64,000 nt of DNA from Sulfitobacter sp. HGT1 (GTDB taxonomy: Bacteria; Pseudomonadota; Alphaproteobacteria; Rhodobacterales; Rhodobacteraceae), in the NCBI RefSeq assembly GCF_013282155.1, contig NZ_BLWI01000010.1:310001-374000 (forward strand), read 5' to 3'. Below, piece after piece: positions 1 through 64,000 of this stretch. Within the stretch, counting starts at the first letter, position 1. Each line of letters opens with the position of its first letter. A model generated the notes under the pieces. It did no database searches. It was not told where the DNA came from and saw only the letters and a program-made list of their open reading frames with translations. The position numbers were made by a program, and so were the translations under genes.

Positions 1-699
1 TACGATATCTCCTCTGAGGAACGCGGCAAGCGCGGCGGTTTGCGGGGCTGCAAATTTCTCCGATGCAAGCCCGGTTTCGTGAATTTTGCCGTCCAGCACA
101 AACACCAGATCCCGCGCCAGCCGCCGTGCCTGCCCCATGTCATGGGTGGCCATCACCAACTGCGTTCCAGCCGCTGAAATCTCTTGCAGCAGGGTCTCGA
201 TCTCGTGGGTGGCATGGCCGTCAAGGTTCGCACAGGGTTCGTCCAGAAACAGCACATCGGGCTTGCGCACCAAGGCACGGGCAATGGCCAGTTTCTGCCG
301 CTCGCCCCCTGACAAACGGGTCGCGGGGCTGTTTTGCACCGATCCCAGCCCGATCCGGTCCAGCCAATATGCAACGGTTTCCCTGATCTGCGCGGCGGGC
401 GTTCTGACCAGCCGCAAGGGATAGGCAAGGTTTTCAGCCACCGACCGCCGCAAGACAATCGGCGACTGGAACACAAACGCATGTTTCGACCGGTCTTGCG
501 CGGCCCAGCTCACCGACCCCGCATTGATCCGCTCGACCCCGTGCATGACGCGCAGCAAGGTGGTTTTGCCAGATCCGTTTGGCCCGATCACGATTGTCGG
601 CCCTTGCGGGTTCAGCACCAGATCAATCGGCCCGATGATCCGCTTGCCCTGCCTGCGCACCGCAACACCTTGTAACGTCAGGGGAAAAAGCGCGCTCAC
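1..699 (-). CDS. tupC: Tungstate-type ABC transporter ATP-binding protein (3' end outside window)
   Basis: This is the ATPase subunit of an ABC importer and runs off the left edge, so the C-terminus is missing; 233 codons are visible. The start is a GTG at 699 that overlaps the stop of the permease gene (GTGA), which implies translational coupling. Walker A reads GPNGSGKTT near residue 38, the signature motif is LSGGERQK, Walker B is VLFLDEP, and the switch histidine lies in ATHDMGQ. The partner permease is TupB-like, so tungstate (or molybdate) is the likely substrate. No substrate-binding protein gene is visible; it may lie beyond the window. The ABC ATPase call is firm and the substrate is inferred. 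Confidence 0.85.
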   Translation of the reverse strand, partial: MSALFPLTLQGVAVRRQGKRIIGPIDLVLNPQGPTIVIGPNGSGKTTLLRVMHGVERINAGSVSWAAQDRSKHAFVFQSPIVLRRSVAENLAYPLRLVRTPAAQIRETVAYWLDRIGLGSVQNSPATRLSGGERQKLAIARALVRKPDVLFLDEPCANLDGHATHEIETLLQEISAAGTQLVMATHDMGQARRLARDLVFVLDGKIHETGLASEKFAAPQTAALAAFLRGDIV

Positions 700-1400
700 C
701 ACTGCCCCTCCCGCTCTGTGCGCGACAGGGTGTGGATCGCGAGGTTCACCACAATCGCCAGACCAATCAGAACAAAGCCCAAGCCCAGAGCCAAGGCAAA
801 ATCACCTTTCCCGGTCTCAAGCGCAATGGCGGTGGTCAGCACGCGGGTCACATGATCAATGTTGCCGCCCACAATCATGATCGCGCCGACCTCGCCTATG
901 GCGCGGCCAAAACCGGCCAGCGCAGCCGTAAGCAAATTGCGCCGCCCGTCCCGCATCAACGTCACAATACGTTGCCATTTCGACGTGTTCAGCGAGATCA
1001 GCAAATCATGATATTCGGCCCATAGTTCACGCATGGATTGATGGGCGATGGACGCAATCACGGGCGTGATAATTACCACCTGCGCGATGATCATCGCCGT
1101 CGGAGTAAACAAAAGGTTCAGCACCCCGAACGGGCCAGCCCGCGACAACAAGATGTACACGATCAGCCCCACCACCACCGGAGGCAGCCCCATCAGCGCA
1201 TTGATCATCGAAATCACGAAACGCCGATAACGGAACCGCTGCACGGCCAGATAGGTGCCCAAGGGGATGGCGATAACCGAGGCGATCACCAGCGCGGTCA
1301 GGGTCACCCGAAGCGACCTCAGGCTGATCTCCCACAACTCGGCATCAAAACTCGCGATCAACCAAAACGCAGCGCTAAACCCATCCCAAATATCAACCAT
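696..1400 (-). CDS. tupB: Tungstate-type ABC transporter permease
   Basis: This is an inner-membrane permease of 234 residues with about five hydrophobic segments. The cytoplasmic EAA-type loop reads GFGRAIGEVGAIMIVGGN around residue 165, a sequence I associate with TupB-type tungstate permeases. The stop overlaps the GTG start of the ATPase by four bases, so the two form an operon. The ATG at 1400 has only a weak ribosome site, and two small hairpins lie just upstream in the leader. Molybdate or another oxyanion cannot be excluded as substrate. Confidence 0.8.
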   Translation of the reverse strand: MVDIWDGFSAAFWLIASFDAELWEISLRSLRVTLTALVIASVIAIPLGTYLAVQRFRYRRFVISMINALMGLPPVVVGLIVYILLSRAGPFGVLNLLFTPTAMIIAQVVIITPVIASIAHQSMRELWAEYHDLLISLNTSKWQRIVTLMRDGRRNLLTAALAGFGRAIGEVGAIMIVGGNIDHVTRVLTTAIALETGKGDFALALGLGFVLIGLAIVVNLAIHTLSRTEREGQW

Positions 1401-1414
1401 AAAGCTGCGCGTTC

Positions 1415-1458
1415 CCGTTCCCCGTCCCTGGCAGGAACGGTCGGGTTTTCCGGCCCGA
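1415..1458 (-). promoter_or_regulatory. Two small hairpins in the tupB leader
   Basis: Two inverted repeats follow each other between the transglutaminase stop and the tupB start. One has 7-bp arms (CCGTTCC / GGAACGG, 1415-1440) and the other 5-bp arms (TCGGG / CCCGA, 1441-1458). They could end the upstream transcript or form a leader structure controlling tupB. Neither has a U-tract, and I do not recognise a named riboswitch. Confidence 0.35.
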
Positions 1459-1533
1459 ATGACAAGCAGAAACTGGACAGATCACAAGATCATACGCGGA
1501 TTTCCCACGCTGCCGACACCATGATCGCGTTGG

Positions 1534-2313
1534 CTATTGCACGACCTGAACATCGACGGTCTGCACCCTCATATAGGCGGGTCCGAAACTGCTCAGAAAC
1601 GGCACCTCGGCGGCGTCCATGCCCACACCGATGCGCACGATCTGATTGGGGGCGGCCATCCCCGTGGCATCAACCAGATGCCATGTGCCATCCAGAAACA
1701 CCTCGGCGACGGCATGGAAATCCTGCGGCGTCACATAAGGCGCATAAACGCTGGCGAAACGCGCCGGGATCGCCGCCGCGCGCGCCAGCGCAATGATCAC
1801 ATGGGCAAAATCACGGCACACGCCCTGGCGTTGCACAAAAGTATCCAGCGCCGTTGTCAAACCGGTGCTTGATCCCGGAACATATTGAAACCGCTCGAAT
1901 ATCCAGTCACGCAAGGTCCCGATCAGGGCCCCGCCGCTCAGATGTCCATATTCCGCCGCGATAAAGTTCTGAAACTCGTCCGACTGGCAGTAGCGCGATG
2001 GCATCAAATACCGCACCGCATCGCTGGGCAGTTGGTGGGGCGGCGTTGCGGGCAGGTTTTCGATCGCCAAGGTCGGGCGGTTCACCTGGAACCGCGCCTG
2101 ATAGCTGCACGTCAAATTCCGGTCCGTCCGGATCAACATCCGCTCGCCCAGATTGGCCTCGCCCGGGATATGCACCTTTTGAAGTGTGTCGCTGAGCCGG
2201 AAGCTTTCGCGCAGCAGAGTCTGATCGGCAAAGCCGGATGCCTGAATCTGCAGGATCAGATCGGTCGCCATGTTGATTTGATAGTCAAGCTGCACATCAA
2301 TATCGAGGATCAT
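1534..2313 (-). CDS. Transglutaminase-like cysteine peptidase family protein
   Basis: This is a cytosolic protein of 259 residues with a transglutaminase-like core. The catalytic triad is visible as Cys166 in QGVCRDFAH, His200 in QDFHAVAEV and Asp215 in HLVDATG. The N-terminal 100 residues resemble the beta-rich domain that precedes such cores in bacteria. I chose the ATG at 2313 over an in-frame TTG at 2328 because GGAAAG sits at a good distance before the ATG. Members of the family act as proteases or amidases, or are uncharacterised; the substrate cannot be read from the sequence. It stands alone, upstream of the tup genes on the same strand. Confidence 0.85.
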   Translation of the reverse strand: MILDIDVQLDYQINMATDLILQIQASGFADQTLLRESFRLSDTLQKVHIPGEANLGERMLIRTDRNLTCSYQARFQVNRPTLAIENLPATPPHQLPSDAVRYLMPSRYCQSDEFQNFIAAEYGHLSGGALIGTLRDWIFERFQYVPGSSTGLTTALDTFVQRQGVCRDFAHVIIALARAAAIPARFASVYAPYVTPQDFHAVAEVFLDGTWHLVDATGMAAPNQIVRIGVGMDAAEVPFLSSFGPAYMRVQTVDVQVVQ

Positions 2314-2582
2314 CACAAGGCTTTCCAAGCAAAATTACCGGTGTCACTGCCGCCGTTAAGGGGATTTTGGCGCTAAAGCCAGAAGACCGCAGTACGCCAA
2401 TGCCCCCCGCTCAGCAACATAGATCGCCTGCGTGCAATTGGCAGCAGATTGCCGAAAATATATCGCCCGTCCTGCCAATCCTGCCCCTGCACAGACAAAG
2501 TGACAAAGTTTTACAGAAAATTTCAAATCAGCGTATTAATGGGGTTGAAACACCAGTTGGGCTTGGATAGTAGAACGCTCAC

Positions 2583-2658
<76 letters not shown>

Positions 2659-2867
2659 TTCCTCCCCCCTCCCAAAATCTCGTAACCTATTGATCCAGCC
2701 TGTGTTTTACGCGCGTTTGATCTGCGTCCGGTGACAAGCCTTGCCCCCCCCCGCACACCCGCTTGGCAAGCATAGCACATCCCGCCCTCGGTTTTGCTAG
2801 CCTGCGGGCCCTGCCGCCTGTAGCCTTGTCCTTGCCTATGGTTTTTCGCGCAGATGGGGAGGTGTTC

Positions 2868-3347
2868 ATGAGATATTTATCAAGTTTTGCTTTGGTCGCG
2901 CTGGTCACGGGGATGCCAGACCTTGTGCTTGCGCAGGAATTCGACATGTCCGTTGTGCCGGACGGTCTGGTCGCGCAGGATCAGGCCCCCAGTGGCAACT
3001 TCCTGACCGCGACCGAGGTGCGGCCGATCTTGACCGCGACCAAGGGGAGTTGGGTGGCTGTCAGGGAATACGACGGTCAGGACCTTGTCTATGTTACCCA
3101 TTTATGGGCCTGGCGCTGCGGCCTGTCTGCGCTGGCCTTGTCTGTGAACGATGCGCCTTTGGCGGATTGGCCCCTGCCCGCCTGCCATCTGGACAGCGCA
3201 GCGCCCGCCGCCATTCTGCAAAGCGACGGCCTGCCCTATATGCGCTTTCCCTTGGGGTCGGTCAGTTCGGTCAAGGTGCAAGTCGTCTATGACGATCTGG
3301 GCATGGACAGCGCAACCTACGCGCGGGCATCGGTTCTGATGCCGTAG
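2868..3347 (+). CDS. Predicted exported protein of unknown function
   Basis: This is a 159-residue protein with a clear signal peptide, a hydrophobic stretch after MRYLSSF ending at LVLAQ, so it is probably periplasmic. The ATG at 2868 is preceded by GGGGAGGTG and is preferred over an in-frame start 35 codons upstream that would bury the signal. The mature part has two cysteines (WRCGL and PACHL) that could form a disulphide. I do not recognise a family. It lies alone, convergent with the HU-like gene. Confidence 0.75.
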   Translation: MRYLSSFALVALVTGMPDLVLAQEFDMSVVPDGLVAQDQAPSGNFLTATEVRPILTATKGSWVAVREYDGQDLVYVTHLWAWRCGLSALALSVNDAPLADWPLPACHLDSAAPAAILQSDGLPYMRFPLGSVSSVKVQVVYDDLGMDSATYARASVLMP

Positions 3348-3370
3348 GGCCGCACGGGACGCGCAAACGC

Positions 3371-3404
3371 AAAAAGCCCCCGGCAGAACCGAGGGCTTTC
3401 AAAA
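3371..3404 (-). terminator. Rho-independent terminator after the HU-like gene
   Basis: A stem AAAGCCC/GGGCTTT extended by CCGG pairing is followed on the minus strand by five T residues. It lies between two converging genes and may work in both directions. Confidence 0.8.
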
Positions 3405-3425
3405 TCGAAAGATCGGCAGCGCGGC

Positions 3426-3863
3426 CTAAATATCGGTTTCATCCGTGGCTGCATCCGCGTCCTTTGGCTTGTCCGTCGGGGTCACCTGACGCACTTTCAC
3501 GCGCATCATTTTACCATTCCCAAGGTCTTTCTCGTTCACGACCTTGAATTTCCCCATCGGCAAAAGGTTCAGCTCGCGGTTATCGGCCAAGGCTTCGCCC
3601 AGAATTTCCAGCATCGCCTCGACAACGGGCTTGGCGTCTTTTTTCTTGACGCCGGACCGTTCCACGACAGCGTCGATCAGTTCTTTCTTGCGCATGACGG
3701 GGCCGATGATCACAGCGTGCGGGGCATCGGCGTTTGTGGTGCCATCGGGGCGCGCGTTGGCGGCAGCCTGTGCCTTTGGCGATTTGTCGGCTTTCACGTT
3801 CGAAGCGTCAGACGGCTTGGCCGAGGCTGATTTCACTTTCGTCGATTTCACTGCGCTGCTCAT
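3426..3863 (-). CDS. HU/IHF-family DNA-binding protein with long N-terminal tail
   Basis: This is a 145-residue nucleoid-type protein. The C-terminal ~90 residues match the HU fold, beginning at MRKKELIDAVVERSG, with the LLPMGKFKVV segment near the DNA-binding arm. Typical HU proteins have about 90 residues. Here about 55 extra residues at the N-terminus are rich in Lys, Ala, Ser and Asp (KSTKVKSASAKPSD), a histone-tail-like region. The ATG at 3863 is preferred over a GTG at 3875. The gene lies downstream of lon, but a terminator separates them, so it probably has its own promoter. The IHF-like versus HU-like role is not resolved. Confidence 0.85.
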   Translation of the reverse strand: MSSAVKSTKVKSASAKPSDASNVKADKSPKAQAAANARPDGTTNADAPHAVIIGPVMRKKELIDAVVERSGVKKKDAKPVVEAMLEILGEALADNRELNLLPMGKFKVVNEKDLGNGKMMRVKVRQVTPTDKPKDADAATDETDI

Positions 3864-3990
3864 GGGAATTTCCACTGCCTTATTGGTTAAGATACCATTT
3901 CATAGTGTGATCGCGCTGCAAAAGCCAGCAATCCTTGCGGTTAACGCCACGTGTAACACCATATTTAGGCCTTTCGCCCTGCCTTAACGC

Positions 3991-4022
3991 AAAAAGCCGC
4001 CCCTGTGATCAGGGGCGGCTTT
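3991..4022 (-). terminator. Rho-independent terminator after lon
   Basis: A 13-bp perfect stem (AAAGCCGCCCCTG with its complement) has a four-base loop and a T-run on the minus strand, 20 bases past the lon stop codon. Confidence 0.9.
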
Positions 4023-4041
4023 CGGGACCATATCAAAGGGT

Positions 4042-6453
4042 TCAATGCGCGGTTGCATTGTCCCCGTTTTGGGATTTCTTGGCCAAGGCAGCGGCGGCCG
4101 CTGCGTCTTCGGCTTCCTGATCCCATTCGATGGGTTCGGGCTGCCGGACCAATGCGTGCTGAAGCACCTCGGACACATGTTTGACCGGAATGATTTTCAG
4201 GCCTTCCTTCACGTTGTCCGGGATATCCGGCAGATCCTTTTCGTTCTCTTCGGGGATCAGAACGGTCGTGATCCCGCCGCGCAATGCAGCAAGCAGTTTT
4301 TCCTTCAAACCACCGATCGGCATTGCATTGCCACGCAGCGACACCTCGCCTGTCATGGCGATGTCGCGGCGCACGGGGATCTGTGTCAGCACGGAAACAA
4401 TCGACGTCACCATCGCCAGACCAGCCGACGGACCATCCTTGGGCGTTGCGCCATCGGGCACGTGCACGTGGATGTCGATCGTGTCGAACTTTGTTGGCTT
4501 CACCCCGATTGACGGGCTGATCGACCGCACATAGCTGCTGGCCGCATCGATGGATTCCTTCATCACATCGCCCAGCTTGCCTGTGGTTTTCATCCGACCC
4601 TTGCCCGGCAGGCGCAATGCCTCGATTTGCAGCAATTCGCCACCAACCGACGTATAGGCCAACCCGGTCACGACACCGACCTGATCCTCAAGCTCCGCCA
4701 GACCATAGCGGTACTTCTTAACACCAAGGAAATCCTCGATATTGTCACCCGTTACCGTGATGCTCTCGGCTTCTTTCTTGACGATCTTGGTCAGCGATTT
4801 ACGGGCCACTTTCGCGATTTCACGCTCAAGGTTCCGCACGCCTGCCTCGCGGGTGTAATACCGTATCATGCTGGTCAAGGCACTGTCATCAATGGCAAAT
4901 TCCTTTGCCTTGAGGCCGTGGTTCTTGATCTGCTTGGGCACAAGATGCTGTTTGGCAATCTCGCGCTTTTCTTCCTCGGTATAGCCCGACAGCGGGATAA
5001 TCTCCATCCGGTCAAGCAACGGGCCCGGCATGTTGTAGCTGTTGGACGTGGTCAGGAACATCACGTTTGAAAGGTCATATTCGACCTCAAGGTAGTGATC
5101 CACAAATGTGGAGTTCTGTTCCGGATCAAGCACCTCGAGCATTGCCGACGCGGGATCGCCGCGGAAATCCTGACCCATCTTGTCGATTTCATCGAGCAAG
5201 ATCAGCGGGTTGTTGGTTTTCGCCTTTTTCAGCGCCTGAATGATCTTACCGGGCATGGAGCCGATATAGGTCCGGCGGTGACCGCGGATCTCGGATTCGT
5301 CACGCACACCACCAAGGCTGATGCGAATGAATTCGCGACCCGTGGCTTTGGCAACGGATTTACCAAGCGATGTTTTACCCACACCAGGAGGGCCGACAAG
5401 GCACATGATCGGGCCTTTCAACTTGGACGACCGCTGCTGCACGGCAAGGTATTCCACGATGCGTTCTTTAACCTTTTCAAGGCCATAGTGATCATCGTCG
5501 AGCACCTGTTGTGCTTTGACCAGGTCCTTTTTGGTGCGCGATTTGACGTTCCACGGGATCGACAAGATCCAGTCGAGATAGTTGCGCACAACGGTGGCTT
5601 CCGCAGACATGGGCGACATGTTCTTGAGCTTTTTCAGCTCGGCATCGACCTTTTCTTTGGCTTCCTTGCTGAGCTTGGTGTTCGCAATGCGCGCTTCCAG
5701 CTCGGCCAGTTCGCTTTTGCCGTCCTCGCCATCGCCCAGCTCGGTCTGAATGGCCTTCATCTGCTCATTCAGATAATACTCGCGCTGTGTCTTCTCCATC
5801 TGGGATTTCACGCGGGTCTTGATCTTTTTCTCGACCTGCAAGACAGACATTTCGCCCTGCATCAGGCCGTAAACCTTCTCAAGACGCTCGGACACGGAAA
5901 GCGTTTCAAGCAGATCCTGCTTTTGTTCGACTTCAATGCCCAGGTGTCCGGCAACCAGATCGGCAAGCCGCGCAGGTTCAGTCGCTTCCGACACGGCGGC
6001 CAGCGCTTCTTCGGGGATGTTTTTCTTGACCTTGGCGTAGCGTTCGAATTCTTCGGCGACGGTCTTGATCAGCGCCCGTGTGGTGGTTTCATCACCGGGG
6101 ATTTCGCTCAGATACTCGGCCGTTGCCTCGAAAAAACTATCGTTATCAAGGTATTCTGTGATGCGGACGCGGGCTTGCCCTTCGACCAGCACCTTGACGG
6201 TGCCATCGGGAAGTTTCAGCAGTTGCAGCACATTGGCCAACACACCTGTCTGAAAAATACCGTCTGCATCAGGGTCGTCAATGCCGGGGTCAACCTGACT
6301 GGACAGCAGAATCTGCTTGTCGTCGGCCATGACTTCTTCCAGCGCACGCACCGATTTTTCGCGGCCCACGAAAAGCGGGACAATCATATGAGGGAACACC
6401 ACGATGTCGCGCAGGGGCAACACGGGATACGATGCGTTCAGAGGCTCTAACAT
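4042..6453 (-). CDS. lon: ATP-dependent Lon protease
   Basis: Lon is a cytosolic hexameric AAA+ serine protease that removes misfolded and short-lived regulatory proteins. The 803-residue protein has the normal length and domain order: an N-terminal LON substrate domain beginning LPLRDIVVFP, a coiled-coil middle, an AAA+ module with Walker A GPPGVGKT at 354-361 and Walker B LILLDEID, and a protease domain with Ser676 in PKDGPSAG and the partner lysine in GLKEKLLAA. The ATG at 6453 follows AAAAGGAAAAG. An inverted repeat about 70 bases upstream may be regulatory. Confidence 0.98.
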   Translation of the reverse strand: MLEPLNASYPVLPLRDIVVFPHMIVPLFVGREKSVRALEEVMADDKQILLSSQVDPGIDDPDADGIFQTGVLANVLQLLKLPDGTVKVLVEGQARVRITEYLDNDSFFEATAEYLSEIPGDETTTRALIKTVAEEFERYAKVKKNIPEEALAAVSEATEPARLADLVAGHLGIEVEQKQDLLETLSVSERLEKVYGLMQGEMSVLQVEKKIKTRVKSQMEKTQREYYLNEQMKAIQTELGDGEDGKSELAELEARIANTKLSKEAKEKVDAELKKLKNMSPMSAEATVVRNYLDWILSIPWNVKSRTKKDLVKAQQVLDDDHYGLEKVKERIVEYLAVQQRSSKLKGPIMCLVGPPGVGKTSLGKSVAKATGREFIRISLGGVRDESEIRGHRRTYIGSMPGKIIQALKKAKTNNPLILLDEIDKMGQDFRGDPASAMLEVLDPEQNSTFVDHYLEVEYDLSNVMFLTTSNSYNMPGPLLDRMEIIPLSGYTEEEKREIAKQHLVPKQIKNHGLKAKEFAIDDSALTSMIRYYTREAGVRNLEREIAKVARKSLTKIVKKEAESITVTGDNIEDFLGVKKYRYGLAELEDQVGVVTGLAYTSVGGELLQIEALRLPGKGRMKTTGKLGDVMKESIDAASSYVRSISPSIGVKPTKFDTIDIHVHVPDGATPKDGPSAGLAMVTSIVSVLTQIPVRRDIAMTGEVSLRGNAMPIGGLKEKLLAALRGGITTVLIPEENEKDLPDIPDNVKEGLKIIPVKHVSEVLQHALVRQPEPIEWDQEAEDAAAAAALAKKSQNGDNATAH

Positions 6454-6524
6454 GCTCTTTTCCTTTTACTGCAAGACGATACTGGCCCCTAAGCTAGGCA
6501 ACCGTTTGATCGTCTCCTGTTCTA

Positions 6525-6548
6525 GGTAGGGTATTTGGGGACCCTACC
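6525..6548. promoter_or_regulatory. Perfect 8-bp inverted repeat upstream of lon
   Basis: GGTAGGGT and ACCCTACC are separated by eight bases, 72 bases before the lon start. The symmetry could be an operator or a hairpin. I could not match it to a known heat-shock promoter or repressor site. Confidence 0.4.
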
Positions 6549-6603
6549 CGCCTGTTTCAATCCCCATTCTGCCATGACCGCGTGAGGCAGGGCCATCTGA
6601 TTT

Positions 6604-6624
6604 GGGGTTTTTTGCCAGAATGAA
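6604..6624 (+). repeat. Degenerate copy of the dispersed intergenic repeat
   Basis: GGGGTTTTTTGCCAGAATGAA resembles the AT-rich tail of the repeat family seen more clearly at 53943-53964, 32042-32065 and 49055-49080. The G/C hairpin half is missing here. Confidence 0.35.
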
Positions 6625-6690
6625 CCGCCATCGGCGGACAGACAAGCACGGATCAGTTAATTTCCGGTCAAAAGGGTCTTTGCAAAGGTG

Positions 6691-6721
6691 TTTCCGGCCT
6701 GAAAAAGCATCAGGCCGGAAA
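6691..6721 (-). terminator. Hairpin after the old-yellow-enzyme gene
   Basis: A perfect 12-bp stem (TTTCCGGCCTGA with its complement) with a seven-base loop lies just past the stop codon at 6730. There is no T-run, so it may be a weak terminator or a 3' stabilising structure. Confidence 0.6.
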
Positions 6722-6729
6722 TCAGGGCA

Positions 6730-7827
6730 TTATTCTGCGGTGGTTTCTTCCAGAAAGGGATAGTCGGTATATCCCTCCTTGCCACCGGCATAGAATGTCT
6801 TGGTGTCGCCTTCGTTCAGCGGCGCGTTCAGCTCAAGCCGTTTGGCAAGATCGGGGTTGGCGATATAGGGACGGCCAAAGGCGACCAGATCGGCCTTGCC
6901 CTGTTCAACCGCCTCGATCGCCATATCGCGGTCATACAGGTTGTTGGCCATATACACGCCGTCAAACAGTTGGCGCAGCTTGGCGATATCCTCGCCTTCC
7001 TTGACGTCGCGCGACTGGCCGGTCGATCCTTCGACCATGTGCAAATAGGCCAATCCGAACTTGTTCAACGCGCGGATCACATATTCGAACGTCTCTTGGG
7101 GGTTTTCATCGGCAATGTCATTGGCGGGCGAAAACGGCGACAGGCGCAGGCCGACATGGTCGCCGTCCCAGGCATTTGTCACGCCTTCCAGCACTTCGAG
7201 CAGCAGACGCGCGCGGTTCTCGACCGATCCGCCATAGGCATCGTCACGCTTGTTGCTTGAGGTCTTCATAAACTGGTCGAGCAGATAGCCATTGGCACCA
7301 TGCACCTCGACCCCGTCAAAACCGGCCTTTTTCGCCATCTTGGTCGCGTGAACATAATCGGCGACAATGCGCGGCATCTCGTCCAGTTCCAAGGCGCGCG
7401 GTTCGGATGTTGGCACCATGCCTTCGCCGGTGAAGGTTTTCATATTCGCGGCAATGGCGGATGGGGCGACAGGTTTTTGGCCGTCGGGCTGGATGTCGAC
7501 ATGGCTGATCCGGCCAACATGCCACAGCTGGATAACGATCTTGCCGCCCGCCTTGTGCACCGCATCCGTAACCTTCTTCCATGCCGCGACCTGACCTTCG
7601 GTATAAATACCGGGGGTCTTGATATAGCCTTTGCCTTCGGGGCTGATCTGGGCGGCTTCGGTGATGATAATGCCGGCACCCGCACGTTGGGCGTAATATT
7701 CGACATGCAGATCGCCGACTTCGCCGGTGTCATTGTCGGCGCGGCTGCGGGTCAGCGGGGCCATTACGATACGGTTCTTGGCCTCGATCGCGCCAACCTT
7801 GAGCGGGGTGAAAAGCTTTTGCGTCAT
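6730..7827 (-). CDS. Old yellow enzyme family alkene reductase / NADH:flavin oxidoreductase
   Basis: This is a 365-residue FMN-dependent TIM-barrel enzyme of the NemA/OYE group, which reduces activated C=C bonds, nitro compounds or nitrate esters with NAD(P)H. The visible landmarks are the N-terminal LFTPLKVG and NRIVMAPLTRSRA, the substrate-binding HGANGYLLDQF, and the phosphate-binding C-terminal VAFGRPYIANPDL. The ATG at 7827 has GAAGGGA upstream and replaces an in-frame TTG 13 codons earlier. It is a single gene with a hairpin behind it. The physiological substrate cannot be read from sequence. Confidence 0.9.
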   Translation of the reverse strand: MTQKLFTPLKVGAIEAKNRIVMAPLTRSRADNDTGEVGDLHVEYYAQRAGAGIIITEAAQISPEGKGYIKTPGIYTEGQVAAWKKVTDAVHKAGGKIVIQLWHVGRISHVDIQPDGQKPVAPSAIAANMKTFTGEGMVPTSEPRALELDEMPRIVADYVHATKMAKKAGFDGVEVHGANGYLLDQFMKTSSNKRDDAYGGSVENRARLLLEVLEGVTNAWDGDHVGLRLSPFSPANDIADENPQETFEYVIRALNKFGLAYLHMVEGSTGQSRDVKEGEDIAKLRQLFDGVYMANNLYDRDMAIEAVEQGKADLVAFGRPYIANPDLAKRLELNAPLNEGDTKTFYAGGKEGYTDYPFLEETTAE

Positions 7828-7934
7828 GGGATATGTCCCTTCCTTGTCATTTCTTGTCTTCAACAACTAACCAACAGACGCGCAACGACAAGGACCGGTT
7901 CACATGTTTATTTTTCACCCGACCGGTTGAAGTT

Positions 7935-9098
<1,164 letters not shown>

Positions 9099-9171
9099 TC
9101 ACGATGGCGCTTTGCTTTTGTGGCAAGATCGCGGAAACTGCCCCCACGCGCATCTTAAAGGAGAGCATCCC

Positions 9172-10065
9172 GTGCCCATCGAAGACATCCTTATCAATCT
9201 GCTGCAAAGCAACCTTCCGCTGGTTCTTCTGGCACTTTTGCTGATTATTCTGGTTGTTAAAGGGGTAAAGATCGTCCCGCAATCCGAACAACATGTGGTT
9301 GAACGGTTCGGGCGGCTGCGGGCGGTGATGGGGCCGGGCATCAATATGATCGTGCCGTTCATCGACAAGATCGCGCATAAGATTTCAATTCTGGAACGGC
9401 AATTGCCCACCGCCAGCCAGGACGCAATCACCCGCGACAACGTGTTGCTGCAGGTCGATACCTCGGTATTCTACCGCATCATCGAACCCGAAAAGACCGT
9501 CTACCGTATCCGCGATATCGATTCCGCCATCGCCACCACCGTTGCAGGCATCGTGCGCGCCGAGATCGGCAAGATGGATCTGGACGAGGTGCAATCGAAC
9601 CGCACCGCCTTGATCACCACGATCAAGCTGCTGGTCGAAGATGCCGTGGATAACTGGGGGATCGAAGTCACCCGCGCCGAAATTCTGGATGTGAATCTGG
9701 ATGCCGCCACCCGCGCCGCGATGATGCAACAGCTGAACGCCGAACGCGCGCGGCGCGCGCAGGTGACCGAAGCCGAAGGCAAGAAACGCGCGGTGGAGCT
9801 GGCCGCCGATGCGGAGCTTTATGCCTCCGAACAAACCGCCAAGGCCCGCCGCGTGTTGGCCGACGCCGAAGCCTATGCCACGCAGGTCGTGGCCACAGCC
9901 ATTGGCGAAAACGGGCTGGAGGCCGCGCAATACCAGATCGCCCTGAAACAGGTCGAGGCGTTGAACGCGCTTGGGGCCGGTGCGGGCAACCAGACGATTG
10001 TTGTTCCCGCCCAAGCGCTTGAAGCCTTTGGCGATGCGTTCAAACTGCTGAAAGGGCGCGGCTGA
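9172..10065 (+). CDS. SPFH/band-7 (stomatin/QmcA-like) membrane protein
   Basis: This is a 297-residue protein with one N-terminal membrane segment (VLLALLLIILVV) followed by an SPFH domain starting at VVERFGRLRAVMGPGIN and an alanine-rich coiled coil. Such proteins form detergent-resistant membrane scaffolds and often pair with NfeD proteins, as here. The start is a GTG at 9172 with AAAGGAGAG upstream; an apparent longer frame from 9061 overlaps tgt and lacks a ribosome site. The stop overlaps the nfeD start by one base. Its specific role is unknown. Confidence 0.9.
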   Translation: MPIEDILINLLQSNLPLVLLALLLIILVVKGVKIVPQSEQHVVERFGRLRAVMGPGINMIVPFIDKIAHKISILERQLPTASQDAITRDNVLLQVDTSVFYRIIEPEKTVYRIRDIDSAIATTVAGIVRAEIGKMDLDEVQSNRTALITTIKLLVEDAVDNWGIEVTRAEILDVNLDAATRAAMMQQLNAERARRAQVTEAEGKKRAVELAADAELYASEQTAKARRVLADAEAYATQVVATAIGENGLEAAQYQIALKQVEALNALGAGAGNQTIVVPAQALEAFGDAFKLLKGRG

Positions 10066-10343
10066 TGCTGGTCGATTATCTGACATTCTGGTGGGTCTGG
10101 GTTTCCATCGCGCTGTTGCTGGGGCTGATCGAAATCCTGCTGCCCGGCAATATTTTCTTAGGCTTTGCCCTTGGGGCGTTGGCGATGGTACCTGTTGTTT
10201 TCCTGCTGCCTGAGGCAGGCACATCGCTGCTGCTGGCCGCCTTTGCAGGGCTGTCGCTGCTGTGCTGGATCGCCCTGCGGCTGGTGTTTCGCAAACAATC
10301 CAGCGGGGCGCGGATTGTGACACGCGATATTAACGAAGGTTAG
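10065..10343 (+). CDS. NfeD family membrane protein (short form)
   Basis: This is a 92-residue protein with about three hydrophobic helices (WWVWVSIALLLGLIEILLP onward) and a short basic C-terminus. It has the size of short NfeD-type partners of SPFH proteins and lacks the soluble protease domain of long forms. Its ATG shares one base with the stop of the SPFH gene, so the two are coupled and likely act together in the membrane. Confidence 0.8.
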   Translation: MLVDYLTFWWVWVSIALLLGLIEILLPGNIFLGFALGALAMVPVVFLLPEAGTSLLLAAFAGLSLLCWIALRLVFRKQSSGARIVTRDINEG

Positions 10344-10371
10344 ACCATCGTCGGTATCATGTTTGGCCAGC

Positions 10372-10418
10372 GTCCCGGGGCTCTGCCCCGAACCCCGGGA
10401 TGATTTACCATTTGGAAG
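10372..10418 (+). repeat. Divergent copy of the dispersed intergenic repeat
   Basis: A G/C hairpin (CCCGGGG ... CCCCGAACCCCGGG) is followed by ATGATTTACCATTTGGAAG. The layout of hairpin plus AT-rich tail matches the repeats at 32042, 49055 and 53911, but the tail has diverged. It may also end the SPFH-NfeD transcript. Confidence 0.4.
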
Positions 10419-10495
10419 CACCGCGTCACGCCTTGAGAAGCGCCAGGTGACCTGCTAGGCGGCAGCATTGATTCATCGGTGGCGGAGTATGTGGT

Positions 10496-11878
10496 ATGGA
10501 AGAGTTGAATTTCGGCTGGGAAGAATGGATTGCCCTGCCATCCCTTGGCCTGCCTGCGATCAAAGCCAAGATCGACACCGGTGCCAAGACATCGTCGCTG
10601 CATGCCCATGATATCGAAGTCTTCGGTTCGGACGCCAAACCAAAGGTGCGGTTCAATGTGCATCCGGTTGCCGGCAACGAAGATATCGTCATCACCTGCT
10701 CTGCCCCCATCATCGACCGCCGCGAGGTGACTTCGTCGAATGGCGAATCCGAATTGCGCTATGTGATTTCGACCACGTTGGATGTTGCCGGGCAAAGCTG
10801 GCCGATTGATATCACCCTGACCAATCGCGCAGGCATGGCCAGCCGGATGTTGCTGGGCCGGCAGGCGCTGACCGATCACATCACCATTTCCGCCACAGAA
10901 AAGCGCCTTCAGCCCGAGCTGAGCTATGACGTTTACCATTCTGCGGCCGTGCGCCACACCGCCCCCAAACGCGCGCTACGCATCGCCGTTCTAAGCCGTG
11001 AGGCCGAGAATTACTCGACCCGCCGCCTGGTCGAGGTTGGCGAGGCGCGCGGTCACACGGTCGAGGTGATCGACACCACGCGCTGCTATATGGCGATTAA
11101 CGCGATGGCCCCCGAAGTGCATTATGACGGCAAACGCCTGCCCCGATATGATGCCGTGATCCCGCGTATCGGTGCGTCTGTGACGCCCTATGGCTGTGCA
11201 GTAATCCGCCAGTTCGAAACCATCGGCACCTATTGTGTGAACGGATCAGCCGGCATTCTGGCCAGCCGCGACAAGCTGCATGCCCATCAGGTGTTGGCCT
11301 CCAAGAAGATCGGCATGCCCACCACTGCATTCGCCGCCTCGCCCAAGGACACGTCGAACCTGATGGCGCTTGTCGGCACCGCGCCGCTGATCGTGAAACT
11401 GCTGGAATCGACCCAAGGCAAAGGTGTCGTTCTGGCAGAAACCAAGAAAGCCGCCGAATCCGTGATCGACGCCTTTCGCGGCCTCAAGGCGAATTTTCTG
11501 GTGCAGGATTTCGTCAAGGAAGCCGCCGGCGAAGACATCCGCTGTCTGGTGATTGACGGCAAGGTCGTCGCCGCGATGAAACGCACCGGCGCGGAGGGCG
11601 ATTTCAGATCGAACCTGCACCGGGGCGGATCGGCCAAAGTGGTCCGGATCACCAAGCAGGAACGCGATACGGCCCTGCGGGCGGCGCGGGCGTTCGGCTT
11701 GGGCAAGGCGGGCGTTGACCTGCTGCGCTCCGAAACCGGGCCAAAGGTGCTTGAGGTGAATTCATCACCCGGTTTCGAGGGAATCGAGAAAGCGACCGGC
11801 AAGGATATCGTCGGGATGCTTTATGGTATGATCGAGGCCCGCGTGAAGCCGCAACCGGTGCGCAAACGCAAGGGATGA
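10496..11878 (+). CDS. Fused retropepsin-like (RimB-type) domain and RimK ATP-grasp glutamate ligase
   Basis: This is a 460-residue two-domain protein. Residues 1-150 resemble the Zn_protease/RimB family, with the aspartic-protease-like [11 protein letters not shown] at 27-37 and a second LGRQAL element near 122. Residues from about 160 form a RimK-type ATP-grasp ligase ([31 protein letters not shown], and the metal-site [12 protein letters not shown]). RimK ligases add glutamates to ribosomal protein S6 or other acceptors; RimB is normally a separate protein that modulates RimK. The fusion suggests one polypeptide carries both activities. The acceptor substrate is not known from sequence. 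Confidence 0.85.
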
Positions 11879-11953
11879 TTAGGGATTTGCCCCTCTGGAC
11901 GCTGGGCCCAGTAATCCCTATATAAAGTGTCAGAAATAGAAGCGAGGCCCCCG

Positions 11954-12316
11954 ATGACCGACAGCACCCAACCCCTTGAAGGGGCACCGTTGATTGCGCC
12001 CTCTACCACCGACCATCCGCTGTACGAGCAGATCGTCGAGGCCTGCCGCACGGTCTATGACCCTGAGATTCCGGTCAATATTTACGAGCTGGGATTGATT
12101 TATACCATTGATATAAATCCCGAAAGCGAAGTGAACATCAAGATGTCGTTGACAGCGCCGGGCTGCCCTGTTGCCGGTGAAATGCCAGGTTGGGTTGCCG
12201 ATGCGGTCGAACCCCTGCCCGGCGTCAAAACCGTCGATGTCGAACTGGTCTGGGAGCCACCATGGGGCATGGACATGATGTCTGACGAAGCCCGTCTCGA
12301 GCTTGGGTTCATGTAA
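11954..12316 (+). CDS. sufT: SufT-type MIP18/DUF59 iron-sulfur assembly protein
   Basis: This is a 120-residue single-domain MIP18 protein with the family landmarks VYDPEIPVNIYELGLIY and LTAPGCPVAGEMP, the latter holding the conserved cysteine. SufT proteins help deliver Fe-S clusters to client proteins. The ATG at 11954 is preferred over a GTG at 11927 because AGCGAGG precedes it. The rest of the suf operon is not here, but an A-type carrier follows 257 bases downstream, after a terminator. The Fe-S role is by family. Confidence 0.9.
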   Translation: MTDSTQPLEGAPLIAPSTTDHPLYEQIVEACRTVYDPEIPVNIYELGLIYTIDINPESEVNIKMSLTAPGCPVAGEMPGWVADAVEPLPGVKTVDVELVWEPPWGMDMMSDEARLELGFM

Positions 12317-12358
12317 GATCCGCTTTGCAGGCCCCTCACAGCACCATCGCATGATGTC

Positions 12359-12393
12359 AACATCCGGCAGCAACACAGCTCCCGGATGTTTTC
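12359..12393 (+). terminator. Rho-independent terminator after sufT
   Basis: AACATCCGG pairs with CCGGATGTT and a short T-run follows, about 43 bases past the sufT stop. It indicates that the downstream A-type carrier has its own promoter. Confidence 0.75.
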
Positions 12394-12573
12394 AATTCCA
12401 GGGCACCCGACCTGCGGACCACAATTGCAGGCGGTTTGAGGCAATTGCAGCGGCCTCCCGCCACGCCGCCTCTCACCCGCGCCTCCGAAATGCAGCGCGG
12501 CTTTGGTCAATTTCACCGCTACCGCTTGAGAATGCGCCCACAACCCCCTATCTTTGCCGTAACAGGAGTATCA

Positions 12574-12921
12574 ATGATGTTCGCGATCCCCGGTAAGCAA
12601 GCTGTCACAATCACCCCGAAAGCCGCCACGCAAATCAGCAAGCTGATGACGCAGGCAGGCCATGCAGGGCTGCGCATTGGCATCAAAAAGGGCGGCTGCG
12701 CGGGCATGGAATACACCATGGAATACGTCAACGAACCCGACGCCAATGACGAGGTCGTCGAACAGGACGGCGCGCGGGTGCTGATCGCCCCGATGGCGCA
12801 GATGTTCCTTTTTGGCACCGAGATTGATTACGAAACCTCGCTGCTGGAATCCGGCTTCAAATTCCGCAACCCCAACGTGACCGAAGCCTGCGGCTGCGGT
12901 GAATCAATCAAATTCGGCTGA
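12574..12921 (+). CDS. HesB/IscA/SufA-type A-type iron-sulfur carrier
   Basis: This is a 115-residue Fe-S carrier with the three cluster-ligand cysteines in KKGGCAGMEY and EACGCGESIKFG. The ATG at 12574 has AACAGGAG eight bases upstream; the longer open frame upstream is not supported by family length. SufA, IscA and ErpA cannot be separated confidently by eye. Its position after sufT fits a role in loading clusters onto apo-proteins. Confidence 0.93.
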   Translation: MMFAIPGKQAVTITPKAATQISKLMTQAGHAGLRIGIKKGGCAGMEYTMEYVNEPDANDEVVEQDGARVLIAPMAQMFLFGTEIDYETSLLESGFKFRNPNVTEACGCGESIKFG

Positions 12922-12941
12922 TCGCCCTGCAACTGATGCAG

Positions 12942-12955
12942 TGTTAGCGCTGTCA
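12942..12955 (+). promoter_or_regulatory. LacI-type operator candidate upstream of tpiA
   Basis: TGTTAGCGCTGTCA is a near palindrome around TTAGCGCT, 72 bases before the tpiA start. Together with the following CA it closely matches the site before gapA at 46009 (16-base match with one difference). Related sites precede gapB and lpdA. Confidence 0.55.
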
Positions 12956-13027
12956 CAGACACCCTAGTCGTTGCCCCGTTCCGGCCCCGCTGCTATCCCG
13001 TTGTAAAAGAACAAAAGGGATATCGTC

Positions 13028-13777
13028 ATGCGTCGTAAACTTGCCGCCGGAAACTGGAAGATGAATGGCACGGCTGCCGCGCTGTCCGAACTGGTTGAAC
13101 TGGCCCGGCAGGTGACCCCGGCCGATGCCGAAACCCTGATTTGCCCGCCTGCCCCCCTGCTTTATCCCGCCTGTGACAAACTGCGCGGCACTGCCATCGC
13201 GATTGGTGCCCAAGATTGCCACGCGCAACCCGCCGGAGCCTTTACCGGTGATATTTCGGCAGGGATGGTGGCGGATACCGGGGCGACTTACGTGATCCTT
13301 GGCCATTCGGAACGCCGCGATCTGCACGCTGAAACAGACGCCGATGTCGCCGCCAAGGCGGGCGCGGCATGGGGCGCAGGGCTGACCGCCATTATTTGCA
13401 TCGGCGAAAGCGGCGAAGACCGCGCGGCGGACAAGACCCTCGATGTTATCGCTGGCCAATTGGCAGGCTCCCTGCCCGATCATGCCACGGGCGAAAATAC
13501 CGTGATCGCCTATGAACCCATCTGGGCCATCGGCACGGGCAAGACCCCGACTCTCGATCAAATCATCGAGGTGCATGATTTCATCCGCGCCCGCCTGACC
13601 GGCCGATTTGGCCAGCAAACCGGTGATGCGATCCGCCTGCTCTATGGCGGCTCGGTCAAACCCGACAATGCCGCCGAAATCTTTACCGCTGAAAATGTCG
13701 ATGGGGCCCTTGTTGGCGGTGCCAGCCTCAAGGCCGCTGATTTCGCCCCGATCATCAAGGCCCTCTCCCGGGCCTGA
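13028..13777 (+). CDS. tpiA: Triose-phosphate isomerase
   Basis: TpiA interconverts dihydroxyacetone phosphate and glyceraldehyde-3-phosphate. The 249-residue protein has the full set of active-site motifs: the lysine in AAGNWKMNG, the histidine in GHSERR, the glutamate in [14 protein letters not shown] with the flexible loop, and the phosphate-binding LYGGSV. The ATG at 13028 follows AAAAGGGATATCGTC. It is monocistronic, with a strong terminator after it and an operator-like palindrome before it that is shared with the gap genes. Confidence 0.98.
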
Positions 13778-13778
13778 T

Positions 13779-13801
13779 TTCATTTTGCTAAATAAACTCA
13801 C
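13779..13801 (-). repeat. AT-rich tail of the dispersed intergenic repeat
   Basis: Read on the minus strand, GAGTTTATTTAGCAAAATGA differs by one base from the consensus tail of the copies at 32042, 49055 and 53943. The G/C hairpin half is absent; the tpiA terminator follows instead. Confidence 0.55.
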
Positions 13802-13815
13802 GGCACCACAGACGC

Positions 13816-13854
13816 AAAAGGGCGGCACGTCGATCTGACATGCCGCCCTTTTTC
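13816..13854. terminator. Bidirectional terminator between tpiA and dctM
   Basis: AAAGGGCGGCA pairs with TGCCGCCCTTT, with T-runs on both strands. It sits between the converging tpiA and dctM genes. Confidence 0.9.
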
Positions 13855-13874
13855 TGTTTTCAATCCGCTGCTTG

Positions 13875-15251
13875 CTAGCGGACCAGAACCTCTGGCCCCA
13901 TCATCAACGTCGGCAACCAGGTCGAAATGATCGGGATGTAGGTGATCATGATCAGGAACACGAACAGGACGGCGGTAAAGGGCAGTGCTGCCTTGACCAC
14001 ATTCATCATCGGCATGTTCGCCACGCCCGAGGTCACGAAGAGGTTCAGACCAACGGGGGGGGTAATCATCCCGATTTCCATGTTCACAACCATGATGATG
14101 CCCAGATGGATCGGGTCGATGCCCAGCTCCATCGCGATGGGGAACACCAGCGGTGCAACGATGATCAACAGGCCCGACGGCTCCATGAACTGGCCGCCGA
14201 TCAACAAGATCACGTTGACGATGATCAGGAACATGATCGGTCCAAAGCCCGCGCTCAGCATCGCGGCCGAGATCTGCTGCGGGATTTGTTCGTCGGTCAG
14301 AACATGTTTCAGGATCAGCGCGTTGGCGATTATGAACATCAGCGTGACGGTCAGTTTGCCGGCCTCGAACAGGGTATCGCGAACATCGCGGTGAAAGAAC
14401 ACAGTGACCAGCGCCAGCGGTTTGCGCAGCAGTGACGTATTGCTGCCCTCGCCTTTGGTGTGCAACGGCCCCATGTCGCGATAGACGAAACAGGCGATAA
14501 AGAACGCATAGACAGCGGCCACAGCGGCGGCTTCGGTGGGGGTAAAGATACCGCCATAGATGCCGCCCAGAATGATCACGATCAGCATCAGGCCCCAGCC
14601 CGCTTCACGCCCCGAGGCAAAGACTTCGCCCCAGCCGCGCCATTCACCCTGTGGCAGTTTCTTGACCCGCGCCATGATGTAGATCGTCAGCATCAGCATG
14701 AAGCCAGCCATCAAGCCGGGGATCACACCCGCCAGGAACATACGGCCCACGGATACATCTGTGGCCGATGCATAGACAACCATCACGATGGAGGGTGGGA
14801 TCAGGATGCCCAAGGTGCCCGCGTTGGCGATCACGCCTGCCGCGAATTCCTTGGTATAGCCGGTTTCACGCATACCTGCGATCACGATGGACCCGATGGC
14901 AACCACGGTGGCGGGCGACGACCCGGACAGGGCCGCAAACATCATACAGGCGAAAACACCCGCAATCGCCAGACCGCCCGGGAAATGCCCGACCAGCGCG
15001 ATGGAGAACCGGATGATCCGTTTCGCCACCCCCCCGGTCGACATGAAGGACGAGGCCAGCACGAAGAACGGGATCGCCAGCAGGGTATAGTGCCCCGCCA
15101 TCGCCTGAAAGAAGGTCTGCGCAATCGACGCCAGCGACGAATCCGACAGCACCAGCAGGAATATGATGGATGAAAAGCCGAGGCTGACAGCGATGGGCAA
15201 ACCCAGCAGCATCAAGCCGACAATCATCAGAAATAGAATGAGGACTTCCAT
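13875..15251 (-). CDS. dctM: TRAP transporter large permease (DctM)
   Basis: This is the main membrane channel of a TRAP transporter, which moves carboxylates across the inner membrane using a sodium or proton gradient. The 458-residue protein is hydrophobic throughout, with about 12 membrane segments and family motifs such as GSSPATVVAIGSIV, LIPPSIVMVVYA and TPPVGLNLFV. It is the last gene of dctPQM and starts five bases after dctQ ends. With the neighbouring DctB/DctD pair, succinate, malate or fumarate is the likely substrate. Confidence 0.95.
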   Translation of the reverse strand: MEVLILFLMIVGLMLLGLPIAVSLGFSSIIFLLVLSDSSLASIAQTFFQAMAGHYTLLAIPFFVLASSFMSTGGVAKRIIRFSIALVGHFPGGLAIAGVFACMMFAALSGSSPATVVAIGSIVIAGMRETGYTKEFAAGVIANAGTLGILIPPSIVMVVYASATDVSVGRMFLAGVIPGLMAGFMLMLTIYIMARVKKLPQGEWRGWGEVFASGREAGWGLMLIVIILGGIYGGIFTPTEAAAVAAVYAFFIACFVYRDMGPLHTKGEGSNTSLLRKPLALVTVFFHRDVRDTLFEAGKLTVTLMFIIANALILKHVLTDEQIPQQISAAMLSAGFGPIMFLIIVNVILLIGGQFMEPSGLLIIVAPLVFPIAMELGIDPIHLGIIMVVNMEIGMITPPVGLNLFVTSGVANMPMMNVVKAALPFTAVLFVFLIMITYIPIISTWLPTLMMGPEVLVR

Positions 15252-15255
15252 CCGG

Positions 15256-15936
15256 TTAATCTCCCGCGTTCATATGTTTGACGGCCTCGATATCGTCCTC
15301 GGCCTCGTGGCTGACGATCAGGCTGGTTGAGACTCCGGTGAAAATCCGCACGCCCGCCTGAATAAAACGGAACAGCAGCAACGCCATGCCCAAGGGCAGC
15401 ATCGCATAGGGGATAAAACGCGGCAGTTTTTCATAGGCTTCGCCCTGGTTCATCGACGCCTCGATAAAGCGCAGCCAGTCGGGCATCGGCATATCGACGG
15501 TCGAATACCACGCCTGATCGCGGCTGTTTTCAAACCCGGTGGGGAACCAGCGGCCCGATGTGGCATCAAGCCCCGCAAACGGTGCCCAGTAATCCCATGC
15601 GCCTTTCAGCAACAGCATCGCGTAGAAGATGCAGACGACCGAAGCGATCAAGGCCAGCACGCGGCGTACAGGGGATGAGAACAGGTTGATAACGGCGTCG
15701 ACACCCAGATGGCCTGTGACTTTCACCGCATAGCTCATTCCGAAAAGAACCAGCCAGGCGAATAGAAAGGTCACCGCTTCGAGGCCCCAGATCAGGCCGG
15801 TGTTGAAACCGTAGCGCAAGACGACGTTGATGAAGGTGATGATCGTCATCAGGCCCAAGATCACGGCAATCGCCGTTTCCTCGAACTCGTGCACGATCCG
15901 GCCCAAGGCCGATGTGGGTTGATATCCAGATGACAT
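15256..15936 (-). CDS. dctQ: TRAP transporter small permease (DctQ)
   Basis: This is a 226-residue membrane protein with four main hydrophobic segments, including VILGLMTIITFINVVLRY near the N-terminus, as in DctQ proteins. It forms a complex with DctM. A hairpin with a T-run lies between dctP and this gene, which would lower its expression relative to the binding protein. Confidence 0.92.
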   Translation of the reverse strand: MSSGYQPTSALGRIVHEFEETAIAVILGLMTIITFINVVLRYGFNTGLIWGLEAVTFLFAWLVLFGMSYAVKVTGHLGVDAVINLFSSPVRRVLALIASVVCIFYAMLLLKGAWDYWAPFAGLDATSGRWFPTGFENSRDQAWYSTVDMPMPDWLRFIEASMNQGEAYEKLPRFIPYAMLPLGMALLLFRFIQAGVRIFTGVSTSLIVSHEAEDDIEAVKHMNAGD

Positions 15937-15996
15937 GAAAAACTCCGCTGAAATGCAGAAAGCTGGCAGGTGTGCAGGGTGCCCTGGCGGCCAGAT

Positions 15997-16030
15997 GAAA
16001 AAATGCCCCGCCCATTACAGGCGGGACATT
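15997..16030 (-). terminator. Intra-operon terminator between dctP and dctQ
   Basis: A 10-bp stem (ATGTCCCGCC / GGCGGGGCAT, one U-G pair) is followed by six T residues on the minus strand. Partial termination here would give more binding protein than permease, a common design in binding-protein transporters. Confidence 0.8.
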
Positions 16031-16041
16031 CATTTAAACGT

Positions 16042-17043
16042 TTAGTGTTTTGCGTTGATCGCTTGGGCAGCGTCGATGTTTTCCTGGCCAACATCTGCCT
16101 GGAACTCGGACCAAACCGGCATCATCGCATCAACCCAGACCTGGCGTGCATCTGCGTCCAGCTCGATGATGGTCGAACCGGCATCCAGAACCGCCTGGCG
16201 TGCGTTGCTGTCGACTTCGCCCACGGCCGCGTTACGCGCTACGGTGACTTCTTCCAGAATTGTGGCAAGCTGTGTGCGCACGTCGTCTGGCAGGCCGTTC
16301 CACCAATCGGTCGATGTCACGACCATATAGTCGATGATACCGTGGTTGGTTTCGGTGATACCGTCCTGAACTTCAAAGAACTTCTGGCCGTAGATGTTGG
16401 ACCAGGTGTTTTCCTGACCGTCCACAACGCCGGTTTGCAGCGCGCCATATACTTCGGAGAACGCCATTGGCTGCGGGGAAACGCCGATCGCTTCCATCTG
16501 TGCCTTGATCACGTCAGATGCCTGAACGCGGAATTTCAGACCGTTTGCATCGGATGGTGTGTTCAGTGGCTTGTTGGCAGACATCTGCTTCATGCCGTTG
16601 TGCCAGAATTGCAGACCGGACAGACCGCGACGCTCCATCGAGGCTTTCATCGCCTGACCTGTTTCGGAGTTCTGGAACTCGTCCACCGCTTCGATGTTCT
16701 TGAACATGAACGGAAGGTCGAAGATGCGGAATTGCTTGGTGAACTGTTCGAATTTGGACAGCGAAGGTGCGGCCAGTTGAACATCGCCTTGCAGCATGGC
16801 TTCGAGAACCTGATCATCGTTGTACAATGTCGAGTTCGGGAACACTTCCATGCAGGCTTTGCCGTTCATCTCTGTGTTTACGCGCTCGGCAAGCAGGGTG
16901 GCAGCGATGCCTTTTGGGTGCTTGTCGGTGTTTGTCACGTGGCTGAACTTGATCAGGATTTCGCCGTCGTCACATGCGGCAGATACGGCACCTGCGCTCA
17001 CGGAAAGGGTCAGCGCAACTGCGGCTGTTGTCAGGAATTTCAT
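16042..17043 (-). CDS. dctP: TRAP dicarboxylate-binding protein (DctP)
   Basis: This is the periplasmic solute-binding subunit, 333 residues, with a signal peptide (MKFLTTAAVALTLSVSAGAV) cut near SAACDDGE. DctP family features include the LIKFSHVTNTDKHPKG N-terminus, the carboxylate-binding arginine in LKFRVQASDVIKAQMEAIG, and the VDGQENTWSNIYGQKF segment. The start has GGGAGGAGACACCAC upstream. Two DctD-type operator boxes lie about 200 bases upstream. Confidence 0.95.
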   Translation of the reverse strand: MKFLTTAAVALTLSVSAGAVSAACDDGEILIKFSHVTNTDKHPKGIAATLLAERVNTEMNGKACMEVFPNSTLYNDDQVLEAMLQGDVQLAAPSLSKFEQFTKQFRIFDLPFMFKNIEAVDEFQNSETGQAMKASMERRGLSGLQFWHNGMKQMSANKPLNTPSDANGLKFRVQASDVIKAQMEAIGVSPQPMAFSEVYGALQTGVVDGQENTWSNIYGQKFFEVQDGITETNHGIIDYMVVTSTDWWNGLPDDVRTQLATILEEVTVARNAAVGEVDSNARQAVLDAGSTIIELDADARQVWVDAMMPVWSEFQADVGQENIDAAQAINAKH

Positions 17044-17110
17044 GTGGTGTCTCCTCCCAGAGAACTGATTTTAGGGTCTCGGCAATCGGGTGACCGACTG
17101 CGATGGAAAG

Positions 17111-17139
17111 AGTAGAACGCCAAACCGCGACCCGTACAA
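17111..17139 (-). promoter_or_regulatory. Candidate sigma70-type promoter for dctP
   Basis: On the minus strand, TTGTAC and TCTACT are 17 bases apart (four of six matches to each consensus element). I looked for a sigma54 GG-N10-GC promoter in the same region and found only a poor match. This is a weak prediction. Confidence 0.25.
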
Positions 17140-17238
17140 GCCTGTCGAGGCGGCCAGATTTTCAACCAGGAAAGCGCAATGTTTTTCGCCGCTTAGCGGA
17201 TTTTCGCCGATTGGCCGGCAGAATGGCGATCTGGCGAT

Positions 17239-17254
17239 GTGCGAAAAGCCGCAC
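17239..17254 (-). promoter_or_regulatory. DctD-type operator box 2 upstream of dctP
   Basis: The plus-strand sequence GTGCGAAAAGCCGCAC differs at only two positions from box 1 at 17271-17286. The boxes are 32 bases apart, about three helical turns, so they lie on the same face of the DNA. Confidence 0.6.
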
Positions 17255-17268
17255 GGTGCTTTTGGCGG

Positions 17269-17288
17269 TTGTGCGGAAAACCGCACAA
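17269..17288 (-). promoter_or_regulatory. DctD-type operator box 1 upstream of dctP
   Basis: TTGTGCGG and CCGCACAA form a perfect 8-bp inverted repeat with four bases between. GTGCGG-N4-CCGCAC resembles the DctD upstream activating sites I know from rhizobial dctA promoters. It touches the end of the dctD gene. Confidence 0.7.
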
Positions 17289-17290
17289 AC

Positions 17291-18520
17291 TCAGGTGCGG
17301 TAATCCTCGGCGCGAATCCCGTAGCGTGTCAGCTTGTCATAGAATGTCTTGCGCGGCAGTTTCAGCGTCAGGGCCGCGGCACTGGCCTGCCCCCCCGCCC
17401 GCTTGAGCGCGGCCCGCAGCAGCGACTGTTCGACCTGCGCCATCTGTTCGGCCAGTCCCAGTTCCGCATCCGGTGCCGTATCCTCGGCCACCCCCATGAC
17501 AAACCGCATCGCCGCCGACATCAGGGCGCGCGCATTGCCCGGCCAGTCCTGCGCCATCAGATCCGCAATCACCTGAGGCGAGATCGGCGGGACGGCAAGG
17601 CCGGATTGTTCCGCCGCCTGATCCACATAGCGCCGGAACAGGATCGGAATATCCTCGGGCCGCTCTGCCAGTGACGGTATCCGCACCGGCATCACCTCAA
17701 GCCGGTAGTACAGATCGGCGTGAAACCGTCCCTCGCCGACCAACGCGGACAAATCATGGGTGCTGCCCGCGATCAGCCGCATCTCGGTCCCGCCTTCCAG
17801 CGCTTCGATCAGGGTCAACTGGGTCTGCGCGGGCAATTGTGTCACCTCGTCCAGAAACAGACTGCCACCCGCCGCTGTGGCAAGCGCATCGGTCAGATCG
17901 GCAGGGGCCAGCCCGCCCCCTGCACGTTTGACAAACGGGGCTTTTGAGCGCGCGGAAGACAGGTGAATGACCTCGGCGATCTTGGAAATGCCCGATCCAT
18001 AGGGGCCGATCACCAGCACCTCGGCATCGGTGGCGGCGGCACGGCGCACCTTGCCCCGCAAGGTTTCCGCAAGGGTCGAGCTGCCAAAGATCAGCCGCGC
18101 TGCCGGATCGCCGCTTTCGACCATTTGCAGCAGACGCCGGTTTTCCAACACCAGCATCCGGGTTTTCAACGCCCGCTCGATCACCGCCAGCAGGGCGACG
18201 GGCGCACAGGGTTTTTCCAGAAAATCAAAGGCCCCCGCCTCCATCGCGCGCACGGCCATGGGAATGTCACCTTCGCCGGTCAGCAAGATCACCGGCAGAT
18301 CGGGGTCTTTATCCTGCGCGTAATCGAGCAAATGAAACCCGTCGCGCCCCGGCATCCGCATGTCTGACAGGATAATGCCGTCAAACGAAGCGGTAATCCG
18401 GTCTTTTGCCGCGACAAAAGACCCCGCCACGATGACGTCGATATCGGCCAGTTCCAGCGTCTGCGCCAAGGCCTCGCGGACATGGGAATCATCATCAACC
18501 AGCAAAACGGTTCTGCTCAT
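17291..18520 (-). CDS. dctD: DctD-like response regulator with degenerate AAA+ domain
   Basis: This 409-residue NtrC-class regulator has a receiver domain with phospho-acceptor Asp53 (LSDMRMPG), a central AAA+ domain and a C-terminal Fis-type helix-turn-helix (KLPRKTFYDKLTRYGI). The AAA+ part is abnormal. Walker A reads GPYGSGIS at 172-179, with Ile in place of Lys; the GAFTGA loop is absent because about 30 residues before Walker B GGSLFLDE are replaced; and the first arginine finger is His (FHADLYYRL). Such a protein is unlikely to drive sigma54 polymerase. It overlaps dctB by four bases. Confidence 0.9.
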   Translation of the reverse strand: MSRTVLLVDDDSHVREALAQTLELADIDVIVAGSFVAAKDRITASFDGIILSDMRMPGRDGFHLLDYAQDKDPDLPVILLTGEGDIPMAVRAMEAGAFDFLEKPCAPVALLAVIERALKTRMLVLENRRLLQMVESGDPAARLIFGSSTLAETLRGKVRRAAATDAEVLVIGPYGSGISKIAEVIHLSSARSKAPFVKRAGGGLAPADLTDALATAAGGSLFLDEVTQLPAQTQLTLIEALEGGTEMRLIAGSTHDLSALVGEGRFHADLYYRLEVMPVRIPSLAERPEDIPILFRRYVDQAAEQSGLAVPPISPQVIADLMAQDWPGNARALMSAAMRFVMGVAEDTAPDAELGLAEQMAQVEQSLLRAALKRAGGQASAAALTLKLPRKTFYDKLTRYGIRAEDYRT

Positions 18521-20271
18521 GCCGCATCCTCGATCATGTCTGCACGTTCAAGCCGCACAGAAAACATTGCCCCGCCTTCGTCAAGGTTCCTGCCGCGAAT
18601 TTGCCCGCCAAAGCTTTGCACGATGCCATAGCTGATCGACAGGCCAAGCCCCATGCCGCTGCTGCCGCCAACAGATTTAGTGGTATAGAACGGGTCGAAC
18701 ATCTTGTCCGGCATCTCTATGCCCGGACCGGTGTCGCGAAACTGCACCGACACGGCGTCGTCCAGCTCGATCCGGATCGTCAATTTGCGGGTCTGTGCCC
18801 CCGTCATGGCGTCTGCCGCGTTGGTTATCAGGTTCACAAACACCTGACCAAGCCGTACCTCGCCGCCGCGCACCCACACCGGATTTTCAGGCGCGCGATA
18901 TTCAAGCGACACATCCGCCTTGGCCAGATAGGTTTCGGTCAGCTCAATCGCACTGGCAATGACCCGCGTCACGTCCACTTGGGTTTGGGGCACGCTTTCT
19001 TGTCGCGCAAAGGCCCGCAGGTTCTGGATGATCCGCGCCATACGCTCGGCCATCTGCGAAATCCGCGACAGGTTTTCGGCCACGCGCTCGGGCTTGTCAC
19101 GGGCCATAAACTGACCTGCGTTTTCCGCAAATGACCGGATCGCCATCAACGGCTGGTTCAGCTCGTGGCTGATCCCCGCCGACATCTGCCCCAAAGCCGA
19201 CAGCTTGCCCGCCTGCACCAGATCGGCCTGCGCCCGCTTGAGCGCCGCCTGCGCCTCTTCGCGCTCTGCCGCCTCGCGGCGCAATTCGGTGTTGCTGGCG
19301 TTCAACGCAGCGGTGCGTTTGGCGACCCGCCGTTCCAGCCGTGCATTTGCCTGCGACAGGGCGCGGCGGCGTTCGGTGGCCAGAAACAACAACGCCCCGA
19401 AGGCCAGACACAAAGCAGCCACTGCGGCTGCCTGCGACGCCGCCAAGCGCCGCGCCGGGGCCACATCAAGCAACACCTCGCCAATGAAACCCACAACCGG
19501 CAAGGGCATGGTCAGATGCAGCGCTTCATCCGGGAGATACGGCCCCCACCCCATTTTCCAGATTTCATGGCCCTTGATCCACCCGGCCTCGAACGCCGGA
19601 ACGGAACCGTCAGGGGGGATCAGGCCCGGTTTGCCCGCGGGGCGCTGCCAAAACAGCATTTCCGACCGGTTCGCGATCTGCACGACGCCATCCTCATCGG
19701 TGAAAAACGCAGCCGGATTACTGCCGCGCCAGTCATAGTCGATGCCGTTCAGGTCGGTCGTTACCACCACCGCGCCTTTGACCAGACCCGCATCGTCAAA
19801 CACCGGTGCCGCATGAAAATAAGCGCGATCGGTCAGCGGCAGACTGGGCCCATGCCCCCAGCCAAGCGCCCCGCGCAATGCACGGCGCACAAAGGGCTGG
19901 TCGCGCAAGACCTCTCCGGGGGGGCTTTGCGGGGATGCCATAACCCGCCCGTTGGCATCGACCACACGCACATCAAGTGCTGCCGATTTATCCGCCACAT
20001 CCTGCAGGAAATCACGTGCAGCGCCGGGCAGTTTATCGGCCAAAACATCGTTGACCTGAGGGTGATCTGCCAGAAACACCGCCAGATCGCGATAGCGTTG
20101 CAATTGCCCGACCAGACGGTCACTGGCGAGCGACAAATCGGCCCGCCCCCGTGCGCTGAGCTGGTCCAGCCCTTGCCAATAGGCATAGCGCCAGACCCCC
20201 GCAGACAGGGCCGCAACAATTGTCAAAAATATCAGCCATGTCGCAAAGCGGCGACCAAATCCGGTGTTCAT
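18517..20271 (-). CDS. dctB: DctB-like C4-dicarboxylate sensor histidine kinase
   Basis: This is a 584-residue membrane sensor kinase. A membrane segment (ATWLIFLTIVAALSAGVW) is followed by a ~250-residue periplasmic double-Cache-type sensor region, a second membrane segment (AAVAALCLAFGALLFLA), a coiled coil, the H-box ISHELNQPLMAIRSF, and an ATPase domain with NLITNAADAM, DTGPGI and GMGLGLSI. The ATG at 20271 gives a normal DctB N-terminus; the longer frame runs into the divergent P450 gene. It is co-translated with dctD and should sense dicarboxylates for dctPQM. Confidence 0.93.
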   Translation of the reverse strand: MNTGFGRRFATWLIFLTIVAALSAGVWRYAYWQGLDQLSARGRADLSLASDRLVGQLQRYRDLAVFLADHPQVNDVLADKLPGAARDFLQDVADKSAALDVRVVDANGRVMASPQSPPGEVLRDQPFVRRALRGALGWGHGPSLPLTDRAYFHAAPVFDDAGLVKGAVVVTTDLNGIDYDWRGSNPAAFFTDEDGVVQIANRSEMLFWQRPAGKPGLIPPDGSVPAFEAGWIKGHEIWKMGWGPYLPDEALHLTMPLPVVGFIGEVLLDVAPARRLAASQAAAVAALCLAFGALLFLATERRRALSQANARLERRVAKRTAALNASNTELRREAAEREEAQAALKRAQADLVQAGKLSALGQMSAGISHELNQPLMAIRSFAENAGQFMARDKPERVAENLSRISQMAERMARIIQNLRAFARQESVPQTQVDVTRVIASAIELTETYLAKADVSLEYRAPENPVWVRGGEVRLGQVFVNLITNAADAMTGAQTRKLTIRIELDDAVSVQFRDTGPGIEMPDKMFDPFYTTKSVGGSSGMGLGLSISYGIVQSFGGQIRGRNLDEGGAMFSVRLERADMIEDAA

Positions 20272-20331
20272 CTTGGTAATTTGGCACAGACACGCTTGCA
20301 AAGACCAGAGGGCGCAGTATTCCTGCGGATC

Positions 20332-21513
20332 ATGAAAACCTTTCGCCAATCCCCGCAAGACCCTGATTTCGTGCAAAATCCCTATGCCGCCTATGCCCGC
20401 GCCCGCAGCGAAGGCCCGGTGGTGTATTGGGAAGACTATAACATGCTGGCCGCTTTTGATGCCGCCACGGTTCAGGCGTTGCTGCGCGACAGACGGTTGG
20501 GGCGTGAAATTCCTGCCGATCAACGCCAACCCGTCCCTGCGCATCTGGCCGATTTTCACGCGGTCGACCAGCATTCGATGCTGGAGCTTGAGCCCCCCAC
20601 ACACACCCGTTTACGCGGCCTTGTGCTGCGCGCCTTTACCTCGCGCCGGATTGCCGGACTGGCCCCCGAAATCGAAGCGGTCGCCGCGCAATTGCTGGCC
20701 GATCTGCCCCAAGGGCCGTTTGATCTGATCCCCGCCTTTTGCACGCAACTGCCCGTGCGCATCATCGCGCGGCTGTTGGGCGTACCCGAAGCCATGTGGC
20801 CCGATCTTTTGCGCTGGTCCAATGCGATGGTCGCGATCTATCAGGTCGGCCGCACCCGCGCTGTCGAAGACGCCGCCAATCAGGCCGCCGCAGATTTCAG
20901 CGATTTCCTGCGCGGCTATGTCGACCAGCGCCGTCACGACCCGCGCGATGATCTGATCACCCAGTTGATCGCCGCCGAGGAAGCAGGCGAAAAGCTCAGC
21001 ACCGACGCGCTGATCGGCACCTGCATCTTGCTGCTGAATGCGGGCCACGAGGCGACCGTCCATGCGCTTGGCAACGGGGTCGCCTGCGCGCTGACCCATC
21101 AAACGCCGCTGGCGGCGTTTCAGACCGATACCATCGCCGCCACGACCGAAGAAATCCTGCGCTATGACCCGCCGCTGCATGTGTTCGAACGCTTTGCCTA
21201 CGAAGACATCGACCTAGGCGGCATCCCCTTGGAAAAAGGCAAGAAAATCGCGTTGGTGCTGGGGGCTGCGGGGCGTGATCCTGCGGTCTATCCCGACCCT
21301 GACCGCTTTGATCCCGCGCGGCCCGTGAAGCCCCATGCGGCCTTTGGCGGGGGCCTGCATTTCTGCGTCGGTGCCCCGCTGGCACGGCTTGAAATGCAGA
21401 TTGGCCTGCGCGCGTTGTTCGACCACGCGCCACAGTTGCGCCTGACCGAACCGCCGCGCTATGCAGACAGCTATCATTTCCACAAACTTGAACGTTTGAT
21501 GGTAGAAATTTAG
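20332..21513 (+). CDS. Cytochrome P450
   Basis: This is a soluble bacterial P450 of 393 residues. The heme-binding loop FGGGLHFCVGAPLARLE places the thiolate ligand at Cys345; the ExxR motif is EEILR, and the I-helix reads AGHEAT at 237-242. In the usual AGHETT pattern the threonine that helps O2 activation is the fifth residue; here it is Ala241, with Thr242 next to it. The ATG at 20332 leaves a 60-base gap to divergent dctB. No ferredoxin or ferredoxin reductase is adjacent. The substrate is unknown. Confidence 0.93.
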   Translation: MKTFRQSPQDPDFVQNPYAAYARARSEGPVVYWEDYNMLAAFDAATVQALLRDRRLGREIPADQRQPVPAHLADFHAVDQHSMLELEPPTHTRLRGLVLRAFTSRRIAGLAPEIEAVAAQLLADLPQGPFDLIPAFCTQLPVRIIARLLGVPEAMWPDLLRWSNAMVAIYQVGRTRAVEDAANQAAADFSDFLRGYVDQRRHDPRDDLITQLIAAEEAGEKLSTDALIGTCILLLNAGHEATVHALGNGVACALTHQTPLAAFQTDTIAATTEEILRYDPPLHVFERFAYEDIDLGGIPLEKGKKIALVLGAAGRDPAVYPDPDRFDPARPVKPHAAFGGGLHFCVGAPLARLEMQIGLRALFDHAPQLRLTEPPRYADSYHFHKLERLMVEI

Positions 21514-21520
21514 CCGCGCG

Positions 21521-21982
21521 TTACAGCGGCAGCATCGTCGTGGACTTAATCTGCTCCATCGACAAAAGCGCTGTGACGTTATGCACCCGCACCTCTGAAA
21601 TCAGCGCCTGATAAAACGCGTCATAGGCCCGCGCGTTTTTGACCCGCACCTTGAGGATATAGTCGATATCGCCCGCCAGACGGTGTGCTTCCTGCACCTC
21701 GGGGCGGTCTTGCAGCGCCTTGAGGAATTTCGCCTGCCAGTCGGCTTCATGCTCTGATGTGCGGATCAGGACAAAGAAACACGCCTCAAAGCCCAAGGCC
21801 TCCGCATCCAGCACGACAGTGTGCTGCCCGATCACACCTGCCTCGCGTAATTTGCGAATCCGGTTCCAGACAGGCGTCTTGGAAGACCCGACTTCACGGG
21901 CAATATCGTCCAAAGACTGGCTCGCATCCCGTTGAAGCTGCGCCAAAATCTTCCGATCTACCTCGTCTATACGAACGTCCAT
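21521..21982 (-). CDS. Lrp/AsnC family transcriptional regulator
   Basis: This is a 153-residue regulator with an N-terminal helix-turn-helix (SLDDIAREVGSSKTPVWNRIRKL) and a C-terminal RAM/AsnC ligand domain (AHRLAGDIDYILKVRVKNARAY). It is divergent from cysG, and an inverted repeat lies in the shared promoter region, so it probably controls the sulfur-assimilation operon and itself. The effector is not known; a sulfur amino acid would fit the context. Confidence 0.92.
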   Translation of the reverse strand: MDVRIDEVDRKILAQLQRDASQSLDDIAREVGSSKTPVWNRIRKLREAGVIGQHTVVLDAEALGFEACFFVLIRTSEHEADWQAKFLKALQDRPEVQEAHRLAGDIDYILKVRVKNARAYDAFYQALISEVRVHNVTALLSMEQIKSTTMLPL

Positions 21983-22032
21983 TCTGCCTATCCTTTGGTT
22001 TGTGGTCTTCTGTTCTGATTGGCTGATGAAAT

Positions 22033-22046
22033 AGAACGTATGTTCT
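22033..22046. promoter_or_regulatory. Operator candidate between the Lrp-type regulator and cysG
   Basis: AGAAC-GTAT-GTTCT is a perfect 5-bp inverted repeat. A further GTTCT occurs at about 22012-22016. The repeated half-sites suit an Lrp-type multimer binding the divergent promoter. Confidence 0.45.
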
Positions 22047-22121
22047 TATGTGTCCAGACATCTAGCGCCATATCGGAATTATTTCCTATATATACCGCAA
22101 GCCAAGCGCAAGGACAGTACC

Positions 22122-23516
22122 ATGGATCATTTCCCAATCTTCCTATCGACCAAGGGGCAACGCATTGTGTTGTCAGGCGGCGGCGAGGCCGCGCTGGCCA
22201 AGCTGCGCCTGTTGATGAAGTCCCAGGCCAAGATCAGCGTTTATGCCGCCGACCCTGCGCCCGAGTTGGTGCAATGGGCAGAGGCTGGCCGCATCACGTT
22301 GCACAAACGCGCGCTGCGCCTTGGCGATGTTCTGTGCGCGAAACTGTTCTATGCCGCCGACGAAGACGCGATAGAAGACGCCCGCACCGCCGCCATCGCG
22401 CGGGCCGAGGGCGCGTTGGTGAACATCGTCGACAACCTGCACGACAGCGCCTTTATCACCCCCGCCATTGTTGACCGTGACCCCGTCACCATCGCCATCG
22501 GCACCGAAGGGGCGGCCCCTGTGCTGGCCCGCGCGATCAAGGCCGATCTTGAGGAACGCCTTCCTGCGACGCTGGGCACGCTGGCGCGCATCGGCAAAGG
22601 GTTTCGCAAGATGGCAGATGCCCTGCCCTTTGGCCGCCCCCGCCGCGACTTCTGGCGCGACTATTACTTTAATGCGGGCCCCCGTGCCGTGGCTGATGGC
22701 GAAGCGGCTGTGACCGGAACGCTTGATACCCTGCTGGCCGACCACCTGACCCGTGCTGCCCGCCCCGGCCATATCGCCTTTGTCGGCGGTGGCCCCGGTG
22801 ATCCGGAATTGCTGACGCTCAAAGCCCGCCGCGCCTTGGACGAGGCCGATGTCGTTATCTACGACCGACTGATCAGCCCCGAAATCCTCGAACTCGCCCG
22901 CCGCGAGGCGCTGATGATCGACGTCGGCAAGGAGGGCTTTGGCCCCTCCACATCGCAGGAAACCATCAATGATCTGCTGGTGGAACATGCCCAAAACGGC
23001 GCGCAAGTTGTGCGTTTGAAATCCGGCGATGCCACCGTGTTTGGCCGTCTTGACGAAGAAATCGACGCAGTTGATGCACATAACATCGGCTGGCACATCG
23101 TGCCCGGTATCACATCAGCCTCGGCTGCCGTCGCCGCCATCGGGCAAAGCCTGACCAAACGCAACCGCAACGCATCCGTCCGGTTCCTGACCGGCCACGA
23201 CATGAAAGGCTTTGCCGATCACGACTGGGCCACTTTGGCGCGCCCGGGCGAAGTCGCTGCGATCTATATGGGCAAAAAATCCGCCCGCTTTATCCAGGGT
23301 CGCCTGATCATGCACGGTGCCGACCGCACCACGCCCGTCACCGTCATCGAAAACGCCTCGCGGCCCGAGCAACGCATTCTGGAAACCACGCTGGGCCGCT
23401 TGCCCGTCGATCTGACAGACGCGGACATGAACGGCCCCGCGCTCACATTCTACGGCCTTGCCCCGCGCGCGGCGGCACTGGCCTCAACGGAAATCCTGCA
23501 AGAGGAGATGGCATAA
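22122..23516 (+). CDS. cysG: Siroheme synthase (trifunctional)
   Basis: CysG makes siroheme, the cofactor of the sulfite reductase encoded downstream. The 464-residue protein has the normal order: a precorrin-2 dehydrogenase/ferrochelatase half (IVLSGGGEAALAKLRLL near the N-terminus), then a SAM-dependent uroporphyrinogen-III methyltransferase half starting at GHIAFVGGGPGDPELLTLKA and containing VVIYDRLIS and VPGITSA. The ATG at 22122 follows AAGGACAG. Its stop overlaps the next ATG by one base, so the operon is tightly coupled. Confidence 0.96.
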   Translation: MDHFPIFLSTKGQRIVLSGGGEAALAKLRLLMKSQAKISVYAADPAPELVQWAEAGRITLHKRALRLGDVLCAKLFYAADEDAIEDARTAAIARAEGALVNIVDNLHDSAFITPAIVDRDPVTIAIGTEGAAPVLARAIKADLEERLPATLGTLARIGKGFRKMADALPFGRPRRDFWRDYYFNAGPRAVADGEAAVTGTLDTLLADHLTRAARPGHIAFVGGGPGDPELLTLKARRALDEADVVIYDRLISPEILELARREALMIDVGKEGFGPSTSQETINDLLVEHAQNGAQVVRLKSGDATVFGRLDEEIDAVDAHNIGWHIVPGITSASAAVAAIGQSLTKRNRNASVRFLTGHDMKGFADHDWATLARPGEVAAIYMGKKSARFIQGRLIMHGADRTTPVTVIENASRPEQRILETTLGRLPVDLTDADMNGPALTFYGLAPRAAALASTEILQEEMA

Positions 23517-23809
23517 TGGCCAAGCCCTTCACCCCCAAAGTTGTCACCGCAAACGCCCTGCTTGAAGGCGACGTGATCTATCAAACCGCCACCGGCTGGA
23601 CCCGCGATCTGGCCCATGCCGAGTTGCTGACCGACGAGGCCGATGCCGATCTGCGCATGATCGATGCCAGCCAGCAGACCGGTCTGGTCGTCGGCGTCTA
23701 TCTGGCCGATGTCGATGCCAGCGCCGCCCCCAAGCCCGTGCATTTCCGCGAAGCGTTCCGCGCGAAAGGCCCGTCAAACTATGCCCACGGCAAACAGGAG
23801 GCCCTGTAA
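23516..23809 (+). CDS. DUF2849 family protein
   Basis: This is a 97-residue soluble protein with no known catalytic motif. It begins with conserved-looking strands (KVVTANALLEGDVIYQTATGW) and has the usual size for DUF2849. It overlaps both neighbours by a single base, between cysG and cysI. That placement points to a helper function in sulfite reduction or siroheme delivery. Function is unknown. Confidence 0.8.
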   Translation: MAKPFTPKVVTANALLEGDVIYQTATGWTRDLAHAELLTDEADADLRMIDASQQTGLVVGVYLADVDASAAPKPVHFREAFRAKGPSNYAHGKQEAL

Positions 23810-25473
23810 TGTACAGCTATACCGAATTCGACGATGCCTTTCTGGCCGAACGCAACGCGCAATTCCGCGCACAGGTTGAACGCCGCATTGACGGATCGTT
23901 GACCGAGGATGAATTCAAGCCGCTGCGCCTGATGAACGGTCTCTATCTGCAACTGCACGCCTATATGCTGCGCGTGGCGATCCCCTACGGCACGCTGAAC
24001 GGCGCACAGATGCGCAAGCTGGCCGATATCGCGGATAAATGGGACAAGGGCTATGGCCACTTCACCACGCGCCAGAACATCCAGTACAACTGGCCGCAAC
24101 TGCGCGATGTGCCCGACATGCTGGATGCGCTGGCCGAAGTGAACATGCACGCGATCCAGACCTCCGGCAACACCATCCGCAACGTGACTGCGGACCACTT
24201 TGCCGGTGCCGCCGCAGACGAGGTCGCGGACCCGCGCCCCGTGGCCGAACTGATCCGCCAATGGTCTACCGATCACCCCGAATTCCAGTTCCTGCCGCGC
24301 AAATTCAAGGTCGCCGTGTCAGGCGCGCCCCATGACCGTGCCGTGATCAAAGCGCATGATATCGGGCTGCAGATCGTCGAACAGAACGGCGTGCTCGGCT
24401 TTCAGGTGATCGTCGGCGGTGGCCTTGGCCGCACCCCGATGATCGGCAAGGTGCTCTATGATTTCGTCGCCTCCGAAGACCTGCTGCCCACCCTCGAAGC
24501 CGTGGTTTCGGTCTATAACCTGCTGGGCCGCCGCGATAATAAATACAAAGCCCGGATCAAGATCACCGTCCATGAAAATGGCATCGACGACATCCGCGCC
24601 CGCGTCGACGCACGCTATGCGCTGATCCGCCCGCAGTTTACCGGCGTCGACCAGCAGATGCTTGCGCGGATCGAGGCGGATTTCGCCAAACCGACCTTCA
24701 AGACCGCCCCACTGGACGCTTATACCCAAGCCTATGACAGCGATCCGGTCTTCCGCAGCTGGGCCGATACGAACCTGTCAGACCACCACGCGCCGGGCTA
24801 TGCCATCGTGTCGATCAGCCTCAAGGCCCATGGTGCCACCCCCGGCGATGCCTCCTCGCACCAGATGCATGTGATGGCCGATCTTGCCGCGCAATACGGC
24901 CATGACGAACTGCGCATCAGCCACGAGCAGAACGTGATCCTGCCCCATGTACACCGCAATGATCTGCCGGCCCTGCACGCCGCGCTGAAAGACGCCAAAC
25001 TCGCCACCGCCAACATCGGCCTGATCAGCGATATCATCGCCTGCCCCGGCATGGATTACTGCGCGCTGGCCACAGCCCGTTCGATCCCCATCGCCCAGGA
25101 AATCGCGACCCGCTTTGACGCACTCAAGCTGGAACACGAAATCGGCCCGCTCAAGATCAAGATCTCGGGCTGCATCAATGCTTGTGGTCACCACCACGTG
25201 GGCCATATCGGCATCCTCGGCCTCGACCGTGCGGGCGTCGAAAACTACCAGATCACTCTTGGTGGCGACGGCACCCAAGACGCAACCCTTGGCGAACGCG
25301 CCGGTCCCGGATTCTCGGCTGACCAGATCATTCCCGCCATCGAACGTCTGGTCCTCGGCTATTTGGATTTGCGCAGCGACCCTGCGGAAACCTTCCTGCA
25401 AACCTACCGCCGTCTCGGGTTGGCCCCTTTCAAGGCCGCCCTTTATCCGGAAGCCCGTGCCAATGCCGCGTGA
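23809..25473 (+). CDS. cysI: Siroheme [4Fe-4S] nitrite/sulfite reductase hemoprotein
   Basis: This is a 554-residue reductase of the CysI/NirA family that reduces sulfite to sulfide. The four cluster and siroheme cysteines are in ACPGMDYCALA and SGCINACGHHHVGH, and the siroheme-contact region HFTTRQNIQYNW is near residue 85. No CysJ flavoprotein is present, so electrons probably come from ferredoxin. A ferredoxin-NADP reductase gene lies 1.2 kb downstream. Context (cysG, cysH) favours sulfite over nitrite as substrate. Confidence 0.93.
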   Translation: MYSYTEFDDAFLAERNAQFRAQVERRIDGSLTEDEFKPLRLMNGLYLQLHAYMLRVAIPYGTLNGAQMRKLADIADKWDKGYGHFTTRQNIQYNWPQLRDVPDMLDALAEVNMHAIQTSGNTIRNVTADHFAGAAADEVADPRPVAELIRQWSTDHPEFQFLPRKFKVAVSGAPHDRAVIKAHDIGLQIVEQNGVLGFQVIVGGGLGRTPMIGKVLYDFVASEDLLPTLEAVVSVYNLLGRRDNKYKARIKITVHENGIDDIRARVDARYALIRPQFTGVDQQMLARIEADFAKPTFKTAPLDAYTQAYDSDPVFRSWADTNLSDHHAPGYAIVSISLKAHGATPGDASSHQMHVMADLAAQYGHDELRISHEQNVILPHVHRNDLPALHAALKDAKLATANIGLISDIIACPGMDYCALATARSIPIAQEIATRFDALKLEHEIGPLKIKISGCINACGHHHVGHIGILGLDRAGVENYQITLGGDGTQDATLGERAGPGFSADQIIPAIERLVLGYLDLRSDPAETFLQTYRRLGLAPFKAALYPEARANAA

Positions 25474-26248
25474 CACCCTTGTTCCAAATGGACAAAAAAT
25501 CCTCCCCGAAGGGCCGGATCGCGTCGCGCAGCTGACCGCCAAAGTTGGTGTGCTGAACGACAGCATGCGCCATCACAGCGCCACAGACGTGCTGCGCGCG
25601 GCGATTGAAAACGTGCCAAAGCTCGCTCTGGTCTCCAGCTTTGGCGCGGAATCGGTGGCCTTGCTGCATGTGGCGGCCATGGTGAAACGCGACTTGCCGG
25701 TCGTGTTCATCGACACCGAGATGCTGTTCGCAGAAACCCTCGTCTACCAGCAAGAGCTGGCGGAACGGTTGGGCCTGCGCAACATCCAGACCATCCGGGC
25801 CGCCGATATCGCCGAGAAAGACCCCGACGGCACCTTGCATCTGCGCGATACGGATGCCTGCTGTGCGTTTCGCAAGACGGTGCCTTTGCAATCCGCCCTC
25901 AAGGAATATGACGGCTGGATCACGGGGCGCAAACGGTTCCAGTCGGGCACCCGCGCGTCTCTGCCGTTTTTCGAGGTCGAAACCCCGCCAAACGCGCCGG
26001 CCCGGATCAAGGTGAACCCGCTGGCCCATTGGCAGGCCTCGGACGTGTCCGACTACATTGACGAAAACCGCCTGCCGCGACACCCGCTGGTCGCCCAAGG
26101 CTATCCCAGCATCGGCTGCGCGCCCTGCACATCAAAGGTAAAGCCGGGCGAAGACCCCCGGGCAGGGCGTTGGCGCAACACAGAAAAAGAAGAATGCGGC
26201 ATCCATTTTGTCGACGGTAAAATGGTGCGGATAGGAGCAAAGACATGA
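25463..26248 (+). CDS. cysH: Phosphoadenylyl/adenylyl-sulfate reductase, Fe-S (APS) type
   Basis: This is a 261-residue cytosolic enzyme that releases sulfite from activated sulfate. The cysteine pairs DACCAFRK and GCAPCTSK would bind a [4Fe-4S] cluster and mark the type that uses APS directly; the catalytic cysteine is in EECGIHF. The PP-loop region is SSFGAESVALLH. The ATG at 25463 overlaps cysI by 11 bases, and the stop overlaps the DUF934 start (ATGA). The sulfurylase genes are not in the window. Confidence 0.94.
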   Translation: MPRDTLVPNGQKILPEGPDRVAQLTAKVGVLNDSMRHHSATDVLRAAIENVPKLALVSSFGAESVALLHVAAMVKRDLPVVFIDTEMLFAETLVYQQELAERLGLRNIQTIRAADIAEKDPDGTLHLRDTDACCAFRKTVPLQSALKEYDGWITGRKRFQSGTRASLPFFEVETPPNAPARIKVNPLAHWQASDVSDYIDENRLPRHPLVAQGYPSIGCAPCTSKVKPGEDPRAGRWRNTEKEECGIHFVDGKMVRIGAKT

Positions 26249-26646
26249 CACAACTGGTAACCGATCACGGCTTTATCACAGACGACTGGGCAGCCGGTTT
26301 CACCGCGTTGGGATGCGCCAATGATGCGACCTCGCTTGATGTGCCGTCCGACGCCCGTCCCGAAGACATCCAGATCAGCTCAAGCTTGCAAATGGTGCGG
26401 ATCGATTTCCCCAGCTCGGCGGACGGGCGCGGCTTTACGATCGCGCGGAACCTGCGGTTGCGCGGCTATACCGGACGGCTGCGCGCCCGTGGTCATGTCT
26501 TGGCCGATCAATATGCGATGGCGCGCCGCGCCGGATTTGACGAGGTCGAGATCCCCGATGATCTGGCCGCGCGTCAGCCGCAGGATCAGTGGCTGGCCCG
26601 TGCCAATTGGCGCGACCATGACTATCAGTCGCGGCTGCGCAGCTAA
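26245..26646 (+). CDS. DUF934 family protein
   Basis: This is a 133-residue protein of the DUF934 group, often named as an oxidoreductase without evidence. Features include the IDFPSSADGRGFTIARNLR and ARGHVLADQYAMARRAGFD stretches. It overlaps cysH by four bases and closes the sulfur operon. I see no cofactor motif, so the role is open. Confidence 0.85.
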   Translation: MTQLVTDHGFITDDWAAGFTALGCANDATSLDVPSDARPEDIQISSSLQMVRIDFPSSADGRGFTIARNLRLRGYTGRLRARGHVLADQYAMARRAGFDEVEIPDDLAARQPQDQWLARANWRDHDYQSRLRS

Positions 26647-26700
26647 GACCGGCCTTTTCCCTCCCCCCCACTTGCCCCTATACAAAGGACGGCGGGCCAG

Positions 26701-27567
26701 ATGCCTGTCGATGAAATCATGACCGAGCAGACAGCCTTGACCCAAACTGACGCAAAACCCGTTCCGACCTTGCCAGACGCCCAAACCGTTACTTCCGTCA
26801 AACATTGGACGGACCGCCTGTTCTCGTTCCGCGTGACACGCCCTGCGTCACTGCGCTTTCGGTCGGGTGAATTCGTGATGATCGGGCTGATGGGCGATCC
26901 CGACCCCAAGACCGGCAAGCAAAAGCCGTTGCTGCGCGCCTATTCCATCGCCTCCCCGTCTTGGGACGAAGAGCTGGAGTTCTATTCGATCAAGGTGCAA
27001 GACGGTCCGCTGACCTCGAAATTGCAGCACATCCAGCCCGGTGACGAGATCATCCTGCGCCCCAAGCCCGTTGGCACGTTGGTGCATGACGCGCTGTTGC
27101 CCGGCAAGCGCCTGTGGCTCTTTGCCACCGGCACCGGCTTTGCGCCGTTTGCATCGCTGCTGCGCGAACCTGAAACCTATGAAAACTTTGATCAGGTCAT
27201 CGTGACCCACACCACCCGCGATGTGGCCGAACTGGAGTACAGCCGCAGCCTGATCGACGAAATCCAGAACGACGAGATGATGCACGAGCTGATCGGCAAG
27301 GATAATCTGGCCAAGATCGTCTATTACCCCACCACCACCCGCGAGCAGAGCCCCAAAATGGGCCGCATCACGACCTTGCTGCAAGACGGCACCGTGTTTG
27401 CGGACCTTGGAATTGACGGCATCAATGCCGAAACCGACCGTGGCATGGTGTGCGGCAGTCTGGGGTTCAACAAGGATATCAAGGAAGTCCTCGAAGGGTT
27501 CGGCCTTGAGGAAGGGGCCAATTCCGATCCCAAGCATTACGTGGTGGAAAAGGCCTTTGTCGGCTAA
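26701..27567 (+). CDS. fpr: Ferredoxin-NADP(+) reductase, bacterial type
   Basis: This is a 288-residue flavoprotein that shuttles electrons between NADPH and ferredoxin or flavodoxin. The FAD-binding RAYSIASPSWDEELEFYSIKV, the NADP-binding FATGTGFAPFASLLR and the C-terminal extension ending VVEKAFVG are typical of the Rhodobacter-type enzyme. The start at 26701 has AAAGGACGG upstream; an alternative ATG at 26719 (MTEQTALT) also fits family N-termini. Its position next to a CysJ-less sulfite reductase suggests it feeds ferredoxin to CysI. Confidence 0.95.
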   Translation: MPVDEIMTEQTALTQTDAKPVPTLPDAQTVTSVKHWTDRLFSFRVTRPASLRFRSGEFVMIGLMGDPDPKTGKQKPLLRAYSIASPSWDEELEFYSIKVQDGPLTSKLQHIQPGDEIILRPKPVGTLVHDALLPGKRLWLFATGTGFAPFASLLREPETYENFDQVIVTHTTRDVAELEYSRSLIDEIQNDEMMHELIGKDNLAKIVYYPTTTREQSPKMGRITTLLQDGTVFADLGIDGINAETDRGMVCGSLGFNKDIKEVLEGFGLEEGANSDPKHYVVEKAFVG

Positions 27568-27592
27568 AAGCCCCCCTCTTTGCAGAGAAGAA

Positions 27593-27628
27593 AAAACCGC
27601 GCCCTCTTGCGAAGGCGCGGTTTTGTTG
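27593..27628. terminator. Terminator after fpr
   Basis: AAAACCGCGCC pairs with GGCGCGGTTTT across a ten-base loop, and a T-rich tail follows. It separates fpr from the converging alanine-rich gene and could work both ways. Confidence 0.88.
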
Positions 27629-27649
27629 TTTTCAGCTGATCGGTTCAGA

Positions 27650-28408
27650 TCACATGTTCAAGGCAGTGCGGATACGACCCAGGATCGCTTCCAATGCTTG
27701 GGGGTCGTCTTGGGCAGCAATCAGGCCACGCTTGAGCATTGTCTTGTGCAACTCTGACAAGGACGATTGATCAACAAGCGCCTGAACCTCGTCAAGGTCG
27801 AAACCTGCGACAGTTGTCAGCGCGTCCGGTGTCGCAACGGCCACCTCGGCAGAGGCAGCGGCTTCGGCGTTGACAGCGGCAGTTTCTGCTGCGGCCTCAA
27901 CAGCTTGGGCTGCCTCGGCTGTTGCTTCTGCGGCGTCAGCGGCAGTGTTTTCAGCTGCGGTTGTCGCCTCGGCTGCGGCCTCGGAGGTTGCGGTTGCAGC
28001 GGCGTCGACCGCGTTTTCTGTGGTTGCCATCGCGTCAGAGGCTGCCTCGGAAGTGGCTTGTGCCGCGTCGGTTGCAGTCTCGGTCACGGCTGTTGCGGCA
28101 TCGGATGCCGCTTCGGCTGCGGCTTCGGTTGCTGCTGTTGCAGTGTCAGCGATCACAGTGGCGGCATCGGATGCGGCCTCTGTTACGGCATCAGCGGCTT
28201 GCGCTGTGGCATCTACTGCCTCGGCAACGGCACCTTCGGTTGCTTCAACAGCTTCGCCAACGGCGGATGTTGCGCTTTCCAAAGCGGCGGGTGCGTTGAC
28301 CGCGTCGGCGGCTTCGGTTGCGATTTCTTGAACCGAACGGCCGGAATACAGCATGTACCCCCCGATTGCGATCAAGGCCGCAATGATGATCCAGACTAGA
28401 TTTTTCAT
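27650..28408 (-). CDS. Membrane-anchored alanine-rich helical repeat protein
   Basis: This is a 252-residue protein with an N-terminal membrane helix (NLVWIIIAALIAIGGYMLY). About 150 residues built almost only from Ala, Thr, Glu, Asp, Ser and Val follow (such as EAASDAATAVTETATDAAQ), like long amphipathic helices with 11-residue periodicity. A conventional C-terminal domain ends it (SSLSELHKTMLKRGLIAAQD). The ATG at 28408 follows AAAGGGACACC. I do not recognise a family; a cell-envelope spacer or stress role is possible but unproven. It is divergent from infC. Confidence 0.75.
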   Translation of the reverse strand: MKNLVWIIIAALIAIGGYMLYSGRSVQEIATEAADAVNAPAALESATSAVGEAVEATEGAVAEAVDATAQAADAVTEAASDAATVIADTATAATEAAAEAASDAATAVTETATDAAQATSEAASDAMATTENAVDAAATATSEAAAEATTAAENTAADAAEATAEAAQAVEAAAETAAVNAEAAASAEVAVATPDALTTVAGFDLDEVQALVDQSSLSELHKTMLKRGLIAAQDDPQALEAILGRIRTALNM

Positions 28409-28615
28409 GATGTTTGGTGTCCCTTTAAAAATAGCGGTTTTTTCCACGCACACGCTAAAAGCGTGCTTGTCGCGTCAAATGGGGCTTGGAATGCCTAGTT
28501 GCAAGCGTAATTGGCTATTTTTGCGCAACTATAGCGCATTTTGCGGCTTGAAGAAGGACGGTGGCGCGTTTACCTTCTGACTTCGAGAATTAGGAACAAT
28601 CAAAGGACGTTCATC

Positions 28616-29164
28616 ATCGCTCGCAGACCCCATAACGCGCCGCCACAAAGAGACACAGGCCCGCGCATTAACGAAAATATCCGCTCTAACGAAATCCGCC
28701 TGATTGGTGCCGACGGCGAAAACGTCGGGGTTGTCACGCCCGGTCGCGCCATGGAAATGGCCGAGGAAGCGGGTTTGGACTTGGTCGAGATCTCTCCCAA
28801 TGCCAATCCGCCCGTGTGCAAGATCATGGATTTCGGCAAATTCAAATACGAGACCCAAAAGCGCGAAGCGGAAGCCCGCAAAAAGCAAAAGATCATCGAG
28901 ATCAAAGAGGTCAAGTTCAGACCGAACACAGATACCAATGACTATCAGGTCAAAATGCGTAACGTGTTCAAGTTTCTGGACAATGGTGACAAGGTAAAGA
29001 TCACGCTGCGGTTCCGCGGTCGTGAGATGGCCCACCAGAACCTGGGTCGCGAATTGCTGGAACGTGTTGCCGAAGACACCAAAGAAGTCGGCCGCGTCGA
29101 GAACTTTCCAAAGATGGAAGGCCGCCAGATGGTTATGCTGATCGGCCCCTTGCCCAGCAAGTAA
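28616..29164 (+). CDS. infC: Translation initiation factor IF-3 with non-standard ATC start
   Basis: IF-3 binds the 30S subunit and checks start-codon choice. The 182-residue protein has the usual two domains: [16 protein letters not shown] at the linker and [17 protein letters not shown] in the C-domain. The conserved N-terminus [18 protein letters not shown] has no ATG, GTG or TTG before it at a sensible position. ATC at 28616 lies eight bases after AGGA (28604-28607). A rare start codon is the classic autoregulation device of infC. rpmI and rplT do not follow. Confidence 0.93.
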
Positions 29165-29188
29165 CCCCTATTTTTGGTATCAAAACGC

Positions 29189-29226
29189 AAATGCCCCCGC
29201 GATTTCTCGCGGGGGCATTTTTCGTT
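29189..29226 (+). terminator. Rho-independent terminator after infC
   Basis: AAATGCCCCCGCG pairs with CGCGGGGGCATTT and a T-run follows. It ends infC as a single-gene transcript and faces the converging ompA-like gene. Confidence 0.93.
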
Positions 29227-29239
29227 TCTAAGCTGCCGC

Positions 29240-31045
29240 TTACTGCTGAAGCAGGCTGGTGATGTTCCTCACGACCGCGCGACGGTTCGCAGGTTCCGCG
29301 TCCCGCGTGCGCACTTTCAGCGCGCTTTCACCGTAGCCTTGGGTGATCAGGTTCGCTGGCGGCACGTTGAAATACTCGGTCAGTGCCAAGGCAACGGTTT
29401 CCGCACGACGGTCGGACAGGGCAAGGTTATAGCTCTCGCTGCCCACCGCATCGGTGTGCCCTTCGACCAGAATCACCGTGCGTGGATCATTGCGAATGGC
29501 GTTGCTGATCGCGGTCCCGATCTTGGCCAATGCTTTGGCTTGCTCTGGCAAGATCGCGGCTGACCCGGTGGCAAAGCGCACGGCGTCCAGTTCGATTTCC
29601 GGTGCCAGCGCGCGCACCTGCTGGATGTCACGCACCTGCCGCAAGGAGAACCGCTGCGCTTGCTCGCCGCGCATCTGGGTTTCCAGCGCCAAACGCAAGG
29701 CTTCTTCGTTCTGCTCGCTGGCAAGGCTGTATCTTTGCTCGACCTGTGGCAGTTCGTTCACCACGATGCGACGCTCGGTGCGGGTATCGTCGAACAGCAC
29801 ATATTCATTGCCCTGCGGGTCGATGTTGATGCGGCGCAAGACAGTGCCGTCACGGCCCAGAATGGTCACGACCTGGCTGCCATCGGGCTTGGTCACGGTT
29901 GTGCGGGCAGACCCGTCGTTAAACGTCTCGCGGCGCACTTCGTCCCCGGCCTGACGAACCAGCGCATCGTCGTCTTTCAACACGCGCAGATCGCCATTGG
30001 CATCTTCGACAACCAGACGGTCACCCGAATTGCTGACAACCTTGGACCCGTTTTTCAACACCGCGCCAACGGCCACAGCCCCGAGACCCAGCAAAAGCGC
30101 CTTTTCAAACTTGCTCAGGCCTTTGTCTTCTTGCGGAGCAGCTTGTGCTGCCGCCTGCCCTGTCACCTGGGTTGAAAACTCCTCGTCAGAGCTGCGGGTC
30201 TGCTCGGCAGTGACTTCTTCTGTCTCTACCTGCGCTTCGGCCTGACCACTGTCTGCGGCGGCGGCAGCTTCGGCAGCAGCAGCAGCTTCAGCGGCGCGCT
30301 GTTCCTGGCGTGCTTCCTCGGCGGCTTGCTGCGCGGCCAGTTCGGCTGCGATCTGCTCTTCGGTTGGCGCAGCCTCGGTCGGTGTTGCTTCGGCTTGTGC
30401 GGCGGGTGCCACTTCAGCAGCAGGCGCTTGCGTTGCTTCGGCCTCAGCCGCCGGTTCTGGGGTTACCACGACTTCAGCTTGTGCCTCAGGTGCAGGCTCG
30501 GCCTGCGCCTCTGTGGTCACTTCGGCCTCGGCTGCAGGTGCAGGGTCAGCAGCAGGTGCCGCTTCCTGAGCCGCCGCCTGATCGACAGCGGCCTGATCGG
30601 CAGCGGCCTTCGCCTCTGCATCGGCTGCGATCTGCGCCGCAATGGCTTCTTCCTGCGCTGCTGCCGCGGCAGCATCCGCATCCGCTTGCGCTTTTTCTGC
30701 AGCCGCCCGAGCCTCCGCGGCGGCCTGTTCATCCGCAGCAGCCTGAGCCTCTGCGGCGGCTTGTGCATCTGCCTCTGCCTGCGCTTGCGCCGATACTTCA
30801 GCCTCTGCGGCGGGGGTTTCTACCGCGCCAGTCGTGTCCAGAACGCCAGAAACGGTGCCTTGCAGCTGATCGCTCAACTGCTGCGCATCCAGCACTTCGG
30901 TGCCATCCGGCAGAACACAGGGGAACACGGCTTCGCTGCCTTCGGCCGCACATGCAGCAGACGTTGATTGCGCAAACCCGCCCGTGGGCAACGCGAGCGC
31001 CACGCACATCGTCAAAGAGGTCGTTGATTTAAGAAGTCTAAACAT
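29240..31045 (-). CDS. OmpA-family protein with long Ala/Glu/Gln-rich N-terminal region
   Basis: This is a 601-residue exported protein. The signal peptide ends at GGFAQ. About 230 low-complexity residues (Ala, Glu, Gln, Pro, Asp) follow, then a predicted membrane-like segment (KALLLGLGAVAVGAVLK), a mid domain, and a C-terminal OmpA peptidoglycan-binding domain (VILVEGHTDAVGSESYNLAL, then SDRRAETVALAL and TQGYGESALKV). It would tether the envelope to peptidoglycan. No beta-barrel is apparent, unlike classic OmpA. The start at 31045 is ATG. Confidence 0.88.
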   Translation of the reverse strand: MFRLLKSTTSLTMCVALALPTGGFAQSTSAACAAEGSEAVFPCVLPDGTEVLDAQQLSDQLQGTVSGVLDTTGAVETPAAEAEVSAQAQAEADAQAAAEAQAAADEQAAAEARAAAEKAQADADAAAAAAQEEAIAAQIAADAEAKAAADQAAVDQAAAQEAAPAADPAPAAEAEVTTEAQAEPAPEAQAEVVVTPEPAAEAEATQAPAAEVAPAAQAEATPTEAAPTEEQIAAELAAQQAAEEARQEQRAAEAAAAAEAAAAADSGQAEAQVETEEVTAEQTRSSDEEFSTQVTGQAAAQAAPQEDKGLSKFEKALLLGLGAVAVGAVLKNGSKVVSNSGDRLVVEDANGDLRVLKDDDALVRQAGDEVRRETFNDGSARTTVTKPDGSQVVTILGRDGTVLRRINIDPQGNEYVLFDDTRTERRIVVNELPQVEQRYSLASEQNEEALRLALETQMRGEQAQRFSLRQVRDIQQVRALAPEIELDAVRFATGSAAILPEQAKALAKIGTAISNAIRNDPRTVILVEGHTDAVGSESYNLALSDRRAETVALALTEYFNVPPANLITQGYGESALKVRTRDAEPANRRAVVRNITSLLQQ

Positions 31046-31145
31046 TTCATATCCTTACGGAATTACACTCGAACGCCGTTCGGGCAGCGCTTGTTGTAAA
31101 ACACATGTCCGGCCATTTGGTTCCAGCGGATATTTGCAAGACAGC

Positions 31146-31181
31146 GGAAAGCCGCCTTTGATCGCTCAAAGACGGCTTTCC
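31146..31181 (-). terminator. Hairpin after coxM
   Basis: GGAAAGCCG pairs with CGGCTTTCC, extended by CTTTGA/TCAAAG, 22 bases past the coxM stop. There is no T-run, so termination strength is uncertain. Confidence 0.6.
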
Positions 31182-31202
31182 CAAATCACATCACCAGCAG
31201 GT

Positions 31203-31994
31203 TCAGGCCAGCGCAGCCACGGCCCGCTTGGTCATGACACCAATCAAATGGGCGCGGTAATCACCGGTCCCGTGCAGATCACCGATCATGCCTGACCCGT
31301 CGATCTTCAAACCGGCAACCGCATCGGCACTAAAATTGCCAGACAAAGCGTCCTCCGCCTCGGTCCAACGGAACACCCCGTTTTCCGATGCACCGGTAAC
31401 CGCCACACGCACACCATCCGCAAACTTGGCAACATAGACCGCAACCAAAGGAAACCGCGACGCGGGCTGGATGAACTTCTCGTAATGCGCCTTTTCAGGG
31501 ATCGGGAACTTCACCTCGGTGATGATCTCGCCCTCGTCCAAAGCGGTGGCAAACATCCCCTCAAAAAAATCGTCCGCAGCGATTTCACGCGCATTGGTGA
31601 CGATGGTGGCACCACTGGCCAGAACCGCCGCCGGATAGCAGGCAGAGGGATCATTATTGGCAACCGACCCGCCGATTGTGCCACGGTTGCGAACGGCAGG
31701 GTCGCCAATCCGCGCCGCAAGCCCCGCAAGGGCGGGATATTGCGCGGCCGCTTCCTTGGCGACAACCGCATGCACAGTGCCCCCGCCAATGCAAATACGC
31801 CCCGCATCATCGGTGCAAATGCCCTGCATCTCTGCAATGCCTTTCAGCGACACCAGAACCGACGGCATCGCCAAACGCGCCTTAAGCGTCGGGATCAAGG
31901 TCTGCCCGCCACTCATCGGCTGCGCTTCTTCACGCCCCAAGGCCTTGACCGCATCCGCGATGCTGGTCGGCTTTTCTACGTCGAAATTATACAT
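31203..31994 (-). CDS. coxM: Molybdenum hydroxylase FAD subunit (CoxM-like)
   Basis: This is the medium, FAD-binding subunit of a CO-dehydrogenase/xanthine-dehydrogenase-type enzyme. The 263-residue protein has the FAD motifs MSGGQTLIPTLK and RNRGTIGGSVANNDPS. The ATG at 31994 has GGAAGGACGG before it; an earlier in-frame start at 32009 is less likely. It is the last gene in the order S-L-M, which is typical of form II clusters. Confidence 0.92.
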   Translation of the reverse strand: MYNFDVEKPTSIADAVKALGREEAQPMSGGQTLIPTLKARLAMPSVLVSLKGIAEMQGICTDDAGRICIGGGTVHAVVAKEAAAQYPALAGLAARIGDPAVRNRGTIGGSVANNDPSACYPAAVLASGATIVTNAREIAADDFFEGMFATALDEGEIITEVKFPIPEKAHYEKFIQPASRFPLVAVYVAKFADGVRVAVTGASENGVFRWTEAEDALSGNFSADAVAGLKIDGSGMIGDLHGTGDYRAHLIGVMTKRAVAALA

Positions 31995-32041
31995 CTTCCG
32001 TCCTTCCAATCAGAGAGCGCGCCATAGCCCTTACTCCCCTC

Positions 32042-32096
32042 TTCATTTTGCCAAGTAAACTCCGGGGGTGTGGGGGCTGGCCCCCACTCCCGTCCT
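32042..32096 (-). repeat. Dispersed intergenic repeat, full copy
   Basis: On the minus strand a hairpin GGGGGCCAGCCCCC is followed by CCCCCGGAGTTTACTTGGC and AAAATGAA. It lies between coxL and coxM, so the operon is interrupted by this element. Matching copies are at 49055 and 53911. Confidence 0.65.
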
Positions 32097-32102
32097 CTCA
32101 AA

Positions 32103-34466
<2,364 letters not shown>

Positions 34467-34634
34467 AGTAAATCCTCCCTATGGGGTGCCACTTTGTGTC
34501 GGGCACCATCGCGTTTGCAGGTTTATTCTGTTGGTGTGGCGCCACCCAGAACCACAGGGATACGCCTTTTTGATGCGGCTTATGTGCCTGCCCCTGCCTC
34601 CTCGCAGGTGCAGATGCGCCGCTTTTTATTCGGT

Positions 34635-35120
34635 TTATTCAGCCGCCAATGCGCTGACGTCCTGACCGGATGCGGCCATGATCGCTTTGACGATATTGTG
34701 GTAGCCGGTGCAGCGGCAGATGTTGCCGTCCAGATAATGGCGCACTTCGGCGACGGTCGGTTTTGGGTTGTCTTTCAAAAGGGCTGATGCAGACATGACC
34801 ATACCCGGCGTACAGAAACCGCATTGCAAGCCGTGGTGATCCTGAAACGCCTGCTGGATCGTGTTCAGCGATCCGTCTGCGTTTGCCATGGATTCGATCG
34901 TCTTGACGTCAGCGCCGTCGGCTTCAACCGCCAGCATGGTGCAGGCTTTGACCGCTTCGCCGTTCACATGCACCACACAGGCACCGCATTGGCTGGTATC
35001 ACAGCCGATATGGGTGCCAGTCAGTTTCAGGTTGTCGCGCAGAAACGACGCCAGCAAGGTCCGGCCTTCGACGTCGCCAGACGCGGCTTTGCCGTTCACG
35101 GTCATTTTGACCTGTGTCAT
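34635..35120 (-). CDS. coxS: Molybdenum hydroxylase [2Fe-2S] small subunit (CoxS-like)
   Basis: This is a 161-residue electron-transfer subunit with two [2Fe-2S] sites. The plant-ferredoxin-type site is [15 protein letters not shown], and the C-terminal helical site uses CGFCTPG and [10 protein letters not shown]. It is the first structural gene of the cluster, 169 bases before coxL. The gap contains GGTGCC/GGCACC and GTGGCGCCAC symmetries of unknown meaning. The ATG at 35120 has GGGAGG upstream. Confidence 0.95.
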
Positions 35121-35244
35121 AGAGTTCCTCCCTTAGGTATTCTTGTTCTCGTTGTACCGAGTTAAGCACGCCCCCACGCGGTTGAGAACCAAAATTTTCG
35201 CGACGCTTGAAAACATGCACAATTTTGCACGTCTTCGGTAAGAC

Positions 35245-36252
35245 TTAGCCGCGACGCGGTTGCGGTCGCGTCACGATTTCCTTGAGCAACCCACCAACGC
35301 CCATGCCCGCGATATCGCGGTCCGTGACCGCAATGCCGCAGACGATCCGTGACAAGACCCAATCCGCCCCGTTCAAGGCAGGAGATCGTGCGCAGCCGGG
35401 CAAACCGATCACCTGCCGGTCACCCAGATTGCCCAGAAACAGCAGATTGCCCGGATCAACCGGCATCCCGAACCGCGCAACCTTACCCCCTGCCGCACGC
35501 AGGGCAGACGGGGCCACATCGTCGATGTCAGAGGTCGCCGATCCGGTCAGGATCAGCACCAACTCAGTGTCGGCCGCCGTGATCGCCGCGCGTAACGCGT
35601 CGGTCTGATGGGGCACCATCACCACATTCTTCAGCGCGACATTCAGCGCGACAAGCCGGTTGGCGATGGCCTCGCGGCCCTTGTCCCCTGCCCCGCCCTC
35701 TATCTCGGTGATGATCAATGTCGCATCTTGCAGCTTCGGGGGGGCCAGACGGATGGCCCCGCGGGCCGCTGCGCAGGCGCGGGTCAGGTCGGCCTGATCG
35801 ACCCCGTAGGAGATGATCTTGATCGTGGCGACCATGCCGCCATCCGCCATCTGCTGAAACGGCGGCACTGTGGCGAGCGTGATCATCGGATGCACGGCGT
35901 TCGCGGCCTCCAGTGCGGGGACATCCAGAACAGCCACCCCCGGCCCTTTGGCCAGCAGGTTTACCCGGCCGGTAAAGGCGTTGGTCATCTCCAGATGCCG
36001 GTCTAGATTCCCGTCCAGATCGGGCGCATCGGACAGCAAGGCCTGCGCCAGTTGCGCGGCGGCGGTGTTTTCATCCACATCCGTGGCAGCCAGCCGTGCC
36101 ACCGTGATCCGGTTGATGCCAGCGCCCAGCAGATCGGCAATGTGGTGATCCTCAAGCAGAACACCCTTGCGCAGCCGCCCCTTGGGCAGGGCCACGGAAT
36201 GGGCGAGGAAGGCACCTTTGGCATCGGTTGTGGGGGTTGCGCCGAACTTCAC
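35245..36252 (-). CDS. MoeA/MogA-like molybdopterin-binding maturation protein
   Basis: This is a 335-residue protein whose C-terminal half resembles the molybdopterin-binding domain: VLILTGSATSDIDDVAPSAL, then a GMPVDPGNLLFLG loop and GLPGCARSP. The N-terminal half resembles the matching domain of proteins often fused to a cytidylyltransferase, but the transferase part is absent here. Its ATG overlaps the xdhC-like stop by four bases. It likely helps make or insert the cofactor of the coxSLM enzyme. Confidence 0.8.
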   Translation of the reverse strand: MKFGATPTTDAKGAFLAHSVALPKGRLRKGVLLEDHHIADLLGAGINRITVARLAATDVDENTAAAQLAQALLSDAPDLDGNLDRHLEMTNAFTGRVNLLAKGPGVAVLDVPALEAANAVHPMITLATVPPFQQMADGGMVATIKIISYGVDQADLTRACAAARGAIRLAPPKLQDATLIITEIEGGAGDKGREAIANRLVALNVALKNVVMVPHQTDALRAAITAADTELVLILTGSATSDIDDVAPSALRAAGGKVARFGMPVDPGNLLFLGNLGDRQVIGLPGCARSPALNGADWVLSRIVCGIAVTDRDIAGMGVGGLLKEIVTRPQPRRG

Positions 36253-37217
36253 GGTTTTCTCAGGCTCTGGACCATCTGCGCCAAAATCGACACCGCGATC
36301 TCGGGCGGGCCGGATGCGCCGATATCAAGACCCACAGGCCCTGCAATCCGCGCGATATCCTCGGCGCTGAACCCTGCCGCAGACAGCCGGTCGACGCGCG
36401 ACGCATGGGTGCGTGTGGACCCGAGCGCACCGATGTAAAACGCATCAGACCGCAGCGCGATGTGCAAGGCGGGATCATCCAGTTTCGGGTCATGGGTCAG
36501 CAGCACAACGGCGCTGCGGGAATCGACGCCGACCTGTTTCAACGCGGCATCGGGCCAGTCGTTGATCACGCGGGACTCGGGGAAGCGGGCTTGCGAGCCG
36601 AAAGCCTCGCGCGGGTCGATGACCACCACGTCAAACCCTGCAATCTGCGCCATCGGGGCAAGGGCCTGCGCGATATGCACCGCCCCCACGATGACCAGCC
36701 GCAGCGGCGGGTTGTGGATCGCAATAAAGGTATCACCGTCTTCAGCGACGCCGGAACGATCCATGCGGAAACGGGCTTCATAGCCGTCGCGCACCAGACG
36801 CGCACTGCCCCCTGACAGTGACACCTCGTATCCGACAGGCTGGCGCGCCGCGCGTGCCTTGACCAGATCGGACAAAACATCAAACGGCATGCCGTCATTG
36901 CCAATCGGTTCGACCAGCACGCGGATTTTTCCGCCGCAGGCCAGCCCCACGGCAAAGGCATCGCCATCGCTCACGCCATATTCCAGCAGCCGCGATGTGC
37001 CGTCCTCGATCGCCTCAAGCGCCTCGATCACCACGGCCCCTTCGACGCAACCGCCCGACACCGAGCCCTGCATTTCGCCATCGCCGGAAATCGCCAGCTG
37101 TGCGCCCACACGGCGCGGGGCAGACCCCCAGGTTTCAACAACCGTGGCCAGCGCGGCACCCCGGCCCGCCTGGGCCCATGCATAGGCGCGTTCTGGTGCG
37201 TCTTCAAAGATATCCAT
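36249..37217 (-). CDS. XdhC/CoxF family molybdenum hydroxylase maturation protein
   Basis: This is a 322-residue protein of the XdhC group, which binds molybdenum cofactor and supports its sulfuration and insertion into the large subunit. The N-terminal domain has GSAPRRVGAQLAI, SGGCVEGAVV and LACGGKIRV; the C-terminal Rossmann-like domain has LVIVGAVHIAQALAPMA and LLTHDPKLDDPAL. It is the first gene of the minus-strand run xdhC-moeA-like-coxS-coxL-coxM. Confidence 0.92.
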   Translation of the reverse strand: MDIFEDAPERAYAWAQAGRGAALATVVETWGSAPRRVGAQLAISGDGEMQGSVSGGCVEGAVVIEALEAIEDGTSRLLEYGVSDGDAFAVGLACGGKIRVLVEPIGNDGMPFDVLSDLVKARAARQPVGYEVSLSGGSARLVRDGYEARFRMDRSGVAEDGDTFIAIHNPPLRLVIVGAVHIAQALAPMAQIAGFDVVVIDPREAFGSQARFPESRVINDWPDAALKQVGVDSRSAVVLLTHDPKLDDPALHIALRSDAFYIGALGSTRTHASRVDRLSAAGFSAEDIARIAGPVGLDIGASGPPEIAVSILAQMVQSLRKP

Positions 37218-37354
37218 TGGCCTGTCTCCGGTTTTGCGATGCGGTGCAGTTCCACATATGTACTGCGCGACGGCCCATCGCTCAATCAGATAACTTGCAC
37301 GCCGCCGCCCGCACTACTACATCTTGGCAATCATAACCGAACGGAGCCGCACCA

Positions 37355-37591
37355 ATGCCGATGCAAGCCAGTGAAATCAAAGACCTTCTGCGCAAAACCT
37401 TTCCAAATGCCGAAATCGAAGTCGAAGGCAACGACGGGGTGCATATGGCTGCGATGGTCATCGACGAAAGCTTTCGCGGGAAAAACCGCGTGCAGCAGCA
37501 ACGTGCCGTCTATGCCGCGCTCAAGGGCAAGATGGATGGCCCCAGCGGCGATCTGCACGCGCTGGCCCTGACCACCAAGGCACCCGACTGA
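37355..37591 (+). CDS. BolA/IbaG family protein
   Basis: This is a 78-residue BolA-fold protein (IKDLLRKTFPNAEIEVEG, then RVQQQRAVYAALKGKM). BolA proteins bind monothiol glutaredoxins through a shared [2Fe-2S] cluster, and such a glutaredoxin is encoded two genes downstream. The start has ACGGAG upstream. The usual cluster-ligand histidine is likely in the HMAAMVID or HALALTT segments. Confidence 0.92.
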   Translation: MPMQASEIKDLLRKTFPNAEIEVEGNDGVHMAAMVIDESFRGKNRVQQQRAVYAALKGKMDGPSGDLHALALTTKAPD

Positions 37592-37592
37592 T

Positions 37593-37841
37593 ATGGTAGA
37601 CCCGGTCCTTGTGGTCATTCTCAGCGTTCTGGTGCTGATCGTGGCGGTGCTGCGCGGCCTTCAGGCATTGCGTCACACCCGCGGCACCGAACGCGGATCG
37701 AAACCCGGCACGGGCTATCACGAGATCGAAACAACCTATCACTCTGGCGGTGGCGGGGGCGGACATCAAACCAGTTACCGCATCCCCCGCGACCCGCAAG
37801 AATACGCCAAACGCTTTATACCAAAGGACAAATCGAAATGA
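37593..37841 (+). CDS. Small membrane-anchored protein of unknown function
   Basis: This is an 82-residue protein with one N-terminal membrane helix ([16 protein letters not shown]) followed by a charged tail with a run of glycines ([12 protein letters not shown]) and a C-terminal [10 protein letters not shown]. It sits between bolA and grxD: one base after the first, four bases overlap with the second. The tight packing suggests it is co-made with the Fe-S pair. No family is recognised. Confidence 0.75.
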
Positions 37842-38200
37842 CCGACACAGTTACCCAGATCAAAGAAACCATCACAGCCAATGACGTTGTCTTGTTCATG
37901 AAGGGCACCAAGTCGATGCCGCAATGCGGGTTTTCGTCCCGCGTTGCAGGTGTGCTGAATTATATGGAAGTCGAATTTGCCGATGTGAACGTGCTGGCCG
38001 ACGAAGCGTTGCGCCAGGGCATCAAGGATTTTTCCGACTGGCCCACCGTGCCACAGCTTTACGTCAAAGGCGAATTCGTCGGCGGGTGTGACATCATCAC
38101 CGAAATGACCCTGTCCGGCGAATTGGACGCATTGTTTACCGAAAGCGGTATCAAGTTCGACCAGGACGCCGCCGATAAAATCCGCGAAGCCAACGGCTGA
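37838..38200 (+). CDS. grxD: Monothiol glutaredoxin Grx4
   Basis: This is a 120-residue CGFS glutaredoxin with Cys30 in [10 protein letters not shown] and the glutathione-binding [16 protein letters not shown]. Dimers hold a [2Fe-2S] cluster with two glutathiones and pass it on, often in complex with BolA. Its ATG overlaps the preceding stop. A strong terminator follows. Confidence 0.96.
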
Positions 38201-38208
38201 TTTTACGG

Positions 38209-38242
38209 GGGCCGGCGCGACAGACGCGCCGGCCCTTTTTTT
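38209..38242 (+). terminator. Rho-independent terminator after grxD
   Basis: GGGCCGGCGC pairs with GCGCCGGCCC and seven T residues follow, closing the bolA-grxD operon. Confidence 0.93.
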
Positions 38243-38411
38243 CCACTTTTCTGGCCCCCCCAATCTGCCCCCCCAAAAAAACTTGCAGCGTGTTACCTCG
38301 CTTTGCCGTGGCGATAATTATTTTGGCCACCCCCATTCCCCCCCTTGTACCCATGGCCCGCCGATCCTTATCTGAATTGCGGGCGGATGGATTGCCCCGG
38401 GAATTGTCATT

Positions 38412-39332
38412 TTGGATTACATCTATGTTGCGGCCGGGCTTGTGTGCCTGTTTCTGGGCGGCGACGCATTGGTGCGCGGCAGCGTCGGTATCGCGCTAAG
38501 GCTGGCAATGTCGCCCCTGCTGATCGGTCTGACCGTGGTGGGGTTTGGTACCTCGACCCCTGAATTGCTGGTGTCTGTGAATGCCGCGTGGCGTGGCGTG
38601 CCTGATATCGCCGTGGGCAATATTGTCGGGTCCAACATCGCCAATATCGCGCTTATTATGGGGGTCACGGCGCTGGTCTGGCCGATCCGTGTGTCCGGTG
38701 CCACGATGCGCCGCGATACCGGTGTGATGATCGCTGCAACTCTTGCCTTGGTGCCGGTTTTCCTGATGGGGGAAATTGGCCGGGTCGCGGGTACAGGGCT
38801 GCTGGCCGGGCTGATCGGGTATCTGGTTTGGGCCTATCTACAGCCCGGTGATGTGGCGGAAGATATCGGCAACGACAGCCCGAAACCCAACGCCATCCTG
38901 TCGGTCATCTGGATCATTGCCGGGCTCGTCGCGCTGGTTTTGGGGGCGCGGTTTCTGGTCGACGGGGCGGTTTCCATCGCCCGTGACGCGGGCCTGTCCG
39001 AGGCGTTTATCGGGCTGACGATCGTGGCGGTTGGCACGTCCCTGCCCGAATTGGCCACATCCGTTGTCGCCGCGTTCCGCCGTCAGTCAGAAATCGCGAT
39101 CGGCAATGTGATCGGGTCCAACATCTTTAACGTCTTGGGTATTCTGGGCGTCACCGCTGTGATCAAGCCGATCCCCGTTGCCGATCGTTTCGTGAGCTTC
39201 GATCTGCCCGTGATGATCGCGGTGTCGCTGCTGATCACCGCGCTGCTGCTCAAGCGGGCGGTGATCGGGCGGCGGACAGGCGCGGTTTTGCTGTTGGGCT
39301 ATGCCGCCTATGTGGTGCTGGCTCAGGGTTAA
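38412..39332 (+). CDS. CaCA-family Na+/Ca2+ exchanger (YrbG-like)
   Basis: This is a 306-residue membrane protein with about ten helices made of two inverted repeats. The first repeat has GFGTSTPELLVS and GNIVGSNIANI; the second has AVGTSLPELATS and GNVIGSNIFNV, the ion-binding signatures of the family. The start appears to be TTG at 38412, because no ATG or GTG is in frame nearby and family members begin MDY. The 3' end overlaps the converging zapA by four bases. Confidence 0.92.
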   Translation: MDYIYVAAGLVCLFLGGDALVRGSVGIALRLAMSPLLIGLTVVGFGTSTPELLVSVNAAWRGVPDIAVGNIVGSNIANIALIMGVTALVWPIRVSGATMRRDTGVMIAATLALVPVFLMGEIGRVAGTGLLAGLIGYLVWAYLQPGDVAEDIGNDSPKPNAILSVIWIIAGLVALVLGARFLVDGAVSIARDAGLSEAFIGLTIVAVGTSLPELATSVVAAFRRQSEIAIGNVIGSNIFNVLGILGVTAVIKPIPVADRFVSFDLPVMIAVSLLITALLLKRAVIGRRTGAVLLLGYAAYVVLAQG

Positions 39333-39721
39333 CCCGCAGCCTTGTCCTCAATCTCTTGGGCTAATGCTTCGGCGCGGGCGGCCATTTCGGCCAGCCCGTC
39401 GTTTACGGATTGCGGAATGACCGGCACCTCGATGCGTTCGGGTTCGACCACCACATTGCGCAAACCTTCGAGTTCGGCTTCGCGTTCAGCCAGTTCCGCG
39501 CGAACTTCGCTGATCTGGTCTTCGACGCTGGCGGTTTTATCGGCCAGTAACAGGCCTGCCATCAACAACATCCGCGCCTCGGGCATCCGCCCGACCTGAT
39601 CGGACAAGACCTGTGCCTCGTCGTCCAGCATCTTGGCGGCGGCGTGCAGATAGCTTTCCTCGCCCTCCTGGCACGCGACTTCGAACTGGCGACCGCCGAT
39701 GGAAATAGTGACTTCGGGCAT
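39329..39721 (-). CDS. zapA: Cell division protein ZapA
   Basis: ZapA bundles FtsZ filaments at the division site. The 130-residue protein has the family N-terminus MPEVTISIGGRQFEVACQEGEE and a C-terminal coiled coil (AELAEREAELEGLRN), with a longer tail than E. coli ZapA. Its ATG shares one base with the stop of the upstream coiled-coil gene. No space exists downstream for the 6S RNA that follows zapA in some bacteria. Confidence 0.92.
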   Translation of the reverse strand: MPEVTISIGGRQFEVACQEGEESYLHAAAKMLDDEAQVLSDQVGRMPEARMLLMAGLLLADKTASVEDQISEVRAELAEREAELEGLRNVVVEPERIEVPVIPQSVNDGLAEMAARAEALAQEIEDKAAG

Positions 39722-40221
39722 CAGGCGTTCTCCTGCGCGGCTTCAACGAGAGGGGTAAGGGCAGACAGGATCGCGTCTGCCTCTGCGATTTCGGCGGTGC
39801 GGGCGGCGCGCAGGGCGTCCAGTTCGGCAAGCATGGCCTTGTTGATCAGATGAGGATCGCCGACGCCTTCCTGGTTTGCATCACGCAAGGCCGCGCAGGC
39901 TGCGGATAATTTCGCATTGGCCCGGCGCACCCGCTGCAATTCGACATCCAGCTTGGCCATGCGGGCTTGGACCTCCTCCGTTTGTGCCAGCTGGGCCTGT
40001 GCGGCGTCCAGCGTGGCCTGCACCTCTGCGGTTTCGGTCACGAGCCGCTGCTTGAGGATTTTGACACGCTCGGTCAGCTGCGCATTGGCAAGGCGTTCGT
40101 CTTCCAGTTCTTGTGACAGGTCGGGGATGCCTTCCTTGGCCGTGCCAAGTTTCTCCAATCCGCGCGACGCACGTTCCATCGCAGCCAGAATTCGGCCCTG
40201 CAATTCTTCTATGTCGCTCAT
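39721..40221 (-). CDS. Coiled-coil protein coupled to zapA
   Basis: This is a 166-residue protein predicted to be almost entirely coiled coil (for example ELEDERLANAQLTERVKILK). It starts with MSDIEELQGRILAAMERA; the ATG at 40221 is preferred to a start 40 codons upstream. The one-base overlap with zapA suggests that the two work together at the division site, in the way ZapB partners ZapA elsewhere, but homology to ZapB is not claimed. It is divergent from tkt. Confidence 0.8.
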   Translation of the reverse strand: MSDIEELQGRILAAMERASRGLEKLGTAKEGIPDLSQELEDERLANAQLTERVKILKQRLVTETAEVQATLDAAQAQLAQTEEVQARMAKLDVELQRVRRANAKLSAACAALRDANQEGVGDPHLINKAMLAELDALRAARTAEIAEADAILSALTPLVEAAQENA

Positions 40222-40457
40222 GCCCAATGTCCCTCGCAAATCAATTGTCGCAGTTTGCCAACCATCGAATCGGTGGTCAACGCTGTTGCAGCTAATCCTA
40301 CCCAAACGCTGGATGAAATACTGCCCCTTTAAGAACAACACCTTGCGGCAGGCTTTTCATGCGGGAAAATAGCAAGGGCGGTTGCCCTTGATCTTTGCGG
40401 GGTGGCTGGTATTGATCCGGCAACCTCAAACCTCCCCCTGATAAGGAAGCAGCCACC

Positions 40458-42473
40458 GTGGACTTGAACGCACTTGCGAAAGCAAATCCTGAGCATTGGT
40501 CCAAAGCGACCGCCATTCGCGCCCTGACATTGGACGCCGTTGCCGCCGCCAATTCCGGCCACTCTGGTATGCCGATGGGCATGGCGGACGTCGCGACCGT
40601 CTTGTTTGAAAAGCACCTGAAATTCGATGCCTCCAACCCGCTGTGGCCGGATCGTGACCGTTTCATCCTGTCGGCAGGCCACGGATCGATGCTGATCTAT
40701 TCGCTGCTGTACCTGGTGGGCGATGCGCAATTCCCCCTCGAAGAGATCAAGAATTTCCGCCAGATGGGCGCGCGCACTGCGGGCCACCCTGAGAATTTCC
40801 TGGCCGATGCGATTGAAACAACCACCGGCCCCTTGGGTCAGGGGATTGCGAATTCCGTGGGCTTTGCAATGGCCGAAGAAATCCAGCGCGCCCAATACGG
40901 CAAGAAAATCGTCGATCACTTTACCTATGTGATCGCTGGCGACGGCTGCCTGATGGAAGGCATCAGCCACGAGGCAATCGCGCTGGCCGGCCGTCACAAG
41001 CTGGGCAAGCTGATCGTGATGTGGGACAATAACAACATCACCATCGATGGCCCCGTCACCCTGTCCGACACCGTGGATCAGGTGGCCCGTTTCAAGGCCG
41101 CCGGTTGGCATGTCGTCGAAATCGACGGCCACAACCCCGCCGAAATCGACGCCGCCCTGACCGAGGCGCGCGCTTCCGATCTGCCATCGATGATCGCCTG
41201 CAAAACCCACATCGCCTTGGGTCACGCGGCACAAGATACCTCCAAGGGCCACGGTGCCCTGACCGATGCCGACCAGATGGCCGCTGCCAAAGCCGCCTAT
41301 GGCTGGACAACCGGCCCGTTCGAAGTGCCCGCCGATGTGAAATCCGCATGGGAAGCCATCGGATCGCGCGGGGCGCAGACACGCAAAGACTGGGAAGAGC
41401 GCTTCGACGCCATGTCCCGCACCAAGCGCGAGGAATTCAACCGCGCCTTGGCCGGTGACGCGCCCAAGAAACTGTCCGCCACCATCAAGGCGTTCAAAAA
41501 GCAGATCTCCGATTCCGCCCCCAAACTGGCCACCCGCGCCAGCAGCGAAAAGACGCTCGAGGTGTTGAACCCGCTGTACACCGAAACCGTGGGCGGTTCG
41601 GCTGACCTGACCGGGTCCAACAACACCAAGACCGCCGATCTGGGCGTGTTCGACATCGACAACCGTGGTGGGCGTTACGTCTATTGGGGTGTCCGCGAAC
41701 ATGGCATGGCATCGGCGATGAACGGCATGGCGCTGCACGGCGGCGTGCGCCCTTACGGCGGCACGTTCATGTGTTTCACTGACTATGCGCGCCCTGCCAT
41801 GCGTCTGGCCGCGTTGATGAAAATACCAACCGTTTTTGTCATGACCCATGACAGCATCGGTCTGGGCGAAGACGGCCCGACACACCAGCCCGTTGAGCAT
41901 CTGGCGATCAGCCGCGCGACACCCAACACCTATGTATTCCGCCCCGCCGACACGGTTGAAACCGCCGAAGCATGGGAAATCGCGCTGACGTCGAAAGAGA
42001 CCCCATCGGTGCTGTCGCTGACCCGTCAGGGCCTGCCGACCGTGCGTCTTGAGCATAAGAACAAGAACCTCACCGAACAGGGTGCTTATGTGCTGGCCGA
42101 TGCCGAAGGCAAACGTCAGGTCATCCTGATCGCCACAGGTTCCGAAGTCGAAATCGCCCTCAAAGCGCGTGATATCTTGCAAGAGCAAGGCATCGGCACC
42201 CGCGTTGTGTCCATGCCCTGCATGGAACTGTTCGCCGAGCAAGATGAAGCCTACCGCCGCAAGGTTCTGCCCGCAGGCCCGGTGCGTGTCGGCGTCGAAG
42301 CTGCCGTGCGTCAGGGTTGGGATCAATGGCTCACAGGCGAGCGCGGCAAATGGAACAAGGCCGATTTCGTCGGCATGGACCGCTTCGGTGCCTCTGCCCC
42401 CGCAGAAGAGCTGTTCGAAAAGTTCGGCATCACGCCACAGAACGTCGCCGACAAAGCCAAGGCGCTGCTGTAA
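40458..42473 (+). CDS. tkt: Transketolase
   Basis: This thiamine-diphosphate enzyme of the pentose phosphate pathway moves two-carbon units between sugar phosphates. The 671-residue protein has the normal length. The ThDP motif spans [11 protein letters not shown] to WDNNNIT, with [10 protein letters not shown] near the N-terminus and [13 protein letters not shown] in the pyrimidine domain. The start is GTG at 40458 with AAGGAAG upstream. A terminator follows, so it is a single-gene unit near the gap genes. Confidence 0.97.
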
Positions 42474-42496
42474 CCCGGCCTCGCGTTCAGAGATTA

Positions 42497-42526
42497 AAAA
42501 AGGGGGCCGCGATGGCCCCCTTTTGC
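42497..42526 (+). terminator. Rho-independent terminator after tkt
   Basis: AAAAGGGGGCC pairs with GGCCCCCTTTT over a short loop, about 25 bases past the stop. Confidence 0.9.
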
Positions 42527-42527
42527 G

Positions 42528-42857
42528 TTTTCAGGTTGTTCTAGACCGCTGCGCATTAAATGGTGCAGTTGCAACACGCAGCCCTATTCTGCAAAGGATC
42601 GCAGAGGACGTGAAGCTTTCACAGAGTTCTTCGGGAGTGTGCACGCAAGAGGTTTCGCGGAGCCTGTCTATGTCTGGTGAGCGGACAAAGCTGCCTACCG
42701 AACTAGTCAGTTCATCAAAGACCCTTGCTGAGTTGTCCAAACGGACTTTCGCGATCATTGCGGCGACAAGATGAATATTCTGTCCTCTGTCAGCTAATTA
42801 AACTAGGATTAAAAGTGCCAGACCATGTTGGTCACGCCCATTGGGAGCTGCAGACTC
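42528..42857. other. Low-coding stretch after tkt
   Basis: These ~330 bases hold no confident gene. A 75-codon frame on the minus strand (42531-42758) has an ATG but no ribosome site and no recognised family. Base composition is visibly poorer in GC than the flanks. The stretch starts at a 13-base direct repeat (42541-42553) described separately. Confidence 0.4.
42541..42553 (+). repeat. 13-bp direct repeat, left copy
   Basis: CTAGACCGCTGCG recurs exactly at 43508-43520, where it is the last 13 bases of the DUF808 gene. The copies bracket a 967-base unit of lower GC containing one membrane-protein gene. Confidence 0.5.
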
Positions 42858-43400
42858 ATGGACAGACGCGCACCCTTGAAGCCAGTGCAACGAGCGATCC
42901 TGTTGTCTCTCGCAATCGGCCTGCCCGTCTGGTTTGTCTACGTTTTCTATCGGATGCCACGGCTTAGCAATCTTCCAAGAATGTTCTTCGTTCCTGAACC
43001 TCTTAGCGCGGCACTCCTATCACTGACTTTCGGGCTGGCGGTCTCGGCGATCCTTGTCCTTTTCATGGCGAACCGCCGCCGAATGGGGTCGGTTTTGAAA
43101 CCCAACCGGGGCCGGCTGATTGTTGCAGCATTTCTGGGTTTTACCATGCACATATGGAATGCAGAGTTTATGCCGATTGTTCCTATCGGCCTCGCGATTG
43201 CACTACTGCCTGAGTCCTTTTTGTTTTTTGTACTGTTCGTCTTTCTCGGGGCGCTTCTCTCGGTCCTTTGGTACATACCTTCTTGTCTGATTGTTTCGGG
43301 TGTCAGATCGAAACCATGGCGGGTAGCCTTGGTTGCCCTGTTTTGGCTAGGGACCGCCAGCGGTTGCATTTTGATCTTCGGAGTAACTGACCTCATCTAG
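42858..43400 (+). CDS. Predicted polytopic membrane protein of unknown function
   Basis: This is a 180-residue protein with about five hydrophobic segments (AILLSLAIGLPVWFVYVF, LLSLTFGLAVSAILVLF and so on). The ATG at 42858 lies 11 bases after GGGAG; an upstream ATG at 42825 is possible. Codon use is less GC-rich than in neighbours, and the gene sits inside the segment flanked by a 13-bp direct repeat, so recent acquisition is plausible. No family is recognised. Confidence 0.6.
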   Translation: MDRRAPLKPVQRAILLSLAIGLPVWFVYVFYRMPRLSNLPRMFFVPEPLSAALLSLTFGLAVSAILVLFMANRRRMGSVLKPNRGRLIVAAFLGFTMHIWNAEFMPIVPIGLAIALLPESFLFFVLFVFLGALLSVLWYIPSCLIVSGVRSKPWRVALVALFWLGTASGCILIFGVTDLI

Positions 43401-43507
43401 TATTGTTGCGTCTATCTGCCGAAACCCTGGCCGAAAACACCAAACGATCAAGGTCTGCATTCGGCTCACACCCGCCGTTCCCCACACCCACCACTCCCCG
43501 CAGATCG

Positions 43508-43520
43508 CTAGACCGCTGCG
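43508..43520 (+). repeat. 13-bp direct repeat, right copy
   Basis: This is an exact copy of 42541-42553. It covers the stop codon and last codons of the minus-strand DUF808 gene, so an insertion using this sequence would leave the gene intact. Confidence 0.5.
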
Positions 43521-44500
43521 GGGTCTTTCTTTTTGCCGCTGAACACGGCGCGCCACAGGGGGGTGACGATTTTCTCGCCCACGGGGATCAGGATCAGGCC
43601 AAGGGCCAGCCCGAACACGCCGTCCATCGCGGCCTTGGCGATCCATTCGACAGCGCCGGTATAGTTCGCGGGTACCAGGTGGCCGACATAGGCAGCCGCG
43701 TCATGGATCAGGTGGCCCAAGGTGTCAAAGCCCAACACCTCCATGCCGTGGATGATGATCGAACCGCCCACCCACAGCATCGCCGCAGTGCCGACAATGG
43801 TCAGGGTGGTCAGGAATTTCGGCATACCGCGCACCACCGCACGGCCAATGACCCGCGTCGGGCCAAGGTTGCCGTTTTTCGCCATGTACAGCCCCACATC
43901 ATCGGCCTTAACGATCAGCGCCACCGACCCGTAGACCGCCACGGTAATCATCACCGCAGCCGCAGCCAGTGCCGCCGCTTCCATCCAGAAATTCGTGACT
44001 GCAAGGTTGGACAGGATAATCGTCATGATCTCGGCCGACAGGATGAAATCGGTCTTGATCGCACCTTGGGCCTTTTGTTCTTCGAGATGAGCGGGGTCTT
44101 CTATCGTTTCTTCCTTGCCGGGGTATTCCTCGTGCCCTGCCCCGCCAACCCCCAAGGCATGGGCGACTTTCTCGGCCCCCTCAAAGCACAGATAGGCACC
44201 GCCCAACATCAGCAGCGGCGGAATGGCCCAAGGCGCGAAATTCGACAGCAGCAAACCTGCCGGCAGCAAAAACACCAACTTGTTTTTCAACGATCCCTTG
44301 GTGATCCGCCAGATGATCGGCAATTCACGCTTGGCCTCGAAACCGTGCACATATTTCGGCGTCACGGCCGCATCGTCGATCACCGCGCCCGCAGCTTTGG
44401 CGCTGGCTTTGGCAGCCTGGCCGAACACATCATCGACGCTTGCCGCCGCCACCTTGGCAATCGCTGCGACATCGTCCAACAGCGCCAGTAAACCACTCAT
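43508..44500 (-). CDS. DUF808 (YedI-like) membrane protein
   Basis: This is a 330-residue inner-membrane protein with several hydrophobic helices after a soluble, alanine-rich N-terminus (MSGLLALLDDVAAIAKVAAAS). The sequences FEAKRELPIIWRITKGSLKNK and LLMLGGAYLCFEGAEK are typical of the YedI/DUF808 family. The ATG at 44500 is preferred over a TTG one codon earlier. The biochemical role of the family is unknown. The last 13 bases recur at 42541. Confidence 0.88.
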   Translation of the reverse strand: MSGLLALLDDVAAIAKVAAASVDDVFGQAAKASAKAAGAVIDDAAVTPKYVHGFEAKRELPIIWRITKGSLKNKLVFLLPAGLLLSNFAPWAIPPLLMLGGAYLCFEGAEKVAHALGVGGAGHEEYPGKEETIEDPAHLEEQKAQGAIKTDFILSAEIMTIILSNLAVTNFWMEAAALAAAAVMITVAVYGSVALIVKADDVGLYMAKNGNLGPTRVIGRAVVRGMPKFLTTLTIVGTAAMLWVGGSIIIHGMEVLGFDTLGHLIHDAAAYVGHLVPANYTGAVEWIAKAAMDGVFGLALGLILIPVGEKIVTPLWRAVFSGKKKDPAAV

Positions 44501-44567
44501 CAAAATTCTCCAATTCAGTCAGGTGTAAACTTAACCCAGTCGCCCGCGAAGGCAAACACCCTGTGAC

Positions 44568-44600
44568 ATTTACCGCTAACATCCCTGGTTAACGCTAACA
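44568..44600. promoter_or_regulatory. Tandem LacI-type operator candidates upstream of gapB
   Basis: Two 14-base sites, ATTTACCGCTAACA (44568-44581) and GGTTAACGCTAACA (44587-44600), share the half-site CGCTAACA and lie 19 bases centre to centre. On the other strand they contain TGTTAGCG, as do the tpiA and gapA sites. Confidence 0.55.
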
Positions 44601-44691
44601 TACGGAAATTATAAGCTTTTACCCTTTCAGTCACGGCCTAGCTGCCGTTATAGAGCGCGCAACGTCACCCGTATTTTTCAAAGGACGCCCC

Positions 44692-45693
44692 ATGACCATC
44701 AAAGTCGGTATTAACGGATTTGGCCGGATTGGCCGTTGCACCCTGTCACATATCGCAGCGTCGGGCCGCGATGACATCGAAGTGGTTCGCATCAACGCAA
44801 CAGGCCCGCTCGAGACAGCAGCGCATCTGATCAAATACGATTCCGTCCATGGTCGCTTTCCAAACGAGGTAAAAGTCGGCAACGGCACGCTTGATCTGGG
44901 CCGTGGCCCGATGGAGGTCATGTCGACCTACAAGATGGAAGAGCTGAACTGGGACGGCTGCGATGTGGTTCTGGAATGTACCGGCAAATTCAACGACGGT
45001 GAAAAGGCCAAGGTGCATCTTGAGCGCGGCGCAAAACGTGTGCTGCTGTCGGCACCGGGCAAAAACGTCGACCGCACAATCGTTTACGGCGTGAACGACC
45101 ATGAATTGCAGGCCTCGGACACGATGATTTCAAACGGGTCCTGCACCACCAACTGCCTGGCACCGATGGCCAAGGTTTTGCAGGATGCATTCGGCATCGA
45201 ATATGGCATCATGACCACGATCCACAGCTATACCGGCGACCAGCCCACGCTGGACCGCCGCCATGATGACCTGTACCGCGCCCGCGCGGCGGCCATGGCG
45301 TTGATCCCCACCTCCACCGGTGCGGCGGCTGCCTTGGGCGAAGTTCTGCCCGCGCTCAAGGGCAAGCTGGACGGTACCGCCATGCGCGTGCCCACCCCCA
45401 ATGTCAGCGCGGTTGATCTTACTTTCCGTGCCTCGCGCGATGTTACCGTCGACGAAGTCAACGCCGCCATGCGTGCCGCCGCCGAAGGGCCGATGAAACG
45501 CGTTCTGGGCTATGATCCCGAAAAGAAAGTCTCCATCGACTTTAACCACACCGAAGAAAGTTCAATCTTTGCCCCCGATCAAACCATGGTCGTCGCAGAC
45601 CGCATGGTGCGCGTGCTGGCGTGGTACGATAACGAATGGGGTTTCTCTGTGCGCATGGCCGATGTTGCCGTCGCCATGGGCAAACTTGGCTAA
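44692..45693 (+). CDS. Glyceraldehyde-3-phosphate dehydrogenase, GapB-like cofactor site
   Basis: This is a 333-residue GAPDH with catalytic Cys151 in SNGSCTTNC. At the end of the second strand of the Rossmann fold it reads VVRINATG (34-36 INA), lacking the aspartate that selects NAD in the second copy. The alanine and the following AHLIKYDSVHGRF and CTGKFNDGEKAKVHLERGAK resemble B. subtilis GapB, which is NADP-dependent and gluconeogenic, so an anabolic role is inferred. The start has AAAGGACG upstream. Two operator-like palindromes lie about 110 bases before it. Confidence 0.93.
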   Translation: MTIKVGINGFGRIGRCTLSHIAASGRDDIEVVRINATGPLETAAHLIKYDSVHGRFPNEVKVGNGTLDLGRGPMEVMSTYKMEELNWDGCDVVLECTGKFNDGEKAKVHLERGAKRVLLSAPGKNVDRTIVYGVNDHELQASDTMISNGSCTTNCLAPMAKVLQDAFGIEYGIMTTIHSYTGDQPTLDRRHDDLYRARAAAMALIPTSTGAAAALGEVLPALKGKLDGTAMRVPTPNVSAVDLTFRASRDVTVDEVNAAMRAAAEGPMKRVLGYDPEKKVSIDFNHTEESSIFAPDQTMVVADRMVRVLAWYDNEWGFSVRMADVAVAMGKLG

Positions 45694-45773
45694 GTCTTGC
45701 AGCCCCCGCCTTGCCCTGTCATATCTGGGGTCCTGTCGTTTAAAGTCAGGGCCCCGCGCAAGGAAGATGCAAA

Positions 45774-45917
45774 ATGAACACCCCGATCACCCTGGTTTTG
45801 GCGGCGTTGCTGACCATCGGTTTGGTTGTGGACACGTTTTATTTCGGCACTGAACACCTGATCTTTCTGACGAAAAAGTTCATGGACCTGATCGAATGGG
45901 TCGCTTTCTGGCGCTAA
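45774..45917 (+). CDS. 47-residue single-helix membrane micro-protein between the gap genes
   Basis: This is a short gene with AAGGAAG seven bases before its ATG. It encodes one hydrophobic helix (TLVLAALLTIGLVVDTFYF) followed by an amphipathic tail ending DLIEWVAFWR. It lies 80 bases after gapB and 124 bases before gapA on the same strand. From memory, similar small proteins adjoin gap in other Rhodobacteraceae, but I could not check that. The function is unknown; a membrane micro-protein tied to carbon metabolism is a guess. Confidence 0.7.
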   Translation: MNTPITLVLAALLTIGLVVDTFYFGTEHLIFLTKKFMDLIEWVAFWR

Positions 45918-46008
45918 TCGGAAACTTGCGTCCCGCATTTACCCGTCTTTTCAACAATCCCGTCCCTGATTATCCCCGCTTCGGTTGACTTTCAGTGTTT
46001 TATCGCGA

Positions 46009-46022
46009 TGTTAGCGCTATCA
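46009..46022 (+). promoter_or_regulatory. LacI-type operator candidate upstream of gapA
   Basis: TGTTAGCGCTATCA is palindromic at all but one pair and ends 19 bases before the gapA start, just before the ribosome site. A repressor here would block transcription. It matches the tpiA site at 13 of 14 positions. Confidence 0.6.
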
Positions 46023-46041
46023 CACTCAGGAGGACGCCCCA

Positions 46042-47043
46042 ATGGCTACGAAACTCGCAATCAATGGCTTTGGCCGCATTGGCCGCAACGTGCTGCGCGC
46101 CTTGATGGAACAAGGGGGCGACGACCTGCAAGTGGTCGCAATCAACGATCTGGCCCCGCTTGAGACAAACGCACATCTGTTTGAATTCGATTCCGTTCAT
46201 GGCCGCTATGGCCGTCCGGTAACCTTGGGCGACGGGACCATGGATGTGGGCCAAGGGCCGATCCGCGTCACAGCAGAGCGTGACCCCGCGGCCCTGCCCT
46301 GGGGCGATGTGGACATCGCGCTGGAATGCACCGGCATTTTTGTGACCCGCGACGGTGCCGCCAAGCATCTTGCGAACGGATCGAAACGGGTCCTGATCTC
46401 GGCCCCCGGAAAAGACGCCATGAAAACAATTGTTTACGGTGTGAACCACGACATTCTTGATGCCGATGACACGGTCATGAGCAACGCATCCTGCACCACC
46501 AACTGCATGGCCCCGCTGACCAAAACGCTGAACGACGCCTTCGGCATTGTGCATGGCCACATGACAACGATCCACGCTTTTACCGGCGACCAGCCCACCC
46601 ATGACACAGCCCATAGCGATCTGTACCGCGCCCGTGCTGCATCCCTGTCGATGATCCCCACCACCACCGGTGCGGCCAAGACTTTGGGCAAGGTTCTGCC
46701 GGAACTTGACGGTCTGATCGGCGGCACCGCGATCCGCGTGCCGACACCGAACGTGTCCTGCGTCGATCTGGTGATCGAAGTTGCGCGCAAGGTGACTGTG
46801 GAAGAAGTGAACCAGGTGCTGCGCAGCGCATCCGAAGGTGCCCTCAAGGGCATCATGGGCATGGTCGACAAACCGCTGGTGTCCATCGACCTGAACCACG
46901 ACAGCCATTCCTGCGTCGTAGCGACCGACCAGACCTCGGTTCAAAACGGCACACAGCTGCGCGTTCTGGCGTGGTATGATAACGAATGGGGCTTTTCGAA
47001 CCGGATGCTGGATACATCCCGCGTGATCGCGAAATTCCTCTAG
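46042..47043 (+). CDS. gap: Glyceraldehyde-3-phosphate dehydrogenase, NAD-type
   Basis: This is the second GAPDH, 333 residues, with catalytic Cys151 in SNASCTTNC. The dinucleotide-binding strand ends VVAINDLAP (IND at 34-36), so the NAD-selecting aspartate is present and a glycolytic role is likely. The start follows CAGGAGGACGCCCC. It shares the operator palindrome with tpiA and with the first gap gene, which suggests joint control. The two copies differ enough to be old paralogues, not a recent duplication. Confidence 0.96.
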   Translation: MATKLAINGFGRIGRNVLRALMEQGGDDLQVVAINDLAPLETNAHLFEFDSVHGRYGRPVTLGDGTMDVGQGPIRVTAERDPAALPWGDVDIALECTGIFVTRDGAAKHLANGSKRVLISAPGKDAMKTIVYGVNHDILDADDTVMSNASCTTNCMAPLTKTLNDAFGIVHGHMTTIHAFTGDQPTHDTAHSDLYRARAASLSMIPTTTGAAKTLGKVLPELDGLIGGTAIRVPTPNVSCVDLVIEVARKVTVEEVNQVLRSASEGALKGIMGMVDKPLVSIDLNHDSHSCVVATDQTSVQNGTQLRVLAWYDNEWGFSNRMLDTSRVIAKFL

Positions 47044-47046
47044 GGG

Positions 47047-47544
47047 CTACCCCCTGGAGAAACGATTCTTCAGCTCGGCATTGACGGCGGGCGTCACAAA
47101 TTTGCTGACGTCCCCGCCAAGCCGGGCAATTTCCTTGACCAGCTTGCTTGCAATCGCCTGATGTTCTGCCTCGGCCATCAGGAACACCGTCTCGATGCTG
47201 TCATCCAGCTTACGGTTCATGCCAACCATCTGATATTCATATTCAAAATCAGCGACAGCCCGCAGCCCGCGAATGATCATCTGCGCGCCGACATCACGGG
47301 CGCAATCAATCAGCAGGTTCTCGAACGGGTGCACCACAATGTCGGTGCCGGTCTCTTTTGACAGGGCCGCACATTCCGAATTGATCAAGGCAACGCGCTC
47401 TTCCAGCTCGAACAACGGGCCTTTGTCACGGTTGATCGCAACGCCGATGACCAGCTTGTCGACCAATGTCGCGGCACGACGGATGATATCAAGGTGGCCC
47501 AGGGTGATCGGGTCAAAGGTGCCGGGATAAAGGCCAACGCGCAT
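47047..47544 (-). CDS. coaD: Phosphopantetheine adenylyltransferase
   Basis: CoaD makes dephospho-CoA from phosphopantetheine and ATP. The 165-residue protein has the nucleotidyl-transferase motifs GLYPGTFDPITLGHLDII at the N-terminus and IIRGLRAVADFEYEYQM in the middle; the ISSTLVR-type motif is varied here (IASKLVKEI). The ATG at 47544 gives the family start MRVGLYPGTFDP. Its stop is three bases from the converging gapA stop, with no terminator between. Confidence 0.96.
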   Translation of the reverse strand: MRVGLYPGTFDPITLGHLDIIRRAATLVDKLVIGVAINRDKGPLFELEERVALINSECAALSKETGTDIVVHPFENLLIDCARDVGAQMIIRGLRAVADFEYEYQMVGMNRKLDDSIETVFLMAEAEHQAIASKLVKEIARLGGDVSKFVTPAVNAELKNRFSRG

Positions 47545-47646
47545 AGGGAAATCCAGTCTTCTTGTGTCGTAATTTCCGCGGCAGGCAAACACTTAAGCGC
47601 CTGAAATGCAACGGCCTATTTGGATAATGGGAAAGAGACGTGGGGG

Positions 47647-48081
47647 CTAATGCCCCATGATCATCCCCTCAAGGGCGTCTTTTTCCATCGACAGCTCCAT
47701 CAAACGGGCCTTGACCACGTCCCCCAGCGAAATCAGCCCGATCAACGCGCCGTCTTCCAAAACCGGCATATGCCGGAACCGCCCTTCGGTCATTTTGCTC
47801 AGGATAGCGTCCGACCGCTCGTCCTTGGTGCAGGTCACCAGCTTGCGTGTCATCAGGCTCTCAACGGTCATATTCAGACAGGACCCACCCTGACGCCCCA
47901 GCTCGCGTACAATATCGCGCTCGGATAGAATGCCATCGGGTGATTTGCCATCGCTCGAGATGACCAACGTACCGATCCGCTTGTCCGACAGCATCTTGGC
48001 AGCCTCCGCGATCAGCATATCCGGCTTGACCGTTGTAACACTGTCATCCGCCTTGGTTTTCAGGATTTGAGACACAAGCAT
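47647..48081 (-). CDS. Two-CBS-domain protein
   Basis: This is a 144-residue protein made of two CBS modules (IAEAAKMLSDKRIGTLVISSDG with GILSERDIVREL, then ILSKMTEGRFRHMPVLED with IGLISLGDVVKARL). CBS pairs bind adenine nucleotides and act as energy sensors, alone or on partners. It is a single gene with no membrane or catalytic part. The partner is unknown. Confidence 0.9.
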   Translation of the reverse strand: MLVSQILKTKADDSVTTVKPDMLIAEAAKMLSDKRIGTLVISSDGKSPDGILSERDIVRELGRQGGSCLNMTVESLMTRKLVTCTKDERSDAILSKMTEGRFRHMPVLEDGALIGLISLGDVVKARLMELSMEKDALEGMIMGH

Positions 48082-48142
48082 TTTGGAACCCTCCGCAATA
48101 TTATTGCTCTGGACCCTAGGTTCCCTTTAATACTGTTGCCTG

Positions 48143-49039
48143 TCAAGTATTTGCCTCAAGTCTTACCACTTCTGCCCGCACCCCTTGCGCCAACTCCTCT
48201 GCAAAGCGGCTCAACCGTTGATTCCGGCGGTCATCCTCATGCCGGATCAGGTAAAATGCGCGGCTTAACCTGACTTCGGATGTCAGAATACGCGTCACGC
48301 CGGGGGTGGCAGGCAGGCAGAAATCATGAACGATTCCAACGCCCCCACCCTGCCGGATCATATTCACCTGCACCGACACCGAATTGGACGCCAAGGGAAC
48401 GCGGGTCATGCCCAATTCGGTCAGATAATCCAACTCGCGGTCGAAAATCATGTCGGGGATATAGCCGACCAACCGGTGCCCCTGCAGATCGGCGGGGGTC
48501 CGGATCGGAGCGCTTGCATCCAGATAGGTCCGGGATGCGGCCAGATGCAGTTGATAATCGGTGATCTTTTGCACCACCAACCGCCCCGCCGTGGGGGCGC
48601 TGACCCCGATCGCCATATCGGCCTCACGCCGCGACAGGTTGAACACCCGCGGCAAGGCAACAATCTGGATATCCAATTCGGGATTAGCCGCAATCAGCCG
48701 TGCACAGACCTGCGGCAACAGGTAGTTCGCGCAGCCATCCGGCGCCCCGATCCGGATCTGCCCCCGCAACCTGTCGGACGGCTCGGCCACCTCGGCTGTG
48801 GCCACGCGCATGGCCTGCTCGGCCGCCTCTGCCCGCTCCAACAACTGCACCCCGGCCTCGGTCAAGGCATATCCGGTGGGCGATTTCACAAATAGAACCA
48901 CCCCCAATCCCTTTTCCACCCGCGCCATGCGCCGCCCCAGGGTCGCCGGATCAAGCCGCAAGATCTTGCCCGCCCCCGACAGGCTTTGTTCGCGCGCAAC
49001 GGCCAGAAACAGACGCAAGTCATCCCAATTCCCCAACAT
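48143..49039 (-). CDS. LysR family transcriptional regulator
   Basis: This is a 298-residue LysR regulator with an N-terminal winged helix-turn-helix (LRLFLAVAREQSLSGAGKIL) and a periplasmic-binding-like effector domain. The ATG at 49039 has AAAAGGGAGAAG upstream; the longer open frame runs through a dispersed repeat. It is divergent from mmsA, with several symmetrical elements between them, so control of the valine operon is plausible but unproven. Confidence 0.92.
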   Translation of the reverse strand: MLGNWDDLRLFLAVAREQSLSGAGKILRLDPATLGRRMARVEKGLGVVLFVKSPTGYALTEAGVQLLERAEAAEQAMRVATAEVAEPSDRLRGQIRIGAPDGCANYLLPQVCARLIAANPELDIQIVALPRVFNLSRREADMAIGVSAPTAGRLVVQKITDYQLHLAASRTYLDASAPIRTPADLQGHRLVGYIPDMIFDRELDYLTELGMTRVPLASNSVSVQVNMIRQGGGVGIVHDFCLPATPGVTRILTSEVRLSRAFYLIRHEDDRRNQRLSRFAEELAQGVRAEVVRLEANT

Positions 49040-49054
49040 CGCCGCTTCTCCCTT

Positions 49055-49111
49055 TTCATTTTGCCAAACAAACTCCGGGGGAGTCCGAAGGACGGGGGCT
49101 GGCCCCCTTCC
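49055..49111 (-). repeat. Dispersed intergenic repeat, full copy
   Basis: On the minus strand the hairpin GGGGGCCAGCCCCC is followed by CCCCCGGAGTTTGTTTGGC and AAAATGAAAA. It lies right before the LysR gene and is collinear with the copies at 32042 and 53911. Confidence 0.65.
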
Positions 49112-49134
49112 GCCGTCAAATCCCGCAGGGCCGT

Positions 49135-49192
49135 CTTGCAAAAATGCAAAACAGTTTTGACTTCATGCCCCTTTCCCAATCATTTTTGCAAG
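49135..49192. promoter_or_regulatory. Nested inverted repeats in the LysR-mmsA promoter region
   Basis: CTTGCAAAAAT (49135-49145) and ATTTTTGCAAG (49182-49192) form a perfect 11-bp inverted repeat, 47 bases centre to centre. Inside it CAAAACAGTTTTG (49147-49159) is itself a perfect palindrome. These are good operator candidates for mmsA. Confidence 0.55.
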
Positions 49193-49227
49193 CCTATCGT
49201 GCCCACAAACATAACCGGAGGATTCCC

Positions 49228-50727
49228 ATGCAAGAGCTCACCCATTATCTGAACGGCGAACATGTCAAAGGCACGTCAGGCCGTTTTGCCGATGTTTTCA
49301 ACCCTGCGACAGGCGAAGTTCAGGCCAAATGCCCCCTCGCCAACGAAGCCGAGATGGACCAGGCCGTGAAATACGCCATGGCCGCACAACCTGCCTGGGC
49401 CGCCGTGAACCCGCAGCGCCGCGCCCGCGTGATGATGAAATTCGTCGATCTGCTGAACCGCGACATGGACAAACTGGCCGAAGCGCTTTCCCGTGAGCAT
49501 GGCAAGACCCTGCCCGATGCCGCTGGCGACGTACAGCGCGGCCTTGAAGTGGTCGAATACTGCATCGGCGCGCCTGAATTGCTCAAAGGCGACTACACCG
49601 ACAGCGCCGGCCCCGGCATCGACATGTATTCCATGCGCCAGCCTTTGGGTGTCTCCGCCGGCATCACGCCGTTCAACTTCCCCGCGATGATCCCGATGTG
49701 GATGTTCGCCCCTGCCATCGTCTGCGGCAACGCGTTTATCCTCAAGCCATCCGAGCGTGACCCGTCCGTTCCGTTGATGCTGGCCGAACTGCTGGAAGAA
49801 GCAGGCCTGCCCAAAGGTATCATTCAGGTCGTCAACGGCGACAAGGAAGCGGTCGACGCGATCCTGCACCACCCTGTCATTCAATCCGTGGGCTTTGTCG
49901 GCTCCACCCCGATTGCCGAATATATCTATGGCACGGGTTGTGCGAATGGTAAGCGCGTTCAATGCTTTGGCGGTGCCAAGAACCACATGATCATCATGCC
50001 GGACGCCGATCTGGACCAAGCGGCAGATGCGCTGATCGGTGCCGGTTACGGTGCTGCCGGCGAACGCTGCATGGCGATTTCCGTGGCCGTGCCTGTGGGC
50101 GATGAAACAGCCGACCGTTTGATCGAAAAACTGATCCCGCGCATCGAAAAGCTGAAAGTCGGGCCATACACATCGGGCAAGGATGTCGATTACGGCCCTG
50201 TGGTGACAGCGGCGGCCAAGGCCAACATCGAACGTCTGGTTCAAACCGGCATCGACCAGGGCGCGACCTTGGTTGTCGACGGGCGTGACTTTAAATTGCA
50301 GGGCTACGAGGACGGTTTTTTTGTCGGGCCGCACCTGTTTGATAACGTCACCAAAGACATGGACATCTACAAGCACGAGATTTTCGGCCCCGTGTTGTCC
50401 ACTGTGCGTGCCAAAACCTACGAAGAGGCGCTTGGCCTTGCGATGGATCACGAGATGGGCAACGGCACCGCGATCTTTACCCGTGACGGGGATGCGGCGC
50501 GCGATTTCGCGAACCGCATCAACGTGGGCATGATCGGCATCAACGTGCCAATCCCTGTGCCGCTGGCCTATCACACCTTTGGCGGCTGGAAGAAATCCGT
50601 CTTTGGAGATCTTAACCAGCACGGCCCCGATGCGTTCAAATTCTACACACGCACCAAAACCGTGACCTCGCGCTGGCCGAGCGGAATTAAAGAAGGCGGC
50701 GAGTTCAACTTCAAACCGATGGAATAA
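49228..50727 (+). CDS. mmsA: CoA-acylating methylmalonate-semialdehyde dehydrogenase
   Basis: MmsA converts methylmalonate semialdehyde to propionyl-CoA at the end of valine degradation. The 499-residue protein has the aldehyde-dehydrogenase motifs ITPFNFPAMIPMWMF, CFGGAKNHMIIMPDAD and the catalytic cysteine in GERCMAIS. The ATG at 49228 follows CCGGAGG; the open frame extends upstream to 48700, but that part overlaps the LysR gene. It leads the valine gene set with acd, hibch and mmsB, with a hairpin after it. Confidence 0.97.
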   Translation: MQELTHYLNGEHVKGTSGRFADVFNPATGEVQAKCPLANEAEMDQAVKYAMAAQPAWAAVNPQRRARVMMKFVDLLNRDMDKLAEALSREHGKTLPDAAGDVQRGLEVVEYCIGAPELLKGDYTDSAGPGIDMYSMRQPLGVSAGITPFNFPAMIPMWMFAPAIVCGNAFILKPSERDPSVPLMLAELLEEAGLPKGIIQVVNGDKEAVDAILHHPVIQSVGFVGSTPIAEYIYGTGCANGKRVQCFGGAKNHMIIMPDADLDQAADALIGAGYGAAGERCMAISVAVPVGDETADRLIEKLIPRIEKLKVGPYTSGKDVDYGPVVTAAAKANIERLVQTGIDQGATLVVDGRDFKLQGYEDGFFVGPHLFDNVTKDMDIYKHEIFGPVLSTVRAKTYEEALGLAMDHEMGNGTAIFTRDGDAARDFANRINVGMIGINVPIPVPLAYHTFGGWKKSVFGDLNQHGPDAFKFYTRTKTVTSRWPSGIKEGGEFNFKPME

Positions 50728-50734
50728 TCCATCT

Positions 50735-50760
50735 TCTGCGGGGGTTTCGGCCCCCGCAGA
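50735..50760 (+). terminator. Hairpin between mmsA and the acyl-CoA dehydrogenase
   Basis: A perfect 10-bp stem (TCTGCGGGGG with its complement) and six-base loop follow the mmsA stop. There is no T-run, so read-through into the next gene may occur. Confidence 0.6.
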
Positions 50761-50836
50761 CCGCTTGCGCCCTGCGCAGCCCTCGTTATAATTAAACATA
50801 TGTTCAATTCGACAGGTCTTGGGAGGGATCATCGCT

Positions 50837-51979
50837 ATGGATTTCGCACTTTCAGAAGAACAATCCGCCATTTTCGATATGGCTTATGGCTTTGGCCAGG
50901 AACATATCGCCCCCTTCGCGCGCCAATGGGAAAAAGACGAAACCATCCCCAAGGAAATCTGGCCCAAGATCGCCGAGCTTGGCTTTGGCGGCCTCTATGT
51001 CTCCGAGGAGGCCGGCGGTTCCGGTCTGACGCGGCTTGATGCCACATTGGTGTTCGAGGCGCTCAGCATGGCCTGCCCCTCCGTTGCGGCCTTCCTGTCG
51101 ATCCACAACATGTGCGCCAAGATGCTGGACAGCTTTGCCAGCGATGAACTGAAGGCGCGGATCATGGACGACGTCTTGTCGATGAACACCGTGCTTAGCT
51201 ATTGCCTGACCGAACCAGGCTCCGGATCGGATGCTGCCGCGCTCAAGACGAAATGCGACCGCACCAATGACGGCTACACCCTGAACGGGACCAAAGCGTT
51301 TATCTCGGGTGGCGGATATTCCGACGCCTATGTCGCCATGGTCCGCACGTCGGATGACGGTGCAGCGGGTGTGTCCACGGTCTATGTCGAAGACGGCACA
51401 GCCGGCCTGTCTTTTGGCGGTCTTGAGGATAAAATGGGCTGGCGCAGCCAGCCAACCGCCCAAGTGCAGTTTGACAATTGCAACATTCCTGCCGGAAATC
51501 TGGTAGGCGAAGAGGGTAAAGGTTTCAAATATGCGATGATGGGGCTGGATGGTGGCCGTTTGAACATCGCCGCCTGTTCACTGGGTGCTGCACAGACCGC
51601 CCTGACCTCGACCCTGCATTACATGGGCGATCGCAAGGCGTTCGGGAAGTCCATCGACCAGTTCCAGGGGCTGCAATGGCGTCTGGCGGATATGGAGATC
51701 GAGCTGCAAGCCGCCCGCACCTTCCTGCGCCAAGCCGCATGGAAGCTGGATAACGGCGCGCCTGACGCGACCAAGTTCTGCGCCATGGCCAAGAAATTCG
51801 TGACCGAGGTCGGCAGCAAAACCGTTGATCAATGCCTGCAACTGCATGGCGGATATGGATATTTGGCCGATTACGGTATCGAAAAGCTCGTCCGTGACCT
51901 GCGCGTTCACCAGATCCTTGAAGGCACAAACGAGATCATGCGCGTCATTGTCGCCCGTGACATGTTGAAAAACAAATGA
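50837..51979 (+). CDS. Acyl-CoA dehydrogenase (isobutyryl-CoA dehydrogenase-like)
   Basis: This is a 380-residue FAD enzyme that makes the alpha,beta double bond in branched acyl-CoA. Family motifs are YCLTEPGSGSDAAALKT, LNGTKAFISGGG and the C-terminal LQLHGGYGYLADYGIEKLVRD with RVHQILEGTNEIMR. Its place between mmsA and the hydroxyisobutyryl-CoA hydrolase gene points to isobutyryl-CoA from valine as substrate. The ATG at 50837 follows GGGAGG. The stop overlaps the next ATG. Confidence 0.93.
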   Translation: MDFALSEEQSAIFDMAYGFGQEHIAPFARQWEKDETIPKEIWPKIAELGFGGLYVSEEAGGSGLTRLDATLVFEALSMACPSVAAFLSIHNMCAKMLDSFASDELKARIMDDVLSMNTVLSYCLTEPGSGSDAAALKTKCDRTNDGYTLNGTKAFISGGGYSDAYVAMVRTSDDGAAGVSTVYVEDGTAGLSFGGLEDKMGWRSQPTAQVQFDNCNIPAGNLVGEEGKGFKYAMMGLDGGRLNIAACSLGAAQTALTSTLHYMGDRKAFGKSIDQFQGLQWRLADMEIELQAARTFLRQAAWKLDNGAPDATKFCAMAKKFVTEVGSKTVDQCLQLHGGYGYLADYGIEKLVRDLRVHQILEGTNEIMRVIVARDMLKNK

Positions 51980-53019
51980 GCGATATCTCTATCCGCATCA
52001 CGGGTCGCGCTGGTCGGATCACCCTGACCCGCCCCCATGCGTTGAACGCCATGACCTACGAGATGTGTCTGGCCATCGAAGACGCCTTTGACGCGTGGCG
52101 CGACAATGACGCGGTTGATCTGATCGTGCTGGACGCGATTGGCGACCGTGCCTTTTGTTCGGGGGGGGATATTGCCGAACTCTATGCCACCGGCACCAAG
52201 GGCGATTATGCCTATGGGCAAAAGTTCTGGGCCGATGAATACCGCCTGAACGCCAAGATTTTCGCCTATCCCAAGCCTGTCGTGTCGTTCCTGCAAGGGT
52301 TCACCATGGGCGGTGGCGTTGGCCTTGGGTGCCACGGGTCGCACCGCATTGTGGGCGAAACCAGCCAGATCGCCATGCCCGAATGCGGCATCGGATTACT
52401 GCCCGATGTTGGCGGCACCTTGATGCTGGCCCTGGCACCGGGGCGCATTGGCGAATATCTGGGCACGACCGCCACACGTATGTCCGGCGCAGACGCTATT
52501 TTTGCCGGTTTTGCAGATAGTTACATCCCGGAGTTAAACTGGCAAAAGGTCACTGAAACCCTGGAGAGCACAGGCGATATCGCGGCACTTGATGCGGCCA
52601 AAATCGATCCGCCCGCGTCGCCGCTGGCCGCACAGCAAGACGAAATTGACGTGCTTTTTGATGGCGAAACGCTGAGCGATATCCTGACCAATCTGCACGT
52701 CAAGGACAGCCCCTTTGCGCAAGAATCCCTCAAGAAGATGGGCCGGATGAGCCCGCTTGCCATGGCCAGCACCATAGAGGCCCTGCACCGCCTGCGCGGC
52801 CCGTCCCTGAGCATCGAGAAAGCCCTCGATCTTGAATACCGCTTTACCTTCCGCGCGATGGAGCATGGCGATTTCCTTGAGGGGATCCGCGCGGCAATCA
52901 TCGACAAAGACCGCAATCCAAGCTGGCAGTTTGCGGATATGAATGTTCCCACAGCCGCAGTCGCCAAGATGCTGCAACCCTTGGGCAAAGACGCCCTTAA
53001 ACTGGAGAAAATGACATGA
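51976..53019 (+). CDS. 3-hydroxyisobutyryl-CoA hydrolase (crotonase family)
   Basis: This is a 347-residue crotonase-fold protein longer than plain enoyl-CoA hydratases, as expected of the HIBYL-CoA hydrolase group. Motifs include CSGGDIAELYA, FTMGGGVGLGCHGSHRIV and MPECGIGLLPDVGGT. It would release 3-hydroxyisobutyrate for MmsB. It overlaps both neighbours by four bases (ATGA), so the three genes are translated together. Confidence 0.92.
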   Translation: MSDISIRITGRAGRITLTRPHALNAMTYEMCLAIEDAFDAWRDNDAVDLIVLDAIGDRAFCSGGDIAELYATGTKGDYAYGQKFWADEYRLNAKIFAYPKPVVSFLQGFTMGGGVGLGCHGSHRIVGETSQIAMPECGIGLLPDVGGTLMLALAPGRIGEYLGTTATRMSGADAIFAGFADSYIPELNWQKVTETLESTGDIAALDAAKIDPPASPLAAQQDEIDVLFDGETLSDILTNLHVKDSPFAQESLKKMGRMSPLAMASTIEALHRLRGPSLSIEKALDLEYRFTFRAMEHGDFLEGIRAAIIDKDRNPSWQFADMNVPTAAVAKMLQPLGKDALKLEKMT

Positions 53020-53897
53020 GCACGTTAAATATCGGTTTCATCGGGTTGGGAAATATGGGTGCGCCGATGGCGTCCAATCTGGCCAAGGCCGGGCACACGG
53101 TTACCGGGTTCGACGTTGCCGGCACCAAGGCTGAGGGCGTTGCCGTGGCCAGTGATCTGGAAGGTGCTGTCGCAGGCATGGATGTGGTGATCACCATGCT
53201 GCCGAACGGGTCGATCCTGCGGCAGGTGGCAGCGCAGGCAATCCCGCATATGACCAAGGGGTCGCTGTTTATTGATTGCTCCACCGTGGATGTGGAAAGC
53301 GCGAAGAACACCTCGGAAGCCGCTGAAAATGCGGGTATTTTTGCAGTTGACGCTCCGGTATCAGGCGGCATCGGCGGGGCGGCTGGCGGCACGTTGACCT
53401 TTATGGCAGGCGGCACCGAAGCAGCCTTTGCCAAGGCAAAGCCGCTGTTTGATATCATGGGTCAGAAGGCCGTGCATTGCGGTGATGCGGGTGCCGGTCA
53501 GGCTGCGAAAATCTGCAACAACATGATCCTTGGCGTCACCATGATCGCCACCTGCGAGGCCTTTGCGCTGGCAGACAAGCTGGGGCTGGACCGTCAAAAA
53601 ATGTTCGACGTGGTCAGCACGTCGTCGGGGTACAGCTGGTCGATGAATGCCTATTGCCCTGCCCCCGGTGTCGGCCCGACGTCGCCCGCCGATAACGGCT
53701 ATGCGCCGGGGTTCGCGGCTGAACTGATGCTCAAGGATCTGGGATTGTCACAGCAGGCCGCCGAGATGGCCAATGCCGACACGCCGATGGGTGAACTGGC
53801 CCGCGCGCTTTATGCCCAATTCGTCGAGGATGAAGATGGCAAGGGCAAGGATTTCTCGGCCATGCTGCCGCGTTTCGAGAAACGCAATCGGGGATGA
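53016..53897 (+). CDS. mmsB: 3-hydroxyisobutyrate dehydrogenase
   Basis: This is a 293-residue NAD-dependent dehydrogenase that oxidises 3-hydroxyisobutyrate to methylmalonate semialdehyde, the MmsA substrate. It has the Rossmann start IGFIGLGNMGAPMASNL, the substrate-site FAVDAPVSGGIGGA and the catalytic lysine region GAGQAAKICNNMILG. It is the last gene of the valine set. A copy of the dispersed repeat with a strong hairpin follows. Confidence 0.96.
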   Translation: MSTLNIGFIGLGNMGAPMASNLAKAGHTVTGFDVAGTKAEGVAVASDLEGAVAGMDVVITMLPNGSILRQVAAQAIPHMTKGSLFIDCSTVDVESAKNTSEAAENAGIFAVDAPVSGGIGGAAGGTLTFMAGGTEAAFAKAKPLFDIMGQKAVHCGDAGAGQAAKICNNMILGVTMIATCEAFALADKLGLDRQKMFDVVSTSSGYSWSMNAYCPAPGVGPTSPADNGYAPGFAAELMLKDLGLSQQAAEMANADTPMGELARALYAQFVEDEDGKGKDFSAMLPRFEKRNRG

Positions 53898-53910
53898 GTT
53901 TCTGAGGGGA

Positions 53911-53964
53911 AGGCCGGGGGTTTCACACCCCCGGACCCCCGTGGAGTTTATCTGGCAAAATGAA
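53911..53964 (+). repeat. Dispersed intergenic repeat, full copy
   Basis: The hairpin CCGGGGGTTTCACACCCCCGG is followed by ACCCCCGTGGAGTTTATCTG and GCAAAATGAA. It lies between the converging mmsB and uvrA and may serve as their terminator. Confidence 0.65.
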
Positions 53965-53972
53965 CGGTGCCT

Positions 53973-56855
53973 TTATTCGGCGGCAACCTTGCGCGGGGCC
54001 AGCATCGGTTTGAGGTAGTGGCCTGTGTGGCTTTCCGCGACCTCGGCGACCTGTTCGGGGGTGCCTGTCGCCACCACACGGCCCCCGCCATCGCCGCCTT
54101 CGGGCCCGATGTCGATGATGTAGTCGGCGGTTTTCACCACGTCGAGGTTGTGTTCGATCACCACGACCGAATTTCCCTGATCGACCAATTCATGCAGCAC
54201 TTCCAACAGCTTGCGCACGTCTTCGAAATGCAGGCCGGTGGTGGGTTCATCCAGAATATACAGCGTCCGCCCCGTGGACCGTTTGCTCAACTCCTTTGAC
54301 AGCTTGACGCGCTGCGCCTCGCCGCCGGACAGGGTCGTCGCCTGCTGGCCCACCTTGATGTAGCCAAGTCCCACGCGCATCAGCGCATCCATTTTCTCGC
54401 GGATGGACGGGACGGCCTGAAAGAAGGTCTGCGCGTCTTCCACGGTCATATCCAGCACGTCGGCGATGGATTTGCCCTTGAACTTCACCTCGAGCGTTTC
54501 GCGGTTATAGCGCTTGCCCTTGCAGGTTTCGCATTCGACATAGACATCCGGCAGGAAATGCATCTCGATCTTGATGACGCCGTCCCCCTGGCACGCCTCG
54601 CAGCGCCCGCCCTTGACGTTAAAGCTGAAGCGACCGGGCTTGTAGCCGCGCGCCTTGGCTTCGGGCAGGCCCGCGAACCAGTCGCGGATCGGCGTGAAAG
54701 CCCCGGTATAGGTTGCAGGGTTCGACCGCGGGGTGCGCCCGATGGGGCGTTGGTCGATGTCGATCACCTTGTCCAGATGCTCCAACCCCTTGATCGTTTC
54801 GCAGGGTGCGGGCGTCTGGCGGGCCCCGTTCAGGTTCATGGACGCGGTTTTGAACAGGGTTTCGATGGTCAGGGTCGATTTGCCGCCGCCCGACACACCA
54901 GTGACGCAGACAAACTGCCCCAAGGGGAAGTCAACGGTGACGTCTTGCAGGTTGTTGCCCGTGGCTTTGACGACCTTGATCTTTTTCTTGTTGCCCTTGC
55001 GCCGCTTGGCCGGCACCGAGATTTCGCGTTTGCCGGTCAGGTATTGACCGGTCAAAGAGTTCGGGTCGTTGGCCACATGTTCGGGCGTGCCGTGGCTGAC
55101 CACCTGACCGCCATGCACACCGGCCCCCGGACCAATGTCGAAAACATAATCGGCCTCGCGGATCGCTTCTTCGTCATGTTCGACGACAATCACGGTGTTG
55201 CCCTGGTCGCGCAGGTTCTTCAGCGTCAGCAGCAGCCGGTCGTTGTCGCGCTGGTGCAAGCCGATGGAGGGTTCATCAAGGACATAGAGAACCCCCGTCA
55301 GCCCCGACCCGATTTGCGAGGCCAGACGGATGCGCTGGCTTTCCCCACCGCTGAGCGTTCCACTTGAACGTGCCAGCGTAAGGTATTCTAATCCCACGTT
55401 ATTCAGGAATCCGAGCCGCTCGCGAATTTCCTTGAGAATGGCGCGGGCGATCTCGTTCTTTTGCTTGCTCAGCTGGTCGGGAACGGCATTGCACCAGTCG
55501 AATGCCTCGCGGATCGACATCTGCACAACCTGACCTGCGTGCAGACGCTGGTCGGGGGTGCCATCGACGGGGCCGATCTTGACGGCCAGCGCTTCGGGGC
55601 GCAGTCGGTAGCCTTCGCAGGTGCCGCAGGGGCGGTTGTTCTGGTAGCGCTCGAACTCTTCGCGGATCCAGTTGCTGTCGGTCTCGCGGTAGCGGCGTTC
55701 CATGTTGGGGATCACCCCTTCAAAGACACGGCTGACCTCGTAGACGCGGCCCCCTTCATCGTAGCGGAACTTGATCTCTTCCTTGCCGGAGCCGTGCAAA
55801 AACACCTGCTGCACCTTTTCGGGCAGGTCTTTCCACTTGGTGCTTTTGTTGAATTCGTAATGTTTGGCGATGGCTTCGATGGTTTGCAGGAAATAGGGCG
55901 ACTTGCCCTTGCGCCACGGGGCCAACGCGCCGTCATAAATCTTGAGATTCTGATCCGGCACGACCAGCCGTTCGTCAAAGAACAGCTCCTTGCCCAAACC
56001 GTCACAGGACGGGCAGGCCCCAAAGGGCGCGTTAAAGGAAAACAGGCGCGGTTCGATCTCGGGGATGGTGAAGCCGCTGACGGGACAGGCGAATTTCTCG
56101 CTGAAGGTCTGGCGTTCGGGGTCGCCTTCGGCGGGCGCGGTTTCGAGGATCGCAATGCCATCGGCCAGATCAAGCGCTGTGCGCAGGCTGTCGGCCAGAC
56201 GTGTTTCCAGCCCCTCGCGCACGACAAGGCGGTCCACGACCACGTCGATGTCATGGCGGAATTTCTTGTCCAGCGTCGGAGGTTCGTCCAGTTCAAAGAA
56301 TTCGCCGTTTACCTTGACCCGCTGGAACCCCTGCTTGCGCAGCTCGAGGAATTCCTTGCGGTATTCGCCTTTGCGGTCGCGCACGATGGGGGCCAGCAGA
56401 TAGGCACGGGTGCCCTCCTCCATCATCATGATGCGGTCGACCATGTCCTGCACCTGCTGCGCCTCGATAGGTTTGCCGGTGGCGGGGGAATACGGAGTTC
56501 CGACACGGGCGAACAGCAGACGCATGTAATCGTAAATCTCGGTCACGGTGCCGACGGTCGAACGGGGGTTTTTCGACGTGGTTTTCTGTTCGATCGAGAT
56601 TGCCGGCGACAGGCCGCTGATGTGGTCCACATCAGGTTTCTGCATCATATCAAGGAATTGGCGGGCATAGGCGCTTAGGCTTTCGACATAGCGGCGCTGC
56701 CCTTCGGCATATATCGTGTCGAAAGCGAGCGAGGATTTACCGGAACCTGACAGGCCCGTGATCACCACCAACTGATCGCGCGGAATATCCACGTCGATGT
56801 TCTTTAGATTATGTTCGCGCGCGCCGCGCACTTCGATGTATTTCAGCTCAGCCAT
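53973..56855 (-). CDS. uvrA: Excinuclease ABC subunit A
   Basis: UvrA scans DNA for bulky damage in nucleotide excision repair and loads UvrB. The 960-residue protein has two ABC ATPase modules ([15 protein letters not shown] near residue 31, and [15 protein letters not shown] in the second half), signature motifs [12 protein letters not shown] and [12 protein letters not shown], and the zinc-finger cysteines in [16 protein letters not shown] and CEACQGDG with [10 protein letters not shown]. Length and order are normal. Confidence 0.98.
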
Positions 56856-56934
56856 CAGACACCCCCGTTAAGACTCTGTACATAGGGGCGCGTTGCGGAT
56901 TCTCCAATGGAAAAATCAGAACACATCGGGAACG

Positions 56935-58089
56935 TTACATGCGGTTGCGCAGCCTGCCCAAAATCAGGTGCGCACAGAGCCCGCCGATACAGGCCAGACC
57001 CGCGACCACCGGCATGCCAGCATAGCCAAAGCTTAACAGCACCGAGGCGATGACCGGCGTTCCCAGCGTATTGCCCAGATTGCCCATTTGCGCCATGGCC
57101 CCGTTCGCTTGGGCTTGGGCGGCCGCAGTATCGTTCAACTGCGGAACCGCTGCAAAGCTGGCCCCCTGGATCAGCCCCAATGCCGCCGCAAGGGCAAGAC
57201 AGGCCAAAGGCGCGCCGGGAACCGCCCATAGCCACGCCAGACACAGCGCCGATCCGGCAAAGCCCAGTTCGACCACGCGCACGGCTGACACATGGCGCAG
57301 CAGCCACACACCCATCGTCATGGAGACGATGATGCTGACAATCGGCATGGCGGCAAGGATCAGGTTGCGCAACTCCGGGGACAGATAGGGCGGCAGGACG
57401 GTCAGGATCGACACAAAGCAAAAGGTATAGAACAGCCAACCGGCAGCCGGTGCGCTGATATAAGGTGAGCGGTAGATCGTGCCGTGATCGCGCATGATCT
57501 GGCGCAGGTTCAGGACGGGTTGCGGCCCTTCGGGCGGAAGCCGTTTGAGCCAGCCGGATAAAAGTACCGCGAAAACAGCCATATACGCCGAATGCGCTGC
57601 AAACAATGCCGGTATTCCCCAGCCCGCAACCAAGGGCCGCCCCAGCAGCGACAACACGGCAAAGGCCACCCCAAAGAACGTCCCCCAGAGCGAAAGGGTC
57701 AACCCGCGATCCTTGGGCGCGCTGAGTTGCGCGATCAAGGTGGGGGCCGCGACAACAATGGCCAGATGCGACGCGCCCTCAATCACGCGGCTGGCCAGCA
57801 GCAGCGGCAGGTCGGGCAAAAGCGCCTGAAACGCCGACACCCCCGCCCCGATCCAAAGCGCGCTGATCAAGGCCCGCCGGTAGCGCACCCGCGCCACGAC
57901 CAACCCCGCCACCACGCCAAAGACGATGCCGACCAGCCCCACCAGCGACACCACAAAGCCCAACGCGGCCCCTGCCCCCGGATAGACCGCAGGCAGCGCG
58001 TCGAAAACCACGCTGACCTTGCCATATTGCGCAGCGGCACCCAGACCCGCGCCCCATAGGGCGAATATCAACGGAAATGGTGTTTTCAC
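56935..58089 (-). CDS. MFS transporter
   Basis: This is a 384-residue membrane protein with about 12 helices. The GLVVARVRYRRALIS loop between helices 2 and 3 fits the MFS signature position. The start is a GTG at 58089 with only a weak ribosome site. It lies 18 bases after the methyltransferase gene, so the two may be co-transcribed. The substrate is unknown. Confidence 0.85.
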   Translation of the reverse strand: MKTPFPLIFALWGAGLGAAAQYGKVSVVFDALPAVYPGAGAALGFVVSLVGLVGIVFGVVAGLVVARVRYRRALISALWIGAGVSAFQALLPDLPLLLASRVIEGASHLAIVVAAPTLIAQLSAPKDRGLTLSLWGTFFGVAFAVLSLLGRPLVAGWGIPALFAAHSAYMAVFAVLLSGWLKRLPPEGPQPVLNLRQIMRDHGTIYRSPYISAPAAGWLFYTFCFVSILTVLPPYLSPELRNLILAAMPIVSIIVSMTMGVWLLRHVSAVRVVELGFAGSALCLAWLWAVPGAPLACLALAAALGLIQGASFAAVPQLNDTAAAQAQANGAMAQMGNLGNTLGTPVIASVLLSFGYAGMPVVAGLACIGGLCAHLILGRLRNRM

Positions 58090-58107
58090 GAGACGACCAC
58101 CGCCGCT

Positions 58108-58671
58108 TCAGGTCTTTTGCGCCAAGGCCCATGCGCAGATCGGCATATCCGGGTCGTTGGAGATATCATCCGTGGCCTCGTCATATTCGGGGGGCCATTT
58201 TTCTTCCATGTTGCGCAGGGCGGCGTTGCGGTTGCCCCATTGGCTGGATTGAATGGCGTCTTCGTCGAACCCGCATTCGATCAGCAGGTTCTTCAGCCCC
58301 CGCGCAGACCAGCGCGAATTATCCGCAGGGGCCGCGTGAAATGGCACGAAAAACGGCACGGCCACCCAGAAATGGCCGCCCTTTTTCAACATCCGGCGGA
58401 CGTTTTTTGTGGCGGCATAGGGACGGTCCAGATGTTCCCACACCTGATTGGCGAGGATCAGATCAAATTTGCGGGGGCGGTCCTGCGGATTGTCCATGAT
58501 CGGACCGGCGCAGATGTCATATTCGGGATAGCGGAATTGTTCGTAGGATTTGAAATCGAACATCTCGCCCCATTTGCCCGAAATCTCAGCAACATCAAGC
58601 TGCTGCGGGATGAGGTTCTGGATCATCCGGCGGGATGCCGGGCCCATGACGACGCGATTTAGACTTACCAT
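58108..58671 (-). CDS. Class I SAM-dependent methyltransferase-like protein
   Basis: This is a 187-residue protein with the later strands of a methyltransferase fold: FDLILANQVWEHLDRPYAAT and MLKKGGHFWVAVPFFVPFH. The glycine-rich SAM loop that normally opens the fold is weak or missing (KLDVAEISGKWGEMFDF instead of a GxGxG pattern). It may act on a small molecule or lipid. It sits between lpdA and an MFS gene on the same strand. Confidence 0.75.
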   Translation of the reverse strand: MVSLNRVVMGPASRRMIQNLIPQQLDVAEISGKWGEMFDFKSYEQFRYPEYDICAGPIMDNPQDRPRKFDLILANQVWEHLDRPYAATKNVRRMLKKGGHFWVAVPFFVPFHAAPADNSRWSARGLKNLLIECGFDEDAIQSSQWGNRNAALRNMEEKWPPEYDEATDDISNDPDMPICAWALAQKT

Positions 58672-58691
58672 ATGCAATCTATGGCAGGGGT

Positions 58692-58720
58692 GCGCCACTC
58701 CGTCCAGAACGGAATGGCGC
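58692..58720 (-). terminator. Hairpin after lpdA
   Basis: GCGCCA pairs with TGGCGC, extended by TCCGT/ACGGA, just past the lpdA stop. No clear T-run follows, so it may only partly stop transcription. Confidence 0.5.
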
Positions 58721-58729
58721 GGGTCGTTT

Positions 58730-60124
58730 TTACATGTGGATGACTTTGCCGTAAGCGTCGAGAACGGCCTCGTGCATCATCTCGGACAGGGTCGGATGCG
58801 GGAAGACGGTGTTCATCAGGTCTTCCTCGGTTGTCTCAAGCTGACGGCCCACGACATAGCCCTGGATCAGTTCGGTCACTTCGGCCCCAACCATGTGCGC
58901 GCCCAGCAATTCGCCGGTTTTTGCGTCGAACACGGTTTTGATCATGCCCTCGGGTTCGCCCAAGGCAATCGCCTTGCCGTTGCCGATAAAGGGGAAGCGG
59001 CCTACTTTGACGTCGAAACCCAGTTCCTTGGCCTTGGCTTCGGTATAGCCCACGGACGCGATTTGCGGGTGGCAATAGGTACAGCCCGCGATGGATTCAG
59101 GTTTCACAGGATGCGCGTGTTTGCCCGCGATCAGTTCGGCCACCATGACACCTTCGTGCGACGCCTTATGCGCCAGCCACGGGGCCCCCGCGATGTCGCC
59201 AATGGCATAAAGCCCGTCAACGCCGGTCCGGCAATATTCATCGGTGACAACATGGGTGCGGTCGACTTTGACGCCCATTTCCTCAAGACCCAAGTCTTCG
59301 ACGTTGCCGACGATGCCCACGGCGGAGATCACGGTATCGAATTCTTGCTTCTCGATCTTGCCGCCCACTTCGATATGGGCAGTGACCTTGTCAGCCGCGC
59401 GGTCCAGCTGTTTGACGACAGCCTTTTGCATGATCTTCATGCCCTGCTTTTCAAACTGCTTTTTCGCGAATTTGCTGATCTCCTCATCCTCGACGGGCAG
59501 GATGCGGTCCATCACTTCGACGACCGTGGTGTCAGCGCCCAAGGTGTTGTAAAAACTGGCGAATTCAATGCCGATGGCACCCGATCCGATGACCAGCAGC
59601 TTTTTCGGCATATGCGGAGGTTGCAGCGCGTCCTTGTACATCCAGACGCGTTTGCCGTCGGCCTCAAGGCCCGGCAGGTTGCGTGCGCGCGCCCCCGTGG
59701 CCAGCACGATGTTCTTGGCCGTCAGATCTTCACTGCCCTTGTCGGTCTTGACCGAAACCTTGCCCTTGCCGGCCAGTTTGGCCGCGCCCATGAACACGGT
59801 GACCTTGTTCTTTTTCATCAGATGGCCGATGCCGCCCGACAATTGCCCCGCAACCTTGCGCGACCGTTTCACAACAGCATCCAGATCATAGCCGATGTTA
59901 TCCGCCTTCAACCCGAATTCGGCCGCGCGGTGCATCAGGTGGAACACTTCGGAAGACCGCAGCAGCGCCTTGGTCGGGATGCAGCCCCAGTTCAGACAGA
60001 TGCCCCCCAGATGTTCGCGTTCGACGATTGCGACCGACAGCCCCAATTGTGCGCCGCGGATCGCAGCGACATAGCCGCCGGGCCCTGCACCGATCACAAT
60101 CAGATCAAAGGATTTTTCAGCCAT
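58730..60124 (-). CDS. lpdA: Dihydrolipoyl dehydrogenase
   Basis: This is the E3 flavoprotein that reoxidises dihydrolipoamide in 2-oxoacid dehydrogenase or glycine cleavage complexes. The 464-residue protein has the FAD motif VIGAGPGGYVAAIRGAQLG, the redox pair GGICLNWGCIPTKAL, the NAD motif VIGSGAIGIEFASFY and the C-terminal active-site HPTLSEMMHEAV. The ATG at 60124 follows GCGAGG. No E1 or E2 gene is adjacent, so this is a stand-alone copy. A striking palindrome lies just upstream. Confidence 0.96.
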   Translation of the reverse strand: MAEKSFDLIVIGAGPGGYVAAIRGAQLGLSVAIVEREHLGGICLNWGCIPTKALLRSSEVFHLMHRAAEFGLKADNIGYDLDAVVKRSRKVAGQLSGGIGHLMKKNKVTVFMGAAKLAGKGKVSVKTDKGSEDLTAKNIVLATGARARNLPGLEADGKRVWMYKDALQPPHMPKKLLVIGSGAIGIEFASFYNTLGADTTVVEVMDRILPVEDEEISKFAKKQFEKQGMKIMQKAVVKQLDRAADKVTAHIEVGGKIEKQEFDTVISAVGIVGNVEDLGLEEMGVKVDRTHVVTDEYCRTGVDGLYAIGDIAGAPWLAHKASHEGVMVAELIAGKHAHPVKPESIAGCTYCHPQIASVGYTEAKAKELGFDVKVGRFPFIGNGKAIALGEPEGMIKTVFDAKTGELLGAHMVGAEVTELIQGYVVGRQLETTEEDLMNTVFPHPTLSEMMHEAVLDAYGKVIHM

Positions 60125-60148
60125 AGGGAAACCTCGCAGCATGGGAGA

Positions 60149-60180
60149 GAAAATATAGTTTAGCGGTAAACTATATTTTC
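60149..60180. promoter_or_regulatory. 14-bp perfect inverted repeat upstream of lpdA (operator or hairpin)
   Basis: GAAAATATAGTTTA and TAAACTATATTTTC flank GCGG. The centre GTTTAGCGGTAAAC shares TTAGCGGTAA with the first gapB site. It lies 25 bases before the lpdA start, where a repressor would block expression. An AT-rich terminator for the upstream DUF924 gene is the alternative reading. Confidence 0.6.
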
Positions 60181-60223
60181 CCGCACAGCAACCGCGAGAT
60201 TCCGATGCCCCCGATCAGAGGCG

Positions 60224-60802
60224 TCAGGCAGCTTCGTTTTCCAGCGCGCGCACGGTGCTGCCATAGCCGCCATTGGCAATGTAGGATTGTTCCAGCGCCG
60301 TGTAGGGGCGGTCCAGCGCGTCATTGCGGTAAGGAAAGCGGCCAAACTCGCGGATCACCTTGCGGTGGGCGCGGGCGTGCAGCAGGTTGCTGGAACTGTG
60401 CGGCATCCGTTCACACATCAGACGCACGCAGCGGTCCTGATCGATCAGGTTTTCAGAATGCATCATCGGCAGGTAAAAGAACTGCCGCGCGGGCGGGTCA
60501 ATGCGCATGTCCCAGCCCTTGTGGATCGATGATTTGGCGACAGCCAGCGCCGCGCGGTCCGATGCAAAGGCACGGCCCTGCCCGCGGAACATGTTGCGGG
60601 GAAACTGGTCGGTCAGGATGATATAGGCCAAGGCCCCCGCCGGATAGGTGAGCCAAAGTGAGAACTTGCCCTCGCAGGCGGCTTCCCATGTCTCAAGAAA
60701 CTTGTCACGGATGACTTGGTCGAAATCCTCGTCAACGATGTACCATTTGTCTGGTCCGGCATCATCAAGCCAGAATTTCAGAATATCATCGGGGCCAATC
60801 AC
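60224..60802 (-). CDS. DUF924 family protein
   Basis: This is a 192-residue helical protein of DUF924 (ILKFWLDDAGPDKWY near the start, then LILTDQ-like YIILTDQFPRNMFRG and FFYLPMMHSENL). The family has a TPR-like fold and no agreed function. The start is GTG at 60802 with AAAGGAACG upstream. Confidence 0.9.
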   Translation of the reverse strand: MIGPDDILKFWLDDAGPDKWYIVDEDFDQVIRDKFLETWEAACEGKFSLWLTYPAGALAYIILTDQFPRNMFRGQGRAFASDRAALAVAKSSIHKGWDMRIDPPARQFFYLPMMHSENLIDQDRCVRLMCERMPHSSSNLLHARAHRKVIREFGRFPYRNDALDRPYTALEQSYIANGGYGSTVRALENEAA

Positions 60803-60902
60803 ATTGCGTTCCTTTGCCTAGCCGTTCCCTGAACATAGGTAATGAGAAATATAACAACTTTGAAACACAAGTTTTGCAACAAAAACGTCACAAAACCAAC
60901 TC

Positions 60903-62162
60903 TTAGGCGGCACTTTCTTCGGCTTGGTCGCTTTCGACGGCGTATTCATGCGCAACCTCGACCGCCAGTGCGGTTGTGGCGGCCGAAAACGGGACGTATT
61001 GGCTGGTTTCATCGGTAGCGACTGTGGGCCGTACAGTGGCACGGTAGAACGCATAAACGGCAAGCACTGCGAACAAGACGGCCGTAAACAGATAAAAGCC
61101 CCCCGGCCCAAGTGCCGTGCCCATCATCCAACCGGTGATAATCGGCCCCATGATCGCCCCCAAGCCATTGATAAACAACATCCCGCCGGATGCGGCCGCC
61201 ATGTCTTCGAGGTCAAGGAAATCATTCGTGTGGGCGATCAGCAGCGAATACAGCGGGTTCGACATCCCCCCGACGATAAACGCCGACACCAGCAACACAG
61301 GGAACATATGGCCCATCATCATGCCCAAAACAGACCCCAGAAACCCGACAACCGATGTGATGACGATCAGCAGGCGGCGGTCCATACGGTCGGACACCCA
61401 TCCGATCGGATATTGCAGCAGCATCGACCCGATGAAAAACACCGCCACAAAGACCGAAATCTGCGCGACGCTCAGCCCAGCTTCGGCCCCGTAAACGGAG
61501 GCCATGCCAAATTGCGCCGAGAACACGCCGCCCAGCAGGAACATCCCCACACAGCCCAGCGGTGAAGCGGTCATCAGGCTGCGCAGGCTCATGGGTTTGG
61601 TGGTGTCAAATGCAGGTGTCGGGCTGACGGCCAGCAAGATCGGCGTCACGGCAAGGCTGACCAGCACCGATGGAATAACAAACAAGACAAAGCCGGACGG
61701 GTCCGCTGTCAGCAGCAAGGCCTGGGCGATCACGATGCCTGCGGTTTGCACGATCATATAAAGCGACAGCGCCTGCCCGCGGTTTTCATTGGTGGCCGCG
61801 TTGTTCAGCCAGCTTTCTGCCGTGACATAGACCACCGAAAAGCAGAACCCGATCAGCACGCGGCCAAAGGACCAGACGATGATGTTGGGGAATGTGGGAT
61901 AGAGGATCATCACTGCCGAAATCATCGACGCAACAGCGGCAAACACCCGCACGTGACCGACGCGCCGGATCATGCCGGGGGCCATGCGCGACCCGCCAAG
62001 GAAGCCCGCGAAATAGGCCGACATAACGATCGACATCTGCAAGGTCGAGAAATCTTCGATGCCGCCGCGGATACCCAATAGTGTGCCTTGCATGCCGTTG
62101 CCGATCATCAGCAAGCACATACCCAGCAACAGCGCCCATACGCTTGCGAAAACCTTTAGCAT
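60903..62162 (-). CDS. MFS transporter (YcaD-like)
   Basis: This is a 419-residue membrane protein with about 12 helices. Features are the N-terminal LLLGMCLLMIGNGMQGTLLG, the loop YVTAESWLNNAATNENRGQAL near residue 113, and a C-terminal acidic tail. The YVTAESWLN pattern is typical of the YcaD-type branch. The substrate is unknown. Confidence 0.87.
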   Translation of the reverse strand: MLKVFASVWALLLGMCLLMIGNGMQGTLLGIRGGIEDFSTLQMSIVMSAYFAGFLGGSRMAPGMIRRVGHVRVFAAVASMISAVMILYPTFPNIIVWSFGRVLIGFCFSVVYVTAESWLNNAATNENRGQALSLYMIVQTAGIVIAQALLLTADPSGFVLFVIPSVLVSLAVTPILLAVSPTPAFDTTKPMSLRSLMTASPLGCVGMFLLGGVFSAQFGMASVYGAEAGLSVAQISVFVAVFFIGSMLLQYPIGWVSDRMDRRLLIVITSVVGFLGSVLGMMMGHMFPVLLVSAFIVGGMSNPLYSLLIAHTNDFLDLEDMAAASGGMLFINGLGAIMGPIITGWMMGTALGPGGFYLFTAVLFAVLAVYAFYRATVRPTVATDETSQYVPFSAATTALAVEVAHEYAVESDQAEESAA

Positions 62163-62235
62163 CTATCGAATCCCATCTTCCGTTCTGTCCCTCCCTGATC
62201 CTGTTCGAGGGATATGTCATCCCCTTGTACGACAC

Positions 62236-63300
62236 TCAGGCGGGTTTTTGCGCCTCGGGCAAAAGCAATGATGCGTCACCGTAGGAAAAGAACCGGTAAT
62301 TTGAATCAATTGCGTGGGAATAAATGTTTTTTATCGCGTCCTGCCCCATCAAAGCTGCGACCAGCATCATCAATGTGGATTTCGGCAGATGGAAATTTGT
62401 CATCAGCGCATCGGCGACATTAAAGGTGAACCCCGGCGTGATGAAGATATCGGTATCGCCTTCCCACGGCTGGATCGCCCCGCTGCGGCCTGCTGTTTCG
62501 ATCAGGCGCAGCGCCGTGGTGCCCACGGGAATAATCCGACCGCCCGCCGCTTTGGTGGCTGCAATCTCGGAGGCGGCTTGAGCACTGACCTGCCCCCATT
62601 CGCTGTGCATCTTGTGGTCAGATATATCGTCTACCTTGACCGGCAGGAACGTACCCGCGCCGACATGCAGCGTGACATGGGTGAAGTCGACCCCCATCGC
62701 CGCCAGCTGCGCCAGCAGCGCGTCGTCAAAATGCAGCGATGCGGTGGGGGCGGCCACGGCCCCTTTGTTGCGGGCGAAAACCGTTTGGTAATCGGTCATG
62801 TCCTGCGCATCGGCGGGGCGTTTGGCGGCAATATAGGGCGGTAACGGCATGGCACCGGCGGCATTCAGCGCCGCGTCGAAATCATCGCCCGCGCAGTTGA
62901 ACCGCAGATGCCCCTGCCCGTCTTCGATCGCCTCAAGCGTCGCCCGCAGATCATCGCTGAACACGACCTCTTCGCCGATCTTCAGCTTTTTCAACGGCTT
63001 GATCAGAGCGGCCCAGGTCCCTTCGGCACGCGGCTCAAGCAGGGTGACCTCGATACGGGCCTGCACCGGCCCTTGGGCGCTGGCGCGGTGGCGCAGCCCG
63101 TTCAGGCGTGCGGGAATAACGCGGGTGTCATTCAGCACCAGCCGGTCGCCCGCGCGCAGCCAGTCGGGCAGATCGCTGACTGTTTTATCATGCAGCACGG
63201 GGCCCTCGGCCACCAGCAAACGTGCAGAGGTGCGCGGGACTGCGGGGCGCGTGGCAATCAGCGCGTCGGGCAGATCAAAATCAAAATCGCTTAGTTTCAT
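62236..63300 (-). CDS. queA: S-adenosylmethionine:tRNA ribosyltransferase-isomerase
   Basis: QueA builds epoxyqueuosine on tRNA from the preQ1 inserted by Tgt. The 354-residue protein has the family landmarks [15 protein letters not shown] at the N-terminus, [35 protein letters not shown] and the C-terminal [15 protein letters not shown]. Length is normal. Its pathway partner tgt is 53 kb away in this window. Confidence 0.97.
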
Positions 63301-63309
63301 GGCAGCCGC

Positions 63310-64000
63310 TTAGCGCCCCTCATAAGGTGCTACAACCGGTTTTTCCGGCGCAGCAGGTGTGGCGGGCAAGGTCAACCCGCTGACCCCGTCGACCGGCGGC
63401 AAATCGGGGGGCGGCGCACGAAAGATCTCGCGCAGGAAACCGGGGGCCAGTGCAGAGAGCGGGTTTACCGACACTTGCGGATCTTGGGGCGTGCCGCCGA
63501 GAGTATAGTTGAACCCCAGCAAGCCTTCGCCTTTGCGGGTCAGAAAGCTGCCGATCCCGTTGAGCAGATACACCGGGGAAATCACCCCTTGCAGGGCCAT
63601 GCGACCGGTATCGGTGGCAAAGACGCCATCCATCGAAATGCCCAGCGATGCGCCCGTGGCGCTTGCCTCCGCCAGGGTGATGCGGTTCGGGGTCATGCGA
63701 AACCCGGCCTCGACCGTATCGAAATAGATGCCATCGCCATTCAATTCATTCACCAGCCCGACAACCGACACCGCATTGACCAAGGCCGCAATCGCGGGGG
63801 CGTCCTTGATCCTGACATCGGTGATCTGGGCGCGCCCGTCGAACGCGCCGCCCGACCCGACCGGCACCAGGGTCAGCGACAGGTTTCCGCCGCGCACCTG
63901 TGTCAGCATATTCGCCGAGCGCAAGACCCCGCCCGCATCCGCCGAATTCAGCTGGATCGCGCTGCGCCCGTTTTGCGGCACCACGCGCCCCGACACAGGG
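63310..64000 (-). CDS. AsmA/YhdP-like protein, C-terminal part (5' end outside window)
   Basis: The visible ~230 residues are the end of a longer protein that begins beyond the right edge. The pattern of beta-rich repeats (GGNLSLTLVPVG, FDGRAQITDVRIKDAPAIAAL) and the segment GTPQDPQVSVNPLSALAPGFLREIF are typical of the C-termini of large AsmA/YhdP-type envelope proteins, which help move phospholipids to the outer membrane. The family call is tentative. The proline-rich tail ends at 63310. Confidence 0.7.
   Translation of the reverse strand, partial: PVSGRVVPQNGRSAIQLNSADAGGVLRSANMLTQVRGGNLSLTLVPVGSGGAFDGRAQITDVRIKDAPAIAALVNAVSVVGLVNELNGDGIYFDTVEAGFRMTPNRITLAEASATGASLGISMDGVFATDTGRMALQGVISPVYLLNGIGSFLTRKGEGLLGFNYTLGGTPQDPQVSVNPLSALAPGFLREIFRAPPPDLPPVDGVSGLTLPATPAAPEKPVVAPYEGR

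What the first reader, a model, noticed from the sequence alone, without database searches (positions are those of the whole stretch)
12942..60180. One 14-bp palindrome precedes tpiA, both gap genes and lpdA
Sites TGTTAGCGCTGTCA (12942), ATTTACCGCTAACA (44568), GGTTAACGCTAACA (44587), TGTTAGCGCTATCA (46009) and GTTTAGCGGTAAAC (60158) share a core TTAGCG(C/G)T on one strand. By eye I found no other intergenic copy in the window. The genes are metabolically linked and lie up to 47 kb apart, so a regulon is likely. Size and symmetry suit a LacI-family protein; CceR, a known alphaproteobacterial LacI regulator of central carbon metabolism, is the obvious candidate. The lpdA link would extend it to 2-oxoacid dehydrogenase function.
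Basis: partly seen in the sequence, partly recalled or inferred. Interest (0 to 1): 0.72.

Follow-up and report, generated by a model that had tools for sequence, protein, structure and literature searches.

The report
Two look-alike switches for carbon metabolism
The repeated DNA sites before sugar-pathway genes are most likely the known CceR switch, but the site before lpdA is a different switch, probably read by a conserved MarR protein, that also marks the pyruvate dehydrogenase and malic enzyme genes across this bacterial family.

Summary
All five sites exist where stated, but they are two motifs. The tpiA, gap1 (tandem) and gap2 sites fit TGTTAGCGCTAACA ("N6"). N6 also precedes zwf, edd, pyk and a PfkB kinase here, and in 26 of 30 relatives' loci it lies at edd, zwf, gap, pyc, pyk, frk, fbaB or cceR. 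A CceR-like LacI protein is encoded. That part is the known CceR regulon.

The lpdA site is TAGTTTA-N4-TAAACTA ("N8"); the genome's other copies precede pdhA and, with one mismatch, maeB. Of 99 distinct family copies, 94 precede pdhA, lpdA or maeB and one aceE. N8 stands at all three genes in a 99%-complete relative with no LacI protein over the cut-off, so CceR is not its reader there. The operator sits in cis at acg-marR operons elsewhere (37 of 80 MarR loci; shuffles 0.2), whose MarRs share the recognition helix of a MarR conserved in this family. Near-complete N8 genomes carry that MarR in 63 of 63 cases. I propose that it controls PDH, LPD and malic enzyme. Binding is untested.

The parts
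12942..12955 (+). N6 (CceR-type) site TGTTAGCGCTGTCA, about 73 nt before the tpiA start
13028..13777 (+). tpiA, triosephosphate isomerase
   Evidence: TIGR00419 over its cut-off
44568..44581 (+). N6-like site 1 of a tandem pair (ATTTACCGCTAACA)
44587..44600 (+). N6 site 2 of the tandem pair (GGTTAACGCTAACA), about 92 nt before gap1; a PRK10062-like gene diverges on the other side
43508..44503 (-). PRK10062-like gene (hypothetical protein), divergent from gap1
   Evidence: NF007476, E 4.7e-62, below its cut-off
44692..45693 (+). gap1, type I glyceraldehyde-3-phosphate dehydrogenase
   Evidence: TIGR01534 over its cut-off
46009..46022 (+). N6 site TGTTAGCGCTATCA, about 20 nt before gap2
46042..47043 (+). 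gap2, type I glyceraldehyde-3-phosphate dehydrogenase
   Evidence: TIGR01534 over its cut-off
60156..60173 (.). N8 site TAGTTTAGCGGTAAACTA, proposed MarR operator, 31 nt before the likely lpdA start (ATG at 60124 on the minus strand)
60149..60180 (.). extended palindrome with perfect 14-bp arms around N8
   Evidence: RNA fold z = -5.25
58730..60142 (-). lpdA, dihydrolipoyl dehydrogenase (ORF; the start is likely 60124, by eye)
   Evidence: TIGR01350 over its cut-off

Best explanation
Two regulons meet in this window. (1) TGTTAGCGCTAACA-type sites before tpiA, gap1 and gap2 are operators of the LacI-family regulator CceR, whose likely orthologue this genome encodes; with zwf, edd, pyk and a PfkB kinase they form the CceR regulon. 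(2) TAGTTTA-N4-TAAACTA before lpdA is an operator of a second regulator with three targets in this genome: pdhA, lpdA and maeB, i.e. genes that make acetyl-CoA from pyruvate and pyruvate from malate. The inferred mechanism is that a MarR dimer binds the two TAGTTTA half-sites, about one helical turn apart, over the promoter/start region shortly before the start codon, represses, and lets go when it binds an unknown ligand, perhaps a pyruvate- or acyl-CoA-related metabolite. Shown: motif, positions, conservation, target identity, absence of LacI proteins over the cut-off in one N8 genome, cis association of the operator with related MarR genes. Inferred: that P0004 binds N8, repression, and the ligand.
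For: N6/CceR: of the 14 genome sites with <=2 mismatches, 7 precede tpiA, gap1, gap2, zwf, edd, pyk or a PfkB kinase and 5 lie inside genes or ORFs; family N6 loci (one in each of 30 genomes) are at central-carbon genes or cceR in 26, i.e. 25 of 26 genomes with a CceR relative and 1 of 4 without one; N6 presence tracks CceR in near-complete genomes, 92 of 97 versus 23 of 35 (p=5.5e-5). N8: exact N8 in 69 of 149 family genomes, reversed control in 1; of 99 distinct family sites classified, 94 at pdhA (51), maeB (28) or lpdA (15), one more at aceE; in the class sample all 5 family members but 3 of 380 other genomes, reversed control 1 of 385. Not CceR: G074 (99% complete) has no LacI-domain protein over the cut-off, yet exact N8 at lpdA, maeB and pdhA. 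MarR: the 3 class hits outside the family are before acg-type oxidoreductase genes, and a marR gene follows directly in two of them and in G027; in 80 loci found by the MarR alignment (best 80 kept of 557) 37 have N8 <=2 mismatches and 24 <=1, against 0.2 and 0 in shuffles; the recognition helix VT(R/K)GA(M/I)TNT is shared; near-complete N8 genomes carry the MarR in 63 of 63 versus 53 of 69 without exact N8 (p=1.4e-5), CceR 59 of 63 versus 56 of 69 (p=0.039).
Against: No binding or expression data. P. denitrificans without cceR has less MaeB (PMC11323563, section 8), so CceR affects malic enzyme there, directly or not. PMC4344238 predicted malic enzyme and PdhAB as CceR targets with spacing N6-8. 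The family's own MarR loci hold no N8 site. 53 of 69 near-complete genomes without exact N8 still have the MarR, mostly with the same helix (31 of 40 examined out of 60). Among acg-linked MarRs with the usual helix 8 of 40 have no N8 with <=2 mismatches. Helix type changes only once on the MarR tree, so the helix/operator match among acg loci (32 of 40 versus 1 of 16) is about one event. The central YR step in 49 of 50 N8 sites is also a LacI-operator trait (recalled). The co-occurrence tests are not corrected for kinship; N6 presence also correlates with the MarR (p=0.00019). Four family N8 sites precede none of the four reference genes or aceE. G103 has no CceR match yet an N6 site 238 nt before gap.
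Confidence: 0.74

Rival explanations
1. CceR reads both spacings (GTT-N6-AAC and GTT-N8-AAC), as predicted in 2015: one central-carbon regulon that includes pdhA, lpdA and maeB.
For: PMC4344238 passages; MaeB lowered in P. denitrificans delta-cceR; the same inner core and YR centre.
Against: G074 lacks any LacI protein over the cut-off but has exact N8 at all three genes. G165, G119 and G063, without a CceR match at E<=1e-60, keep N8 at maeB or pdhA (G119 and G063 each also have one N8 site at neither). None of the 102 N8 sites classified lies at the ED/EMP genes that carry N6. The same operator is in cis with marR genes in other families.
Confidence: 0.13
2. N8 is read by another, unidentified regulator (a different MarR, or a TetR or XRE protein) of this family.
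For: No direct proof ties P0004 to N8 in the family; no N8 site lies near its gene; the genome has 21 PF12802 matches over the cut-off.
Against: Of 20 own PF12802 loci and the window, P0004's locus is the best match to the N8-linked MarRs (42% identity; next 33-35%); shared recognition helix; 63 of 63 co-occurrence.
Confidence: 0.12
3. The lpdA palindrome acts as an RNA hairpin (attenuator or terminator) rather than a protein site.
For: The lpdA leader folds strongly (z = -5.25); several lpdA sites have longer A/T arms.
Against: No terminator-like pattern; the 7-4-7 core is conserved before three unlinked genes and in tandem pairs at acg operons.
Confidence: 0.03

Closest known systems
CceR regulon of Rhodobacter sphaeroides and Paracoccus denitrificans (LacI family)
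   Same: A related LacI-type regulator; sites before ED and glycolytic genes; the GTT-N6-AAC spacing.
   Different: pdhA, lpdA and maeB carry a different operator, here separated from CceR; upstream of this genome's own cceR the best N6 match has 5 mismatches, unlike three relatives.
Clusters 15 and 36 of the R. sphaeroides network model (PMC4344238)
   Same: Both spacings and the targets PdhAB and malic enzyme were already seen there (passages).
   Different: There one regulator (RSP_1663) was assigned to both; here the N8 part is reassigned to a MarR protein. Which genes are in which cluster was not seen.
acg-type FMN oxidoreductase / marR operons, in genomes labelled Alpha- and some Gamma- or Betaproteobacteria (many of them MAGs)
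   Same: Same operator, often in tandem; MarR with the same recognition helix.
   Different: There the operator is in cis to the regulator's operon; in this family the sites are in trans at central-metabolism genes.
PdhR of Escherichia coli (GntR family; recalled)
   Same: A dedicated regulator of pyruvate dehydrogenase and lpd.
   Different: Another protein family and another operator.

Membership tests
CceR regulon (N6 sites) | LacI-type HTH plus sugar-binding domain, orthologous to CceR | tested here: inconclusive
   P0001: PF00356 and PF00532; relatives in 129 of 149 family genomes at E<=1e-60. No sequence of a named CceR was at hand for comparison; orthology rests on family and targets
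CceR regulon (N6 sites) | GTT-N6-AAC operator before ED and glycolytic genes | tested here: met
   spacing from PMC4344238
CceR regulon (N6 sites) | Site before cceR itself (seen in some relatives; an occasional, not a defining, trait) | tested here: not met
   present in G072, G162, G043; best match before the own cceR has 5 mismatches
CceR regulon (N6 sites) | 6-phosphogluconate as effector | not testable with these tools
   stated in PMC5507952 and PMC4419725 passages
CceR regulon (lpdA/N8 site) | Needs CceR or another LacI protein in the genome | tested here: not met
   G074: no PF00356 match over the cut-off, three N8 sites at the three genes
MarR-regulated operon (N8) | MarR winged-helix domain in the proposed reader | tested here: met
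   P0004: PF12802 and PF01047 over their cut-offs
MarR-regulated operon (N8) | Operator linked to marR genes of the same clade | tested here: inconclusive
   37 of 80 loci <=2 mismatches, shuffles 0.2, but in the sister acg clade and its neighbours; no locus of the family's own clade has it nearby
MarR-regulated operon (N8) | Specific binding of P0004 to N8 and ligand release | not testable with these tools
   needs EMSA or footprinting

The most novel reading that the evidence does not exclude
A MarR-family protein, related to local repressors of acg-type oxidoreductase operons, has become the dedicated regulator of acetyl-CoA supply (pyruvate dehydrogenase, lipoamide dehydrogenase, malic enzyme) across the Rhodobacteraceae sensu lato; its operator has moved from its own operon to three unlinked central-metabolism genes, follows PDH function even where the E1 gene is aceE, and has been mistaken for a CceR variant.
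Probability: 0.68. Interest if true: 0.65.

Novelty: new variant of a known kind. Interest (0 to 1): 0.56.

Why it matters
It separates two regulons that look alike by eye and were grouped in a published network model, names a testable regulator for pyruvate dehydrogenase and malic enzyme in a bacterial family that is common in the sea (recalled), and gives a case of a local MarR repressor recruited to core metabolism.

Tried and rejected
Treating all five sites as one matrix: rejected, because N6 and N8 have different arms, different genes and different co-occurrence. A <=3-mismatch genome scan: uninformative, 74 places against 199 for the reversed pattern; with <=2 mismatches the signal is clear. 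LacI paralogues P0002 and P0003 as N8 readers: rejected through G074. AkgR (RSP_0981; that these are one protein is recalled): a GntR protein predicted for suc and sdh genes, not these. PhaR/AniA: motif with YGCRNYGCR (passages), different. An autoregulated regulator found by a 2-mismatch N8 scan of nine genomes: none seen; the background hits led to another palindrome. Helix/operator covariation as independent proof: rejected, one change on the tree. Terminator at lpdA: no pattern. Conservation of the tpiA site in relatives was not tested: no search was left. Paper searches for the N8 letters and for MarR with PDH in this group gave nothing relevant in their listings; Imam et al. 2015 mBio is not held, so its target list was not seen. 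Papers: passages of PMC11323563 plus its whole section 8, passages of PMC5507952, PMC4419725, PMC12542648 and PMC4344238; no supplementary files.
Full report
Observation. TGTTAGCGCTAACA with <=3 mismatches has 5 matches in the window against 1.01 expected, and 1 of 100 shuffles reaches 5. The lpdA site is not one of them; it is a perfect match to another palindrome and the centre of 14-bp perfect arms. I call the first motif N6 (GTT-N6-AAC) and the second N8 (GTT-N8-AAC, TAGTTTA-N4-TAAACTA).

N6 is the CceR operator. The window lies in a 3.8-Mb genome held as G000. With <=2 mismatches N6 has 14 places there. Seven precede pyk, edd, zwf, gap1, gap2, tpiA or a PfkB kinase. Four lie inside genes by a rough codon-usage caller and one more (L008) inside a galM-like ORF that the caller missed. 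The remaining two are near a response-regulator-like gene (L005) and no called gene (L010). Of the 60 places with three mismatches 36 were examined, 23 of them inside genes; the whole <=3-mismatch set (74) is smaller than that of the reversed pattern (199), so it carries no information. The genome has three LacI-family proteins. One, P0001, is the CceR candidate: it scores best with GntR-type LacI models (below their cut-offs) and matches the solved LacI-family protein 3kjx with 610 bits, and relatives of it occur in 129 of 149 family genomes at E<=1e-60. No named CceR sequence was compared. N6 (<=1 mismatch) occurs in 106 of 149. Of 30 loci, one in each of 30 genomes, 26 are at edd (9), zwf (7), gap (4), pyc (2), pyk, frk, fbaB or cceR. 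The four misses are in G141, G119, G063 and G031; the last three lack a CceR orthologue (no match, or 43% at best). A fourth genome without a match, G103, has its site 238 nt before gap and counts among the 26. So the share is 25 of 26 with a CceR relative (G149's is 51% identical) and 1 of 4 without. N6 sites lie before cceR in three genomes (L234-L236), noticed and not counted systematically, but before the own cceR the best match has 5 mismatches. This fits what is known of CceR (passages of PMC5507952 and PMC11323563). The tpiA site itself was not tested for conservation.

N8 is another regulon. The own genome has N8 before lpdA, pdhA and, with one mismatch, maeB. Eighteen of 18 same-genus genomes have one to three copies (<=1 mismatch); one of them also matches the reversed control. 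In nine genomes a 2-mismatch scan gives 37 places against 74 for the reversed control, so only the near-exact sites mean something. In the family 69 of 149 genomes have an exact N8, the reversed control 1. Among 385 genomes of the class, 8 have N8 with a YR centre: all 5 family members and 3 of 380 others; the reversed control has 1. I classified 102 distinct exact sites: pdhA 51, maeB 28, lpdA 15, acg-type gene 3 (the three outside the family), none 5. One of the five 'none' is before aceE, the homodimeric PDH E1 (the model score of the 486-aa part given is under the cut-off for the whole protein), so the site follows PDH function; the other four (G119, G058, G063, G062) look like chance. From the site to the first open ATG there are mostly 17-42 nt, which suits a repressor over the promoter; this is inference, since no start sites are known here.

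N8 is not read by CceR. A 2015 network model of R. sphaeroides gave RSP_1663 the motif GTT-N6-8-AAC in two spacer clusters, with targets that include malic enzyme and PdhAB (PMC4344238, passages; that RSP_1663 is CceR is recalled). Among the 20 genomes without a CceR match, five have exact N8: G049, G063, G074, G119 and G165. G074 is 99% complete, has no PF00356 match over the cut-off (best 18.5 bits), and has exact N8 at lpdA, maeB and pdhA. The other four, and G149 with a 51% relative, do have LacI proteins, so the weight rests on G074. Against this reading, MaeB falls in a P. denitrificans cceR mutant, which may be indirect.

A MarR protein is the likely reader. All three class hits outside the family, and one near-match in G027, lie before an acg-type FMN oxidoreductase gene; a marR gene follows directly in G304, G384 and G027 (in G308 my ORF search did not call it). 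The sites are paired there 21-24 bp apart. Of 20 own PF12802 loci (21 matches are over the cut-off) and the window, the best match of these MarRs is L092, 42% identical, next 33-35%. Its protein P0004 sits beside ubiG-like and carbon-nitrogen-hydrolase-like genes, also in relatives. A genome-collection scan with five MarRs kept the best 80 of 557 loci: N8 with <=2 mismatches is within 37, <=1 within 24, exact within 13, against 0.2, 0 and 0 in shuffles; 33 of 56 acg-linked loci and 4 of 24 others have it. The family's own MarRs have none nearby and form one clade (SH-aLRT 100) beside the acg clade on a midpoint-rooted tree. The recognition helix VT(R/K)GA(M/I)TNT is common to both. acg-linked MarRs with it have N8 in 32 of 40, others in 1 of 16, but the helix type changed once on the tree, so this counts as about one event. 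In near-complete genomes with exact N8 the MarR is present in 63 of 63, without it in 53 of 69 (p=1.4e-5); for CceR 59 of 63 and 56 of 69 (p=0.039). The two N8 genomes without the MarR, G063 and G125, are 74% and 77% complete. These tests ignore kinship. Many genomes have the MarR but no exact N8, mostly with the same helix (31 of 40 examined out of 60); their sites may be degenerate, which I could not test.

Verdict. The tpiA/gap part is the known CceR regulon. The lpdA part is a separate, sharply conserved three-gene regulon of the pyruvate node, most likely under a MarR protein. I found no paper that says this, but the key CceR paper was not held.

Noticed in passing
L072 (G000:C10:457500-461700), L073-L077: A TACTTTA-N4-TAAAATA-like palindrome precedes an FAD-monooxygenase-like gene in four genomes, a kynureninase-like gene in G170 and a 3-hydroxyanthranilate-dioxygenase-like gene in G102 (gene names by eye); a MarR match lies nearby in G000 (C10:456214).
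   Followed up: partly
L005 (G000:C10:422707): A 1-mismatch N6 site lies about 43 nt before a response-regulator-like gene.
   Followed up: no
L234-L236 (G072, G162, G043): N6 sites directly before cceR itself, i.e. likely autoregulation in relatives; none before the own cceR.
   Followed up: partly
L184/L272 (G187): N8 before aceE, the homodimeric pyruvate dehydrogenase E1, rather than pdhA.
   Followed up: yes
window 43508-44600: The tandem N6 pair lies between gap1 and a divergent PRK10062-like gene, which could be co-regulated.
   Followed up: no
L317, L322, L327, L332, L334, L341: acg-linked MarRs of a Rhodobacteraceae MAG, Shimia, Roseobacter and Yoonia have another recognition helix (VPKTxxTHTL) and no N8 nearby.
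   Followed up: partly
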